Origin: a virus
IMG/VR virus record: IMGVR_UViG_3300028114_000021
Span: 1-48,483 of that record
DNA: 48,483 nt
Direction: 5' to 3' (one strand)
Shown here: in pieces, positions 1-48,483 of the stretch
Layout of the letters: each line of letters opens with the position of its first letter
Position numbering within the stretch: position 1 is the first letter of the stretch
Position numbers and translations under genes: made by a program
The notes under the pieces: generated by a model
Seen by the model: the letters and a program-made list of their open reading frames with translations, nothing else
Told to the model about the DNA's origin: nothing
Databases searched by the model: none

Positions 1-129
1 TATGATAGCAAAAAGCAAGAATGGATTGCACAGAACATCAAGCAAGTGATTGAAAGAGATGTGATTGGTAGAAGACTTACCGAAGAAAGAAAACTAGAAC
101 ACTTTGAAAACTATCTTCGTTTAATCTGA
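1..129 (+). CDS. C-terminal end of a head-module protein (possibly prohead protease gp21)
   Basis: The first 42 codons of the window are an open frame with no start, ending at TGA 127-129, so this is the 3' end of a gene that begins upstream. The visible tail is charged and helical (KQEWIAQNIKQVIERD, then RRLTEERKLEHFENYLRLI). I cannot identify it by motif. In T4-like phages the gene upstream of scaffold gp22 and capsid gp23 is the prohead protease gp21 or the portal gp20, so gp21 is a positional guess only. The same reading frame continues beyond the stop into the next small gene. Confidence 0.45.
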   Translation, partial: YDSKKQEWIAQNIKQVIERDVIGRRLTEERKLEHFENYLRLI

Positions 130-132
130 GTC

Positions 133-453
133 ACGAAAACTTTCAAACAATTTATGCTTGAAAGCTCCACTACTCAAAGAATTGTAGATAGAGCTGTTGA
201 TATTTTAAGAGGTGGTTCAGTAGAAAAAAGATCCGAAAAGTGGTGGGCATATCATAATTTACTTCAAAAGTCTAGAGCTAGATTGGAACCAAATAAGGAA
301 TCTGATAATTTGCAGCGTAGTAGAGATAGAAAAGATAAATTCTGAGAACCAACATATAGATTAAGTCCAGAAGAAAGAAAAACTAATCCTCCAACACCAA
401 CTAAAAATTCTAAAAAGTTGAGAAAACAGAGAGCATTGGGTGAATTCTCATAA
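133..453 (+). pseudogene. Small capsid-targeted head protein; ACG in place of ATG and an in-frame TGA
   Basis: Read in one frame from ACG 133, the sequence gives xKTFKQFMLE then STTQRIVDRAVDIL and so on, runs to TGA 343-345, and stays open for 35 more codons to TAA 451-453 (EPTYRLSPEERKTNPP, ending KKLRKQRALGEFS). The first ten residues match the T4 internal-protein capsid-targeting sequence (MKTYQEFIAE|A, known family feature), which the prohead protease removes after Glu. The start is therefore one base away from ATG, and the stop at 343 sits where Trp (TGG) would fit. ATG 154 would give an intact 63-residue protein lacking the targeting peptide. The product is short and basic, probably a prohead core or internal protein. 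It could be a decayed gene, a readthrough gene or a sequence error. Confidence 0.5.
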
Positions 454-456
454 ATA
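450..456 (+). promoter_or_regulatory. T4-type late promoter box ATAAATA
   Basis: Exact ATAAATA ends 15 nt before CTG 472. Matching boxes lie 15-39 nt before most other late genes in the window. The position supports a start near 472 rather than TTG 592, which would be 135 nt away. Confidence 0.6.
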
Positions 457-471
457 TATAAAAAGACTAAA

Positions 472-951
472 CTGAAAACCTATTTTCAGTTTATTGAAGA
501 ATGTATCCTACTTGAAAAGAAGGTTCCCTGGAACAGTAGATTAGCGAGTGGCTGGACTCCTAGAGAAAAGAATAGAGCCAAAAGAATTTCATTGGAAATA
601 GAGAATCCTAATTCCACTCCAAGTCATAGAGATTTAGAAAGATATGGGAAACTACATTTAGCTCACAGTCAAGAAAAGAACTCTAAAAGGAATAAGAATA
701 TAGAACATAAAGACGAAAGAGATTATGCTCTTGGTAGACACAATTTTTATTTTAGTCAAGAGCCAAGAATGCCCAGTGAATCTAAGCACGGTAGAAAGTC
801 TGATGGACTAAGGAGAACTTCAAGAGCAGGAAGACCCCCAAGATGGGTGTCAATTAAATATATTGATAGACCTAAATTCGAGGCTAAAAATAATGTCCAT
901 AGAGATAAGTATTATGAAAAAGGTCCAAAAGGTTTAAGAGAACCAAAATAA
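472..951 (+). CDS. Basic internal head protein with capsid-targeting N-terminus, apparent CTG start
   Basis: The frame opens after TAA 451-453. From CTG 472 it reads xKTYFQFIEECILLEKK, a match to the T4 capsid-targeting peptide (MKTYQEFIAE). It is followed by RLASGWTPREKNRAKR, which resembles KLPSGKTPREKAKAKA in the two tandem paralogues at 45.9 and 46.6 kb, so this is a third member of that family. The rest is strongly basic, rich in Arg, Lys and His, fitting a protein packed with DNA in the head and processed by the prohead protease. The only other usable start is TTG 592, which would discard the conserved N-terminus. CTG as a start is unusual and may be a mutated ATG. There is no strong Shine-Dalgarno. 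Function beyond packaging is unknown. Confidence 0.6.
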   Translation: MKTYFQFIEECILLEKKVPWNSRLASGWTPREKNRAKRISLEIENPNSTPSHRDLERYGKLHLAHSQEKNSKRNKNIEHKDERDYALGRHNFYFSQEPRMPSESKHGRKSDGLRRTSRAGRPPRWVSIKYIDRPKFEAKNNVHRDKYYEKGPKGLREPK

Positions 952-969
952 AGCACAAAAACTAAAAAA

Positions 970-977
970 TATAAATA
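970..977 (+). promoter_or_regulatory. Late promoter TATAAATA upstream of gp22
   Basis: Full T4 late consensus TATAAATA, 39 nt before the gp22 ATG. A GGAGA ribosome-binding site at 1006-1010 follows. Confidence 0.65.
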
Positions 978-1016
978 TATACAGAAATACAAATTTAAGT
1001 TTTTCGGAGAATCAAA

Positions 1017-2300
1017 ATGCCTCGTGGAAGAAAAAATCTACAAGAAATGGAAGTAGGCACAAAGCACGTAAAAAATGTTGTGAACTCTGGAGCAAAACCT
1101 GCAGAACCACTTCCTAAACTTACCAAAAATATTCCCGATGGTCAGACGGCCAGTTGGGAAGACCTAGGTGGTCCAACACCTGATAATTACAAGCCTGATA
1201 ATGATAGCGCCAAGCTGAAAGATGCATCGGCAGTTCTAGCTCAAGTTAGAGATGTTGTAAATCGTGGAGCTGGTAAAGCAGACTCAATGAAGTCCTTACC
1301 TAAGGGTGCTGTAAAGGAAGACTTAGATGAAGAAGATTTAGAAGATGATGAATATTACGAATCTGATTTAGAAGATGACGAAGATGAGCCTAGATTAGAA
1401 GAATCTTCCAAGTCTGATGATGACGATGAAGAAGATGACGAATCCTCTAAGTCCGATGACGATGAAGAAGATGACGAGGATGAAGAAACTCCTAAAGAGT
1501 TTAAGAAGTCCAAGAAGTCTGATAAAAAGAAAGAAGAAGTTCAAGAACAGATTGAAGAAATTGAATCTCAGATTGAAGAAGATGTAGATGCTCTTCTTTC
1601 AGGCGAAGAACTCTCCGAAGAATTTAGATTTAAAGCCAAGACTGTATTTGAAGCTGCTCTGAATTCCAGAACAGAACAAATTGAAGAAGCAGTCATTCTT
1701 CAATATGAAGAACAACTAGCCGAAGAGATTGAAGTTATCACTGAGGCTTTAACCGAAAGAGTAGATTCATATCTTGAGTATGTTGCTCAAGAATGGATTG
1801 AAGAAAATGCTCTAGCTATAGAAAACGGACTTCGTGCCGAAATGACCGAGAGTTTCCTTGTGAACCTCAAGGAACTTTTTGAAAATCACTATGTAACAAT
1901 TCCTGAAGATAGATATGATGTGCTAGAGGCAATGACTGATAAACTTGACGAGATGGAGAATAAACTCAACGAACAAATAGAGAGAAATGTTTCTCTCAAC
2001 AAAAGACTAGCAGAATCAGTAACTGATGTAATCTTTAGTGAAATTTCTGAGGGCCTTGCGCTTTCTCAGAAAGATAAGCTTGCTTCTCTTGTGGAAAGTG
2101 TTGAGTTTGATAGTGAAGAAGAATATCGTGAGAAACTAGTTGCACTCAAGGAATCTTATTTCCCCACCACAACTACTAGAACTCAGAGAAATGGCCAGGA
2201 CTATCTTGTAGAAGATTCTACAGAATATACTCCATATTCCATTCCAAGTGGAACAATGGGAGTTTATATGAGTGCTCTTGAGCGTGTTTCAAAAAAGTGA
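1017..2300 (+). CDS. 22: Prohead core scaffolding protein gp22
   Basis: This is a 427-residue, extremely acidic protein directly upstream of the major capsid gene, the position of scaffold gp22 in T4-like phages. Residues about 100-165 are runs of Asp, Glu and Ser, followed by a Lys patch and a long helical, coiled-coil-like region (about 170-350) rich in Glu, Leu and Ile. Several LxE or IxE sites suit digestion by the prohead protease, as known for gp22. The protein should assemble the inner core that shapes the prohead and then be degraded. Start ATG has a GGAGA site. Identification rests on composition and synteny rather than residue motifs. Confidence 0.8.
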   Translation: MPRGRKNLQEMEVGTKHVKNVVNSGAKPAEPLPKLTKNIPDGQTASWEDLGGPTPDNYKPDNDSAKLKDASAVLAQVRDVVNRGAGKADSMKSLPKGAVKEDLDEEDLEDDEYYESDLEDDEDEPRLEESSKSDDDDEEDDESSKSDDDEEDDEDEETPKEFKKSKKSDKKKEEVQEQIEEIESQIEEDVDALLSGEELSEEFRFKAKTVFEAALNSRTEQIEEAVILQYEEQLAEEIEVITEALTERVDSYLEYVAQEWIEENALAIENGLRAEMTESFLVNLKELFENHYVTIPEDRYDVLEAMTDKLDEMENKLNEQIERNVSLNKRLAESVTDVIFSEISEGLALSQKDKLASLVESVEFDSEEEYREKLVALKESYFPTTTTRTQRNGQDYLVEDSTEYTPYSIPSGTMGVYMSALERVSKK

Positions 2301-2354
2301 TTTATATATCATAAAATCAAACTAAACCAAAATTTTAATTAGAGGTAAATTCAA

Positions 2355-3746
2355 ATGCAAATGTTCAATTCCGAACAACTGCAGGAAAAGTGGGCTCCCT
2401 TACTAGACTATAACGGTCTAGAACCTATCAAAGATTCACATCGTAGGGCGGTTACTGCTATCCTGTTAGAAAATCAAGAACAAGCTCTTCGTGAAGAGAG
2501 TGAGTTTCTATCCGAATCTCCAACTGTTTCTGCGGGAACTGGTGGATTTAGCTACGGCTCTGCTGCCGCAGGTCCAGTAGCAGGTTTTGACCCCGTTCTA
2601 ATCTCTATGATTAGACGTTCAATGCCTAATCTTGTTGCTTATGATTTGGCTGGCGTTCAACCAATGAGCGGCCCTGTAAGCCTTATCTTCGCAATGAGAA
2701 GCCGTTATGTCAATCAATCTGGTCCAGAAGCATTCTATAATGAAGTAAATACCGCATTCTCAGGACAGAACGCAGGAAAATCTCTAACTGGTTTCTCTAG
2801 CGCCGCTGCTGGTCTTGGTACTACATCTCAAGTAGGTTCTAACCCTGGTCTTCTTAACCCAACTGCATCACCTCTAGGAGCTTATAACCTAGGTCAAGGT
2901 ATGAACACTGGGGACGCAGAAAATCTTGGTGATGGCACCAATGCTGGAGACCAATTTGCTGAAATGGCACTCAGCATTGAAAGAATTTCAGTGACTGCTA
3001 AGAGCCGTGCTCTGAAAGCCGAATACAGCCTTGAGCTTGCTCAGGACTTGAAGGCTATTCACGGACTGAATGCAGAAGCTGAGCTTGCAAACATTCTTTC
3101 AAGCGAAATTCTTGCCGAAATCAACCGTGAAGTCATCAGAACAATCTATAAGATTGCTGAGCCTGGCGCACAACAGAACGTCGCTACTCAAGGTGTATTT
3201 GACCTTGACGTTGACTCCAATGGTCGTTGGTCCGTTGAGAAGTTCAAAGGAATGATTTTCCAAATTGAACGTGACGCTAACAGCATTGCTCAAAGGACTC
3301 GTAGAGGAAAGGGTAACATCGTTCTGTGTTCCGCAGACGTTGCTTCTTCTCTAACTCACGCTGGTATTCTAGATTATACTCCTGCTTTGAACTCCAATAT
3401 GCAGGTAGATGATACTGGTAATACTTTCGCGGGTACTCTAAACGGTAAGTTTAAGGTCTTTATTGACCCTTATGCTGCAAACGGTTATACCAACCAATAT
3501 CAATACTACGTCGTTGGTTATAAGGGTCCAAATCCTTATGATGCTGGACTTTTCTACTGCCCTTACGTTCCTCTACAAATGGTTCGTGCTGTTGGTGAAA
3601 GGAGCTTCCAACCAAAAATCGGCTTCAAGACTAGATACGGTATCGTAGCTAATCCTTTTGCCGAAGGTACTGACCAAGGACTGGGTAGACTTCAAGTTAA
3701 TACTAATAGATATTACAAGAGAACTCTTATTAAGAATCTTATGTGA
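2355..3746 (+). CDS. 23: Major capsid protein gp23
   Basis: At 463 residues this is the HK97-fold capsid subunit of T4-like cyanophages. Recognisable blocks are FDPVLISMIRRSMPNLVAYD and LAGVQPMSGPVSLIFAMRSRY near the N-terminus, YKRTLIKNLM at the end, and a Gly/Ala-rich central segment. A prohead protease site (LSE|S) follows Glu54, so the first 54 residues should be cut off during maturation, as in T4 gp23 (T4 cuts at residue 65). An AGAGG ribosome-binding site lies just upstream of the ATG. It is followed by a strong terminator, which fits a highly expressed late gene. No intein or intron is visible in it, although a homing endonuclease is its immediate neighbour. Confidence 0.95.
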   Translation: MQMFNSEQLQEKWAPLLDYNGLEPIKDSHRRAVTAILLENQEQALREESEFLSESPTVSAGTGGFSYGSAAAGPVAGFDPVLISMIRRSMPNLVAYDLAGVQPMSGPVSLIFAMRSRYVNQSGPEAFYNEVNTAFSGQNAGKSLTGFSSAAAGLGTTSQVGSNPGLLNPTASPLGAYNLGQGMNTGDAENLGDGTNAGDQFAEMALSIERISVTAKSRALKAEYSLELAQDLKAIHGLNAEAELANILSSEILAEINREVIRTIYKIAEPGAQQNVATQGVFDLDVDSNGRWSVEKFKGMIFQIERDANSIAQRTRRGKGNIVLCSADVASSLTHAGILDYTPALNSNMQVDDTGNTFAGTLNGKFKVFIDPYAANGYTNQYQYYVVGYKGPNPYDAGLFYCPYVPLQMVRAVGERSFQPKIGFKTRYGIVANPFAEGTDQGLGRLQVNTNRYYKRTLIKNLM

Positions 3747-3771
3747 TACCCAATCTTTGGTTGGAATGTTT

Positions 3772-3795
3772 AAGGAGCCGAAAGGTTCCTTTTTT
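3772..3795 (+). terminator. Rho-independent terminator after gp23
   Basis: Stem AAGGAGCC / GGTTCCTT (one G-T pair) with a GAAA tetraloop and a T-run. Its 3' end touches the stop codon of the convergent endonuclease gene. Confidence 0.85.
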
Positions 3796-5302
3796 ATTGG
3801 GAAAATCCGTATCTTAAGGTTCCACAATCCCAGATTTTTTCATATCCCAGTTCTCTAGCTTTTTCATATTCGGTACAGTCATAAGCACCAATATATTTTC
3901 TCTGAAATCTCATACGATTTATTCTACGAAGATGATTCTTATCCACATAATAATATGATGGCTTATTTGTCGCAATTAAATTGAATCCATTTGTTTCATA
4001 GACATTTCCATTTGAATATCTTCTATCCGCATAAGATATAATAGAAGTTCCGTGCTCATTTGTAAAGCTTTTTAATAATTTACTAAATCCACCAATCACA
4101 CTAGTTCCTCCTTTCACACAAAACCGAGTTAGTTCCCAAGTATAATTTGAATTAAATCTAGATTTAGCAAAAGTCATAATCGCAACTAGAGTATTTTCAT
4201 ATGTAAGACCTAACTTTATTGAACTCTTATCTTCACCCTGAATATGATATTCATTTAGAAATTCATTTTTAGTATATGTGTCCACTAATACTATTTCACA
4301 TTTTCTTGCATAAATTCTATCATTGAGTCCGAGTTTAGACGTTATGATATTTTGTACGATTGATTTTTTAAATTTCCATTCATCGCTATAGAATTGTAGT
4401 AATTGTATATTCTGTTTTGCACATTCCTCAGTTTTCCATAAATGATAACTACTATCCTTTCTTAATCCTGAGGAGTCTTCCCAAGGTCTATAATAATGAC
4501 TATAAAGACCATTATATTCAATTGCTAAGTTTTTATCTGGAATGTAGATATCTAATTCTTTTCCATTTAGAATTGAGCGATTAGATTGAAATACTTCATA
4601 TGAAGATATACTCTTTATGTAATCGTAGAGTTCCATCTCCTCTCCTGAGACTCTTTTGATTTTTCTCTCGTATGAATTTGTAGGCTTTGCTGAAATGGCA
4701 TGAACTTTAAACCATCGGGAAACAGTTCCTTTCGTAGTTCCTAGAGTTTCAGCAATGTTCTCCATTGTATTGGTAGCATATAATAACTCCAATTCTTTCT
4801 TATCTTCAAGAACTATATTTGCCTTATTGTTTCTTCTTCTTGCATCATTTAGTTGATATAGTTCATATTTTTTCAAATATTTAACTACTGGAGTGATGGA
4901 AACGTTATTTTCGGAAGCAATTTGTTCTATAGACTTGTTTTTTGTTATTTTCTCATCATATAAAAATTGATAATCATCAAGCTTCTTGAGAATCTCTTTA
5001 TCTATAGTTTTATTTCTACGAGAGCAAGTTACATTATAATATAAGCGAAATCCTAATTCGGGATTTGTATGATTGATTCCTGCGTATTTTCCACATTCAC
5101 ACTTACATTTGGGTAGTGTAGCTAAAGTGATTTGGTTTTGTATTACATATGCTCGGGTTCTTAATGAAATTTGAGAGTAGATTTTATCTAAGAAGCTCGT
5201 TTCGGCTTTAATTAAGTTGACCAGACTTAAATTTTTTGATAACGATATAAATTTAGACTTCTCCCAATGTGCTTGTATGAGAGGTAGTAATTTAATGGAC
5301 AT
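3794..5302 (-). CDS. Free-standing homing endonuclease, EDxHD/Vsr-like nuclease
   Basis: This is the only reverse-strand gene, 502 residues, wedged between gp23 and gp3. Residues 60-95 hold a cysteine cluster (C66, C68, C70, C93) that may bind zinc. Residues about 118-205 contain two helix-turn-helix-like repeats. A nuclease core follows: KELDIYIPDKNLAIEYNGLY at about 248-267, with D251, E262 and H269, then YHLWKTEECAKQNIQLLQFY. This matches the EDxHD (Vsr-related) homing endonucleases described with fractured phage genes. Residues about 320-470 resemble the GNAT-like tail often found on phage mobile endonucleases (VDTYTKNEFLNEYHIQG; WELTRFCVKGGTSVIGG). Its likely role is to spread itself into related phages by cutting at or near this locus. 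Strand and position mark it as a recent insertion. Confidence 0.85.
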   Translation of the reverse strand: MSIKLLPLIQAHWEKSKFISLSKNLSLVNLIKAETSFLDKIYSQISLRTRAYVIQNQITLATLPKCKCECGKYAGINHTNPELGFRLYYNVTCSRRNKTIDKEILKKLDDYQFLYDEKITKNKSIEQIASENNVSITPVVKYLKKYELYQLNDARRRNNKANIVLEDKKELELLYATNTMENIAETLGTTKGTVSRWFKVHAISAKPTNSYERKIKRVSGEEMELYDYIKSISSYEVFQSNRSILNGKELDIYIPDKNLAIEYNGLYSHYYRPWEDSSGLRKDSSYHLWKTEECAKQNIQLLQFYSDEWKFKKSIVQNIITSKLGLNDRIYARKCEIVLVDTYTKNEFLNEYHIQGEDKSSIKLGLTYENTLVAIMTFAKSRFNSNYTWELTRFCVKGGTSVIGGFSKLLKSFTNEHGTSIISYADRRYSNGNVYETNGFNLIATNKPSYYYVDKNHLRRINRMRFQRKYIGAYDCTEYEKARELGYEKIWDCGTLRYGFSQ

Positions 5303-5317
5303 TCTTAGGCCTGTTCT

Positions 5318-5324
5318 CTAAATA
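5318..5324 (+). promoter_or_regulatory. Late promoter-like box CTAAATA
   Basis: CTAAATA, one base from the ATAAATA late box, ends 21 nt before the gp3 ATG, the same spacing as other late genes here. Confidence 0.5.
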
Positions 5325-5345
5325 CTATACTACGAATTTTATACT

Positions 5346-5894
5346 ATGTCTAGTTTTTCTTGGGGAGGTCAGATTGAAAACAAGAATTTTCTATCTCCAA
5401 CTGGATTCAAATTCATTCTATCAAAAAAACCAAAATTAGATTTCTTTTGCAATCAAGCTCAGATTCCAGGAATCAATTTAGGAGTAGCAATACAAGCAAC
5501 ATATCTGAAAAATATTCCCATTCCAGGAGAAACTCTATCATTTGATGACTTAGTTATCAAATATATGATTGATGAGAATATGGACAATTATATTGAAAAT
5601 CATACTTGGTTAACTCAATTTGGCTTTCCAGAGTCTGCTCGGCAGTATCAAGACTTATTGGACTCTGAGGAGTATAATACAGGAAAACAAACTGCAATCT
5701 CAGGAATGAGTGATGGAACTCTCATCATTTACAATAGCAATTATAGACCAAATATTCAAGTAAACTTCAAAGATTTATTTCCAGTTTCCTTATCTGCTCC
5801 AGAATTTAATACTAAAGAAACTGATATCACATATCTAGAGGCTCAGGCAGTGTTTAAATATACCATCTATGATATTGAAAGAATTGAGAATTGA
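5346..5894 (+). CDS. 3: Tail completion and sheath stabilizer protein gp3
   Basis: This 182-residue protein lies between gp23 and uvsY, where T4-like cyanophages encode gp3, the tail-tube terminator that caps the tube and sheath. The N-terminal FLSPTGFKFILSKKPKLDFF and the segment FCNQAQIPGINLGVAIQATY are typical of this tube-protein-like family, as is NYNP-like SNYRPNIQVNFKDLFPVSLS near the end. I recognise the family from cyanophage annotation by pattern. A tail-tube (gp19-like) assignment is the alternative because the folds are related. The ATG follows a late-type box. Confidence 0.7.
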   Translation: MSSFSWGGQIENKNFLSPTGFKFILSKKPKLDFFCNQAQIPGINLGVAIQATYLKNIPIPGETLSFDDLVIKYMIDENMDNYIENHTWLTQFGFPESARQYQDLLDSEEYNTGKQTAISGMSDGTLIIYNSNYRPNIQVNFKDLFPVSLSAPEFNTKETDITYLEAQAVFKYTIYDIERIEN

Positions 5895-5903
5895 TGATAT
5901 AAT
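5875..5903 (+). promoter_or_regulatory. Sigma70-type promoter for uvsY
   Basis: TTGAAA (5875-5880), a 17 nt spacer, then perfect TATAAT (5898-5903). It overlaps the end of gp3 and lies 22 nt before the uvsY ATG, separating early recombination genes from the late head/tail genes. Confidence 0.65.
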
Positions 5904-5925
5904 ATGAGTTTAAGGTCAGAATATT

Positions 5926-6354
5926 ATGAATTTATCTGAAATTGAAACTCAGTGGCGTGAAGATAGTATCATTGACCCAGATAATCTTCATCTAGAGAGT
6001 ATTAGAATACCACTATTACATTCAAAATATTTTCAAATATACAATAATTTATATCTTCTTCGCATTAAAGAGGAGGCAAATTGCGCAGAACTACATAAAG
6101 AAAAATGGCTGTATTATTCTGGAAAAGCTAGTCCAGAAGTCTATAAAGAAAATCCATTTGATTACAAAGTATTAAAATCAGACCTAGATAAGTATATGGA
6201 TTCTGATGCTGAATTGATTCGGTCAAATTCGAAACTTCAATACTATAATATTATGTTGAAATTTTTGGAAAGCATTATTAAGAATATTGAGAACCGAAGC
6301 TTTCAAATCAAGAATAGCATAGACGTAATGAAATTCCAAGCAGGATTTAGTTAA
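5926..6354 (+). CDS. uvsY: Recombination mediator UvsY
   Basis: The 142-residue protein aligns by eye with T4 UvsY (137 residues). Shared features are the LYYSGKASPEVYKENPFDY segment (T4 LDYYSGRGDG), the D..L....LQYYNIMLKFLE block and the end SFQIKNSIDVMKFQAGFS (T4 GFAIKHIQDMRAFEAGK). UvsY loads the UvsX recombinase onto gp32-covered single-stranded DNA. It sits 2 nt upstream of uvsW, its usual partner, behind its own sigma70-like promoter. Confidence 0.93.
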   Translation: MNLSEIETQWREDSIIDPDNLHLESIRIPLLHSKYFQIYNNLYLLRIKEEANCAELHKEKWLYYSGKASPEVYKENPFDYKVLKSDLDKYMDSDAELIRSNSKLQYYNIMLKFLESIIKNIENRSFQIKNSIDVMKFQAGFS

Positions 6355-6355
6355 T

Positions 6356-7840
6356 ATGAGTGACATTATCATTAAGAAGAAAAATGAAGTTTATCTAAAG
6401 CTTCATTGTGAGCCACATATTTTATATGAACTCGCCCCATACTTTGAGTTTGAAGTTCCAGAAGCCAAATTTATGAAAAGCTCTAGGTATAAGCATTGGG
6501 ATGGAAAAGTGCGAATGCTCTCCACACATACTGGAGAACTTTATATTGGGCTTTTAGATAAACTCATAGAAAAGATTAAGATTTGTGATTTCTCATATGA
6601 ATTTGAGGATAGCAAATTCTATGGTCTTCCATATGATGAAAATGAGATGATTTCTGAAGCTGGAGTAGAAACATACATTAAAAGAATTCTGAATCCAAGT
6701 TTTGAAGTTCGTGAATATCAAATTGAAGCAGTATATCAGGCACTTAGACATAATCGGAAATTGTTAGTTTCTCCTACATCATCTGGAAAAACTATCATAT
6801 CATACTGTATCACACGATATTACGTAGAACAAGGATTGAGAGTTCTCATCATATGTCCCACAACTTCTTTGATAGAACAGGGGTATAAAGACTTTATGAA
6901 TTATGGTTGGGATGAAAACATTCCAATTCATAGAGTGTATGGAGGAAGAGCCAAAGATACGAATGATTCTGTGATGATTTCAACGTATCAGAGTATTTCT
7001 GATATGTCAAAATCTTACTTTGAGCAATTTGATGTAGTGATTGTAGACGAGGCACACACAGCAAAATCTGCGTCTATTTGTGGAATTTTACATAAGATGT
7101 GCGATGTGAAATATAGATTTGGTATGACGGGAACAACTCAACCAGAGAAGGTTCATATCTGGACACTAGAAGGTCTATTTGGGCCTGTGTATAAGGTGAT
7201 TCGTACTGATGAACTTATGCATAAAGGAACCATTGCTAAGCTTCAAATTAATATTTTAATTTTGGAACACGGTAAGAAATCCTTTGAAACTTATGAGGAT
7301 GAAGTTCAATACATTATCACTCACGAAAAACGAAATCAATTTATTAAAAACTTAACCTTAGACTTAACTGGAAATACATTAATTCTATTTTCAAGAGTAG
7401 AAACTCACGGACAAATTCTCTTTGATTTAATAAATAGTTCAGTTATAAATGATGAACGAAAAGTATTTTTTGTTCACGGTGGAGTTGATACTGAACATAG
7501 AGAGCATATAAGAGAAATCACTGAAACTCAGAATAATGCAATCATTGTAGCTTCATATGGAGTTTTTAGCACTGGAATTTCAATTAAAAATTTGAATAAT
7601 TTAATTTTCGCCAGTCCATTTAAATCCAAAATAAGAAATCTACAAAGTATTGGAAGAGTTCTAAGAAAATCAGATACAAAGAATAAAGCAATCTTATATG
7701 ATATTGCAGATGATATGTCTAATCAAAACCGAAAAAACTATACATTAAATCACTTGATAGAAAGAGTTAAAATTTATAATGAAGAGAATTTTAATTATCA
7801 AATTCATAAAATAAAATTTCAGGAGAAGCCAAATGAATGA
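6356..7840 (+). CDS. uvsW: DNA/RNA helicase UvsW
   Basis: A 494-residue superfamily 2 helicase. Visible motifs are Q-like REYQ (about 119-122), Walker A SPTSSGKT (139-146), DEAH (231-234), the GMTGT motif III region, and the C-terminal lobe with QSIGRVLRKS (motif VI). The N-terminal domain with HWDGKVRMLS is the small UvsW DNA-binding domain. In T4 it unwinds R-loops and branched DNA, switching origin use to recombination-driven replication. The next gene overlaps its end by 8 nt. Confidence 0.95.
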   Translation: MSDIIIKKKNEVYLKLHCEPHILYELAPYFEFEVPEAKFMKSSRYKHWDGKVRMLSTHTGELYIGLLDKLIEKIKICDFSYEFEDSKFYGLPYDENEMISEAGVETYIKRILNPSFEVREYQIEAVYQALRHNRKLLVSPTSSGKTIISYCITRYYVEQGLRVLIICPTTSLIEQGYKDFMNYGWDENIPIHRVYGGRAKDTNDSVMISTYQSISDMSKSYFEQFDVVIVDEAHTAKSASICGILHKMCDVKYRFGMTGTTQPEKVHIWTLEGLFGPVYKVIRTDELMHKGTIAKLQINILILEHGKKSFETYEDEVQYIITHEKRNQFIKNLTLDLTGNTLILFSRVETHGQILFDLINSSVINDERKVFFVHGGVDTEHREHIREITETQNNAIIVASYGVFSTGISIKNLNNLIFASPFKSKIRNLQSIGRVLRKSDTKNKAILYDIADDMSNQNRKNYTLNHLIERVKIYNEENFNYQIHKIKFQEKPNE

Positions 7841-8237
7841 AGAGTTTTATGCGTCACTAAAATTAGTCTCAGGAGAGGAAATATTTTCTAAAGTATGTGG
7901 ATTTGAAGAGAATGATGAAGTCTTAGTTGTATTAGACCATCCAATTTTTGTTGAAACTAGATTTTCTCCTAAACTTGGAGGGCATATTGCACAAGTTACA
8001 CCGTGGATGAAATTAACATTGGACACCACATTTATCATCAATAGAGATAAAATCATCACAATGACTCAGGTTAAGGATGAAACTCTCATTCAGATGCATC
8101 AGAGATACACTAGGGAGCACAATAAAGTAACGAGTAGAACTAAACTCAATTCTGATATGGGATACGTTGCTACAGTCTCAGACGCAAGAGAAAGACTAGA
8201 GAAGTCTTATAACTCAACTCCTGAACCAACACTCTAG
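7833..8237 (+). CDS. Conserved cyanophage protein of unknown function
   Basis: A 134-residue protein overlapping the uvsW end, with a GGAGAA site before its ATG. It begins FYASLKLVSGEEIFSKVCGF and continues with beta-rich segments (EVLVVLDHPIFVE, PWMKLTLDTTFIIN, KIITMTQVKDETLI), a pattern reminiscent of Sm/Lsm-like small barrels. The C-terminal 40 residues look disordered and polar. Proteins of this kind sit between uvsW and gp55 in related cyanophages. No catalytic motif is visible; the Sm-like idea is speculative. Confidence 0.75.
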   Translation: MNEEFYASLKLVSGEEIFSKVCGFEENDEVLVVLDHPIFVETRFSPKLGGHIAQVTPWMKLTLDTTFIINRDKIITMTQVKDETLIQMHQRYTREHNKVTSRTKLNSDMGYVATVSDARERLEKSYNSTPEPTL

Positions 8238-8327
8238 TACTCTATAAGTTCTAGATAGGCTTGAAACCAACAGATTTATTATAGCAGTTCTGAAAGTTAA
8301 GTCAAGAAATTCAATTCTATACATTGA

Positions 8328-8356
8328 TTGACGAATATGATATAGTTTTGTATATT
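8328..8356 (+). promoter_or_regulatory. Sigma70-type promoter for gp55
   Basis: TTGACG (8328-8333), a 17 nt spacer and TATATT (8351-8356), 13 nt before the gp55 ATG. The 130 nt gap 8238-8369 contains no other feature that I can support. Confidence 0.7.
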
Positions 8357-8369
8357 AATATTTTTTAAA

Positions 8370-8858
8370 ATGGCAAAAAGAGAAAAGACCGAGCATTACG
8401 TAAATAATAAAGAATTCTATCAAGCTCTTGTGGAGTATAAGATTCTGTGTACTCGTGCGAAGGAAGCAGGCACAGATAAGCCTGTTGTATCTAAGTATTT
8501 GGGAAGTTGTTTTCTAAAAATAGCAACGCATTTATCATACCGACCCAATTTCTGCAATTATCAATATCGGGATGATATGGTATCGGATGCGGTTGAAAAT
8601 CAACTAACTTATATTCATAATTTTGACCCAGATTACACCAGTCCTAAAACTGGAGGTAAGATGAATCCATTTGCATACTTTACACAGATTTGTTATTATG
8701 CTTTTCTGAGAAGAATAGGAAGAGAGAAAAAGCAAATGGAGATTAAAGATAAAATTATTGAACGTAGTCAATTTGATGAAGTGTTCACTGCAGATGAAAA
8801 CTTTTCCAGCTCAGATTACAACTCAATAAAGGATGCAGTTCAGACGAAGTATTCTTAA
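8370..8858 (+). CDS. 55: Late transcription sigma factor gp55
   Basis: A 162-residue minimal sigma factor matching T4 gp55 at YVNNKEFYQALVEYK (T4 YVNNKELLQAIIDWK), at the region-2-like segment YRDDMVSDAVENQLTYIHNFD, and at NPFAYFTQICYYAFLRRIGREKK. It binds host RNA polymerase and recognises the -10 late box; ATAAATA boxes occur throughout this window. Together with the clamp gp45 it should switch on late genes. A sigma70-like promoter immediately upstream fits early or middle expression. The C-terminus is shorter than T4 gp55 (185 residues). Confidence 0.93.
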   Translation: MAKREKTEHYVNNKEFYQALVEYKILCTRAKEAGTDKPVVSKYLGSCFLKIATHLSYRPNFCNYQYRDDMVSDAVENQLTYIHNFDPDYTSPKTGGKMNPFAYFTQICYYAFLRRIGREKKQMEIKDKIIERSQFDEVFTADENFSSSDYNSIKDAVQTKYS

Positions 8859-8860
8859 TT

Positions 8861-9907
8861 ATGAACATTGGATGTATAACAGATACTCATATTTCGTTTA
8901 AAAATTCAAATCAAATCTTTCATAATTACTTTCAAAAGTTTTATGAAAATGTATTTTTTCCAGAATTGATTGAGAGGAATATTAAAACCGTTATTCATTT
9001 GGGAGATGCGTTTGACAATAGAAAGGGCATTGATTATTGGGGCCTCAGGTGGGCTCAGGAGCACGTCTACGACAGGTTTAAATCTCTGGGGATAACAGTG
9101 TACCAAATCTGTGGTAATCACGACACACAGCTAAAATCAACGAATCAGCACAATGCAATAGACACACTTCTTCGTGATTATGATAACGTGATTCCCATTA
9201 CAAAACCCTCTACTTATATTATTGACGGAGTGGAAATATTCTTTATTCCTTGGATTTGTAAGGATAATCAAGAGGAAACATTTAGACTAATGCAAGCTAC
9301 GGAAGCTAAATTAGCATTTGGGCATCTAGAAGTATCGGGATTTACTCTATTTCCAGGTCAAATATGCACTACTGGATTAGATGGAAATTTATTCAATAAA
9401 TTTGATAGAGTATTCTCTGGGCATTTTCATACCCGAAGTAATAATGGTAAATTGCATTATCTAGGAAATCCATATCAGATGTTCTGGGGAGATGTGAATG
9501 ATGAACGAGGATTTAATATTTTCAATCTGAGGACATATGATTTAGAGTTCATCAAAAATCCTCATGAGTTATATAAGAAAGTTCACTATAGCGATAGTGC
9601 AATTGAAGATTATGATTCAGCAGAATTATCGGGAAAATATCTAAAATTAGTCGTTAATAAAAAGACAAATGAATCTCAATATAATTCACTAGTTTCAAAA
9701 TTACTTGAGTTGGATATTATTGATTTAAAAATCGTGAATACGGAAACATATGATGATACTGAAGTAGATATTTCAGAAATTGAAATTGAAGACACTTTAT
9801 CAATTTTACATAAATATATTGATAATTCAGATTTCAGTTTAAATAAAGAATTTGTTAAGAAAGTGATTCTTGATGTCTATAAAGAAGCGTTAGAATTGGA
9901 GGTATGA
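8861..9907 (+). CDS. 47: Recombination nuclease subunit gp47 (SbcD/Mre11 type)
   Basis: A 348-residue calcineurin-fold nuclease. Metal-binding motifs in order are TDTH near residue 7, GDAFDNR near 50, GNHD near 86, GHLE near 160 and GHFH near 187, the Mre11/SbcD set. Paired with gp46 it resects DNA ends for recombination and helps degrade host DNA. It starts 2 nt after gp55. Its last codons contain the GGAGG site of the next gene. Confidence 0.95.
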   Translation: MNIGCITDTHISFKNSNQIFHNYFQKFYENVFFPELIERNIKTVIHLGDAFDNRKGIDYWGLRWAQEHVYDRFKSLGITVYQICGNHDTQLKSTNQHNAIDTLLRDYDNVIPITKPSTYIIDGVEIFFIPWICKDNQEETFRLMQATEAKLAFGHLEVSGFTLFPGQICTTGLDGNLFNKFDRVFSGHFHTRSNNGKLHYLGNPYQMFWGDVNDERGFNIFNLRTYDLEFIKNPHELYKKVHYSDSAIEDYDSAELSGKYLKLVVNKKTNESQYNSLVSKLLELDIIDLKIVNTETYDDTEVDISEIEIEDTLSILHKYIDNSDFSLNKEFVKKVILDVYKEALELEV

Positions 9908-9911
9908 TACG

Positions 9912-10190
9912 TTGTTTATTTTAAATCTTACAGAGGAAGCTAGAGAAGGAGCCTTCTGCGTACTTGACAAATATGGAGACAAAGTGATATACTTCTTTGA
10001 GGAATATGATGATGCAGAAAGATACGCTGGACTACTTGAAGCAGATGATTATCCTGAGCTTCACGTAGTAGAGGTTGCAAATGATATTGCAACGAAAACC
10101 TGTGAGATGTATAATTATAATTATGTGATTATCGGAAAAGATGATGTTGTGATTCCACCCAAACAAGATGCTGCTCATAAAAAAACTTAG
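9912..10190 (+). CDS. DUF3110-like small protein between gp47 and gp46
   Basis: A 92-residue acidic protein: FILNLTEEAREGAFCVLD, FFEEYDDAERYAGLLEADD, then YNYNYVIIGKDDVVIPP. This matches the DUF3110 family found in cyanobacteria and at the same place in cyanophages. The start is TTG 9912, supported by a GGAGG site at 9898-9902; the nearby ATG 9904 is out of frame and stops at once. Function is unknown. Its end overlaps the gp46 start by 23 nt. Confidence 0.8.
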   Translation: MFILNLTEEAREGAFCVLDKYGDKVIYFFEEYDDAERYAGLLEADDYPELHVVEVANDIATKTCEMYNYNYVIIGKDDVVIPPKQDAAHKKT

Positions 10191-11880
10191 ATATAAAAAT
10201 ATTCTTTCATCAGGAAATCAGTTCACAGAGATAGATTTTAATTTAAATTCAACCACACTTATCCGAGGAAATTCTGGCCAAGGTAAAAGCCTAATTATTA
10301 CTGCTTTAATTTTTGGACTTTATGGTAAGTCAAATCGGGGAACGGTAAAGAAGCAGTTAGTTAATACTGTGAATAAAAAAGATTGTCTGGTTGAAGTTGA
10401 GTTTTCAATAGATGGTAAAGAATACTTGATAAGAAGAGGTATTGCTCCAAATATTTTTCAAATTTATATCAATGATGTGCTGCAGGATGAGCTTTCTGCA
10501 GTGAAAGACCAACAAAAGTATCTGGAGATTAACATTCTCAAGATGACGTATAAGACGTTTATGCAAGTTGTTGTTCTAGGAAGTAATAACTACATTCCCT
10601 TTATGCAGCTCTCTGCTGCAGACCGAAGAGATTTGGTGGAAGAATTGTTGGACATTAAAATCTTCTCCACAATGAGTTCCATTCTTAAGACTAAAGTTAA
10701 AAATATTTCATTAAAGTTAAAAGAATTTGAAGTAGCTAAAACTTCTACATCTGAAAAGATAGGAATGCAGAGAAACTTCATCTCACAACTCAAGCAAAAT
10801 GGATTGAAGTTAATTGAAGATAAAGAAAGTAGAATTGAACAACTAATTTTGAATAGAGATGAACTAGACTCCAATTCACAAAATCTTCTTACTGAACTTG
10901 AGTTCGTTCAAACTTCTCTATCCGAAATCACATTTTCTTCATCATCACTCAACAAATTTATATCCTTAGAAGGTAAGTTGTCTCAAAAATTAGAAAATCT
11001 GATGAAAGAACGTGAATTCTTTCATTCGGAATCAACTTGTCCAACTTGCAAACAGGACCTACAAGTTGACTTTACTCAAAATAAAATTAAAGAACTAAAT
11101 TCTGAATTTGAGACAATTTCCTCTGGACATCAAGAACTGTTGCTTACAATTCAAGAACAGGAAAAAAATCAAAGCAGAGTTAATGAAATTAACTCAAATA
11201 TATCTCAACTCAATTCCAAACTATCAAACATTCGGAATGAAACTGGAATTGTAAATAAACAGATTCGTGAGTTAGAACAGGAGATTGATGAAATTCGGCA
11301 CAGTTTAGACACACAAAGCTCTGAGGAGGCGACATTACTTGATTTACTTAAGACTCACTCTAAACTTGAAGCACAGCATAAGAAGGCGCAGGAAGCACTA
11401 TACTATTTTGAGTTTTCTAATCTACTCTTTCGTGATGATGGAGTGAAGGCGAAGATTATCAAACAGTATATTCCAATTATCAATCAGCAAATTAACAAAT
11501 ATTTACAGTTGATGGATATGTATATTAATTTTAATTTGGATGAGGAATTTAAAGAGAATATCAATACTCCACTACACGAAGGATTTTCATATAGCTCATT
11601 CTCAGAAGGAGAGAAGCAAAGAATCAATCTTGCAACTATTCTATCCTGGAGAGAAATTTGTAGATTAAAGAATTGTGCAAATTGTAATCTTATCTTTTTT
11701 GATGAAACTTTAGACTCCTCTCTAGATGCAACAGGTATTGATGACTTTCTTAAGATTATTAATTATGTAATCGTGAATTCCAATATCTTTGTAATCTCTC
11801 ACCGAGAAGGATTTGAAGATAAATTTCAAAGAGTTTTAGAAGTTAAGAAGGTAAATGGGTTCTCTAAAATCTTGACTTAG
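10168..11880 (+). CDS. 46: Recombination nuclease ATPase subunit gp46 (SbcC/Rad50 type)
   Basis: A 570-residue SMC-like ATPase. Walker A GNSGQGKS is near residue 35, coiled coils span about 180-420 and hold the zinc hook CPTC near residue 290, the ABC signature SFSEGEKQRINLA is near 477, and Walker B LIFFDETLDSSLD near 508. It drives the gp47 nuclease. It is close to T4 gp46 in length (560). It overlaps the preceding small gene, suggesting coupled translation. Confidence 0.95.
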   Translation: MLLIKKLRYKNILSSGNQFTEIDFNLNSTTLIRGNSGQGKSLIITALIFGLYGKSNRGTVKKQLVNTVNKKDCLVEVEFSIDGKEYLIRRGIAPNIFQIYINDVLQDELSAVKDQQKYLEINILKMTYKTFMQVVVLGSNNYIPFMQLSAADRRDLVEELLDIKIFSTMSSILKTKVKNISLKLKEFEVAKTSTSEKIGMQRNFISQLKQNGLKLIEDKESRIEQLILNRDELDSNSQNLLTELEFVQTSLSEITFSSSSLNKFISLEGKLSQKLENLMKEREFFHSESTCPTCKQDLQVDFTQNKIKELNSEFETISSGHQELLLTIQEQEKNQSRVNEINSNISQLNSKLSNIRNETGIVNKQIRELEQEIDEIRHSLDTQSSEEATLLDLLKTHSKLEAQHKKAQEALYYFEFSNLLFRDDGVKAKIIKQYIPIINQQINKYLQLMDMYINFNLDEEFKENINTPLHEGFSYSSFSEGEKQRINLATILSWREICRLKNCANCNLIFFDETLDSSLDATGIDDFLKIINYVIVNSNIFVISHREGFEDKFQRVLEVKKVNGFSKILT

Positions 11881-11922
11881 CGGTGAATACTGTGTAAAAT
11901 ACACTAACTACGACGATAAATT

Positions 11923-12345
11923 ATGACCGAAGCCTCAATAGGAGACTATCCTAACCCAGATATCTTACTTTCGGGAACAAGCTCACAGTATTATACTGCA
12001 CCTCCCACTATATCAAATGAATTTTATATTCCAATGTGGAAGTATAGTGAGGACAAAATTCTTAAGGATATTAAAGATTACGTAATTTCAACTTATAGTG
12101 GGCATTACACTGGGACAGATACTGAAGATAGGAATATCCAAACTATAGACCTTATGGGAGTGAAGAATCTCGCAGTACCATTTTGTCAAGCATCCATTCT
12201 TAAGTATGCTTCTCGTTATGGGGAGAAAAATGGGAGAAATAAAAAAGATATTATGAAGGTGATTCATTATGCAATGTTGTTGTTGCATTTCGATGAGCAT
12301 TACTCTAGACTTGAAAATGGCCTTGATGAGTTTAAGCCACTATGA
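11923..12345 (+). CDS. DUF3310-like protein
   Basis: A 140-residue protein whose second half, GHYTGTDTEDRNIQTIDLM and ILKYASRYGEKNGRNKKDIM followed by KVIHYAMLLL, resembles the phage DUF3310 family (HY...Q..DL...LKY..RYG.K.G..D..K..HY). Function is unknown; some DUF3310 proteins are annotated as nucleotide kinases without firm support. Its last codon overlaps the gp45 start in ATGA, so translation is probably coupled to the clamp. Confidence 0.75.
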   Translation: MTEASIGDYPNPDILLSGTSSQYYTAPPTISNEFYIPMWKYSEDKILKDIKDYVISTYSGHYTGTDTEDRNIQTIDLMGVKNLAVPFCQASILKYASRYGEKNGRNKKDIMKVIHYAMLLLHFDEHYSRLENGLDEFKPL

Positions 12346-13010
12346 ATATTTCTCCAAATACAATTGCAATTCTGAGAAATTTCTCAGCAATCAATTCTAG
12401 CATTTATATTCGGGAAGGAAATGTTCTCAGAACTATCTCTGTTTCTGGAAATATTGCTGCTAAGGCTAAGATTGGAGATGAATTTGAAACTTCTTTTGCA
12501 CTCTATGACCTAAATCAATTTTTGAATGGGCTCAAGATTTATGACCAACCAAGTTTAGATTTTAGTAAGAATAATTGTGTAATCATTAAAGAAGGCAGGC
12601 ATAAAATTACATATAGATTAACTGACCCGTCTCTAATTTTCTATCCAGAAGATAGAGACATCAAACTTCCTTCAACCGATGTTTCTTTTGAGTTGACTAC
12701 CGAACAATATGAAAAACTTGTAAAATCTTCCAATATTTTTTCTCTTCCTGACCTATCTATTGTAGGAGAGAATGGTGAGATTAATGTGAAGGTGAGAGAT
12801 AAAGAAAACTCGTCCTCAAATGAAGTTGCAGTATTGGTAGGCGAAACTAATGATGACTTCTCTCTTAATTTTAAAATTGAGAATGTTAAAATCATTCCTG
12901 GGAATTATATTGTAAATGTTTCTAAAGAATTGATAGCAGAATTTAGAAATCAAAATCATGATTTAACATACTGGATTGGATTAGACAGTGATAGTAGTTT
13001 TGAGTTTTGA
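12342..13010 (+). CDS. 45: Sliding clamp gp45
   Basis: 222 residues, close to T4 gp45 (228). It begins MNISPNTIAILRNFSAINSSIYIREGN, typical of the family, and includes FETSFALYDLNQFLNGLKIYD and the C-terminal LTYWIGLDSDS. It forms the trimeric ring that tethers gp43 and activates late transcription with gp55. It is loaded by gp44/gp62, encoded 8 kb downstream. Confidence 0.95.
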   Translation: MNISPNTIAILRNFSAINSSIYIREGNVLRTISVSGNIAAKAKIGDEFETSFALYDLNQFLNGLKIYDQPSLDFSKNNCVIIKEGRHKITYRLTDPSLIFYPEDRDIKLPSTDVSFELTTEQYEKLVKSSNIFSLPDLSIVGENGEINVKVRDKENSSSNEVAVLVGETNDDFSLNFKIENVKIIPGNYIVNVSKELIAEFRNQNHDLTYWIGLDSDSSFEF

Positions 13011-13017
13011 GGAGTAG

Positions 13018-13722
13018 ATGATGTCTAGTTATATTTTACAGCCAGGAGATATATTACCCACAGAAAAATTTGTAGTTATTTCTAGTGCAAGTGATAGCTT
13101 CTCTTATATTTCTTATGAAGATTTGGATGCAAAATCCATCGGGGAATATCTACCCATACCCATTGGCTCGGTTGAGTATGTTCAGAAGTATTTTGAAGTA
13201 ATGAACATTACCTGCCCTAAGCCAATCAACTATCCAAAGTCTTTACAGAAATACTTAAACCGAAATGTTTGGAGTTCTGTATTTGGAGAAGTAGAAGACC
13301 ATCTTTTCGTTAAACCAAAAGAAAATAAATCTTTTACTGGAGATATTAAGTCTGAATTAGAGTTAGAAATACATTCAGACACTTCAGTGTGGGTATCTGA
13401 CCCAGTAGAATTCACCTCTGAATTTAGATTTTATGTTCTTGAAAATAAAATTTTAGGATACTCACAGTATGATGATGGCCCGAATGATACAATTGATGTA
13501 TCTAAAGTGAATCAAATTGTTCAAGATTACAAAGATTCTCCCATTGGGTATAGTCTTGATGTTGGTCATACTAAAGATGCAGATTTGCTTTTAGTAGAAG
13601 TGAATGATGGATGGTCATTGGGATATTATCCTTGGGGAACCTGTAGTAAAGATTCATACTTGAATCTAATAGAAAATAGATGGCAGGAAATCACAATTCC
13701 TTATCGGTTGCGGAAGGACTGA
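13018..13722 (+). CDS. ATP-grasp domain protein (R2K/DUF4343 type)
   Basis: A 234-residue protein. HLFVKPKENKSFTGDI (about residues 96-111), EFRFYVLENKILGYSQYDDG (about 140-159) and ADLLLVEVNDGWSLGYY (about 188-204) are the nucleotide-binding blocks of the R2K branch of ATP-grasp ligases, with VEVND as the likely metal site. Members of this branch are thought to join an acid to an amine, perhaps modifying proteins; the substrate here is unknown. A GGAG site precedes tandem ATGs at 13018 and 13021. It ends 186 nt before psbA. Confidence 0.75.
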   Translation: MMSSYILQPGDILPTEKFVVISSASDSFSYISYEDLDAKSIGEYLPIPIGSVEYVQKYFEVMNITCPKPINYPKSLQKYLNRNVWSSVFGEVEDHLFVKPKENKSFTGDIKSELELEIHSDTSVWVSDPVEFTSEFRFYVLENKILGYSQYDDGPNDTIDVSKVNQIVQDYKDSPIGYSLDVGHTKDADLLLVEVNDGWSLGYYPWGTCSKDSYLNLIENRWQEITIPYRLRKD

Positions 13723-13908
13723 GTAATTCTACTCATTGTAACAAAACGTAACATCTGCTAGTATAAATATGTTGGAAGGCTGACAAAGGCTTCTATTGCT
13801 TCACCGAGACTTATGAGCAATTCAAATACGTCTCTCATATTCACGCCTGAGGGTAGCGTGAAAATACTGTATTGTTCATTCCCCTGAACACATTTTACTT
13901 GTTAACTT
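13723..13908 (+). promoter_or_regulatory. psbA leader with late promoter box and two small hairpins
   Basis: TATAAATA at 13762-13769 is a full late box but lies 139 nt before the psbA ATG, giving a much longer leader than other late genes here. The leader holds a 5 bp stem CACGC/GCGTG (13842-13860) and a 6 bp stem TGTTCA/TGAACA (13873-13890) ending 18 nt before the ATG. No Shine-Dalgarno is seen next to the ATG. The hairpins may control translation. Confidence 0.5.
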
Positions 13909-14467
13909 ATGACTTCTACAATTGCTACACGCCGTTCTGGCGAAAATCTCTGGGAACGATTTTGTTCCTGGATAACCTCAACTGATAATAGATTGTATAT
14001 CGGTTGGTTTGGAGTTCTGATGATTCCGACAGCTTTAGTTGCTACTACTTGCTTTATTTTGGGGTTCATTGCCGCACCACCAACTGATTTGGATGGTATT
14101 AGGGAGGCGGTCTCTGGCTCTTTAATGTATGGAAATAATATAATTACAGCATCCATAATTCCTAGTTCCAATGCTATTGGATTGCATCTATATCCAATCT
14201 GGGAAGCACAGTCTCTTGATGAATGGCTTTATAATGGTGGTGAATATCAGCTCATTGTTTTCCATTTTATGATTGCCATTTATGCTTATATGGGTCGTGA
14301 ATGGGAATTATCATACCGATTGGGAATGCGTCCATTTATTTTTGTTGCATATTCTGCTCCCGTAGCTGCTGCAACTGCAATTTTTCTAGCCTATCCTATT
14401 TCACAAGGTTCGTTTTCTGATGGATTTCCTCTAGGAATTTCTGGTCAATTTAATTTTATGTTAGTGT
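13909..14467 (+). CDS. psbA: Photosystem II D1 protein PsbA, exon 1
   Basis: The D1 reaction-centre protein keeps host photosystem II working during infection. Exon 1 codes for [20 protein letters not shown] to SGQFNFMLV and ends within the codon for Phe after GTG T. Joined with exon 2 (15348-15793) and exon 3 (16005-16082) it gives 1083 nt, exactly 360 residues, the standard D1 length, with no lost residues at either junction. Read through, exon 1 would stop at TGA 14473-14475. The sequence is clearly cyanobacterial-type D1, acquired from the host in the phage lineage. ATG 13909 matches the usual [16 protein letters not shown] start. Confidence 0.97.
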
Positions 14468-14563
14468 CAGTTTGAGGCACTCCTGGAAAGTAATTTCCTT
14501 GGCTAAATAGGGTGAACTGCTGGAACCCTAAGTTATATTTGCAGTCTTTCAATATTGTGCTAA

Positions 14564-14571
14564 TATAAATA
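14564..14571 (+). promoter_or_regulatory. Late promoter TATAAATA inside intron 1
   Basis: Full late box ending 22 nt before the HNH ATG. It would give the endonuclease its own late mRNA separate from psbA precursor RNA, as known for I-TevI in the T4 td intron. Confidence 0.6.
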
Positions 14572-14593
14572 AAATATGTTAGTATGATATTAA

Positions 14594-15262
14594 ATGAGTA
14601 AACCACTTTCTTTTGAGCATATTCAAAATATTGCCGAATCTAGAAATCATAAATTAATTTCTATGGACGGGTATACTTGCGTTAAAAGTAAAATAAAGTT
14701 TCTTTGTTTTACTTGTAATAATGAATTTGAAACATCTTTAGCGTCTTATAAAAACTCACCTAAAACAGGTTGCCCACATTGCAAAAAGAAAAGAATTTCT
14801 GAATTGCATACTAATAAATTTGTTTCTGTACAAACTAGACAAAAATTAAGTAAAAAGGCAACTGGGCGAAAAGGTTCTTTGAAAGGTGTATATGGAAAAC
14901 ATCACCCAGCTTTCAAAGGTACATTAAGTAGAGATTTTCATAATCCCTCAACAGATTATTATATTTGGATAAACGCCGTCAGGAAAAGAGTTGGACGTTA
15001 TTGTTGCGTCACCGGGTCTAAAAAAGATTTAGTGGTCCACCATTTATATGGTTGGAACGCATATCCAGATTTAAGATATGATATTACTAATGGAATTCTT
15101 TTAACAAAGCAAATTCATAAAGAATTTCACAATAAATATGGGTATGGTAATAATACAAAAGAACAATTTATTCAATTTTTAAAAGAACAATATAATATGG
15201 AAATCAGCATCCAAGTTGGAGGTACACCTCCAAAAGGTTCAGAGACTACTGGAGAGGTTTAG
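14594..15262 (+). CDS. Intron-encoded HNH homing endonuclease
   Basis: 222 residues. The N-terminal half has a zinc-finger-like C..C..C..C module (CFTCNNEFETSLASY, then TGCPHC at about 37-61). The catalytic part RYCCVTGSKKDLVVHHLYGW, then DITNGILLTKQIHKEFHNKYG (about 135-185), is an HNH nuclease with His-His, Asn and His in the right order, followed by a GNNTKEQFIQFL tail. It should cut intronless psbA and drive intron homing. Its last codons overlap conserved intron core sequence, so protein and ribozyme are constrained together. Confidence 0.9.
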   Translation: MSKPLSFEHIQNIAESRNHKLISMDGYTCVKSKIKFLCFTCNNEFETSLASYKNSPKTGCPHCKKKRISELHTNKFVSVQTRQKLSKKATGRKGSLKGVYGKHHPAFKGTLSRDFHNPSTDYYIWINAVRKRVGRYCCVTGSKKDLVVHHLYGWNAYPDLRYDITNGILLTKQIHKEFHNKYGYGNNTKEQFIQFLKEQYNMEISIQVGGTPPKGSETTGEV

Positions 15263-15347
15263 TCCTCTTAATAACCAGAATAAGCGCCCTGCCCCCATTA
15301 TGGGGTGATGATATAGTCCACTCCCTTACGAAAGTTTGGGTAAAGTG

Positions 15348-15793
15348 TTCAGGCTGAACATAATATTCTTATGAATCCGTTTCATCAACTTGGAGTTATT
15401 GGTGTATTCGGGGGAGCCCTGGTCAGTTCAGTTCATGGTTCATTGGTCACTAGCTCTCTTGTTAGAGAAACAACAGAGAATGAGAGCCAGAACTATGGTT
15501 ATAAGTTCGGACAGGAGCAGGAAACTTATAATTTAGTTTCCGCACATGGATATCTGGGGAGATTATTGTTTCAATATGCATCGTTTAACAATAGTCGTTC
15601 ACTGCATTTTGTAATGGCTGCTCTACCTGTCATCGGGATATGGTTTGCCGCTGCTGGTATTTTTATGTCTGGGTTCAATTTGAACGGACTAAATTTCAAT
15701 CAGAGTATTTTAGACCATCAGGGCCGCGTTATTAATACCTGGGCTGATGTTCTTAATCGGGCAAACTTGGGACTGGAAGTTATGCACGAGCGT
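15348..15793 (+). CDS. psbA: PsbA exon 2
   Basis: This exon codes for [20 protein letters not shown] through VMHER and includes the quinone/iron-binding loop and the [20 protein letters not shown] segment typical of D1. It ends in CGT (Arg) before intron 2. Unspliced, the frame runs 8 codons into intron 2 to a TAA at 15815-15817, giving a false C-terminus. Confidence 0.95.
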
Positions 15794-16004
15794 AGATTTG
15801 GGTATTGCGCTCTTTAAATCGGATGAATTGCTGGAAACCCTAAGTGGGTAATCAGCAGCCAAGTCTTAGATACATCTAAGAAAGGTTCAGAGACTACCTG
15901 AGGAATATAGTTTTCTTAATAACAGGTTTAAGCGTCCGGCATCAGAAATGATGATGATATAGTCCAATCCTGGTAGTAATACCAGAAACCTAAAGAAATA
16001 TAAG
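15794..16004 (+). mobile_element. Group I intron 2 in psbA (211 nt), no open reading frame
   Basis: It separates Arg (CGT) from AATGCCCATAATTTTCC (NAHNFP) in the D1 C-terminus, ends in G, and shares core segments with intron 1 (GAATTGCTGGAAACCCTAAG, AAAGGTTCAGAGACTACC, GATGATATAGTCC). It is compact and lacks an endonuclease. Its size is close to the short psbA intron I recall from cyanophage S-PM2, also near a downstream free-standing endonuclease gene. Confidence 0.92.
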
Positions 16005-16082
16005 AATGCCCATAATTTTCCTTTAGACCTTGCTATGACCAAGGAAACCTCTATTGCCCTTACTGCTCCAGCAATTGGGTAA
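16005..16082 (+). CDS. psbA: PsbA exon 3
   Basis: 26 codons, NAHNFPLDLAMTKETSIALT and then APAIG with the stop TAA. It supplies the manganese-cluster region and the C-terminal Ala processing site of D1 (LDLA). It is too short to be seen without intron analysis, but the join is exact in frame and length. Confidence 0.94.
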   Translation, partial: NAHNFPLDLAMTKETSIALTAPAIG

Positions 16083-16090
16083 TGCTCATA

Positions 16091-16114
16091 AGGAGCCCAC
16101 GTGGGCTCCTTTTA
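16091..16114 (+). terminator. Terminator after psbA
   Basis: Perfect 10 bp inverted repeat AGGAGCCCAC/GTGGGCTCCT followed by TTTAT. Confidence 0.8.
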
Positions 16115-16122
16115 TATAAATA
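16115..16122 (+). promoter_or_regulatory. Late promoter TATAAATA for the psbA-adjacent endonuclease
   Basis: It ends 24 nt before ATG 16147. GTG 16126 lies only 4 nt away, too close to be in the transcript, so ATG 16147 is the better start. Confidence 0.6.
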
Positions 16123-16146
16123 CTAGTGGAAACTTATGAGAGTTTT

Positions 16147-16824
16147 ATGAAAGGAACTTACACATTTGATATACTAAATAAGCTTTGTGAAAATAGGAAA
16201 TTGGAATATAGGGGCGAAAATAGAACTCATACAAAAAGAGAAAGGATAAAGGTATATTGTGAATGTTCTGGTGAACGAGAAATACTAGTTTGCGGTATGA
16301 AGACCAGTAAAACTTGTTGTGGTAGAAAGGCAAAACTTGGAAAAAATAATCCTGCTCACCAAAAATCACCCTGGAACAAGGGTAAAAAGTGTCCTGGAGT
16401 TGGTGGGAGACCCGAAGGAGTAAAAAATTCAACTCCATATAGTAAGGAAACACTTGAGAAGTATTCCCAAGCAAGAAAAAGAATAACAGCTAATGGGCAA
16501 CCTTGGTCTGGATTTCAGAGACCAAAAGATAATGAGAGACCAGATAAACTTTACTTTATAAAACTTCACAATGGTAATTATAAAATAGGTAGGTCATATA
16601 AAGGTTGGCTATATCGTAAAAAGGAAACGTCTGAGCTTATTGGAGAGTGGTCAGGAAAATCTATAGATATATGGAATTTAGAAAAGAAAGTTTTGAAGGA
16701 GTTTTCTCAATACAAGTCACCATTAACTGAAATGAGCATGGGTCGGGGAATGACCGAACATCTTACTGATATTTTACCAATTGAGGATGTGTTGTCATTT
16801 ATCAACCTCAATCACTTGACATAA
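16147..16824 (+). CDS. Probable free-standing homing endonuclease downstream of psbA
   Basis: About 225 residues from ATG 16147 (GTG 16126 would add seven). The N-terminal cysteine module (YCECSGE...CGMKTSKTCC) is organised like that of the intron HNH protein. The middle NNPAHQKSPWNKGKKCPGVG and then NSTPYSKET resembles NUMOD3 DNA-binding repeats. The C-terminal part LYFIKLHNGNYKIGRSYKG and R..E..LIGEW resembles the T5orf172/GIY-YIG-like nuclease fold. Its place right after an intron-bearing psbA recalls F-CphI of phage S-PM2, a free-standing enzyme that acts for the psbA intron. The family assignment is moderate. Confidence 0.7.
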   Translation: MKGTYTFDILNKLCENRKLEYRGENRTHTKRERIKVYCECSGEREILVCGMKTSKTCCGRKAKLGKNNPAHQKSPWNKGKKCPGVGGRPEGVKNSTPYSKETLEKYSQARKRITANGQPWSGFQRPKDNERPDKLYFIKLHNGNYKIGRSYKGWLYRKKETSELIGEWSGKSIDIWNLEKKVLKEFSQYKSPLTEMSMGRGMTEHLTDILPIEDVLSFINLNHLT

Positions 16825-16844
16825 TATACTTCTTTCTATATAAT
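16816..16844 (+). promoter_or_regulatory. Perfect consensus sigma70 promoter
   Basis: TTGACA (16816-16821), exactly 17 nt, then TATAAT (16839-16844). Both hexamers match the bacterial consensus. It overlaps the end of the endonuclease gene and faces the early accessory block. Confidence 0.85.
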
Positions 16845-16864
16845 TTAATTTTAGTGTAAGTAAA

Positions 16865-17230
16865 ATGACTCTATATCAAGACTTCTACATTAGTGACTCC
16901 GTTAAAGAGCAGTTAGATAAAGAAGGTATTCATATACCATGATATAATATTTTTGACGATGTCGATGCGATTCAGATTGAGGAACGTAGCCTCGTAAATG
17001 ATGGCTTAATTCCAGAATTAGAGTATAAAATTAAAGTAAATAAAGAGGCTTTAATGCAACATCATCTACATTGGAAACCTCTATTTGTTCATCATTATGA
17101 AAATACTTTGGGTGAAATGCCTCCAAATTGCGGCTCTGTTCTTCTGGATAGGTATGTTCGTCAGGGTATAGTAGATAGATTTAAGAAATATATATGGAAC
17201 CATCATTCAAGCTTCAACAAAAAGCATTAG
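16865..17230 (+). pseudogene. Early-region gene interrupted by an in-frame TGA
   Basis: From ATG 16865, 25 codons lead to TGA 16940-16942. The same frame then stays open for 95 more codons to TAG 17228-17230, with ordinary codon use (IFDDVDAIQIEERSLVNDG, ELEYKIKVNKEALMQHHLHW and so on). At the stop the context reads GIHIP-stop-YNIF, where Trp (TGG) fits, so a single G-to-A change separates it from an intact 121-residue gene. I do not recognise the family. It is the first gene after a perfect sigma70 promoter. Confidence 0.55.
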
Positions 17231-17242
17231 AAGGAAATATGA

Positions 17243-17461
17243 ATGAAACTCAAGGCACTAATTGAAGAACTCCAAAAGCATTCAGAAGATATGGAAGTCG
17301 TAATTGGCAATTTTTATCAATTTGAGAATGAGATAGAAGTAACTAAAATAAATTCTCTAGTTAATGAGTTAGGAGATGGAGTTAAAGTATATTATAATGA
17401 GGATACGGATGATTACTGGGCATTTTCATACAAAAAAGAAGAGGTATTGTTGTTATGGTGA
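17243..17461 (+). CDS. Small acidic hypothetical protein
   Basis: A 72-residue protein (MKLKALIEELQKHSEDMEVV to KKEEVLLLW) with an AAGGAAA site 5 nt before ATG 17243. ATG 17239 is out of frame. The pattern LIEELQ....DMEVVIG resembles short phage proteins with an alternating beta/alpha arrangement, but no family is certain. Its stop overlaps the next start as ATGGTGA. Confidence 0.65.
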   Translation: MKLKALIEELQKHSEDMEVVIGNFYQFENEIEVTKINSLVNELGDGVKVYYNEDTDDYWAFSYKKEEVLLLW

Positions 17462-17981
17462 ATTTTTTAAAAAAACTAAATTAAAATATAAACAATACTT
17501 ATGGGAACGTAAAGAATATAAACGTAATCATCCTAAAGTTACTATAGATTCTTCTGGAGTATCGTCTGTTGATATTCTAGACGTTCTTTTGAGTGATAAA
17601 GGAAGAGAAAGTCTAGAGATGTGTGCCATGTTCGCACGAGAGCAGAGATTAAGAAGCGCGGCAATAATGTCATGTATAGATACGAGTGAGACGGGCCTAA
17701 CTCACTTGACCAAGGAAGAACTTTATGAAAAATGGAGTAAAGTATTGACTACTCCAGTCTCGCCACAAAATACGAAAGCAATGTTAATTGAATCAAAAGA
17801 ATCTTCAGTAGATACCAAAGATTACAAAGCATTATACTTAGATTTGATTATGCAAGTGGCCCGTAAGTACCCTGGGGAAACTCGTCATGAAACTGCTAAA
17901 CGATACATTGAAAATGTAGAAATACTTACTCTGGTCCAGGCCAGACCGAAAACTAAATACATAAAAGCCAGTATTTTATGA
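17455..17981 (+). CDS. Hypothetical protein probably made by -1 frameshift at A7
   Basis: The long frame upstream of 17981 has no sensible start after the preceding gene. ATG 17376 would overlap that gene by 86 nt and encode an unlikely N-terminus. ATG 17455, overlapping the previous stop and preceded by GAGG, reads MVNFLKK and hits TAA 17482. A -1 slip at A_AAA_AAA_C (17469-17476) joins it to TKLKYKQYLWERKEYKRN and so gives a continuous protein of about 176 residues. It is helical and polar with no recognised domain. Alternatives are a missing A in the sequence or a start at an internal codon. Its end overlaps the phosphoesterase start by 4 nt. Confidence 0.5.
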
Positions 17982-18682
17982 AATATGATACAGTCTTTAT
18001 ATCAGATTCACATTTGGGAACTGACCGATGTAATACAAAAAAACTTCTTAAGTTTTTAAAGGAACTCAAAACTAAAAAATTGGTGCTAGTAGGTGATATT
18101 GTAGACATCTACTGTATGGAGAAATATAACACAAGATGGAGAAGAGAACATACTGAGTGCATTCATCAGATATTAAATTTAATGAAAACTGGAACGGAAG
18201 TAGTTTATATTCTAGGAAATCACGAGGCTCAGATTCGTAGATATGCTAAGTTTGAGTACAAAAATCTGAATATAGTGAACGAATATGTTCATATAGATTC
18301 AACTGGACATAAATTCCTATGTGTTCATGGTGACAAGTATTCTGAGTATTCTTCTGGGTCCTGGAAGCAATTACTCTTCAATAAGGGTTATGAATTTGTG
18401 ACTCCACTGAATATCTTCTTAGAAAAATATTTGAAGTTTTCACTGATTAGTCTACTTAAGAATAGTATTCGCGGAAGAAAATATATTCAGCAATATGAGA
18501 CTGATATAGCATCATATTGTGCTCAACGAGATGAAAAATACGATGGAATCATTTGTGGGCACATTCACGTTCCAAATATTAGAAGATTTGATACAATCAC
18601 TTATATGTGTTGTGGTGATTGGTGCGATATCTGTTCCGCAATTGTGGAAAAGAATGGAATGTATTCCATAGAGAAGTATTAA
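17978..18682 (+). CDS. Calcineurin-like phosphoesterase, LpxH-like
   Basis: A 234-residue metallophosphoesterase: SDSHLG (D10, H12), LVGDIVDIY, LGNHE near residue 80, VHGD near 110 and GHIHVP near 190, a complete set of metal ligands. The arrangement, with a helical insertion after VHGD (WKQLLFNKGYEF to IRGRKYIQ), is closest to the UDP-2,3-diacylglucosamine hydrolase (LpxH/LpxI-type) branch. It is distinct from gp47 in this window. A role in lipid A or another nucleotide-sugar phosphoester is possible, but the substrate is unknown. Confidence 0.8.
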   Translation: MKYDTVFISDSHLGTDRCNTKKLLKFLKELKTKKLVLVGDIVDIYCMEKYNTRWRREHTECIHQILNLMKTGTEVVYILGNHEAQIRRYAKFEYKNLNIVNEYVHIDSTGHKFLCVHGDKYSEYSSGSWKQLLFNKGYEFVTPLNIFLEKYLKFSLISLLKNSIRGRKYIQQYETDIASYCAQRDEKYDGIICGHIHVPNIRRFDTITYMCCGDWCDICSAIVEKNGMYSIEKY

Positions 18683-18684
18683 TT

Positions 18685-18837
18685 ATGAAAGCTCATATTT
18701 CAGATAGAATGAAAGAAATTCTTGCAGATGTAAAATTAAGAAAGTAACTACAGATAGCTTTATCTGAGAATGGAGAGAATATTATTGAACTAGGGAATGA
18801 GAAATACAAATTGGGAAGACTTGACTTGAGTTCGTAG
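18685..18837 (+). pseudogene. Small ORF interrupted by in-frame TAA
   Basis: ATG 18685 follows the phosphoesterase stop by 2 nt. It reads MKAHISDRMKEILADVKLRK then TAA 18745-18747, and the frame continues LQIALSENGENIIELGNEKY and KLGRLDLSS to TAG 18835-18837. A C-to-T change in CAA (Gln) would explain the stop. The product resembles the small helical/beta phage proteins of early regions; no family is recognised. Confidence 0.4.
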
Positions 18838-18866
18838 TCCTGCTAGGATGAACGAAGTGAAGCTAA

Positions 18867-18929
18867 ATGAGTATGTTTGCTATTGCTCTTGAATTAGACC
18901 CAGATTTGAAGCCACTACCCACATATTAA
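18867..18929 (+). CDS. Possible 20-residue peptide
   Basis: ATG 18867 to TAA 18927 encodes MSMFAIALELDPDLKPLPTY. It lies in the otherwise empty gap before ATG 18935. No clear ribosome-binding site is present, so it may be chance. Confidence 0.2.
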   Translation: MSMFAIALELDPDLKPLPTY

Positions 18930-18934
18930 AGTAT

Positions 18935-19216
18935 ATGGAAAAGAAATTTTACTATAAAATTAAAGAAGTCCACACCGAAGAGGATTCCCCAGTACAATTT
19001 AGAGCACCTTCTGCAGTATCATATCAAGATAATTGGTTGGAACTGTTAGCTACTCGGGCAGCTCTAATTTATTTTTATGGTCAAGGTGGTTGGGAATGTA
19101 AACACGGATGGCCGCTTACGTTTATGTTTTCAAGCTCAGAAGGGTTTAAATTAGGTGAAGCTATTGTATTTATTTTAACAGGGACGGACCCTCCACTTTT
19201 TGATGTTATTTGGTGA
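18935..19216 (+). CDS. Hypothetical protein
   Basis: 93 residues, MEKKFYYKIKEVHTEEDSPV to TDPPLFDVIW. A Trp/Gly-rich middle (IYFYGQGGWECKHGWPLTF) suggests a compact folded protein. No family or motif is recognised. Its codon use matches its neighbours and it is part of the accessory block 16.8-20.1 kb. Confidence 0.6.
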   Translation: MEKKFYYKIKEVHTEEDSPVQFRAPSAVSYQDNWLELLATRAALIYFYGQGGWECKHGWPLTFMFSSSEGFKLGEAIVFILTGTDPPLFDVIW

Positions 19217-19222
19217 GTTGAA

Positions 19223-19229
19223 ATAAATA
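19223..19229 (+). promoter_or_regulatory. Late promoter box ATAAATA
   Basis: Exact box ending 24 nt before ATG 19254. It supports that ATG over TTG 19239. Confidence 0.45.
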
Positions 19230-19253
19230 TTTCAAATCTTGCTTTTACATCAA

Positions 19254-19541
19254 ATGCCGAGTAGACTTAAAGTAATTGATGGATGCTACTCTCTTAAGCT
19301 TGAGTGTGCATTACGTGGATTAGGATTTGTTGACCTACAGGACATTGTAGTTGCTCACGCTGGAATTTATTTTATTCGTCCCATTAGCTTTCAGTGGAAT
19401 TGTTCTCCTGATGATGACTTAATTGGATTTCAAATGAGAAGGCCCTCAGAAAAAGAGCTTAATGTAGCTAATTTACATTTAGGCTGGCCAACTCTACCAT
19501 CAGCTAAAAGTGCAATTGAACTTGCACTTTCTTTATCATAA
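19254..19541 (+). CDS. Hypothetical protein
   Basis: 95 residues from ATG 19254 (MPSRLKVIDGCYSLKLECAL to IELALSLS). TTG 19239 is an alternative start five codons earlier. No motif is recognised. It shows ordinary codon use and sits among small accessory genes behind a late-type box. Confidence 0.55.
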   Translation: MPSRLKVIDGCYSLKLECALRGLGFVDLQDIVVAHAGIYFIRPISFQWNCSPDDDLIGFQMRRPSEKELNVANLHLGWPTLPSAKSAIELALSLS

Positions 19542-19559
19542 CTTTGAATTTATTTTATT

Positions 19560-20111
19560 ATGAATATTTTTGTGACCTCATCAAATCCAATTGATAGTGC
19601 TAATGTACTTCCTGACTCTCATATATGTAAAATGGGGATTGAGACATGTCAAATGATTGCACTTGTGTATTCCAAGTGGTATTTTGATTGGGGAACCATA
19701 CCTAAAAAAGATAGAACTCCATATAAAACCGAAAGAGGTGCATTTCGCAATCATCCTTGCACAGTATGGGCAGCAAGAAATGTAAATAATCTTGCTTGGC
19801 TGATAATGCATGGGTTTGGATTATGTGATGAATTTGATAGGAGATACGGACGCTCTCACGGTTGCTTAGACACACTAATTGTTGCATACAATATTTTTGA
19901 GACTAATATTGGAATGCGGCCAAATCGAATTCCTCATTTATGTGAGCTAAACGAATTTACACGAGCTATGCCCGATGAGCTTAAATATGATGAATCTATC
20001 TCCACATTTGAGGCATATAAAAGATACATTGCATCAAAACCTTGGGCAGCGACCGATTATGTTCGTGCCCCGCATAGAAAACCTGATTGGATAGAAACTA
20101 ACAGTGCCTAG
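19560..20111 (+). CDS. Conserved phage protein, MNIFVxxxxP family
   Basis: 183 residues. MNIFVTSSNPIDSANVLPDS, CKMGIETCQMIALVYSKW, then NHPCTVWAARNVNNLAWLIM and EFDRRYGRSHGC form a pattern I know from a widespread phage family (often MNIFYLDxDP..., HPC.W...N..WL, RYGK.H). It resembles pyrimidine-dimer glycosylase-type proteins, which start similarly. The conserved His, Cys and Arg residues suggest an enzyme, but no activity is established. The next gene starts inside its last codons. Confidence 0.7.
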   Translation: MNIFVTSSNPIDSANVLPDSHICKMGIETCQMIALVYSKWYFDWGTIPKKDRTPYKTERGAFRNHPCTVWAARNVNNLAWLIMHGFGLCDEFDRRYGRSHGCLDTLIVAYNIFETNIGMRPNRIPHLCELNEFTRAMPDELKYDESISTFEAYKRYIASKPWAATDYVRAPHRKPDWIETNSA

Positions 20112-20976
20112 AATAACCAAGCCACTATTAGCGGGAAAATTTGACCCAAATAAAGCGAAATTTCCTTATATTGCTACTCCTAAGATTGATGGAATTAGAA
20201 CCTTGATGATTGACGGGCAAGCTGTATCTAGAACATTCAAACCTATAAGGAACGTTTATATTCAGGAACTACTGCGAATATTTTTACCAGAGGGTATTGA
20301 TGGAGAACTGACTTGTGGAAATAACTTTCAGGACTCAACTTCTGGAATTATGACCATTGAGGGAGAACCTAATTTTAAAATGTGGATTTTTGATTACGTT
20401 GACCCATCCGACACGGAAATTCTTCCATTTTATCTTAGAATGCCTAATCTTCCTAAACTTGATATTCCATTTGAATATCAAATACTATCTGGAATTAGTA
20501 TAAAGACACTTGAAGAATTGAATGCATATGAGCAAATTTGTTTAGAGGCTGGATATGAGGGAGTAATGCTTCGTGACCCAATGGGAACATATAAGTTCGG
20601 TAGGTCCACTGTAAATGATAATATTCTACTCAAAGTAAAGAGATTTCTAGATGATGAAGCAGTTATCTTAGGAATTGAAGAAAAACTGAGTAATCAAAAT
20701 CTCGCGGAGAAGGATAACTTTGGGCGAACTAAACGTTCGTCAGCACTTGATGGAATGGTAGCTACAGGAACTGCTGGAGCACTCTGGGTTAGAAATACAT
20801 CTGGATTGGAGTTCAGTATTGGTTCTGGACTAAATGATGAAGTGCGGAATGAGATTTGGGAGAATCAAGAATATTATATTGGTAAATTGGTAAAATATAA
20901 GTATTTTGCTCACGGAGTGAAGGAATTGCCTAGGCATCCTGTTTTCTTAGGATTTAGGGACATAGAAGATTTATAA
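20104..20976 (+). CDS. Short ATP-dependent DNA ligase
   Basis: 290 residues. The nucleotidylation motif is TPKIDGIR (K27, D29, G30), followed by IDGELT, IFDYVD, GYEGVMLRD (motif IV), LLKVKRF (motif V) and a C-terminal OB-like domain with YKYFAHGVKELPRHPVFLGF. It is close in size to minimal viral ligases of T7 type (359) and much shorter than T4 gp30 (487). It should seal nicks in phage DNA. The start is GTG 20104, overlapping the upstream stop by 8 nt; no ATG fits. Confidence 0.88.
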   Translation: MPRITKPLLAGKFDPNKAKFPYIATPKIDGIRTLMIDGQAVSRTFKPIRNVYIQELLRIFLPEGIDGELTCGNNFQDSTSGIMTIEGEPNFKMWIFDYVDPSDTEILPFYLRMPNLPKLDIPFEYQILSGISIKTLEELNAYEQICLEAGYEGVMLRDPMGTYKFGRSTVNDNILLKVKRFLDDEAVILGIEEKLSNQNLAEKDNFGRTKRSSALDGMVATGTAGALWVRNTSGLEFSIGSGLNDEVRNEIWENQEYYIGKLVKYKYFAHGVKELPRHPVFLGFRDIEDL

Positions 20977-20978
20977 TC

Positions 20979-21007
20979 TTTACAATCATATTAGGTTAAA
21001 TTACAGT
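20979..21007 (+). promoter_or_regulatory. Possible sigma70-like promoter for the clamp-loader operon
   Basis: TTTACA (20979-20984), 17 nt, TACAGT (21002-21007), 22 nt before the gp44 ATG. Both hexamers are imperfect. Confidence 0.35.
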
Positions 21008-21029
21008 ATAGAAGTGAGATTAAATTATT

Positions 21030-21971
21030 ATGCGCGAAGATTTTCTATTTGTGGAGAAGTATGCTCCAAAGACTATTGATGACTGTATTTTACCAAAAGA
21101 GCTGAAGGATTTCTTTCTTCATATTCGGGATACTAAAGAAGTTCCAAATATAATTCTATCTGGACCTCCTGGAATTGGAAAAACGTCAACCATTAAAGCT
21201 CTAGCGAATGAAATGAAGCTGGATTTTATGATGATTAATGGTTCGGAGGAAGGAAGATTCATTGATACCATTCGTAATAAAGTTCAGTCTTATGCCTCTA
21301 CAATTTCTCTGGTGAACACAGGAAAGAAGATTCTGCTCATTGATGAGGCCGATAATGTAACTCATGATGCACAACTTGCTTTGCGTGGAGCAATTGAGAA
21401 GCTACAGAAGAATTGCTCATTCATTTTTACCTGTAATTATAAGAATAAAATACTTCCACCACTTCACTCTAGAGCATCAGTTCTAGACTTTACTATTCCC
21501 GCACAAGATAGACCAAAGCTTGCGATGGAATTCTTTCAAAGATTGAAGAATATTCTTCAGTTAGAAGAAATTGAGTATGAAGATAAAATTTTAGTTGAAC
21601 TCATTCAGAAACACTTTCCAGATTTCCGACGAACTCTTAATGAACTTCAGAGATATTCTTCTTCTGGGAAATTAGATTTAGGCTCTATTGCGGCAAATTC
21701 ACAAAAGAATATTGATGAACTTCTAACTCATATGAAGGAAAGAGACTTCAGAGAAGTTAAAAAGTGGACAAGTCAAAATACCGATAATGACGTAATAAAA
21801 GTCTATCGTCAACTATATGATGGATTAAGTCTAGCACTGCTACCAGAAACTCTACCCATTGCAATTATTCATATTGCAGACTATCAATATAAGAATTCCT
21901 TTGTCGCGGATACTGAAATTAATCTACTTGCCTGTTTGATTGAAATTATGTCTGAGTGTAAGTTCAAATGA
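21030..21971 (+). CDS. 44: Clamp loader large subunit gp44
   Basis: A 313-residue AAA+ ATPase (T4 gp44: 319). It begins FLFVEKYAPKTIDDCILP, with Walker A GPPGIGKTST (K51), Walker B LLIDEADN near 103, sensor FTCNYKNKI near 133, and LHSRASVLDF, where T4-type loaders have the arginine-finger SRC motif. Four copies with one gp62 load gp45. Its stop overlaps the gp62 start by 4 nt. Confidence 0.95.
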   Translation: MREDFLFVEKYAPKTIDDCILPKELKDFFLHIRDTKEVPNIILSGPPGIGKTSTIKALANEMKLDFMMINGSEEGRFIDTIRNKVQSYASTISLVNTGKKILLIDEADNVTHDAQLALRGAIEKLQKNCSFIFTCNYKNKILPPLHSRASVLDFTIPAQDRPKLAMEFFQRLKNILQLEEIEYEDKILVELIQKHFPDFRRTLNELQRYSSSGKLDLGSIAANSQKNIDELLTHMKERDFREVKKWTSQNTDNDVIKVYRQLYDGLSLALLPETLPIAIIHIADYQYKNSFVADTEINLLACLIEIMSECKFK

Positions 21972-22345
21972 CCACAAATCCATTTGATTGGGTAACAAGT
22001 ATCTCTGAAACTAAAGAAGACTTAACTTCACAGGACCCACGAAAGAACTACAATCCCTATATTGTAAATAAGGCTCTGTCTCATCAACTTGATTGTCTAC
22101 TATTATGTAATGAGATGAATTTCAGACATTTCTTAGATAAAGATATTCAATATAGCTTTCTATTTAATTCTATTCGGAAAAGAAAAAGACCTAGATTCTG
22201 GGTAAAAAAGTTGAATATAGACAACCTAGATACAATAAAATCCTATTTTGGTTATAATAACGACAAGGCTCAACAAGCTTTAGAAGTGCTAACAAAAGAC
22301 CAAATTACCTATATAATGAAAACATCACAAACTGGTGAAATTTAA
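21968..22345 (+). CDS. 62: Clamp loader small subunit gp62
   Basis: 125 residues directly coupled (ATGA) to gp44. It contains NPFDWVTSISETKEDL and YIVNKALSHQLDCLLLCNEM, the signature of cyanophage gp62 (NPFDWV...K...YNPYIVN.ALS), followed by KRKRPRFWVKK. It is shorter than T4 gp62 (187), as is usual in cyanophages. Confidence 0.9.
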   Translation: MTTNPFDWVTSISETKEDLTSQDPRKNYNPYIVNKALSHQLDCLLLCNEMNFRHFLDKDIQYSFLFNSIRKRKRPRFWVKKLNIDNLDTIKSYFGYNNDKAQQALEVLTKDQITYIMKTSQTGEI

Positions 22346-22350
22346 ATACA

Positions 22351-22788
22351 ATGAATACTATGAATGAAAACAAAGTTGATTGGTCCTTGGAATCAATGCT
22401 TGAAATTAAGCTCTCTGAGCCAGATGATTTTCTCAAGGTAAAGGAAACTCTTTCTCGCATTGGAGTGTTGTCTAAGAAAGACCAAACTCTATATCAATCC
22501 GTGCATATTCTACACAAGAAGAGTAAGTATTATCTAGTGAGTTTTAAGGAACTCTTTTTACTTGACGGTAAGTATAATAATTTAACTCTGAATGATGTTC
22601 AAAGAAGAAACCGAATTGCATTTCTTCTTCAAGATTGGGGATTGGTAAAAATTGTAGAGCCAGATAAGTTTCAAGAAATCTGCCCAATGAATCAAATTAA
22701 AGTGATTCCTCATAAAGATAAGAGCGAATATAATTTAGTTTCAAAGTATACAATCGGAAAAAAGAGCGAAACTGAAGTTTCAGAATAA
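22351..22788 (+). CDS. regA: Translational repressor RegA
   Basis: Strong match to T4 RegA: LEIKLSEPDDFLKVKETLSR (T4 IEITLKKPEDFLKVKETLTR), LYQSVHILHKKSKYYLVSFKE, RRNRIAFLLQDWGLVKIVEP and LVSKYTIGKK. The 145 residues include about 15 more at the N-terminus than T4 (122 total). ATG 22396 would correspond to the T4 start, but 22351 gives an uninterrupted frame 5 nt after gp62. RegA binds mRNA start sites and shuts off early genes such as the clamp genes. Confidence 0.93.
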   Translation: MNTMNENKVDWSLESMLEIKLSEPDDFLKVKETLSRIGVLSKKDQTLYQSVHILHKKSKYYLVSFKELFLLDGKYNNLTLNDVQRRNRIAFLLQDWGLVKIVEPDKFQEICPMNQIKVIPHKDKSEYNLVSKYTIGKKSETEVSE

Positions 22789-22815
22789 GTTCGGGTATTC
22801 CCACTTCAATAACTC

Positions 22816-22872
22816 TTGCAAATTCTCAATAGTTGTGTAAATATAGTGAAAGAGTTGGAGTTCAACTCTTTC
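22816..22872 (+). promoter_or_regulatory. hsp20 upstream region: weak promoter and 10 bp hairpin
   Basis: TTGCAA (22816-22821), 16 nt, TAAATA (22838-22843) may be a promoter. It is followed by a perfect 10 bp inverted repeat GAAAGAGTTG/CAACTCTTTC (22848-22872) without a T-run, so it is probably a 5' leader hairpin. An AAGGAGA site precedes the hsp20 ATG. Confidence 0.4.
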
Positions 22873-22926
22873 TATGAGTGCCGAATGGGCTCACAATATA
22901 CACTCGCTTATTAAGGAGAATCAACT

Positions 22927-23358
22927 ATGTTACTTACAAGATACAACACTGGAAATATCTCAAAAATTCTAGAAGATATTGACAGATTTACAATTGGATT
23001 AGACCCCTGGTTTGATAGGCTGACGGAAGGATATTCAACATCAAACTATCCTCCATATAATCTAGTAGATTCAGGAGAAGGAAGAAAGAGATTGGACCTT
23101 GCAGTAGCAGGATTTCATAAAGATGAAATTTCTGTGTATACCGAGAAAAATCAATTGGTCATTGAAGGAAGTAAGTCTACAACCGTAGATGAAAAATATC
23201 ATTACAATGGAATCGCAAATAGAAGTTTCAGAAGGTCCTGGACTATAAGCGATGAAGTGAGAGTGAATGAAGTGAGATTCTCTGATGGATTACTTTCGGT
23301 AGAAATCACTACTGTAGTTCCAGAACATCAGAGAAAACAAGTATATAATATTGTATGA
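22927..23358 (+). CDS. Small heat-shock protein Hsp20
   Basis: 143 residues with an alpha-crystallin domain: RLDLAVAGFHKDEISVYTEK, QLVIEGSK, IANRSFRRSWTISDEV and DGLLSVEITTVVPE. T4-like cyanophages regularly carry an Hsp20 between regA and gp43, perhaps protecting photosystem or phage proteins from aggregation. It has a strong AAGGAG site and is flanked by a leader hairpin and a terminator, so it is probably a separate transcript. Confidence 0.92.
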   Translation: MLLTRYNTGNISKILEDIDRFTIGLDPWFDRLTEGYSTSNYPPYNLVDSGEGRKRLDLAVAGFHKDEISVYTEKNQLVIEGSKSTTVDEKYHYNGIANRSFRRSWTISDEVRVNEVRFSDGLLSVEITTVVPEHQRKQVYNIV

Positions 23359-23378
23359 AATTTAAATTAAATTGATGC

Positions 23379-23418
23379 ACGTCCTCGTTGAACTTTTATT
23401 TGACGAGGACGTTTTTTT
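23379..23418 (+). terminator. Terminator after hsp20
   Basis: 10 bp stem ACGTCCTCGT/ACGAGGACGT with a 14 nt loop and seven T residues. Confidence 0.85.
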
Positions 23419-23449
23419 GTATTAGAATAAATGATATTGAGGAAAAGTT

Positions 23450-23770
23450 ATGATTCAAGCAGTAGTATTCAAGAATGGAAACATTTTGGTTTCAAATAAT
23501 GTAATTAAAGTGGTTGCAGAAGATTATGACGACCCAGATTTTGAAATGCATTTCCCATATAAAGTAGACCTGGGAGATAAACTTTATCCATATCTGGGGG
23601 TTCTTACGGACCAAACAGTATTTTCGTTTAAGAGTAATGATATTTTCACTATGTTTACTCCCAATGAAATGTTAACTAAGAAATACTTAACGGCAACTAA
23701 GATTGAAGAGAAAGAACCAGAAGTAGTGGAGGCTGCACCAGAACAAGAATCTGAGGAGGAATCTAATTGA
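23450..23770 (+). CDS. Conserved small acidic protein upstream of gp43
   Basis: 106 residues: MIQAVVFKNGNILVSNNVIK, then DDPDFEMHFPYKVDL, GDKLYPYL and a Glu-rich tail (KIEEKEPEVVEAAPEQESEEE). The position directly before the polymerase is conserved in cyanophages as far as I recall. Function unknown. Its final codons contain the ribosome-binding site of gp43 and its stop overlaps the TTG start (TTGA). Confidence 0.75.
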   Translation: MIQAVVFKNGNILVSNNVIKVVAEDYDDPDFEMHFPYKVDLGDKLYPYLGVLTDQTVFSFKSNDIFTMFTPNEMLTKKYLTATKIEEKEPEVVEAAPEQESEEESN

Positions 23771-26259
23771 GATTTTATACGAATATATCACAAAGACGAG
23801 ATAGTATTTTAGTTCGTGGGTATGAAGATGGAGAACATTTTTCAACGGAAGTTGAATTTCTTCCTACACTCTATCTTCCAAGTAAAGCTAAGACAGATTA
23901 TAAAACATTAGATGGAAGTTATGTAAGAGAAATCAACCCAGGAACGATTCGGGATTGTAGAGAATTCTATAAGAAGTATAAGGAAGTTGATGGATTTGAA
24001 ATCTATGGAATGGAGAATTATACTTTTCAATATATTTCAGAAACTTATTCTGAACCTAAAATTGAATATGATATAACCAAACTGCTAATTTACACAATTG
24101 ATATTGAGGTTTCTTCTGAATATGGCTTTCCGAGCCCATTAGAATGTAATGAAGAAATTCTATCCATTTGTCTTCATAATATGAACACGAAGCAGATTAC
24201 TTGCTTTGGAGTGAAGCCTTATGTAAATGAAAATCCAAATGTTACTTATGTTTTGTGTGATGGTGAAGTTGACTTATTTTATAAATTTATAGAGTTTTGG
24301 GAGAGAAATTACCCAGATATTGTAACTGGATGGAACATAGCACTTTACGACTTCCCATATTTGATTGGAAGGTTTGGTAAAATCGTTGGAGGTGAAGTTA
24401 AGAGGCTTTCTCCTTGGGAAGATGTTCGCACAAAAGAAATTGAATTTTCTGGAAAAGTATCTGTTCTTGCGGATATCGTCGGAATTTCTATTGTTGACTA
24501 TCTAGACTTATATAAAAAATTTACATATGTGAATAGAGAAAGTTATGCTTTAGGTTATATTGGTGAAGTTGAATTGGAGGAAACCAAATTAGACCACTCT
24601 GAGTACGAAACTTTCAAAGAATTTTATACTCGGAATTGGCAAAAATTCATTTCATATAATCTTCAAGATACTATTCTTGTAGATAAGTTGGAATCAAAGA
24701 TGAAATTGATGGAACTTTGTGTGATGATGGCTTATAACGCCAAAGTCAACTTCTCTGATGTGTTTTTTCAAGTAAGAATGTGGGATGCTATCACATACAA
24801 TTATCTAAAGGCTAAGAATATTGCAATTCCACCTAGAAATACTGTAGAAAAGGATGAGAAATTTGAAGGAGCATATGTAAAGGAACCTATTCCTGGAATG
24901 TATGAATATGTTGTAAGTTTTGACCTTGCTTCACTTTATCCGTCATTGATTATGATGTATAATTTGAGTCCAGAAACTTTAGTGGAGACGAAGCATCCTC
25001 AAGCGAGCATTGAGAACATTCTACATAAAAGAATTGATACCGAATCATATTCTGATTATGCGATATGCCCGAATGGATGTATGTATAGAAAAGACATTCT
25101 TGGATTTTTCCCAGAATTGGTGGACGAAATGTTCACAAAGAGAAAATTATACAAGGCAAAAATGATTGAGGCTGAAAAGGAATATGAAATAAATCCCACT
25201 CCACAACTATCAAATCTCATTACGGAATATCATAATATTCAACTCAACTTGAAAATCTGTCTGAACAGTTTATATGGAGCATTGGGAAATCCTGGATTTA
25301 GATACTATAGATTGGATAATGCAAAAGCCATTACATTTTCTGGACAAACTGTGATTAAATGGATTGAATCCAAGCTCAATCAATACTTAAATAAAATTGT
25401 AGGAAAGAAAGATGTGGATTTCGCCATATCTATGGACACGGATAGTGTTTTTTTGAACCTCGGACCCGTAATTCAAACTATATTTAAAGGAACTCCACCA
25501 GATAAAGAAACTGCCATCAATTTTCTAGATAAAATATGTGATATTAAGCTTCAAGAATTCATTACTGCTTGTTTTGAAGAATTTTCTCAATACACTAATG
25601 CCTATAGAAACACTCTTTATATGAAAAGAGAAACCATATCCGATAGAGGAATCTGGACTGCTAAGAAAAGGTATATTCTAAATGTCTGGGACAATGAGGG
25701 AGTTAGGTATGCATCGCCTAAGATTAAGATTAAGGGATTGGAAGCGATTAAGTCATCTACTCCTCAGGTGTGTCGTAAAATGATTAAGAACGCCATTCCC
25801 ATTATGATGAGTGGTACTGAAAATGATATGGTGAATTATATTAGTAAATGTAAATCTGAATTTATACAATTACCCATTGAGGATATTTCTTTTCCCAGAA
25901 GTGTAAATAAATTGGATGTATATAAATCAAATCTTACTATTTTCAAGAAGGGCACACCAATGCAAATTCGTGGAGTATTGCTCTTCAATCATTATATTCG
26001 GGAGTTGGGACTTACTCAAAAATATCAACGAATTCAGAATGGTGAAAAGATTAAATTTTGCTATCTTAAGTTGCCCAATCCAATTCGTCAGAATACCATT
26101 GCGTTTATTCAGACTTGTCCAAAAGAATTTAACTTAGATAATTATATTGATTATCAAACTCAATTTGATAAATCCTTTTTGTCTCCATTAACTAACATTT
26201 TAGATGCAATTGGATGGGCACCAGAAAGAAGAGTAAATCTTGCAAAATTTTATGCCTAA
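23767..26259 (+). CDS. 43: DNA polymerase gp43
   Basis: 830 residues, family B. The exonuclease motifs are IDIEVSSEYGFP (Exo I, near 112), GWNIALYDFPYL (Exo II, near 190) and YNLQDTILVDKL (Exo III, near 298). The polymerase motifs are FDLASLYPSLIMMYN (A, near 384), KICLNSLYGALGN (B, near 498) and SMDTDSVFL (C, near 556). The C-terminus SPLTNILDAIGW resembles the clamp-binding tail. The start is TTG, supported by GAGGAGG at 23753-23759 and by RFYTNISQ following at once. No intein is present, unlike four other enzymes in the window. Confidence 0.97.
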   Translation: MRFYTNISQRRDSILVRGYEDGEHFSTEVEFLPTLYLPSKAKTDYKTLDGSYVREINPGTIRDCREFYKKYKEVDGFEIYGMENYTFQYISETYSEPKIEYDITKLLIYTIDIEVSSEYGFPSPLECNEEILSICLHNMNTKQITCFGVKPYVNENPNVTYVLCDGEVDLFYKFIEFWERNYPDIVTGWNIALYDFPYLIGRFGKIVGGEVKRLSPWEDVRTKEIEFSGKVSVLADIVGISIVDYLDLYKKFTYVNRESYALGYIGEVELEETKLDHSEYETFKEFYTRNWQKFISYNLQDTILVDKLESKMKLMELCVMMAYNAKVNFSDVFFQVRMWDAITYNYLKAKNIAIPPRNTVEKDEKFEGAYVKEPIPGMYEYVVSFDLASLYPSLIMMYNLSPETLVETKHPQASIENILHKRIDTESYSDYAICPNGCMYRKDILGFFPELVDEMFTKRKLYKAKMIEAEKEYEINPTPQLSNLITEYHNIQLNLKICLNSLYGALGNPGFRYYRLDNAKAITFSGQTVIKWIESKLNQYLNKIVGKKDVDFAISMDTDSVFLNLGPVIQTIFKGTPPDKETAINFLDKICDIKLQEFITACFEEFSQYTNAYRNTLYMKRETISDRGIWTAKKRYILNVWDNEGVRYASPKIKIKGLEAIKSSTPQVCRKMIKNAIPIMMSGTENDMVNYISKCKSEFIQLPIEDISFPRSVNKLDVYKSNLTIFKKGTPMQIRGVLLFNHYIRELGLTQKYQRIQNGEKIKFCYLKLPNPIRQNTIAFIQTCPKEFNLDNYIDYQTQFDKSFLSPLTNILDAIGWAPERRVNLAKFYA

Positions 26260-26268
26260 TTTAAAATT

Positions 26269-26297
26269 TTGACGGAACTTTAGAAATGGTATATAAT
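26269..26297 (+). promoter_or_regulatory. Near-perfect sigma70 promoter for uvsX
   Basis: TTGACG (26269-26274), 17 nt, TATAAT (26292-26297), 22 nt before the uvsX ATG. Confidence 0.82.
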
Positions 26298-26319
26298 TTA
26301 GTATAACTTAAAGAATATT

Positions 26320-27777
26320 ATGACGGAACAAAATTTAAATTTTCTTTCAGATTTAGTGAAGGAAATTGGCGGAGAGTATACACAATTAGCTAAAGATATT
26401 GATGAGACAGAAACGTATGTGGATACTGGTTCGTATATTTTAAATGCTCTGGTATCGGGAAGTATCTTTGGTGGAGTATCTGGAAATAAAATTACTGCAT
26501 ATTCTGGACTTTCTGGAACTGGGAAATGCGCTAGAGGCTCGGAAAAAATTACAATATATGCAAATGAAGACCTGATTGAATCTGAATTAACATATGAGCA
26601 ATTATATAAATTGTATGGGAGTGGAGAACACGAGGTTCCATATGAAGTAGCTGATGAAATTTATGTTAGAACCCCAACTGGATTTACTAGAATTAATGAA
26701 GTTGTAACTAAACATAATAACGAGGTGATTCGTCTAGATTTTGATGGCGAAGATACATTTGAATGCTCAGTTAATCATAATTTTTGTGATTACCATACTG
26801 GAATTGAAGTATCGGCAATTGATGCCAAAGAAATTATGTCTACATATGGTAAAAAAGTAGTTGTAGAAAAAACACCATTGGGAATTGAGAGTGTGTATGA
26901 TATTTCAATAGATGCCCCACATTGGTATATTAGTAATCCGAAATCTGGAATTTATCATCATAATACGTGGTTCGCATTAGCAACAGTAAAGAATTTTCTA
27001 GAAGCCAATCCCACAGGGTATTGTCTATATTTTGATACTGAGTCCGCAGTAACAAAATCCCTATTAGCAAGTAGAGGTATAGATTTAGCTCGGGTGATTG
27101 TATTGAATGTAGTCACGATTGAAGATTTCCGAACCAAAGCACTCAAAGCAGTAGATTTATATCTTAAGACTCCAGAACAAGCAAGAAATTCTTGTATTTT
27201 TGTATTGGATAGTCTAGGAATGTTGTCTACGAATAAAGAAATTAATGATACTTTGTTAGAAAAAGATACAAAGGATATGACTAAAGCTGCACTCATCAAG
27301 GCTTGCTTTAGGATGTTAACTCTGAAGCTCGGACAGGCTAAGATTCCGATGATTGTGACTAATCACCTATATGCTAATGTGGGTGGATATGGACCTCCTC
27401 AGGTCCAAAGTGGCGGAACTGGGCTTATCTATTCCTCTTCTACAATATTAGAACTTTCTAAATCTAAGGAAAAAGACGGAACTGATGTAGTTGGAGTTAT
27501 TCTCAAAGCTAAAACATTTAAATCTAGATTGAGTAAAGAAAATCAAGAAGTTGAAATGAGACTATATTATGACGAAAGAGGATTGGATAGATACTACGGA
27601 CTTCTGGAATTAGCAGAAAAATATAATATTTTTGAAAAAGTTGGAACTCGGTATAAAGTTTCAGATGGAACTACTCAATATGGAAAAACCATTTACGGTA
27701 ATCCAGAAAAGTATTTTACTCCAGAAATTCTAGAAGCATTGAATGAAGCAGCAAAATCGGAGTTTGCATATGGTTGA
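26320..27777 (+). CDS. uvsX: Recombinase UvsX with in-frame intein
   Basis: 485 residues, of which 339 are UvsX after splicing. The N-terminal extein ends GLSGTGK (residues 63-69) and the C-terminal extein begins TWFALATV (216), so the intein splits the Walker A motif GTGK|T between its key Lys and Thr. The remaining RecA-fold blocks are intact: GYCLYFDTESAV, CIFVLDSLGML (Walker B), MIVTNHLYANVGGYGPPQVQ and SGGTGLIYSSS. UvsX performs strand exchange with UvsY. Without splicing it could not bind ATP. Confidence 0.95.
   Translation: MTEQNLNFLSDLVKEIGGEYTQLAKDIDETETYVDTGSYILNALVSGSIFGGVSGNKITAYSGLSGTGKCARGSEKITIYANEDLIESELTYEQLYKLYGSGEHEVPYEVADEIYVRTPTGFTRINEVVTKHNNEVIRLDFDGEDTFECSVNHNFCDYHTGIEVSAIDAKEIMSTYGKKVVVEKTPLGIESVYDISIDAPHWYISNPKSGIYHHNTWFALATVKNFLEANPTGYCLYFDTESAVTKSLLASRGIDLARVIVLNVVTIEDFRTKALKAVDLYLKTPEQARNSCIFVLDSLGMLSTNKEINDTLLEKDTKDMTKAALIKACFRMLTLKLGQAKIPMIVTNHLYANVGGYGPPQVQSGGTGLIYSSSTILELSKSKEKDGTDVVGVILKAKTFKSRLSKENQEVEMRLYYDERGLDRYYGLLELAEKYNIFEKVGTRYKVSDGTTQYGKTIYGNPEKYFTPEILEALNEAAKSEFAYG
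26527..26964 (+). mobile_element. Mini-intein in UvsX Walker A (146 residues)
   Basis: It starts with Cys (CARGSEKITI, block A) and ends GIYHHN followed by Thr as the +1 nucleophile. Block B-like DGEDTFECSVNHNF (near 72-85 of the intein) and block F/G VYDISIDAPHWYISNPKSGI are visible. No LAGLIDADG or HNH domain fits in 146 residues, so it must be mobilised by another enzyme or be fixed. Confidence 0.92.
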
Positions 27778-28327
27778 ATTAAATGATTTAATACAAATAC
27801 ATGAAGAAGCTTTGGAGCCAAATGTATGCGACTTTCTCGTAAATCTATTTGATACTCAATTTGAATTTCAAGAAAAAATTGAGAACGATAGAAGACCCAA
27901 TTTCACGCAATTCAATTTAACCGAAAACCGAGAATTATCGGAAGAGGTAAATAATGTTCAGAACTATCTGATTCAAAAAACTTTGGAGTATAGAGATTCA
28001 TATTACGAATTTATGAACAAAGGTGTATTTCCAGAGAGTCACGCTTTTGAACACTACAGAATTAAGAGATACTCTCCAGAAGAGAATGAAGCTTTTGATA
28101 CACACGTAGATGTTCAAGATTATGAAACTGCTCGTAGATTTCTTGCATTTATGTGGTATCTCAATGATGTTGAAGCTGGAGGACAAACCGAATTTATAGA
28201 CCTTACTGTTGTTCCCAAAAGAGGAACTCTGATTATATTTCCTCCTATGTGGATGTTCCCACATAGAGGACTTGAGCCTAATTCCAATTCAAAATATATT
28301 CTAAGCACGTATCTGCATTACAAATAA
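27770..28327 (+). CDS. 2-oxoglutarate/Fe(II)-dependent oxygenase
   Basis: 185 residues from ATG 27770, which has GGAG at 27759-27762; ATG 27743 would overlap uvsX by 35 nt. The iron ligands are THVDV (H112, D114) and FPHRG (H165), with Arg near the C-terminus (RG) for 2-oxoglutarate. It resembles the prolyl-hydroxylase-type enzymes common in cyanophages. The substrate (protein side chain or base) is unknown. It lies between uvsX and gp41 and its stop overlaps the gp41 start (TAATG). Confidence 0.88.
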   Translation: MVELNDLIQIHEEALEPNVCDFLVNLFDTQFEFQEKIENDRRPNFTQFNLTENRELSEEVNNVQNYLIQKTLEYRDSYYEFMNKGVFPESHAFEHYRIKRYSPEENEAFDTHVDVQDYETARRFLAFMWYLNDVEAGGQTEFIDLTVVPKRGTLIIFPPMWMFPHRGLEPNSNSKYILSTYLHYK

Positions 28328-29697
28328 TGGAAAAAATTGAAACCACTATTCTCCGAAATTTAATTTTCAATAGTGATTATTATAAAAAGGTATTACCCTT
28401 TATCAATCCTGAATATTTTGATAATTCTCACGAAAGAATATTATTTGAGGAAATTAGTAAGTTCATCATTTCCTATGAAGACTTAGCAACAAAAGAAATT
28501 CTACTCATTGAAACTGAAAAGAGAACAGATTTGAATGAAGATGGATATAAGAATATCTGCAACTACATTAGGAGTCTAGATGATAGTCACGTAGACTTAA
28601 AATGGTTAGTGGATAACACTGAGAAATGGTGTAGAGACAGAGCAATCTATCTTGCACTGATGGAAAGTATTCGTATTGCAGATGGTGGAGATGAGGTTAA
28701 GGATAGAGACGCTATTCCTGGAATTCTGCAGGATGCATTATCTATCTCATTTGATGAACATATTGGTCACGACTTAATTGAGGACTATGAAAGAAGATTT
28801 GAATATTATACTCGTAAAGAGGATAAGCTTCCATTTGATATAGATTACTTCAATAAAATTACAGGTGGTGGTCTCTCTAAGAAAACCCTATTCCTGATTA
28901 TGTCTGCTCCTAATGCGGGCAAGTCATTGTCAATGTGTTCTTTTGCAAGCTCATTTCTAGCTCAGGGTAAGAATGTTCTCTACATTAGTCTAGAAATGTC
29001 GGAGGAGAAAGTCGCTCAGAGAATAGACTCAAATCTACTGAATGTGAATATCTCCGAACTGAGTAGTATTCCGAAAGAAAAATTTGAGTCTAGAATTATT
29101 AAATTGGCTCAAAAAACTCACGGGAAGTTTATTGTTAAAGAATATCCAACTGGATGTGGTCACGTTGGGCACTTCAAAAGTCTTTTGAGTGAACTTGCTC
29201 TGAAGAAACATTTTCATCCAGACATCATCTTCATTGATTATCTGAATATTTGTGCTTCTAATAGATATAAGAAGAACTCAAATATTAACTCATACACTTA
29301 TATTAAAAGTGTTGCAGAAGAACTTAGAGCACTTGCTGTAGAGTATGATGTTCCCATTCTGAGTGCTACTCAAAGTGGTAGAGGTGGATCAACATCCTCT
29401 GACCCAGATATGACTGATGTTTCTGAATGCATCTATGTGAATGAAAAAGTTGAACTTAGAGACGGCGCAATAAAGCAAATTCAAGATATTTGTGTCGGAG
29501 ACCAAATTACTTCACACGATGGATATAAGACAGTTATGTTGACTCATCATAAAAAATTCAAGGATTGTGTTAAAATTAGGACTAAGAGTGGTAAAGAACT
29601 TATTGTGAGTAAGGACCATATATTTCCAACAAATAGGGGTAGAATATCAATCAATACTGGGCTTACTCCTGGCGACAAATTAAATTCACTTTCATAG
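28327..29697 (+). CDS. 41: Replicative helicase gp41, N-terminal part fused to intein N-half
   Basis: 456 residues. The first 367 are gp41: an N-terminal primase-binding domain, RecA-like core with SAPNAGKS (Walker A, near 194-201), FIDYLNICASN (Walker B) and ATQSGRGGSTSSDPDMTDVSE. After Glu367 the chain changes to CIYVNEKVELRDGAIKQIQD and ends with IFPTNRGRISINTGLTPGDK, an 89-residue intein N-half (29428-29694) with block A Cys and block B-like SGKELIVSKDHIFP. The matching C-half starts 9 nt downstream. It resembles the gp41 split inteins described from ocean metagenomes. Confidence 0.95.
   Translation: MEKIETTILRNLIFNSDYYKKVLPFINPEYFDNSHERILFEEISKFIISYEDLATKEILLIETEKRTDLNEDGYKNICNYIRSLDDSHVDLKWLVDNTEKWCRDRAIYLALMESIRIADGGDEVKDRDAIPGILQDALSISFDEHIGHDLIEDYERRFEYYTRKEDKLPFDIDYFNKITGGGLSKKTLFLIMSAPNAGKSLSMCSFASSFLAQGKNVLYISLEMSEEKVAQRIDSNLLNVNISELSSIPKEKFESRIIKLAQKTHGKFIVKEYPTGCGHVGHFKSLLSELALKKHFHPDIIFIDYLNICASNRYKKNSNINSYTYIKSVAEELRALAVEYDVPILSATQSGRGGSTSSDPDMTDVSECIYVNEKVELRDGAIKQIQDICVGDQITSHDGYKTVMLTHHKKFKDCVKIRTKSGKELIVSKDHIFPTNRGRISINTGLTPGDKLNSLS
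29428..29694 (+). mobile_element. gp41 split intein, N-half (89 residues)
   Basis: From Cys at TGC 29428 to the stop TAG 29695-29697. The pattern (first Cys, VGDQI, GYKTVM, SKDH, GLTPGDKL) is that of short N-halves of fast split inteins. Confidence 0.9.
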
Positions 29698-29706
29698 AGA
29701 TTATAA

Positions 29707-30246
29707 ATGGATAATTTAGAATTAAAATGTTTTAGAACGGCAGAAAAAATGATTTCATCTGGATTGAGTAATCTAGATTTATTTGAACTTACGGAATTGT
29801 TGATTAAATTAGACAAAGAAAAACAAGAGAAAGATACAATAACCGACAATAACATAAGCTATGTTGATGAAATTGTAGAGATTATAGAATTAGGAGAATT
29901 GGAAACTATTAATATCGGAGTATCGGGGGATAATTTATTTTATTGTAATGGCATACTAACAAAAAATAGTTTTGGAACTATGATGACTGCTGACGTTGCA
30001 GTTGCTCTCATTAATACAGAAGAGTTGTCTAATTTAGGACAGGTAATGTTCAAACAACTCCGAAATCGTGATAATGATGTTTCTAAATTCAAGAGATTTG
30101 TAGTAGGTATAGACAAAACAAAAATGAAGCTATATAACGTTGAGCAATCTGCTCAAATAGAAGCTCTTGACGAAGAATTAGAATCCGACTATAATCCTGA
30201 AGAACAATCCAATAAAATGGATAAATTTTTGAAATTTAAATACTAA
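29707..30246 (+). CDS. 41: Intein C-half fused to the C-terminal part of helicase gp41
   Basis: 179 residues. The intein C-half is residues 1-87 (29707-29967), ending VSGDNLFYCNGILTKN, then Ser as first extein residue and FGTMMTADVAVALINTEELS, the helicase C-terminus, down to DKFLKFKY. Only about 36 residues are needed for an intein C-half. The extra 50 at the N-terminus (KCFRTAEKMISSGLSNLDLF and a Lys/Glu-rich stretch) are unusual and helical. The penultimate intein residue is Lys rather than His. Joining gives DVSE-SFGTMMTADV, the conserved gp41 sequence. Confidence 0.93.
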   Translation: MDNLELKCFRTAEKMISSGLSNLDLFELTELLIKLDKEKQEKDTITDNNISYVDEIVEIIELGELETINIGVSGDNLFYCNGILTKNSFGTMMTADVAVALINTEELSNLGQVMFKQLRNRDNDVSKFKRFVVGIDKTKMKLYNVEQSAQIEALDEELESDYNPEEQSNKMDKFLKFKY

Positions 30247-30255
30247 GGTGAATTT

Positions 30256-30660
30256 ATGAATGTAAGCACTCAAGATTATAGTAGATTTGTAGCTAGTATA
30301 ACCTCTAAACCATCCTCAAACTATGATGCTCTGATAGAACGAATGAATGAATTAAATGAACTTGGAGTGAATGTTCCAAAGTTGATGACTTCATACACTG
30401 GAATTTGTGCAGAAGCTGGAGAATACGCAGAAGTAGTCAAGAAGATTCTCTTTCAGGGAAAGCCATATAACGCAGAAAATGTATTTCATATGAAGCGTGA
30501 AATTGGAGATATTTTATTTTATATCGCATTAGCATGTGAGGCTTTAGGAATGACTATAGATGATGCCTTTGCTATGAACGTTGAAAAACTTTCTGCAAGA
30601 TATCCAAGTGGAACTTTTGATTCATATTTTTCTGAAAACCGAGTAACAGGAGACGTTTGA
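30256..30660 (+). CDS. mazG: MazG-like nucleotide pyrophosphohydrolase
   Basis: 134 residues with the MazG helical metal site AEAGEYAEVVKK (E53, E56 area) and KREIGDILFYIALACEALG (E82, D85). Cyanophage MazG enzymes hydrolyse NTP/dNTP and were proposed to adjust host ppGpp or nucleotide pools. Start ATG with AAGGTGA. It is followed by a strong terminator that closes the replication operon. Confidence 0.9.
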   Translation: MNVSTQDYSRFVASITSKPSSNYDALIERMNELNELGVNVPKLMTSYTGICAEAGEYAEVVKKILFQGKPYNAENVFHMKREIGDILFYIALACEALGMTIDDAFAMNVEKLSARYPSGTFDSYFSENRVTGDV

Positions 30661-30665
30661 TATTT

Positions 30666-30687
30666 AAGAGGCGAAAGCCTCTTTTTT
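30666..30687 (+). terminator. Terminator after mazG
   Basis: AAGAGGC / GCCTCTT stem, GAAA tetraloop, T-run. Confidence 0.88.
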
Positions 30688-30697
30688 ATGATATATG

Positions 30698-30704
30698 ATA
30701 AATA
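30698..30704 (+). promoter_or_regulatory. Late promoter box ATAAATA
   Basis: It ends 23 nt before ATG 30728. It overlaps codons after ATG 30695, so the gene must start at 30728. Confidence 0.55.
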
Positions 30705-30727
30705 TCATATGGTATACTCTTGAATTT

Positions 30728-31819
30728 ATGGCTCCACCAATCGTAAGACATACTCTAGCTGACCCATATAAAATTTTAGAAATAGTTCAAAAATTGGCAC
30801 CTAAGTCAGATAATCTAATATACAAAAAAAAGGACACGATATGGGTCATTCCGAAGATTTTAAAAAATGGTCCAGAATTACATAAAAAAATTTATGCAGC
30901 GTTAGTTTCTAAATATCCACTTTCTAAATTTAAAGAATCCACTGACGGAAATATAAAAAAGATACGAGTGGTTGGTAAGAATACTGGAACGGGAGAAGTA
31001 TATACGCAATGTCCAGTTGGAAAACGTTCATCCATCCTAAATCCAGGAAGAGCATATGAACTATACTTTCATTCAGTAATAGTAGACAAACTACTAAAAT
31101 TAACGGAACTCAAATCTGATTTAAAAGAGTTTTCGTATTTATTATTTGAAAAATATCATAATGTTACACTTACAATATGGAGTGTAAATAAGAAAAAAAT
31201 TGGAATTGGCCCAATTATATCCATAGATGATGCTGCGGGGAAAAGTAGTAAATCTGATGTAACAATTCAAACAAAACTAAAAAAAGTTAGAATATCATTA
31301 AAACAAAGTAATTTCTTTTCTTGGGGAAGTGCAGGAACTTATCACACTTTACACTCAGCTAGACCCAAAAAATTGATAGATAAGGCCGTTGCAACGGGCT
31401 TGATTTCTCTTGACCCTACTGACCGTAACAAAGTAATCTTTCCAGAAGGAATTATGGGAATACGAACTCCAGCTACGGACAGTGAAATTAACTATTATTG
31501 TTTTGGTATGAAAGATAATTTCGCGGATTATATTATTATAAATGGTAAAGAAGAACATAGTGACGAGGACTCGCTTTTCATATATATGGAAGCTGAGAAA
31601 ATATATAAAAGAAATCATCCACCAGATACGGTTGCACTCAGGCCAGAAGTGTATATGGTTATATACGACACTACGTTAAGGTCAAAGGACCCAGCTGAAG
31701 ACAGTAATTCTACAGCTATGTATCCATATAAGAATTTATCAGTTCAATTTGTAAATCGGAATCACGCAATGAATGGAGACATATTGAGAAAAAAGAAGTA
31801 TCTTGAATGTAAACTTTAA
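30728..31819 (+). CDS. Uncharacterised late protein, possibly a PD-(D/E)XK-like nuclease
   Basis: 363 residues from ATG 30728 (MAPPIVRHTLADPYKILEIV). I do not recognise the family. A region near residues 160-200, AAGKSSKSDVTIQTKLKKVR and ISLKQSNFFSWGSAGTYHTL, has the D-x(n)-[ILV]-S-L-K arrangement of restriction-like nuclease cores, and an upstream Glu (RAYELYFHSVI near 104-114) could complete it. Lys-rich N-terminal segments suit DNA binding. It lies between the mazG terminator and the packaged-enzyme genes, with a late promoter. Confidence 0.65.
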   Translation: MAPPIVRHTLADPYKILEIVQKLAPKSDNLIYKKKDTIWVIPKILKNGPELHKKIYAALVSKYPLSKFKESTDGNIKKIRVVGKNTGTGEVYTQCPVGKRSSILNPGRAYELYFHSVIVDKLLKLTELKSDLKEFSYLLFEKYHNVTLTIWSVNKKKIGIGPIISIDDAAGKSSKSDVTIQTKLKKVRISLKQSNFFSWGSAGTYHTLHSARPKKLIDKAVATGLISLDPTDRNKVIFPEGIMGIRTPATDSEINYYCFGMKDNFADYIIINGKEEHSDEDSLFIYMEAEKIYKRNHPPDTVALRPEVYMVIYDTTLRSKDPAEDSNSTAMYPYKNLSVQFVNRNHAMNGDILRKKKYLECKL

Positions 31820-31826
31820 GAATTGA

Positions 31827-31833
31827 ATAAATA
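31827..31833 (+). promoter_or_regulatory. Late promoter box ATAAATA
   Basis: Exact box ending 17 nt before ATG 31851. Confidence 0.65.
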
Positions 31834-31850
31834 CTTAAAAACCCTGTTAA

Positions 31851-33062
31851 ATGAAAACTTTTATACAATTTATATGTGAAGCCAGAGAAACTCAAGCATC
31901 TACGCAAGCAAGGCAGAGAGGTTGGAGAAGCAATGGCCACGGAGATTATTATGATAATTCAGGTAAGCTGGTAGCTAAAACTATTGGTGGAGAACTTAAG
32001 ATTTTCTCGGGTAGACAAGGAGCAGAGCAAGAACAAAAGTCTCAACGTCAACCTAAACAACAAGTTCAAAAAACTCAATCTACAAAGGCAGCAGCTTCAC
32101 CCGTTCCAAAATCTGCAAAGGGTGTTGTAGTTGTTGTAGGAAGATTTAATCCTCCTGCAAAAAATCACGAGAATATGTGTAAATTTGGAATGTCTAAAGC
32201 AACGGAAAATAATTATGACTTCCGAATATATCCAAGTAGAGTTCAAGATGCTGGAACAAATCCTCTAAACCCAAGTCTTAAGATTCAATATATGCAAATG
32301 ATGTATCCTGATTATGCAGATTATATTTTGGATAATGATGAATCAAAAACTATCTTTGATGTATTAACTGCATTAGGAAATGATGGATATCAAGATGTAA
32401 GATTAGTTGTGGGTGCAGATAGGCTAGGAGAGTTTCAGTCATTAGCTCATAAGGGAGAAGGGCAGGACTACCAATTCGCTAATATTGAAGTCCTTGCAGC
32501 TCCAGGAAAGGACCCAGACAGTGATACTGGTGGAACTGGGTCTTCTGCTGCACTGAGAACTTCAGCCGCAGAAGGAAACGCTCAAGCATTTTTCTCTAGT
32601 CTGCCTGCTCCAATGAAGAGAGCAGATAAAGAAGAATTGTTTAATTCGGTGGTTGATTCTATGAGTAGAGGTCAGCAGAAAGAATCTCTGGAGTTATGGA
32701 AAATTGCTCCAGAATTAGATATGGAAATGTTGAGATATAATTATAAAGTTAATAATTTGTATCCAGTAGGTTCCATTGTTGAGAATCTGAATACTGGATT
32801 GGTGGGAGAAGTCACGAGAAGAGGAACCAATTATTTAATTTGTGTGACGGAAGATGGAATGATGTTTAAATCTTGGCTACAGAATGTGCATCTATTCAAT
32901 GAAGAGGTATATGAGGTGGGAACGGATAAGTATCGGAAGTTTCTACAAAGCCTCACTCCAGGTCAACCAACAAAGTCTTATACTAATGTTAGAATTAAAG
33001 AAACTGTCCCCAAATCAATAAATAAGATAAGGCGAATGTTGCAGTTAGGTAAGCTTCAATGA
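31851..33062 (+). CDS. Capsid-targeted nucleotidyltransferase-fold protein
   Basis: 403 residues. The N-terminus MKTFIQFICE|ARE is the clearest capsid-targeting peptide in the window (T4 MKTYQEFIAE|A), with an IxE|A cleavage site. A Gln-rich linker follows, then a cytidylyltransferase-like domain: VVVVVGRFNPPAKNHENMCK (91-110), RIYPSRVQDAGTNPLNPSLK, LVVGADRLGEF and SSAALRTSAAEGNAQAFFSS (the ISSTxxR-like end). The HxGH motif is degenerate (AKNH, only the last His kept). The C-terminal 100 residues are separate. It is likely carried in the head and delivered to the host. The substrate is unknown. Confidence 0.82.
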   Translation: MKTFIQFICEARETQASTQARQRGWRSNGHGDYYDNSGKLVAKTIGGELKIFSGRQGAEQEQKSQRQPKQQVQKTQSTKAAASPVPKSAKGVVVVVGRFNPPAKNHENMCKFGMSKATENNYDFRIYPSRVQDAGTNPLNPSLKIQYMQMMYPDYADYILDNDESKTIFDVLTALGNDGYQDVRLVVGADRLGEFQSLAHKGEGQDYQFANIEVLAAPGKDPDSDTGGTGSSAALRTSAAEGNAQAFFSSLPAPMKRADKEELFNSVVDSMSRGQQKESLELWKIAPELDMEMLRYNYKVNNLYPVGSIVENLNTGLVGEVTRRGTNYLICVTEDGMMFKSWLQNVHLFNEEVYEVGTDKYRKFLQSLTPGQPTKSYTNVRIKETVPKSINKIRRMLQLGKLQ

Positions 33063-34423
33063 CTCAGATTACAGAAGTAAGTTCAAGAACCAAGGATTTA
33101 GAGAAAAGAGTAAGTCAGGCATTTGAGAATGACCCTGATGTTTCAGATAGTCTTAAAACTCCAGAAGCACTTAGGTCTGCTCGTGAAAAGAATCGTGAAC
33201 GTGCAAGAAGATTAGACTACGAACAAAAGCAAAATACTCTTGTACATAAGAGAGATAGATTAGAATGGCAAAAAAAGCAATCTATTAAAAAGTATAGAGA
33301 GCTTGAACTACAGAGAAAAGATAGAGAAGCTCGCAGAGCAGCTCAAGGAAATCAATCTTCTGGAATTCAGACTCAAACCATAAATGATACCGACAAAGAC
33401 CCAACTGCTTATAAAAAAGCACTTGGAAATCTTGCAAGTATCGGCAAACACGCTGTAGGTACAGCATTTTCTATAGGAAAAAAGGAATATCAAAAAAGAA
33501 AAGACCAGCAATCTGAAAGAGATAAAGAAGCCGAGACTGCTAGAGCGAATGATTTAGATAAATTTAGAAAATCTAAAATTCAGAAATTTAAATCTGCAAC
33601 CACTTCTGCAATGTCGCAGTCTAAAAGACTTCTTCCTTCTGCACCATCACAAATGAGTGGTAGAGAAAAGAGAACTGCAGTATCTCAAGGAAAGTATCTG
33701 GGAAAGGGACAAGTTTCTGAAATATATTCCTGTTGGAGAGAGGAATTACTCTATGAAGTTGATGATAAAAAGAAAAAGAAAGAAAAGGGTATAGATTATA
33801 CCGTAGACATTATGAAAGGTAAAAATAAAATTATCATTAATCCTAATATTAAAGAAGAATTAAGTTCAGATTCACTTCAGGAAGCTCTGACCAGAATAGA
33901 ACAAGTGATGAAAAGGAAGCTTCTAATTGAGGCCAGAAAAAGAGACCATCTAGCAAATGCGATATTAAGCGTTGCATTTGCTGCTAATTTGGCGCAGTCT
34001 CCAAAAAACTTTGTGAGGTCTGGTCATATAGAGGGTCCAGGAATGCAGTTGATGGACCGAATGATGAAAAGAAAAGAAAAGGCCACTAAAAACTTGGACC
34101 ACGGTAGAGTGAATCATCCAGCAAGAAATCGAAAAAAATTAGAAGAAGCAAAGTATGATAAGTCTAATTTAGATTGCAACAAGCCAAAATCCGACCCAGT
34201 TGGAAATAATACAACTGGTAAATCTCACGTAGTTAAGTCTTGTGAAAATGAAGAAGAAAAATTAATTCGGTTTGGTCAGAAAGGAGTTAAGGGTTCTCCA
34301 AAAAAAGAAGGTGAAAGTGAGGCATATAAAAATAGAAGAGAAAGATTTAAATCCAGACATAGTAAAAACATTAAGAAAGGTAAAAGCTCTGCCGCATATT
34401 GGAGTGATATTTGGAAATGGTGA
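33059..34423 (+). CDS. Highly basic late protein with DUF6321-like C-terminus
   Basis: 454 residues, very rich in Lys and Arg. N-terminal coiled-coil-like RSAREKNRERARRLDYEQKQ; middle Ser/Gln-rich; a C-terminal domain KSHVVKSCENEEEKLIRFGQ, GVKGSPKKEGESEAYKNRRE and HSKNIKKGKSSAAYWSDIWK, a basic domain common in cyanophage proteins. MTQITE|V and LLIE|A are potential prohead protease sites. It is coupled to the upstream gene (ATGA). A DNA-binding head component is likely. Confidence 0.75.
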   Translation: MTQITEVSSRTKDLEKRVSQAFENDPDVSDSLKTPEALRSAREKNRERARRLDYEQKQNTLVHKRDRLEWQKKQSIKKYRELELQRKDREARRAAQGNQSSGIQTQTINDTDKDPTAYKKALGNLASIGKHAVGTAFSIGKKEYQKRKDQQSERDKEAETARANDLDKFRKSKIQKFKSATTSAMSQSKRLLPSAPSQMSGREKRTAVSQGKYLGKGQVSEIYSCWREELLYEVDDKKKKKEKGIDYTVDIMKGKNKIIINPNIKEELSSDSLQEALTRIEQVMKRKLLIEARKRDHLANAILSVAFAANLAQSPKNFVRSGHIEGPGMQLMDRMMKRKEKATKNLDHGRVNHPARNRKKLEEAKYDKSNLDCNKPKSDPVGNNTTGKSHVVKSCENEEEKLIRFGQKGVKGSPKKEGESEAYKNRRERFKSRHSKNIKKGKSSAAYWSDIWKW

Positions 34424-34436
34424 CTTCCTCCAAAAC

Positions 34437-34443
34437 ATAAATA
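34437..34443 (+). promoter_or_regulatory. Late promoter box ATAAATA
   Basis: Ends 24 nt before ATG 34468 and only 3 nt before ATG 34447, so the latter is unlikely to be the start. Confidence 0.6.
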
Positions 34444-34467
34444 CTTATGAATCACGGCGAGAACACA

Positions 34468-34650
34468 ATGAAAAAAAATCTACTTTTATCACTTGGTGAA
34501 AATTTGGTTGTTATGTTCTGGAACACTGAATCTGTTAAACTATTTCTTATTGAATTGCTTACAAAATACGTCAAAACTACTGATAATAGAGTAGATGACG
34601 AGCTAGTTGCATTAGTAAGAGAAAAATTGCTACCTACCAAACCAATGTGA
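34468..34650 (+). CDS. Small hypothetical late protein
   Basis: 60 residues, MKKNLLLSLGENLVVMFWNT to KLLPTKPM. The N-terminus is hydrophobic but has no clear cleavage site. A GGCGAGA site precedes the ATG. It forms a single-gene transcript between a late box and a terminator. Confidence 0.6.
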   Translation: MKKNLLLSLGENLVVMFWNTESVKLFLIELLTKYVKTTDNRVDDELVALVREKLLPTKPM

Positions 34651-34668
34651 GTTAGGTTTATCACATTC

Positions 34669-34698
34669 AAAGAGAAAGAGAGTTCTCTTTCTCTTTTT
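34669..34698 (+). terminator. Terminator
   Basis: AAAGAGAAAGAGA / TCTCTTTCTCTTT, nearly without a loop, followed by a T-run. Confidence 0.8.
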
Positions 34699-34723
34699 AT
34701 TATTTCGTGATATCAAATTTATC

Positions 34724-34730
34724 ATAAATA
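34724..34730 (+). promoter_or_regulatory. Late promoter box ATAAATA
   Basis: Ends 34 nt before ATG 34765; AACGAGGAAG provides the ribosome-binding site. Confidence 0.65.
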
Positions 34731-34764
34731 CTCATACAAATTGTAAGATAACGAGGAAGATTAA

Positions 34765-35298
34765 ATGGCTCTCTGGGGAAATATTGACGCTAAAGGTTCC
34801 AACGGAACGGTGAGTTTAAACTACACCACATTAACTGTGACTGGAGCGGGAACTTCATTTGGGCAGGTTGGTGCTGCAGCAACTGGTAATGTAATTAGAT
34901 TTGGTAGACTTGGTGGTACTTCCAACTTCTTCGGAGATGCTGTGATTGTGGGTATTGCAAGCACTACTCAACTTTCTATTGCATCCACATCAAATTTGAG
35001 TGGAGTTGGAATTGCTACAACATCATACACAATTAGTGAACTTCCTATATCTGGAACACTTAACTCTAATTATCAGGTTGGAGTGAGTACAACCTACACT
35101 GCAATAGTATATGGAGTTGATGAAACTGAAGCTTCGGTTGCATCTACAACCAGATATGCAGTGACTCACGCAGGATGGGTAGGAATTATGACCTATATAG
35201 ATTGCAATGGAAATCTAAGAGTCAAGAATGAAGTTTTTGTTGCATCAAATTCAATTACAGGGGATGCCCCAGACAACTTTATATTTCCAAATACATGA
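34765..35298 (+). CDS. Virion structural protein (cyanophage family)
   Basis: 177 residues beginning MALWGNIDAKGSNGTVSLNY, with Thr/Gly/Ser-rich beta-structure repeats (LTVTGAGTSFGQVG, VIVGIASTTQLSIASTSNLS, GVGIATTSYTIS) and VTHAGWVGIMTYIDCNGNLR near the end. This opening and composition are typical of a structural protein found in many T4-like cyanophages; its location in the virion is unknown. The next gene overlaps its end by 4 nt. Confidence 0.8.
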   Translation: MALWGNIDAKGSNGTVSLNYTTLTVTGAGTSFGQVGAAATGNVIRFGRLGGTSNFFGDAVIVGIASTTQLSIASTSNLSGVGIATTSYTISELPISGTLNSNYQVGVSTTYTAIVYGVDETEASVASTTRYAVTHAGWVGIMTYIDCNGNLRVKNEVFVASNSITGDAPDNFIFPNT

Positions 35299-35666
35299 CT
35301 TTTGATGATTTGAATGAAGATAACCATTTATTATTTGCTATAAAATATTATGAAAATCCGCAATCTGTAACCAAAGAAGATTTTTATGAAGATTTGAAGA
35401 GATTCAAGTTGATTAAAAAACTTCTTAAGAAATATATTTTAGATAATAGAGTTAATATTAAACTATTGATTAATCATTTTTTGATTTTATATAATGTATT
35501 TGGTGAGGCGGCCACGCCACTATTATTTTATAAAACCGAATCTCAATATTGGTCTCTCATAAAAACTACAATATTGTATTTGGGGAAATTTCCAGAATAC
35601 CCCAAAACGATATTGAATGATATACCAGTGGATATATATTTTCTTAAGCTATTACGAGAATTATGA
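35295..35666 (+). CDS. Conserved cyanophage protein of unknown function
   Basis: 123 residues: NEDNHLLFAIKYYENPQSVT, ILDNRVNIKLLINHFLILYN, then VFGEAATPLLFYKTESQYWS. The RLLLNH..I..NVFG-like core is shared with a small protein seen near primase in T4-like cyanophages. Mostly helical, no catalytic motif. Its ATG overlaps the structural gene upstream and its stop overlaps the next start. Confidence 0.75.
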   Translation: MTFDDLNEDNHLLFAIKYYENPQSVTKEDFYEDLKRFKLIKKLLKKYILDNRVNIKLLINHFLILYNVFGEAATPLLFYKTESQYWSLIKTTILYLGKFPEYPKTILNDIPVDIYFLKLLREL

Positions 35667-35872
35667 AGAAGAAATCGCTACAATTCATCATAGAACTCAT
35701 TAAACATTTAAAAGAAGAAGGTGGTCCTACCAATTCCGTTGGTGCTGGAGGAATTAATGGACTCTCAGGTAAAGAAGGTGATTTACCTCCAGTGGACCTA
35801 AGAAAAAAGAAATATCGTAGACTACCTCCGCCATATAAAGCCTTATACAGAAGGTCCTTTACTCAGAAATGA
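35663..35872 (+). CDS. Small Gly/Pro-rich virion-type protein
   Basis: 69 residues: KKKSLQFIIELIKHLKEEGG, PTNSVGAGGINGLSGKEGDL, PPVDLRKKKYRRLPPPYKAL. The PTNS...G..GL....PPVD.RK pattern recurs in cyanophage late proteins of unknown function. Translation is coupled to the upstream gene (ATGA). Confidence 0.7.
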   Translation: MKKKSLQFIIELIKHLKEEGGPTNSVGAGGINGLSGKEGDLPPVDLRKKKYRRLPPPYKALYRRSFTQK

Positions 35873-35879
35873 TTAAATC

Positions 35880-35908
35880 TTGACCAAATTTTAACTTCGT
35901 TTTAAACT
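35880..35908 (+). promoter_or_regulatory. Sigma70-like promoter for primase
   Basis: TTGACC (35880-35885), 17 nt, TAAACT (35903-35908), 23 nt before the primase ATG; it separates late genes from the nucleotide/replication block. Confidence 0.55.
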
Positions 35909-35931
35909 TAGTTCTCACAGCCACTTAATTC

Positions 35932-36924
35932 ATGTCATTTATTGAGGAAAAGTATATTGCCGAAATTTCACCACAACTACTTAAATTTATAAAAAAAGGT
36001 AACACCTACAATTTTAGATGTTTTTATTGTGGAGACAGTGAAAGATATAAAAACAAAGCGCGAGGATATTTATATCCAGTGAAAGACACATATAATTATA
36101 AATGTCATAATTGCGGAAAATCTTGTAATATATCTATGGTACTGAAGGACATAGACAAATCGATATATGATAGATATGTTTTTGAGAAGTTTAAGAATAA
36201 AGGTTCAAAAACATTAAAATTAGTTTCATCTCCACCAAAAAAGAAACCCACATTTAGTAAAAAGTATTTTGATTTACTCACGATTTCAGAGTTATCCGAA
36301 ACTCATATTGCCCGAAAGTATATTGAATCTAGAAAAATCCCCAAATCAAAATGGAATCAATTATACTTCTGTGAAAGTTTTAAGAAGTGGACTAATTCTC
36401 AAATACACACATTTGAGACTACAGATTATGAAGAGAGTAGAATTGTAATTCCACTCATATATGAAAATCAAATCTTCGGATTTCAGGGTAGAGCACTGTC
36501 CAAAAATTCTACAGTGAAGTACATCACCGTAATTCTAAATAATGAACTACCGAAGATTTATGGATTGGACAATGTGAATGTGAATTCTCCAATATATGTT
36601 TTGGAAGGGCCATTTGATAGTATGTTTATACCAAATTCTATAGCTATGGTAGGAGCTGATTTGAATATCAAAACTTTACATAAGTTTAAAGATTGTAATT
36701 TTGTTTATGTATATGATAATGAAAGAAGAAATAAACACATTGTTCATCGTATGGAAACTACAATAGAATCAGGAGACTCTATTGTAGTTTGGCCAAAAAA
36801 TTTGGAGTATAAAGATGTGAATGATATGATAATTGCAGGATTATCTCCAGAAAATATTATTAAAGATAATACTTTTCGTGGATTAGCGGCAAAAGCTAAA
36901 ATGATAGGTTGGAAAAGAATTTAG
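35932..36924 (+). CDS. 61: DNA primase gp61
   Basis: 330 residues (T4 gp61: 342). The zinc-binding domain has C30, C33, C58 and C61 (RCFYCGDSERYKNKARGY; YKCHNCGKS). The Toprim part shows VLEGPFDSMF (E225 area) and NFVYVYDNERRN. It partners gp41 in lagging-strand priming. The nrdA ribosome-binding site overlaps its stop. Confidence 0.92.
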   Translation: MSFIEEKYIAEISPQLLKFIKKGNTYNFRCFYCGDSERYKNKARGYLYPVKDTYNYKCHNCGKSCNISMVLKDIDKSIYDRYVFEKFKNKGSKTLKLVSSPPKKKPTFSKKYFDLLTISELSETHIARKYIESRKIPKSKWNQLYFCESFKKWTNSQIHTFETTDYEESRIVIPLIYENQIFGFQGRALSKNSTVKYITVILNNELPKIYGLDNVNVNSPIYVLEGPFDSMFIPNSIAMVGADLNIKTLHKFKDCNFVYVYDNERRNKHIVHRMETTIESGDSIVVWPKNLEYKDVNDMIIAGLSPENIIKDNTFRGLAAKAKMIGWKRI

Positions 36925-36938
36925 GAGTCAAATCAATT

Positions 36939-38564
36939 ATGAGCAACAAAGAAATTAGAGTTAAGAAGCGCAGTGGAGAGGATGAGATACTCCTGTTAGA
37001 TAAAATTCATAGAATGGTGGATGAAGCCTGCTTTGGATTATCTGGAGTATCTGCATCGCAAGTTGAAATTTCTTCAGGAATACAATTGTATGATGGAATT
37101 ACTACCTCAGATATTCAGGAAATTCTCATCAAATCTGCATCCGATTTGATTTCTTTGGATTCTCCAAACTATCAATACGTTGCAGCAAGACTTCTACTGT
37201 TTTCTATTCGTAAGAAAATCTATGGTAGACTTAAGGACCATCCTAAATTCTACGAACACATTCAAAATTGTGTAAATTTGGGTGTATACGATAAGGAAGT
37301 TCTTGAGAAGTATACTGAGCAAGAACTAAATGCTCTTGGAGAATATATTGACCATCATAGAGATTATCTCTTCACTTATGCTGGTCTACGTCAAGTCGTA
37401 GATAAGTATTTGGTTCAAGACCGAAGCACATCAACGCTATACGAAACGCCTCAGTTTGCATATATGATGATTGCACTGACTATGTTCTCAAACTATAATT
37501 CAACAATTCGTATGGATTATGTGAAGAGATATTATGATGCGGTCTCCAAACATAAAATTAATATTCCTACTCCTATTATGGCGGGAGTGAGAACTCCATC
37601 TCGGCAATTTGCCTCCTGCACTCTCATTGATGTAGACGATACTCTAGACAGCATCATTGCTTCTGATGGCGCGATGATGAAGTATGTGGCGGGTAGAGCT
37701 GGAATTGGATTGAATATCGGAAGACTACGTGCAATCAATAGTAAGATTCGGAATGGAGAAGTTCTATCAACGGGTATCATTCCATTTCTGAAGAAATTTG
37801 AAAGCTCTCTCAAATCTTGTCATCAAGGTGGAATTCGTCAAGGCAGCGCTACGGTTTATTTTCCAATTTGGCATACTGAAATTGAGGAAGTTCTCGTTCT
37901 TAAGAACAACAAAGGAACTGAGGAAAATCGTGCCCGAAAGTTGGATTACGGCATTCAGTTGTCCAAGATATTCTACGAACGATTCATTCAGAATGCAGAA
38001 ATCACACTCTTCTCTCCTCAGAATGTTCCTGGTCTATATGATGTATTCGGAATGCCCGAGTTTGATGAACTCTATACAAAATATGAAAAAGACCTCACCA
38101 TTCCAAGAAAAGTTGTTGGGGCACAAAAACTGATTCTTGACTTACTCAAAGAAAGAGCGGAAACTGGTAGAATCTATATTATGAATATAGACCACTGCAA
38201 CTCTCACAGTTCATTTATAGAACAAGTTGCAATGAGCAATTTATGCGTTTCTGGTGATACTAAAATAGAAGTATTACTTGATGAGGATGAGTGGGATAGA
38301 ATTGAAATTCAGGATTTGCCGAAATTTATGAATAGCTACTCTAATATAAAAGTCCTTTCTTATAACATAAAAAGTGATATTTTAGAATGGAAACAAATCA
38401 CTGCATTTGCACAGACTTCTCCGAAATCAGAAGTAATGAGAATTACTGATGAAGAAACGGGTAAGAGTATCGTAGCCACACCAGGACACAAAGTATTTAC
38501 GAAAAATCGTGGATATGTGATGGTAAAAGATTTGGTTGAAACTGATGAATTAATAATCAATTGA
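36939..38564 (+). CDS. nrdA: Ribonucleotide reductase large subunit NrdA, N-terminal part plus intein N-half
   Basis: 541 residues from ATG 36939 (AGGAG at 36923); TTG 36909 is less likely. An ATP-cone (IRVKKRSGEDEILLLDKIHR) leads into the class I barrel with ASCTLIDVDDTLDS (redox Cys), VAGRAGIGLNIG, GSATVYFPIWH and IYIMNIDHCNSHSS (radical-site Cys). The extein stops at MSNL and the intein N-half starts with CVSGDTKIEV at 38244, 106 residues long, ending VETDELIIN. The second half of the protein is encoded from 39266. The joint falls exactly at the second redox-active Cys. Confidence 0.95.
   Translation: MSNKEIRVKKRSGEDEILLLDKIHRMVDEACFGLSGVSASQVEISSGIQLYDGITTSDIQEILIKSASDLISLDSPNYQYVAARLLLFSIRKKIYGRLKDHPKFYEHIQNCVNLGVYDKEVLEKYTEQELNALGEYIDHHRDYLFTYAGLRQVVDKYLVQDRSTSTLYETPQFAYMMIALTMFSNYNSTIRMDYVKRYYDAVSKHKINIPTPIMAGVRTPSRQFASCTLIDVDDTLDSIIASDGAMMKYVAGRAGIGLNIGRLRAINSKIRNGEVLSTGIIPFLKKFESSLKSCHQGGIRQGSATVYFPIWHTEIEEVLVLKNNKGTEENRARKLDYGIQLSKIFYERFIQNAEITLFSPQNVPGLYDVFGMPEFDELYTKYEKDLTIPRKVVGAQKLILDLLKERAETGRIYIMNIDHCNSHSSFIEQVAMSNLCVSGDTKIEVLLDEDEWDRIEIQDLPKFMNSYSNIKVLSYNIKSDILEWKQITAFAQTSPKSEVMRITDEETGKSIVATPGHKVFTKNRGYVMVKDLVETDELIIN
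38244..38561 (+). mobile_element. NrdA split intein, N-half (106 residues)
   Basis: Block A CVSGDTKIEVLL, block B-like SIVATPGHKVFT (TxxH), then GYVMVKDLVETDELIIN and stop. Confidence 0.92.
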
Positions 38565-38617
38565 TATTAAGTGTAATCTCTATATATTATAACTAGCCGT
38601 GAGATTACACTTAATAT
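38564..38617 (+). repeat. Perfect 17 bp inverted repeat between nrdA half and GIY-YIG gene
   Basis: ATATTAAGTGTAATCTC (38564-38580) and its exact complement GAGATTACACTTAATAT (38601-38617) flank a 20 nt loop. It starts on the last base of the NrdA stop codon and ends 1 nt before the endonuclease ATG. There is no T-run, so it is more likely a translation-blocking hairpin than a terminator. Confidence 0.85.
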
Positions 38618-38618
38618 A

Positions 38619-39279
38619 ATGAAAACTCACATCATTTATAAAATCACAAATTTAAAAAAATAGTAAATGCTACATAGGAAAAACTGAATATTCTCTATCA
38701 CATAGATGGAATCGGCACCTCTCTTGTGCAAGAAATGGCTCTAAATTTAGATTTCATTCCGCAATTAGAAAATATGGTGAAGATTGTTGGGATTTATCCA
38801 TTATTGAAACTTACCAAACTGAGAATGTTAATATCATAAACGAAAAAGAAATCCATTTTATTAAACTTTTTGAAAGTAATACTAAAAAAGGTTATAATGC
38901 AACTTTAGGTGGAACAGGCGGGTGGATGATTCCCAGATGTTCTAAAGAAGTCCAGGACAATTGGTTTAATTCATTAACACTCAACTCAACTGGGTATTCT
39001 AATCCAAATTGGAATGGATTAACTGATGAGGATTTAATTGAAATAGGAATAAAATTTATTAAAATATATAAGTTTATTCCTGGGATTATGGTATTGAGAG
39101 AGTTTGCGATAACTCATTTAAATTTGACTTTTCCAAAACACTTTTCAAAAAATAGATTTGGTGGGAAGTATATAAATTATTCTAAAATACTTGAAGAAAA
39201 AACAGGATTGAGTTACAATCCATATTATAGACACAGACGAATTATCTTAACCGAACTAGAAAAAAATGCTAAAAATTGA
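38619..39279 (+). pseudogene. GIY-YIG homing endonuclease between intein halves, frameshifted at A7
   Basis: From ATG 38619 it reads MKTHIIYKITNLKK then TAG 38661. Dropping one A from the A7 run at 38654-38660 restores IYKITNLKNSKCYIGKTEYS, a textbook GIY-YIG start, continuing SLSHRWNRHLSC, IRKYGED, EIHFIKLFES and GYNATLGGTGG, about 220 residues to TGA 39277-39279. The C-terminal half probably binds DNA. Its end overlaps the intein C-half by 14 nt. It may be decayed, rescued by slippage on the A-run, or a homopolymer error. Only the part from ATG 38926 is open without correction. Confidence 0.85.
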
Positions 39280-40354
39280 ACATCTTGAAAACGAAATTCC
39301 AGTATATGATATTACTGTGGAGGATAATCATAATTTCTTTGCGAATGATATCTTAATTCATAATTGTACAGAAATAACTCTTCTAACAAAACCTATTCAA
39401 AGTCTTGAAGATGAGAACGGAAGAATTGCATTGTGTATTCTAAAAGCTTTAAACGTAGGTAAAATTAAGTCTGATGAAGAACTTGAAGAATTGTGTGATT
39501 TGTGTGTCAGGTCTTTAGACGAATTGATTGATTATCAGTCCTATCCAATTAGAGCTGCTGAACTTTCTGCAAAAGGAGGAAGAACTTTAGGAATAGGGGT
39601 TATTGGGCTTGCACATTATCTTGCAAAACTAGGATTCAAATATGAAGACCCAGAAGCTTGGAAAGCAGTTCACGGTCTTGCGGAAAGTATTCAATATTAC
39701 CTACTTAAGGCTTCAAATCAATTAGCTAAGGAGAAGGGAGTTTGTTCTGATTTTTATCAGTCCAAATATTCTCAGGGAATTCTACCCATAGACACCTACA
39801 AAAAAGAAATTGATGATATCTGCGAGGTCTCATATCAACACGATTGGGAAGAATTACGTCAGAGTATCATTCAATATGGCCTGAGAAATAATACTCTTAC
39901 TTGCATTCTTCCCAGTGAGTCATCTAGTGTGACCTCTAATGCTACAAATGGAATTGAGCCTCCTAGAGGTTATCTATCCATCAAACAATCAAAGAAAGGA
40001 CCTATTAAGCAAATCGTCCCACAGTATAATACACTCAAAAATAATTATACTCTATTGTGGGATATTAAATCCAATGAGGGATACTTTAATATTGTTGCGA
40101 TGATTCAGAAGTTCTTTGACCAAGCTATTAGTGCAAATTGGAATTACAATCCAGAGCACTATCCAAATAATGAAGTTCCAATGAGCGTGATTGTAAATGA
40201 TTTTCTTTCCGCATATGCTAAAGGACATAAAACTGCTTACTATCAAAACACATATGATGGAAAAACTGATTCCTCTGCGAAGGATGAAACTCAAAATTTG
40301 ATTGATGAAATTTTAAACTCACAAGATGAAACTTGTGATAGCTGTTCAATTTAA
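39266..40354 (+). CDS. nrdA: Intein C-half plus NrdA C-terminal part
   Basis: 362 residues. The intein C-half is 33 residues (39266-39364) ending NHNFFANDILIHN, followed by Cys +1 and TEITLLTKPIQSL. Extein features are GRTLGIGVIGLAHYLAKLGF, LPSESSSVTSNATNGIEPPR (the radical-transfer region) and the C-terminal CDSC pair that re-reduces the active site. Splicing with the N-half restores SNLC-TEI. The ATG lies inside the end of the endonuclease gene, with no good ribosome-binding site. Confidence 0.95.
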   Translation: MLKIEHLENEIPVYDITVEDNHNFFANDILIHNCTEITLLTKPIQSLEDENGRIALCILKALNVGKIKSDEELEELCDLCVRSLDELIDYQSYPIRAAELSAKGGRTLGIGVIGLAHYLAKLGFKYEDPEAWKAVHGLAESIQYYLLKASNQLAKEKGVCSDFYQSKYSQGILPIDTYKKEIDDICEVSYQHDWEELRQSIIQYGLRNNTLTCILPSESSSVTSNATNGIEPPRGYLSIKQSKKGPIKQIVPQYNTLKNNYTLLWDIKSNEGYFNIVAMIQKFFDQAISANWNYNPEHYPNNEVPMSVIVNDFLSAYAKGHKTAYYQNTYDGKTDSSAKDETQNLIDEILNSQDETCDSCSI

Positions 40355-40363
40355 GGTAATATT

Positions 40364-42478
40364 ATGATAAATGGAATGACGGTATTTAATACCGAGGATA
40401 TTGATACGACTAAATCACCTATGTTCTTTGGGGCTCCTCTAGGAGTTCAAAGATATGACACATTCAAATACCCAGAATTTGAAAAACTCACTCAACAACA
40501 ATTGAGTTTCTTCTGGAGACCCGAGGAGATTTCTTTACAGAAAGATAAATCTGATTATATGACTCTTCGCCCAGAACAGAAGCATATATTCACTTCAAAT
40601 CTAAAGTATCAAATTCTATTAGATAGCGTTCAAGGAAGAGGACCAGGAATGGCATTCATTCCTTATTGCTCTCTTCCTGAATTGGAAGCTGCGATGACTG
40701 CCTGGGAGTTCTTTGAGATGATTCATAGTCGCTCATATACTCATATCATCAAAAATGTATATGCAAATCCAACAGAAGTATTTGATACTATCATTCATGA
40801 TGAGATGATTCTAGAGAGAGCGGCATCAGTAACTGAGTCCTATAATGACTTTATCAATTATGCTCAACAATATGGCTCTACAAATATGTGGAGATTTGCG
40901 AATGAAGGAATTGATGTCGGATTATCCACAAGAATAGAACTGAAACGGAAGCTATATCGGGCAATTATGAATGTGAATATTCTTGAAGGAATTCGCTTTT
41001 ATGTGAGCTTCGCCTGTAGTTTCGCTTTTGGTGAGCTAAAACTGATGGAAGGTTCGGCCAAGATTATCTCACTGATTTCGCGTGATGAAAGCTGTTTTGT
41101 GAAAGGAACTGAAGTTTTAACACCAATTGGATGGAAGAAATTTGAGGACCTAGACCAGACAGAAAAAGTGGCTCAATATAATACGAATGGTTCAATTGAA
41201 TTTGTGCATCCATTACATTACACTAAAAAACCTCATTCTGGTTTAGTGTATGAGTTCTCCAATATCAAAGGACACTTCAAACAGGTAGTCACCCCAGACC
41301 ATAGAATTATCTGGAGAGATAGCATCACTAGAGACATTAAAGAAAATACTGCGGAAGAATTTAATTCTTCTTTTTTGAAACATTTTATTGCTTCTGGGGT
41401 TAAAACTGGTGGTAGAGCCGAACTTTCATATGTTGAAAGATTTAAAATTGCTCTGCAGGCAGATGGGTCAATACAGAATAAAGACCTCAGAAATGGAAAA
41501 TTCAATGGGTGTAATATTACAACTTTTACTCTTACAAAACCCAGAAAAATTGATAGGCTGGACCATATTCTAGAGCAGATTCAATTTAGACATACGAAAA
41601 TAGAATTTATACATAATGATAAAATTTCTTACGTGTATACTGTATGGGTTCCTATAGAGCACGATGTTGTTAAGGATTTCTCTTGGGTTAATCTAGAAGA
41701 AGTTGGTGGCGCTTGGTGTATTGAATTTCTAGAAGAGCTTTCTCACTGGGATGGTCATCTAAGAAATGGAGATTATTCTAACATTTATTTCTCTACTACA
41801 AATTCAGATGTAGCTGATATGGTTCAAGCCATTGCCGCTCTTTCTGGAAGAAGAGCACATAGAGGTATTCAAATAGACCATAGACAGGATAGATATAAGA
41901 ATGTTCATCGCATAACCATCATTCAAGATAGAGATTACTATTGCGCTGGAGCCAAACCAAAAACAACTTCAACTTATAACTATGATGGAGATGTATTCTG
42001 TGTCTCCGTTCCCAGTGGAATGTTAGTTGTTCGTTATGAGAATAAAGTCATTGTATCTGGAAATTGTCATTTAAATCTCACACAAAAAATTCTCACTAAA
42101 TGGAGGCAGGGAGATGACCCAGAAATGCTTGGAATCATTCAGGAAGAGAAACATTATGTAGATAAAATGTTTGAACTTGCTGTGAATGAAGAAAAACGAT
42201 GGGCACAGTATCTGTTTCGTGATGGAAGTATGATTGGATTGAACGACAAATTACTTTTCAATTACGTGGATTGGATTGCAAATCGTAGAAGAAAGGCAAT
42301 TGGATTAGCTCCTATGTTTGATATTCCCGCAAAGAATAATCCTTTACCCTGGACTTCACATTGGTTGAATAGTAAGGAAGTTCAAGAAAGCCCACAGGAG
42401 ACTGAAAAAATTTCGTATTTAGTAGGAGCAATCAAACAAGATATTGACACTGATACCTTTGTAAACTTTAAATTGTAG
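40364..42478 (+). CDS. nrdB: Ribonucleotide reductase small subunit NrdB with intein
   Basis: 704 residues, 380 after removal of the intein. Extein: FFGAPLGVQRYDTFKYPEFE, FTSNLKYQILLDSVQGRGP, EAAMTAWEFFEMIHSRSYTH (iron ligands), FIPYCSLPELEA and ILEGIRFYVSFACSFAFGEL. The intein enters SRDES|CHLNLTQ, that is within the ExxH pair that binds the diiron centre (E. coli ARDEALHL). The protein forms the tyrosyl radical for NrdA. An AAGGTAA site lies before ATG 40364, 10 nt after nrdA. Confidence 0.95.
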   Translation: MINGMTVFNTEDIDTTKSPMFFGAPLGVQRYDTFKYPEFEKLTQQQLSFFWRPEEISLQKDKSDYMTLRPEQKHIFTSNLKYQILLDSVQGRGPGMAFIPYCSLPELEAAMTAWEFFEMIHSRSYTHIIKNVYANPTEVFDTIIHDEMILERAASVTESYNDFINYAQQYGSTNMWRFANEGIDVGLSTRIELKRKLYRAIMNVNILEGIRFYVSFACSFAFGELKLMEGSAKIISLISRDESCFVKGTEVLTPIGWKKFEDLDQTEKVAQYNTNGSIEFVHPLHYTKKPHSGLVYEFSNIKGHFKQVVTPDHRIIWRDSITRDIKENTAEEFNSSFLKHFIASGVKTGGRAELSYVERFKIALQADGSIQNKDLRNGKFNGCNITTFTLTKPRKIDRLDHILEQIQFRHTKIEFIHNDKISYVYTVWVPIEHDVVKDFSWVNLEEVGGAWCIEFLEELSHWDGHLRNGDYSNIYFSTTNSDVADMVQAIAALSGRRAHRGIQIDHRQDRYKNVHRITIIQDRDYYCAGAKPKTTSTYNYDGDVFCVSVPSGMLVVRYENKVIVSGNCHLNLTQKILTKWRQGDDPEMLGIIQEEKHYVDKMFELAVNEEKRWAQYLFRDGSMIGLNDKLLFNYVDWIANRRRKAIGLAPMFDIPAKNNPLPWTSHWLNSKEVQESPQETEKISYLVGAIKQDIDTDTFVNFKL
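41093..42064 (+). mobile_element. NrdB intein with LAGLIDADG endonuclease (324 residues)
   Basis: Starts CFVKGTEVLTPIGWKKFEDL and ends VIVSGN before Cys +1. Block B QVVTPDHRIIW is near 64-74. Two LAGLIDADG-like motifs, ERFKIALQADGSI (near 115) and CIEFLEELSHWDGHL (near 209), keep their acidic residues, so the endonuclease may be active. The penultimate residue is Gly rather than His. Confidence 0.93.
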
Positions 42479-42490
42479 TTTAATGAGAAC

Positions 42491-42497
42491 ATAAATA
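42491..42497 (+). promoter_or_regulatory. Late promoter box ATAAATA
   Basis: Ends 28 nt before ATG 42526; starts the late cluster after nrdB. Confidence 0.6.
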
Positions 42498-42525
42498 CAT
42501 CTAAAGGTTCAAATCTTTGAATGTT

Positions 42526-42801
42526 ATGCAAAACATAGACGAAATTTTAAATAGAAGAAAAAAAAGACTAGAGTTGAATGAAGTTAATTATCTGTTGGAA
42601 GCGATTATGAATCACAATGAATCGTATGCTGATGATATGTTTCGTCAGCATTCAAAAGATACTCTTGGTCCCTTAGGTGATGAAGAGGAAAGTAGAGGAA
42701 GTAGAACATCAAGATTTCTACAGAAGATGAGAGAGAACGGTCTTGCAGGAACTCCAGTTAAAAAGAAGAAAAAGAAGAAGAAAGTAAAAGATGAAGATTG
42801 A
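42526..42801 (+). CDS. Small late protein with Lys-rich tail
   Basis: 91 residues from ATG 42526 (MQNIDEILNRRKKRLELNEV, NYLLEAIMNHNESYADDMFR), ending KKKKKKKKVKDED. TTG 42517 is a weaker start. LLE|A could be a prohead protease site. The polylysine tail suggests contact with DNA. Unknown family. Overlaps the next gene by 11 nt. Confidence 0.65.
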   Translation: MQNIDEILNRRKKRLELNEVNYLLEAIMNHNESYADDMFRQHSKDTLGPLGDEEESRGSRTSRFLQKMRENGLAGTPVKKKKKKKKVKDED

Positions 42802-43036
42802 TTTCAAAATCATTACTGAGTTGAAACGAAGTTTAGAGAAACTTCCGAATCCAACATATGATTCCATTGATTCTGCAATGAGAATACTAATGAAGAAGTA
42901 TTCTCTTACTGCAAAAGAATTACATTATGGATTTAAGAATGCGAATGAGGGAAAGACTCCAGATGAATGGTTGAAAACTCGTGAAGGAACAAAGAAAACC
43001 TTTAGAGAATTTTGTGATATTTTAGATATTATATAA
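42791..43036 (+). CDS. Small hypothetical late protein
   Basis: 81 residues: MKIDFKIITELKRSLEKLPN, SAMRILMKKYSLTAKELHYG, TPDEWLKTREGTKKTFREFC. Helical. A similar short protein with an LTAKELHxxF-like core is common in cyanophage late clusters. No function known. Confidence 0.7.
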   Translation: MKIDFKIITELKRSLEKLPNPTYDSIDSAMRILMKKYSLTAKELHYGFKNANEGKTPDEWLKTREGTKKTFREFCDILDII

Positions 43037-43039
43037 ATA
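43032..43039 (+). promoter_or_regulatory. Late promoter TATAAATA
   Basis: Ends 26 nt before ATG 43066, overlapping the upstream stop. Confidence 0.65.
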
Positions 43040-43065
43040 ACTCATAGGTAGCTATAGTAATTAAA

Positions 43066-43806
43066 ATGGACCATATCAATCTACAGAATTTATACGAAGC
43101 ATATGGTCAAGTATATTCTGATGAGTCTTCTATAAATGAAGCTGGTGCCGTTCTTCCTGGTTATGCCGCAGCAGCTAAGCAAAGAGCAACAGTTGCACCC
43201 AACTCTGGAAAAAGAATAAATCCACCATCATATAAGATAGCTCCAAACGCCACAGGATATGCTGGTAGTCGTGTTGGGGCGCCAGTACAAAAAACATTCG
43301 CAACTACACCAACTCCGACAGTTAACTCACAAGCTCCTAAACCTGTAGCTACAAGACCAACTTCGGTAGTAAGACCTACTCCAGTAGCTAAACCACAAGC
43401 CTCTAAGCCTATTTCTACGCCTGCAATCAAGCCAACCGCACCTAAGCCCACTGCAGCTTCTAATTCTTCTTCTGCGAACGCAACAACTCAACAGAAGATT
43501 CAGGGTGGAACCTCCGTCTATAAATCTCAAATTAAAGTTGGAGATGTTAAGGGTGCAGAAGCAACAGGTAAATCTACTTGGGCACTCGCAAATCCATCGT
43601 TAGCAAATAGGCCTAAGACTCCAAATCCTTTAATGAATAGACCTATTCCTACCAAGGAATCTGTAGATGCGTATGATATAATTCTAGACCATCTTCTAGA
43701 TGAAGGTTATGTGAATTCTGTAGAGTCTGCTCTAGCTATTATGACGAATATGAGTGAAGCTTGGAAATCTAGTATAGTTGATAATTATACTACTCAAGAA
43801 GCTTGA
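43066..43806 (+). CDS. Probable internal head protein with Pro/Thr/Ala linker
   Basis: 246 residues. The N-terminal NLYEAYGQVYSDESSINE|AG has an IxE|A prohead protease site near residue 26. A long low-complexity Pro/Thr/Ala/Lys region (about 70-150) follows. The C-terminal domain AYDIILDHLLDEGYVNSVES and ALAIMTNMSEAWKSSIVDNY is a small helical module shared with the last gene of the window and with many cyanophage late proteins. It is likely a processed head or accessory protein. Function unknown. Confidence 0.75.
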   Translation: MDHINLQNLYEAYGQVYSDESSINEAGAVLPGYAAAAKQRATVAPNSGKRINPPSYKIAPNATGYAGSRVGAPVQKTFATTPTPTVNSQAPKPVATRPTSVVRPTPVAKPQASKPISTPAIKPTAPKPTAASNSSSANATTQQKIQGGTSVYKSQIKVGDVKGAEATGKSTWALANPSLANRPKTPNPLMNRPIPTKESVDAYDIILDHLLDEGYVNSVESALAIMTNMSEAWKSSIVDNYTTQEA

Positions 43807-43812
43807 TATTTA

Positions 43813-43820
43813 TATAAATA
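43813..43820 (+). promoter_or_regulatory. Late promoter TATAAATA
   Basis: Ends 20 nt before ATG 43841; AAAAGG at 43824-43829 suits that ATG and not TTG 43832. Confidence 0.65.
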
Positions 43821-43840
43821 TCTAAAAAGGATTGATATCA

Positions 43841-45463
43841 ATGAGTAGTTATCCAAAAAATTATGATGTTTTTGTTGAATTGTTCTTAGAGGCACGTGCA
43901 TCTAATCATCCAGATATTTCTGGTCAAAAATCCTTTCAACAAAAAGCAGAAGAGATTTTAGCAAAGAGAAAGCAGCGCAGAGAAGAATCAGCTTCACCAA
44001 AAGCACGGAAAGAAAGAAAGATTGTAGATTTCTTCTCTAAGAGTAAGATTGGAGAAGCTTTTGACTTGGATGAAGGCGTTTCTAAAAGTGAGTATCTTTC
44101 TCATAGAGAACGTTATAAGAATTTAGAAAAAGTTGGAAATGCTCAATATTCTCCAAGTGCGGGAAGTAATAACCTACCCAAAGGAGTAAAAGTTGCGTTT
44201 CGTTCTGGAAATCCGAAGAGAGCACTTTCAAAAAAAGATAGAATTGAAAGAAGAGAGGAAGAGGATGCAGTAAAGCCTCTACCTGAAGTTCCAAAGTATC
44301 ATATTGTAAGAGCACCAATTAAGAGAGTTTCAAAAACTCATACTCCTAGAGCATCTTTCTCACAACCAGTTCGTAGAATTAGGTCTAATATTCCTGGATT
44401 TACTCCATCTTCAAGAGGTCATGCTCAGGCTGCAAAAAGAAAGTGGGATGAGTTTTGGTCCAATGGATACTTGGCGAAAGAAGATTTTGAAGCTATGCAG
44501 AATTATCTTTCTGAGAAATTTCAAAATTTTAATAATAAAAGAGCAAATCGTTCTCTAAATAAAATTTCAAATCTAGTGTCGGGTGCAAATGTAGCATCAG
44601 GTCTCAATGCAGACCGTAAGGCAATGGAACTCTCTAATAGAGCTAAAAGAGTAGCTGAGATTGGAGTACATATGCGTGGTGGTGAAAATGAAGACCCAAA
44701 TCTTAAAAAGCTTGCTGCACAGGAAAAGAAAAAAGTCTCCAAACAGAATGTTGAGCTGGGAAAAAATAGAAAATCATTGGAAAGAATTTATTCTTTGCCC
44801 AGTGCGAAACTTAAAGAAGCATTTGGGTATCTACAAGAAAAATCAAGAGGAACTCGTCCAAAGAGAACTGTTCACGCTTATGATGTGGACGAAACAATTT
44901 TTACTCACGGAAAGGGTAACAGACCAAATGTGCAGGTTCACGTAAAGGACTCTTCTGGAAAGAGAGTTCAGAGTTTAACCAATCAAGAATTCAATACTCA
45001 TAAATTGGCTCCAGGCCACGATTATGATTTTAGTGAATTCAGAAGTGCTAAAAAATTTAAAGAAACTTCCTCTCCAAACAAGAGAGTAGTGAAGGATATT
45101 AAGAGAAAAGAGGCAAGAGGGCATAATGTTCATTTAATTACTGCTCGTGCAAAGTTTGATGACCCAAAAGAATTTCATTCACAATTCAAAAAGCACGGAC
45201 TTAAAGTTCCACAGAATAAAATTCATTACACTGGAGGAATGAAAGGACCAGATATTGGTAAGAAGAAGTTAGAGATTGCAAAAAATCTTGCAAAGAGATT
45301 GGATGCTAAAAAAATTCATATGTATGATGATGCTGTAAAGGTTCATAAAGCCTTTCAAGCTCATAAAACTTCAACTCCAAGTGCGCCAAAAATCAAAACT
45401 CATCTAGCACATCCAACTAAGTCTGGAGAAGTCGTCACTAGGTCATATCAAGCTAAAAAATAG
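43841..45463 (+). CDS. Capsid-targeted protein with HAD-type phosphatase domain
   Basis: 540 residues from ATG 43841. The N-terminus YDVFVELFLE|ARASN carries an FxE|A protease site in the same frame as other targeting peptides. The middle 300 residues are basic and Arg/Ser-rich. The C-terminal domain shows HAYDVDETIFTH (DxDxT, D348/D350), VHLITARAKF, and GPDIGKKKLEIAKN with HMYDDAVKVHKAF, the four motifs of the HAD family as in polynucleotide phosphatases. It is likely packed in the head; the substrate (DNA ends, nucleotide or RNA) is unknown. Confidence 0.82.
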   Translation: MSSYPKNYDVFVELFLEARASNHPDISGQKSFQQKAEEILAKRKQRREESASPKARKERKIVDFFSKSKIGEAFDLDEGVSKSEYLSHRERYKNLEKVGNAQYSPSAGSNNLPKGVKVAFRSGNPKRALSKKDRIERREEEDAVKPLPEVPKYHIVRAPIKRVSKTHTPRASFSQPVRRIRSNIPGFTPSSRGHAQAAKRKWDEFWSNGYLAKEDFEAMQNYLSEKFQNFNNKRANRSLNKISNLVSGANVASGLNADRKAMELSNRAKRVAEIGVHMRGGENEDPNLKKLAAQEKKKVSKQNVELGKNRKSLERIYSLPSAKLKEAFGYLQEKSRGTRPKRTVHAYDVDETIFTHGKGNRPNVQVHVKDSSGKRVQSLTNQEFNTHKLAPGHDYDFSEFRSAKKFKETSSPNKRVVKDIKRKEARGHNVHLITARAKFDDPKEFHSQFKKHGLKVPQNKIHYTGGMKGPDIGKKKLEIAKNLAKRLDAKKIHMYDDAVKVHKAFQAHKTSTPSAPKIKTHLAHPTKSGEVVTRSYQAKK

Positions 45464-45470
45464 ACTTTGA

Positions 45471-45477
45471 ATAAATA
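45471..45477 (+). promoter_or_regulatory. Late promoter box ATAAATA
   Basis: Ends 22 nt before ATG 45500; would serve the operon 45500-47746. Confidence 0.65.
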
Positions 45478-45499
45478 CTCTTAGTAGGAATACCAAAAA

Positions 45500-45874
45500 A
45501 TGAATTACGAAGAATTTAATGAGTGGGTAGACGCTCTAGTAGAAGAAGGATATGATTTAAGTGAATATACTTGGGAAGAGATTTATGAAGCCATTACTGC
45601 AGTAGCCGCTCCTGGAGACAATCATAAGCCAGGTAGAAATATCAAAAAATCTATACGAAAAATTCAATATAATTCTCCATACAAGCACAGACCCAAGAAA
45701 GAACTTCAAGAAGAGGTTGAAATGACTCCTTATCAATATTGGAAATCTATGATTCAAATAGATGAACCAGAAGAAGACACTCAAGATACTGAAGCTGATG
45801 GTGAACTGACGAATGAAGAAACCTCTCGTCCACAAACCTCCTATGAGTATTGGAAGGAATATATTGAAGGTTGA
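45500..45874 (+). CDS. Small acidic late protein
   Basis: 124 residues: MNYEEFNEWVDALVEEGYDL, SEYTWEEIYEAITAVAAPGD. The end has two related YxYWKxxI segments (TPYQYWKSMIQI, TSYEYWKEYIEG) separated by an acidic stretch. The DLSEYTWEEIYE segment recurs in cyanophage late proteins. Probable virion protein, function unknown. First gene of a late operon with the tandem paralogues. Confidence 0.7.
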   Translation: MNYEEFNEWVDALVEEGYDLSEYTWEEIYEAITAVAAPGDNHKPGRNIKKSIRKIQYNSPYKHRPKKELQEEVEMTPYQYWKSMIQIDEPEEDTQDTEADGELTNEETSRPQTSYEYWKEYIEG

Positions 45875-45877
45875 TTT

Positions 45878-46579
45878 ATGAGAACCTTTCAAGAGTTTAT
45901 ATTACTGGTAGAAAAATATTATGAACCTAATGAAAAACTTCCTTCAGGAAAAACCCCTAGAGAAAAGGCTAAAGCCAAAGCTTATGGGCCTGTTTCAATA
46001 AGCAAAACAGGAAGAAGACAACTCACTAGACAACATATTCAAAGACGTAGAACACATTGGGAAGTTGCACGAGGTGCAGATAGTCCTGAGGTGGACAATA
46101 AGCCGCATCCAGATTTAGAGATAGATTCATATCAGGGAAATCACGATATTTATAATAAAAAAACTGGAATTAAATATAGAACCACTAAAAAAGATGATGT
46201 GAATGGTAAACCAACTCATTTGGTGAGTTGGTCTCATACTCATCCAAATATACATAATGCTAGTGATAAGACAAGGCAAGTAATTGCAACCAATGCTAAA
46301 AAAATGTGGAAGGACCATATTGAAAATAGATTACCCTCTCATAGTTTAGCTAGAAATAGTCCTCAACATAATAATAGCACATATAGAGATGAGAGCGGGG
46401 GGTTGAGAACTAAATTTAAAAACACTAGAGGTAAGCTCTACCAAAGAATGGGATTTGGAAAAATAGATCCGACTCACAGAAATCAACATGCTAAAGTAGG
46501 TAGGCCACTTTCACCAAAACAAGCAGCTAAGGGTAAAAAGAGATTAACTCCATTAAATTACGTAGAGTATGACGATTAA
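45878..46579 (+). CDS. Internal head protein with capsid-targeting peptide, paralogue 1
   Basis: 233 residues. MRTFQEFILLVE|KYY is a capsid-targeting peptide (LxE site). KLPSGKTPREKAKAKAYGPV follows, then a His/Asn/Arg-rich basic body, and the end GKLYQRMGFGKIDPTHRNQH and AKVGRPLSPKQAAKGKKRLT. It is clearly homologous to the next gene and, at its N-terminus, to 472-951. GKLYQRMGF resembles the end of some acetyltransferases, but no cofactor site is visible. It is probably packaged with DNA, like T4 internal proteins. Confidence 0.8.
   Translation: MRTFQEFILLVEKYYEPNEKLPSGKTPREKAKAKAYGPVSISKTGRRQLTRQHIQRRRTHWEVARGADSPEVDNKPHPDLEIDSYQGNHDIYNKKTGIKYRTTKKDDVNGKPTHLVSWSHTHPNIHNASDKTRQVIATNAKKMWKDHIENRLPSHSLARNSPQHNNSTYRDESGGLRTKFKNTRGKLYQRMGFGKIDPTHRNQHAKVGRPLSPKQAAKGKKRLTPLNYVEYDD
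46425..46469 (+). repeat. 45 bp block repeated in the tandem paralogues (copy 1)
   Basis: Matches 47115-47159 at 44 of 45 positions (single G/A difference), far above the surrounding similarity; encodes RGKLYQRMGFGKID. Confidence 0.85.
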
Positions 46580-46582
46580 GCC

Positions 46583-47254
46583 ATGAAAACATTTCAAGAG
46601 TTTATGCTACTTGTGGAGAAATATTACGCTCCTACAGATAAGTTACCTTCTGGACAAACTCCACGTAGCAAAGCATTCAATAGGCAAAGTAGGCCATTTA
46701 GTAGTGAATATAAAAAGAATAAACATTGGGAGAAAACCAAAGATAATGTTTTTCATGGTGCGGATAATCCAAATTTGAAGACACATTCTCATCCTCATTT
46801 AAAGATAAATCACGGAACAACAATGGTAACATTTCATCATAGACCAACTGGAGTTGAATTTAATATATATAAACTTAACGACGAAAATTCTGTCGATGGA
46901 AAACCGACTCATGGAATATCCTGGCGTCATAGTGACAATAACTCCACAATGTCGGATAGAGAAAAGCAACATATGATACGTAATGCCAAATATGTTTGGA
47001 AAAGACATGTTGAGCCAAGACTACCTTCTCACTCAGTAGTAATGAATAGCCCATCATCCAATGACCATACATATAAAGATTCTAAAGGAAATACTCGGAT
47101 TATAGAAAAAAATGCTAGAGGTAAACTCTACCAAAGAATGGGATTTGGAAAAATAGATCGTGATGGTGACCAATACGCCAAAGTAGGTAGGCCCTCATCA
47201 TCAAAACAAGCCGCTAAAGGTAAGGGTAGATTAACACCAATAGACAGAGATTAA
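46583..47254 (+). CDS. Internal head protein with capsid-targeting peptide, paralogue 2
   Basis: 223 residues starting 3 nt after its paralogue. MKTFQEFMLLVE|KYYAPT, KLPSGQTPRSKAF, HGADNPNLKTHSHPHLKINH, VDGKPTHGISWRHSD, HVEPRLPSHSVVMNSPSSND, then GKLYQRMGFGKID and AKVGRPSSSKQAAKGKGRLT. It follows the same order of blocks as paralogue 1 with moderate divergence, so it is a tandem duplication. Strongly basic and expected inside the head. Confidence 0.8.
   Translation: MKTFQEFMLLVEKYYAPTDKLPSGQTPRSKAFNRQSRPFSSEYKKNKHWEKTKDNVFHGADNPNLKTHSHPHLKINHGTTMVTFHHRPTGVEFNIYKLNDENSVDGKPTHGISWRHSDNNSTMSDREKQHMIRNAKYVWKRHVEPRLPSHSVVMNSPSSNDHTYKDSKGNTRIIEKNARGKLYQRMGFGKIDRDGDQYAKVGRPSSSKQAAKGKGRLTPIDRD
47115..47159 (+). 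repeat. 45 bp block repeated in the tandem paralogues (copy 2)
   Basis: Second copy of the block at 46425-46469, same reading frame. Confidence 0.85.
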
Positions 47255-47746
47255 ATGAAAGTATCTAAATTCTTCAATAAACAAAATACAACTGCTCTGT
47301 CTATTACTCTGGTGGTAGGTTCTATTATATTCGGGCTTTCTAAGTGTGGAGTAAATCTTTCGTATACTGATTTTTGGAAAAAGTTCTATCAAATTGAAAA
47401 AGCTCTTGGAATCAAATTTAATATTGGATTACCTGAAGTAAGACGACAAATTGACCAGCAGATGATAACAGACCCTGAGCTATTAAACTTTAAAGTTAAG
47501 ATTGATGTAGACCAAGCTTTACGTGAATATGAGAAACAAGAAAAAAGAAACTATGTTCCAAATATGAAAAATACAGTTATATTGAAAGAAATTGAAAAGT
47601 CCAAATATACAGCAACTCAAAAACTTATAGTCAAAGATGCTATTTACTATGAATGTTCACCAGATGAGAGCGTAGCGCAAAGTCAATTGGGTGGTGCTAT
47701 GGGTATTCGTGGTGTATGGACGGAAAAGACAGAATGTGAGAAATGA
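47255..47746 (+). CDS. Hypothetical protein with N-terminal membrane segment
   Basis: 163 residues. A hydrophobic stretch at about 13-31 (TALSITLVVGSIIFGLSKCG) suggests a single membrane anchor or signal. The rest is a polar helical domain (DFWKKFYQIEKALGIKFNIG; DVDQALREYEKQEKRNYVPN) with two late cysteines. No family recognised. It follows the internal-protein pair without a gap. Confidence 0.65.
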   Translation: MKVSKFFNKQNTTALSITLVVGSIIFGLSKCGVNLSYTDFWKKFYQIEKALGIKFNIGLPEVRRQIDQQMITDPELLNFKVKIDVDQALREYEKQEKRNYVPNMKNTVILKEIEKSKYTATQKLIVKDAIYYECSPDESVAQSQLGGAMGIRGVWTEKTECEK

Positions 47747-47752
47747 TAAATA
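47746..47752 (+). promoter_or_regulatory. Late promoter box ATAAATA
   Basis: Ends 24 nt before ATG 47777. Confidence 0.6.
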
Positions 47753-47776
47753 ATACTAAAGTATAGTTTTAATTAA

Positions 47777-48483
47777 ATGAGTAATCTAGAATTCGGTTCC
47801 TCCAATAAAATTAGTATGGAGATTCATGACCTATATCAATCAATGTATAGTGAAAATCTCACTGAATCTGCAGAAGCATTTTCAGAAGAAACTAAAGCTC
47901 AGAGAGACGCTAGACTCGCTGCACGTTGGGCTAGAGTAAAGGAAATGGAAGATGCTGGTGAAGTCATGACTTCCAGCAAAAGAGCAAGTCAGAAGGCGAA
48001 AGCAAGAAGAGAAGAAAAGAAGGCTGAAGCACTAGAAAAGGCTGCAGATTCCATTATCGCCAAAGAGACTGGAAGACCTTCCAGACGCTCTGAGAGAGCG
48101 ATGGGAACTACCGCACCTACTCCTAAGGAAGATGCTCCTGAAGCCACTCGTAGGCTTCATCCTAGGCTTAGGAAGGATACTCTAGGTTCAACAGCAAATA
48201 AGCTACTCAAGTCCATTCGTAGTGAAGATTATGAAGACATTCTTGCACATTTGATTGATAGTGAATTTGCAGAGTGTGTAGAAGACGCTTCTGTGATTGC
48301 CGAAAATATGAGCATAGATTGGGCGATTGAAATTCTAGAAGAAGCTAAATCTTGTTCAGACAAGCCTAAGCTCAGCAAGAAAGCTAAAACTAAAGCTAAG
48401 ATGTTGCTTGCTAAACTTCAGGGTGAAGGAGAAGCCGCAAAGTATTTGAAAAAGAATCCTACCTCATTTGGTGAAGACTTTGA
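47777..48483 (+). CDS. Probable internal head protein, cut by the window end
   Basis: 235 codons from ATG 47777 without a stop. MSNLEFGSSNKISMEIHDLY, then SENLTE|SAEAF with an LxE|S protease site. An Arg/Lys/Glu-rich coiled-coil-like middle follows, then the helical module YEDILAHLIDSEFAECVEDA, SVIAENMSIDWAIEILEEA, shared with 43066-43806. The final part DKPKLSKKAKTKAKMLLAKL continues beyond the window. Function unknown. Confidence 0.7.
   Translation, partial: MSNLEFGSSNKISMEIHDLYQSMYSENLTESAEAFSEETKAQRDARLAARWARVKEMEDAGEVMTSSKRASQKAKARREEKKAEALEKAADSIIAKETGRPSRRSERAMGTTAPTPKEDAPEATRRLHPRLRKDTLGSTANKLLKSIRSEDYEDILAHLIDSEFAECVEDASVIAENMSIDWAIEILEEAKSCSDKPKLSKKAKTKAKMLLAKLQGEGEAAKYLKKNPTSFGEDF

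Follow-up and report, generated by a model that had tools for sequence, protein, structure and literature searches.

The window analysed here, a 48,483-nt stretch of viral DNA (IMGVR_UViG_3300028114_000021), is a T4-like cyanophage fragment that carries four inteins, one each in UvsX, gp41, NrdA and NrdB. The insertions, all on the + strand, total 3,071 nt within a 16,159-nt interval (positions 26320-42478). The original prediction had put the insertions between the Walker A Lys and Thr of UvsX, at DVSE|SFG in gp41, at the Cys after MSNL in NrdA and inside the ExxH pair of NrdB, and all four inteins could be placed there to the base (GTGK|T, DVSE|S, MSNL|C and DES|CH); its division into two contiguous inteins (UvsX and NrdB) and two split ones (gp41 and NrdA) agrees with this placement. 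Cys1, the C-terminal Asn and a Cys, Ser or Thr at +1 are present in every case. The junctions with the C-exteins differ, being HN|T in UvsX, KN|S in gp41, HN|C in NrdA and GN|C in NrdB, so that the penultimate His is found in UvsX and NrdA only; the Lys of gp41 and the Gly of NrdB at this position are conserved among homologues. No significant similarity was detected when the four inteins were compared with one another. Curated intein profiles scored above cut-off for NrdA only, and homology to HINT domains was found for NrdA, gp41 and NrdB, with weaker support for UvsX; homologues of each of the four inteins were detected elsewhere. A 91,444-nt contig contains the window (100% agreement where compared) and encodes three further inteins in the terminase gene, so the predicted list was correct in its four members and incomplete for the contig, which has seven. 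These seven were read by eye and by homology; a TIGR01443 scan of 50 records proved too insensitive, giving two matches in this contig, one of them below cut-off.

The UvsX N-extein (26320..26526) ends at the Walker A Lys (SGTGK) and the C-extein (26965..27777) begins at the Walker A Thr (TWFALA). Between them lies a contiguous mini-intein of 146 aa (26527..26964; GTGK|CARGSEK...GIYHHN|TWFALA) with Cys1, a C-terminal His-Asn and Thr+1 and without an endonuclease. The whole protein matches the UvsX-like recombinases of PHROG 97 (E 2.7e-80). The intein reached 14.1 bits against TIGR01443, under the cut-off of 15.6, a PDB search returned no convincing match for it, and the AlphaFold model is poor (mean pLDDT 47.9). 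Extein-based searches had made this intein look unique, which was wrong: an intein-based search retrieved 10 relatives (contigs) at the same site that are 59-84% identical to it, nine of them split and one contiguous. Most of these have an endonuclease-like gene, which is missing from the window copy. An open reading frame between the halves was taken by eye for a GIY-YIG gene, an assignment that was dropped, as Pfam gave just MUG113 below cut-off (L254, E 0.0061); for the corresponding frame of L255, family searches including Pfam gave nothing convincing. Homologues of the UvsX intein also sit in two other P-loops, that of gp41 and that of a clamp-loader subunit. In five of the six relatives with a full-length C-extein match, the intein is closer to that of the window than the C-extein is, as would be expected from horizontal spread.

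In the gp41 helicase gene, the N-extein (28327..29427; DnaB_C, E 3.3e-18) ends in DVSE and is followed by an N-terminal intein half (IN) of 89 aa plus stop (DVSE|CIYV; 29428..29697, coding 29428-29694), a 9-nt spacer with a second stop (29698..29706), a C-terminal half (IC) of 87 aa (29707..29967; ILTKN|SFGT) and the C-extein, which starts with Ser+1 (SFGTMM; 29968..30246). Although IN remained below the cut-off of the curated profile (17.9 against 24.5 bits), a profile built from six read-through copies of the gp41 intein matches the gp41-1 intein 6QAZ (E 2.7e-23), which is also the top structural match of the modelled intein (pLDDT 63). The halves contain conserved extra Cys. IC begins with a conserved extension of about 48 aa, modelled as two helices; we rejected its interpretation as an endonuclease remnant because it is conserved in members that still have an open reading frame between the halves. 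Relatives of IC occur in 58 other loci.

Both halves were recovered in 55 gp41 loci, the window included. A spacer of 1.1-1.2 kb with a reading frame of 288-372 codons is present in 39 of them; the remaining 16 have no endonuclease gene and are all still split, and a re-fused intein was sought among the 55 and found in none. The endonuclease of the relative that was tested resembles Vsr weakly and below cut-off (E 0.0097). In a quick tree of the gp41 inteins, endonuclease presence switches at least 10 times, with four switches forced by the starred branches. On either side of an 8-nt repeat, at which it lacks about 1 kb, locus L299 is identical to L307 and L311. The closest gp41 found is that of L268 (82% over the N-extein), nearer than L005-L007, which had been considered the nearest relatives. 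L268 has the gp41 intein, also without an endonuclease, which fits common descent, and carries a UvsX intein at a different, second UvsX site.

The NrdA N-extein (36909..38243; PRK09103, E 5.1e-184) ends in MSNL, and its split intein consists of an IN of 106 aa plus stop (MSNL|CVSG; 38244..38564, coding 38244-38561; TIGR01445, 38.0 bits, cut-off 24.5) and an IC of 33 aa (ILIHN|CTEI; 39266..39364; TIGR01443, 38.3 bits, cut-off 15.6), after which the C-extein starts with Cys+1 (CTEITL; 39365..40354; PRK09103, E 7.1e-132). IN matches the NrdJ-1 intein 8UBS (E 3.6e-12). The insertion does lie at the Cys after MSNL, as predicted, but the label of a redox Cys does not hold for this residue: it aligns (offset 7 in the aligned ranges) with E. 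coli R1 position 439, the thiyl-radical Cys. The statement that three of the four inteins sit at catalytic residues stands, with the gp41 site taken as a conserved, non-catalytic motif. Between the NrdA halves lies a gene for a GIY-YIG-type homing endonuclease (38619..39279), the end of which overlaps the start of IC and which is frameshifted within an A-run near 38660; this reading frame is not mentioned in the original prediction. An intact relative (L164:3361-4035) matches GIY-YIG (E 4.7e-12). Of 11 other loci with an intein at this site, eight have an endonuclease-like reading frame between the halves and three are contiguous.

NrdB carries a contiguous intein of 324 aa (41093..42064; RDES|CFVK...VSGN|CHLN) with Cys1, a terminal SGN and Cys+1, between an N-extein that ends in RDES (40364..41092) and a C-extein that begins with CHLNLT (42065..42478; PHROG 8368, E 8.9e-38 over residues 567-703). 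The whole protein matches PRK09101 (E 3.7e-138), and PHROG 12229, a ribonucleotide reductase family, spans the intein (E 5.9e-25). The intein gave no match in Pfam, where no endonuclease family was recognised, nor among curated intein profiles, but its residues 3-100 match the AceL NrdHF-1 intein 6ZGQ (E 4.1e-5), which is itself from NrdB/NrdF. The same site is occupied in PA-SR01, PTm1 and L328.

Empty sites, which the original prediction had proposed to look for in related genomes, were found for all four inteins. Among the informative loci fetched from outside the window's contig (loci rather than viruses, some on the same contig), the extein flanks are joined without a gap in 125/125 for UvsX, 144/149 for gp41, 76/87 for NrdA and 66/67 for NrdB, leaving a continuous conserved protein in all four genes. 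Because the flanks meet gaplessly in most relatives and intein homologues exist elsewhere, chance is a poor explanation for the four insertions. The inteins occur mostly apart. Where both sites were readable in the same relative, searching with the UvsX or the gp41 intein retrieved loci with the UvsX intein alone in four cases, with the gp41 intein alone in 10 and with both in none; for NrdA and NrdB the corresponding numbers were seven, one and none, with neither intein in 58. Pseudanabaena phage PA-SR01 has an NrdB intein 47% identical to that of the window and an empty NrdA site. The exception is a divergent virus (L026/L027) in which the UvsX K|T site, the second UvsX site and gp41 are all occupied.

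Proteins interrupted by inteins require splicing before they function. In line with this established knowledge, recombination, unwinding and the enzymes of dNTP production would all depend on splicing here, as had been predicted. The further proposal that splicing is a shared control point, at which redox, temperature, ATP or the state of the DNA would act as one signal to time recombination, unwinding and dNTP supply, could draw on the three sites at functional residues, the conserved extra Cys of the gp41 halves and the few relatives with UvsX and gp41 inteins together, and archaeal RadA P-loop inteins splice conditionally, depending on temperature and ssDNA (PMC5790916). Nevertheless, the inteins are mutually dissimilar and differ in their end residues, relatives with 71-73% identical gp41 (L004-L008) are empty at every readable site, and, because the inteins mostly occur apart in relatives, a common module is disfavoured and we regard it as highly improbable; a new control mechanism is unsupported by the finding. 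This distribution speaks against one switch for all four, whereas a single intein may still splice conditionally by itself, as in RadA.

Somewhat less improbable, though still unlikely, is that one or more of the inteins are dead and the pieces work unspliced, in the manner of the split NrdA of phage Aeh1, reported to be fully functional (PMC2988022). The lack of a penultimate His in gp41 and NrdB would suit this reading; the retention of Cys1, the C-terminal Asn and the +1 nucleophile in all four, and the wide occurrence of gp41 IC, speak against it, as does the fact that the UvsX and NrdB inteins separate active-site residues inside a single chain. An assembly artefact or chimera is more improbable than either: agreement between window and contig may merely reflect the same reads, and the NrdA frameshift falls in an A-run, but contigs of other metagenomes carry inteins at the gp41, NrdA and UvsX sites, as does the isolate PA-SR01 at that of NrdB.

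Very probably, then, the four inteins are homing elements that were acquired separately, each sitting at a single conserved codon of its T4-like host gene for replication or nucleotide metabolism. An endonuclease encoded within an intein, or between its two parts, would have spread them in mixed infections. Judged from the sequences, the mobile stage looks mostly over: in the window, UvsX and gp41 have no endonuclease, that of NrdA is frameshifted and NrdB has none of a recognised family. The inteins may persist because only a precise deletion restores the enzyme. UvsX and NrdB would be made as single precursors that splice in cis; gp41 and NrdA, as 'fractured genes', would yield two products whose intein halves associate and splice in trans. 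Intein identity is clearly above extein identity for UvsX only. In NrdA, IN is less conserved than the exteins (median 51% vs 69%), and in gp41 intein and extein identities are roughly equal, so that horizontal spread is unsupported for these two.

More tentatively, and with a little less than an even chance, endonuclease insertion may be what splits a phage gene within its intein. The gp41 split would then be one-way, persisting after endonuclease loss through at least four state changes, and cyanophages would therefore accumulate stranded inteins, their core machinery becoming dependent on splicing without regulatory benefit, while intein families jump between the P-loops of unrelated ATPases. 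Since the empty site, the contiguous intein and the split intein with and without an endonuclease gene coexist among relatives, the order of events is testable.

The kinds of element seen here are known ones: genes fractured by split inteins, inteins in P-loops and those of phage ribonucleotide reductases. As in the fractured genes that Dassa et al. 2009 reportedly described, a split intein breaks gp41 and NrdA in two in phage DNA, which is not the case for UvsX and NrdB, and the reading frames between the halves in relatives are endonuclease-like (GIY-YIG in the NrdA relative tested, weakly Vsr-like in that of gp41). Unlike there, the window has lost the gp41 endonuclease gene and has a broken one in NrdA. 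The gp41-1 split intein (6QAZ) is the nearest solved relative of the window gp41 intein in sequence and fold, but its site is TRSGY|S rather than DVSE|S, and it differs from the IC of the window, with its extension and its TKN end; in L305, an intein matching 6QAZ (E 7.6e-48) lies at TRSGY|S and a second one 12 residues further on, at the site used in the window.

TerL1-a of mycobacteriophages interrupts Walker A by separating its invariant Lys and Thr (PMC5050341), and RadA inteins are found in the P-loop (PMC5790916). By these accounts, the window UvsX intein shares the position of the former and the P-loop location of the latter, with UvsX as a different host gene; the titles and abstract openings searched contained no description of a UvsX intein. 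AceL-TerL, GOS-TerL and VidaL are atypically split inteins with a short IN (PMC13014065). Similarly short N halves occur in UvsX relatives L254-L262, at roughly 24-30 aa, and in the contig's third terminase intein (34 aa), unlike the contiguous UvsX copy of the window. What is added here are the three terminase inteins on the same contig and a gp41 family in which 16/16 endonuclease-less copies are still split. Split inteins are employed as tools, and they also model the way in which a gene comes to be broken. Many natural examples that could be tried in splicing assays, some of them with a short N half, are found in the families at DVSE|S of gp41 and K|T of UvsX.

The original prediction of four intein insertions was borne out by our analysis: UvsX, gp41, NrdA and NrdB are each interrupted in frame. 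In UvsX, a 146-aa mini-intein separates the Walker A Lys from the Thr (GTGK|T), and in NrdB a 324-aa intein lies within DES|CH. The other two genes are split: gp41 after DVSE, into two ORFs separated by 9 nt that hold two stops, and NrdA after MSNL, where the +1 Cys (the first C-extein residue) aligns with position 439 of E. coli R1 (offset 7). All four inteins begin with Cys and end with Asn, and their +1 residues are Thr (UvsX), Ser (gp41), Cys (NrdA) and Cys (NrdB). Inteins of different genes showed no significant pairwise BLAST similarity (best E 0.021, six sequences searched). Both NrdA halves score above curated intein cut-offs, and the N half (IN) matches NrdJ-1. With the profile built for the gp41 family, the gp41-1 intein was matched at E 2.7e-23, and the top structural match of a predicted read-through model of the gp41 intein (pLDDT 63) is 6QAZ, the gp41-1 structure. 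The NrdB intein matches AceL NrdHF-1 at E 4.1e-5. For the UvsX intein, TIGR01443 was matched at 14.1 bits, under the 15.6 cut-off, and a PDB search gave no convincing match; its homologues were found at the same UvsX site.

These four inteins are new members of already known kinds. Fractured genes were reportedly described by Dassa et al. in 2009. Published accounts cover split ribonucleotide reductase genes with seven nrdA and two nrdJ inteins from ocean metagenomes (PMC3653736), a 'classic' P-loop intein site in TerL (PMC5050341), terminase, PhoH and NrdA inteins of a Campylobacter phage (PMC3322345) and a phage polymerase whose split intein is accompanied by an HNH gene (PMC6892783).

Judged by its sequence, the 48,483-nt window, from a virus record, reads as a T4-like cyanophage. 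We recognised psbA by eye in the translated sequence, and a PhotoRC-II RNA precedes it (13781–13875; Rfam RF01717, 61.9 bits). In tblastn with UvsX, gp41, NrdA and NrdB, the top-ranking matches include Synechococcus and Prochlorococcus phages. No near DNA match to 23767–42478 was found among 50,697 phage records. With three loci compared, window 16320–48483 is 100% identical to the 91,444-nt IMG/VR contig IMGVR_UViG_3300027970_000012.

Empty sites in relatives, proposed earlier as a check, were seen for all four genes. Among the matches listed and outside the window's own contig, the site is empty in 125 of 125 loci for UvsX, 144 of 149 for gp41, 76 of 87 for NrdA and 66 of 67 for NrdB; these loci, some of them on one contig, come from extein-containing queries (best 80 per query), which can overlook divergent occupied sites such as UvsX of the related loci L026 and L027.

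The most interesting added result is that the gp41 split is kept without the endonuclease. The gp41 intein search returned 59 loci, one of them the window's own; four incomplete loci were left out, and in none of the 55 with both halves readable are the halves fused in one ORF. In 39 of the 55, the halves are 1.1–1.2 kb apart with a frame of 288–372 codons between them, and in 16, including the window, they are ~200 nt or less apart. When the endonuclease state is assigned from this distance, a quick tree of gp41 inteins requires at least 10 changes of state, four of them forced by starred branches. One locus, L299, equals L307 and L311 on both flanks, yet ~1 kb is missing from it at an 8-nt repeat. 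This arrangement is what would remain if the endonuclease gene had been deleted and the split retained; the ~1 kb gap may alternatively be an assembly error. The gp41 intein nearest to that of the window (73%) belongs to L268, which is also without the endonuclease and whose gp41, the closest found, is 82% identical over the N-extein. Upstream, a second site in UvsX (HN|SGLQYAAS) is occupied in L268 (87–1079) by the C half (IC) of an intein, the Walker A region lying outside the locus. Among isolates, the gp41 IN of the window had 13 matching records with E values of 0.001 or lower. One of these, the T-even Shigella phage ESh36 (L374, ON528746.1; marked unverified), has the same gp41 DxxE|S site and an ORF between the split halves; the remaining 12 are Caulobacter phages, mostly annotated as terminase where the row carries a name. 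In each of two loci (L292:2468–3677 and L305:1209–2430), gp41 carries two split inteins, one at TRSGY|S and the other 12 residues away at DTSE|C; the TRSGY|S intein of L305 matches the gp41-1 intein.

The intein-based UvsX search gave 14 loci, again including the window's own. Ten (L254–L263) carry the intein at the window's UvsX site, contiguous in L263 and split in the other nine, with an IN of ~24–30 aa. The distance between exteins is 1.465–1.492 kb in seven of the nine split copies (L254, L255, L257–L261), 689 nt in L256 and 560 nt in L262. Six of the split copies (L254, L255, L257, L258, L259 and L260) have a frame of 323–333 codons between their halves; it is fragmented in L261, its end alone remains in L256, and none is listed between the halves in L262. 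Thus, two UvsX copies (L256 and L262) have also lost most or all of the ORF while remaining split. The K|T site is occupied in a divergent virus as well (L264/L265), and L266, from the same search, has the clamp-loader P-loop as its site. Homologues also occupy the gp41 P-loop of Vibrio phage vB_VmeM-32 and the P-loop of a clamp-loader subunit in LR756508. In L026 (5800–12744), a single virus has UvsX interrupted by two split inteins and gp41 by another, and all three hold an ORF between their halves.

The NrdA site is occupied in 11 other loci, with an ORF between the halves in eight and a contiguous intein in three; the one ORF tested, from L164, is of the GIY-YIG type (E 4.7e-12). Because contiguous NrdA and UvsX inteins exist, the split is not irreversible everywhere; the contiguous forms may be older or younger than the split ones. 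The window's NrdB site is also occupied in PA-SR01, PTm1 and L328, two loci (L359 and L360) have flanks similar to it, and the NrdB intein of phiTE is at another site.

The UvsX intein is closer to the window's than is the C-extein in five of the six relatives with a full-length C-extein match, the exception being L263. The NrdA IN has a median identity of 51% versus 69% for the N-extein, the short IC being higher (85%), and gp41 inteins (62% and 57%) and exteins (57% and 52%) are about equal. By this comparison, only UvsX clearly has the surplus of intein identity that recent horizontal spread would leave. Among loci from UvsX- or gp41-intein queries, four have the UvsX intein only, ten the gp41 intein only and none both, and both sites are empty in 108 loci fetched before that set. 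NrdA alone is occupied in seven loci, NrdB alone in one, neither in 58 and both in none; three have NrdA occupied with gp41 empty. Such patchy co-occurrence is the pattern expected if the inteins were mostly gained and lost separately. Against separate occurrence, L026/L027 have UvsX K|T, the second UvsX site and gp41 all occupied, and L268 combines the gp41 intein with the second UvsX site. We consider it quite probable that the four inteins were separately acquired as homing elements and are mostly past the mobile stage, though slightly less so because L268 shares the gp41 intein.

Three further inteins interrupt the gene for the large terminase subunit on the same 91,444-nt contig (contig 58690–55311; locus L250, G001:C1:48400–60500). 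The first (328 aa, contig 58690–57707) interrupts Walker A (GK|P...HN|TTT) and is without Cys or Ser at position 1; we take it, by motif, to be class 3-like. The second has 431 aa (contig 57340–56048), and the third is split into an IN of 34 aa (contig 55876–55772, with a stop) and an IC of 115 aa (55655–55311). The terminase ORF matches LAGLIDADG_3 at E 2.3e-29.

In the window itself, a 502-aa homing endonuclease-like gene (PHROG 3339, E 6.2e-99) lies on the minus strand at 3794–5302. Read by eye, psbA (13909–16824) has three exons and two interruptions, the first gap holding an HNH endonuclease ORF (14594–15262). Group I intron matches in psbA fall at 15744–15986 (90.5 bits) and 15109–15340 (32.7 bits, under the gathering score of 50), and a further ORF, with no Pfam match, occupies 16126–16824.
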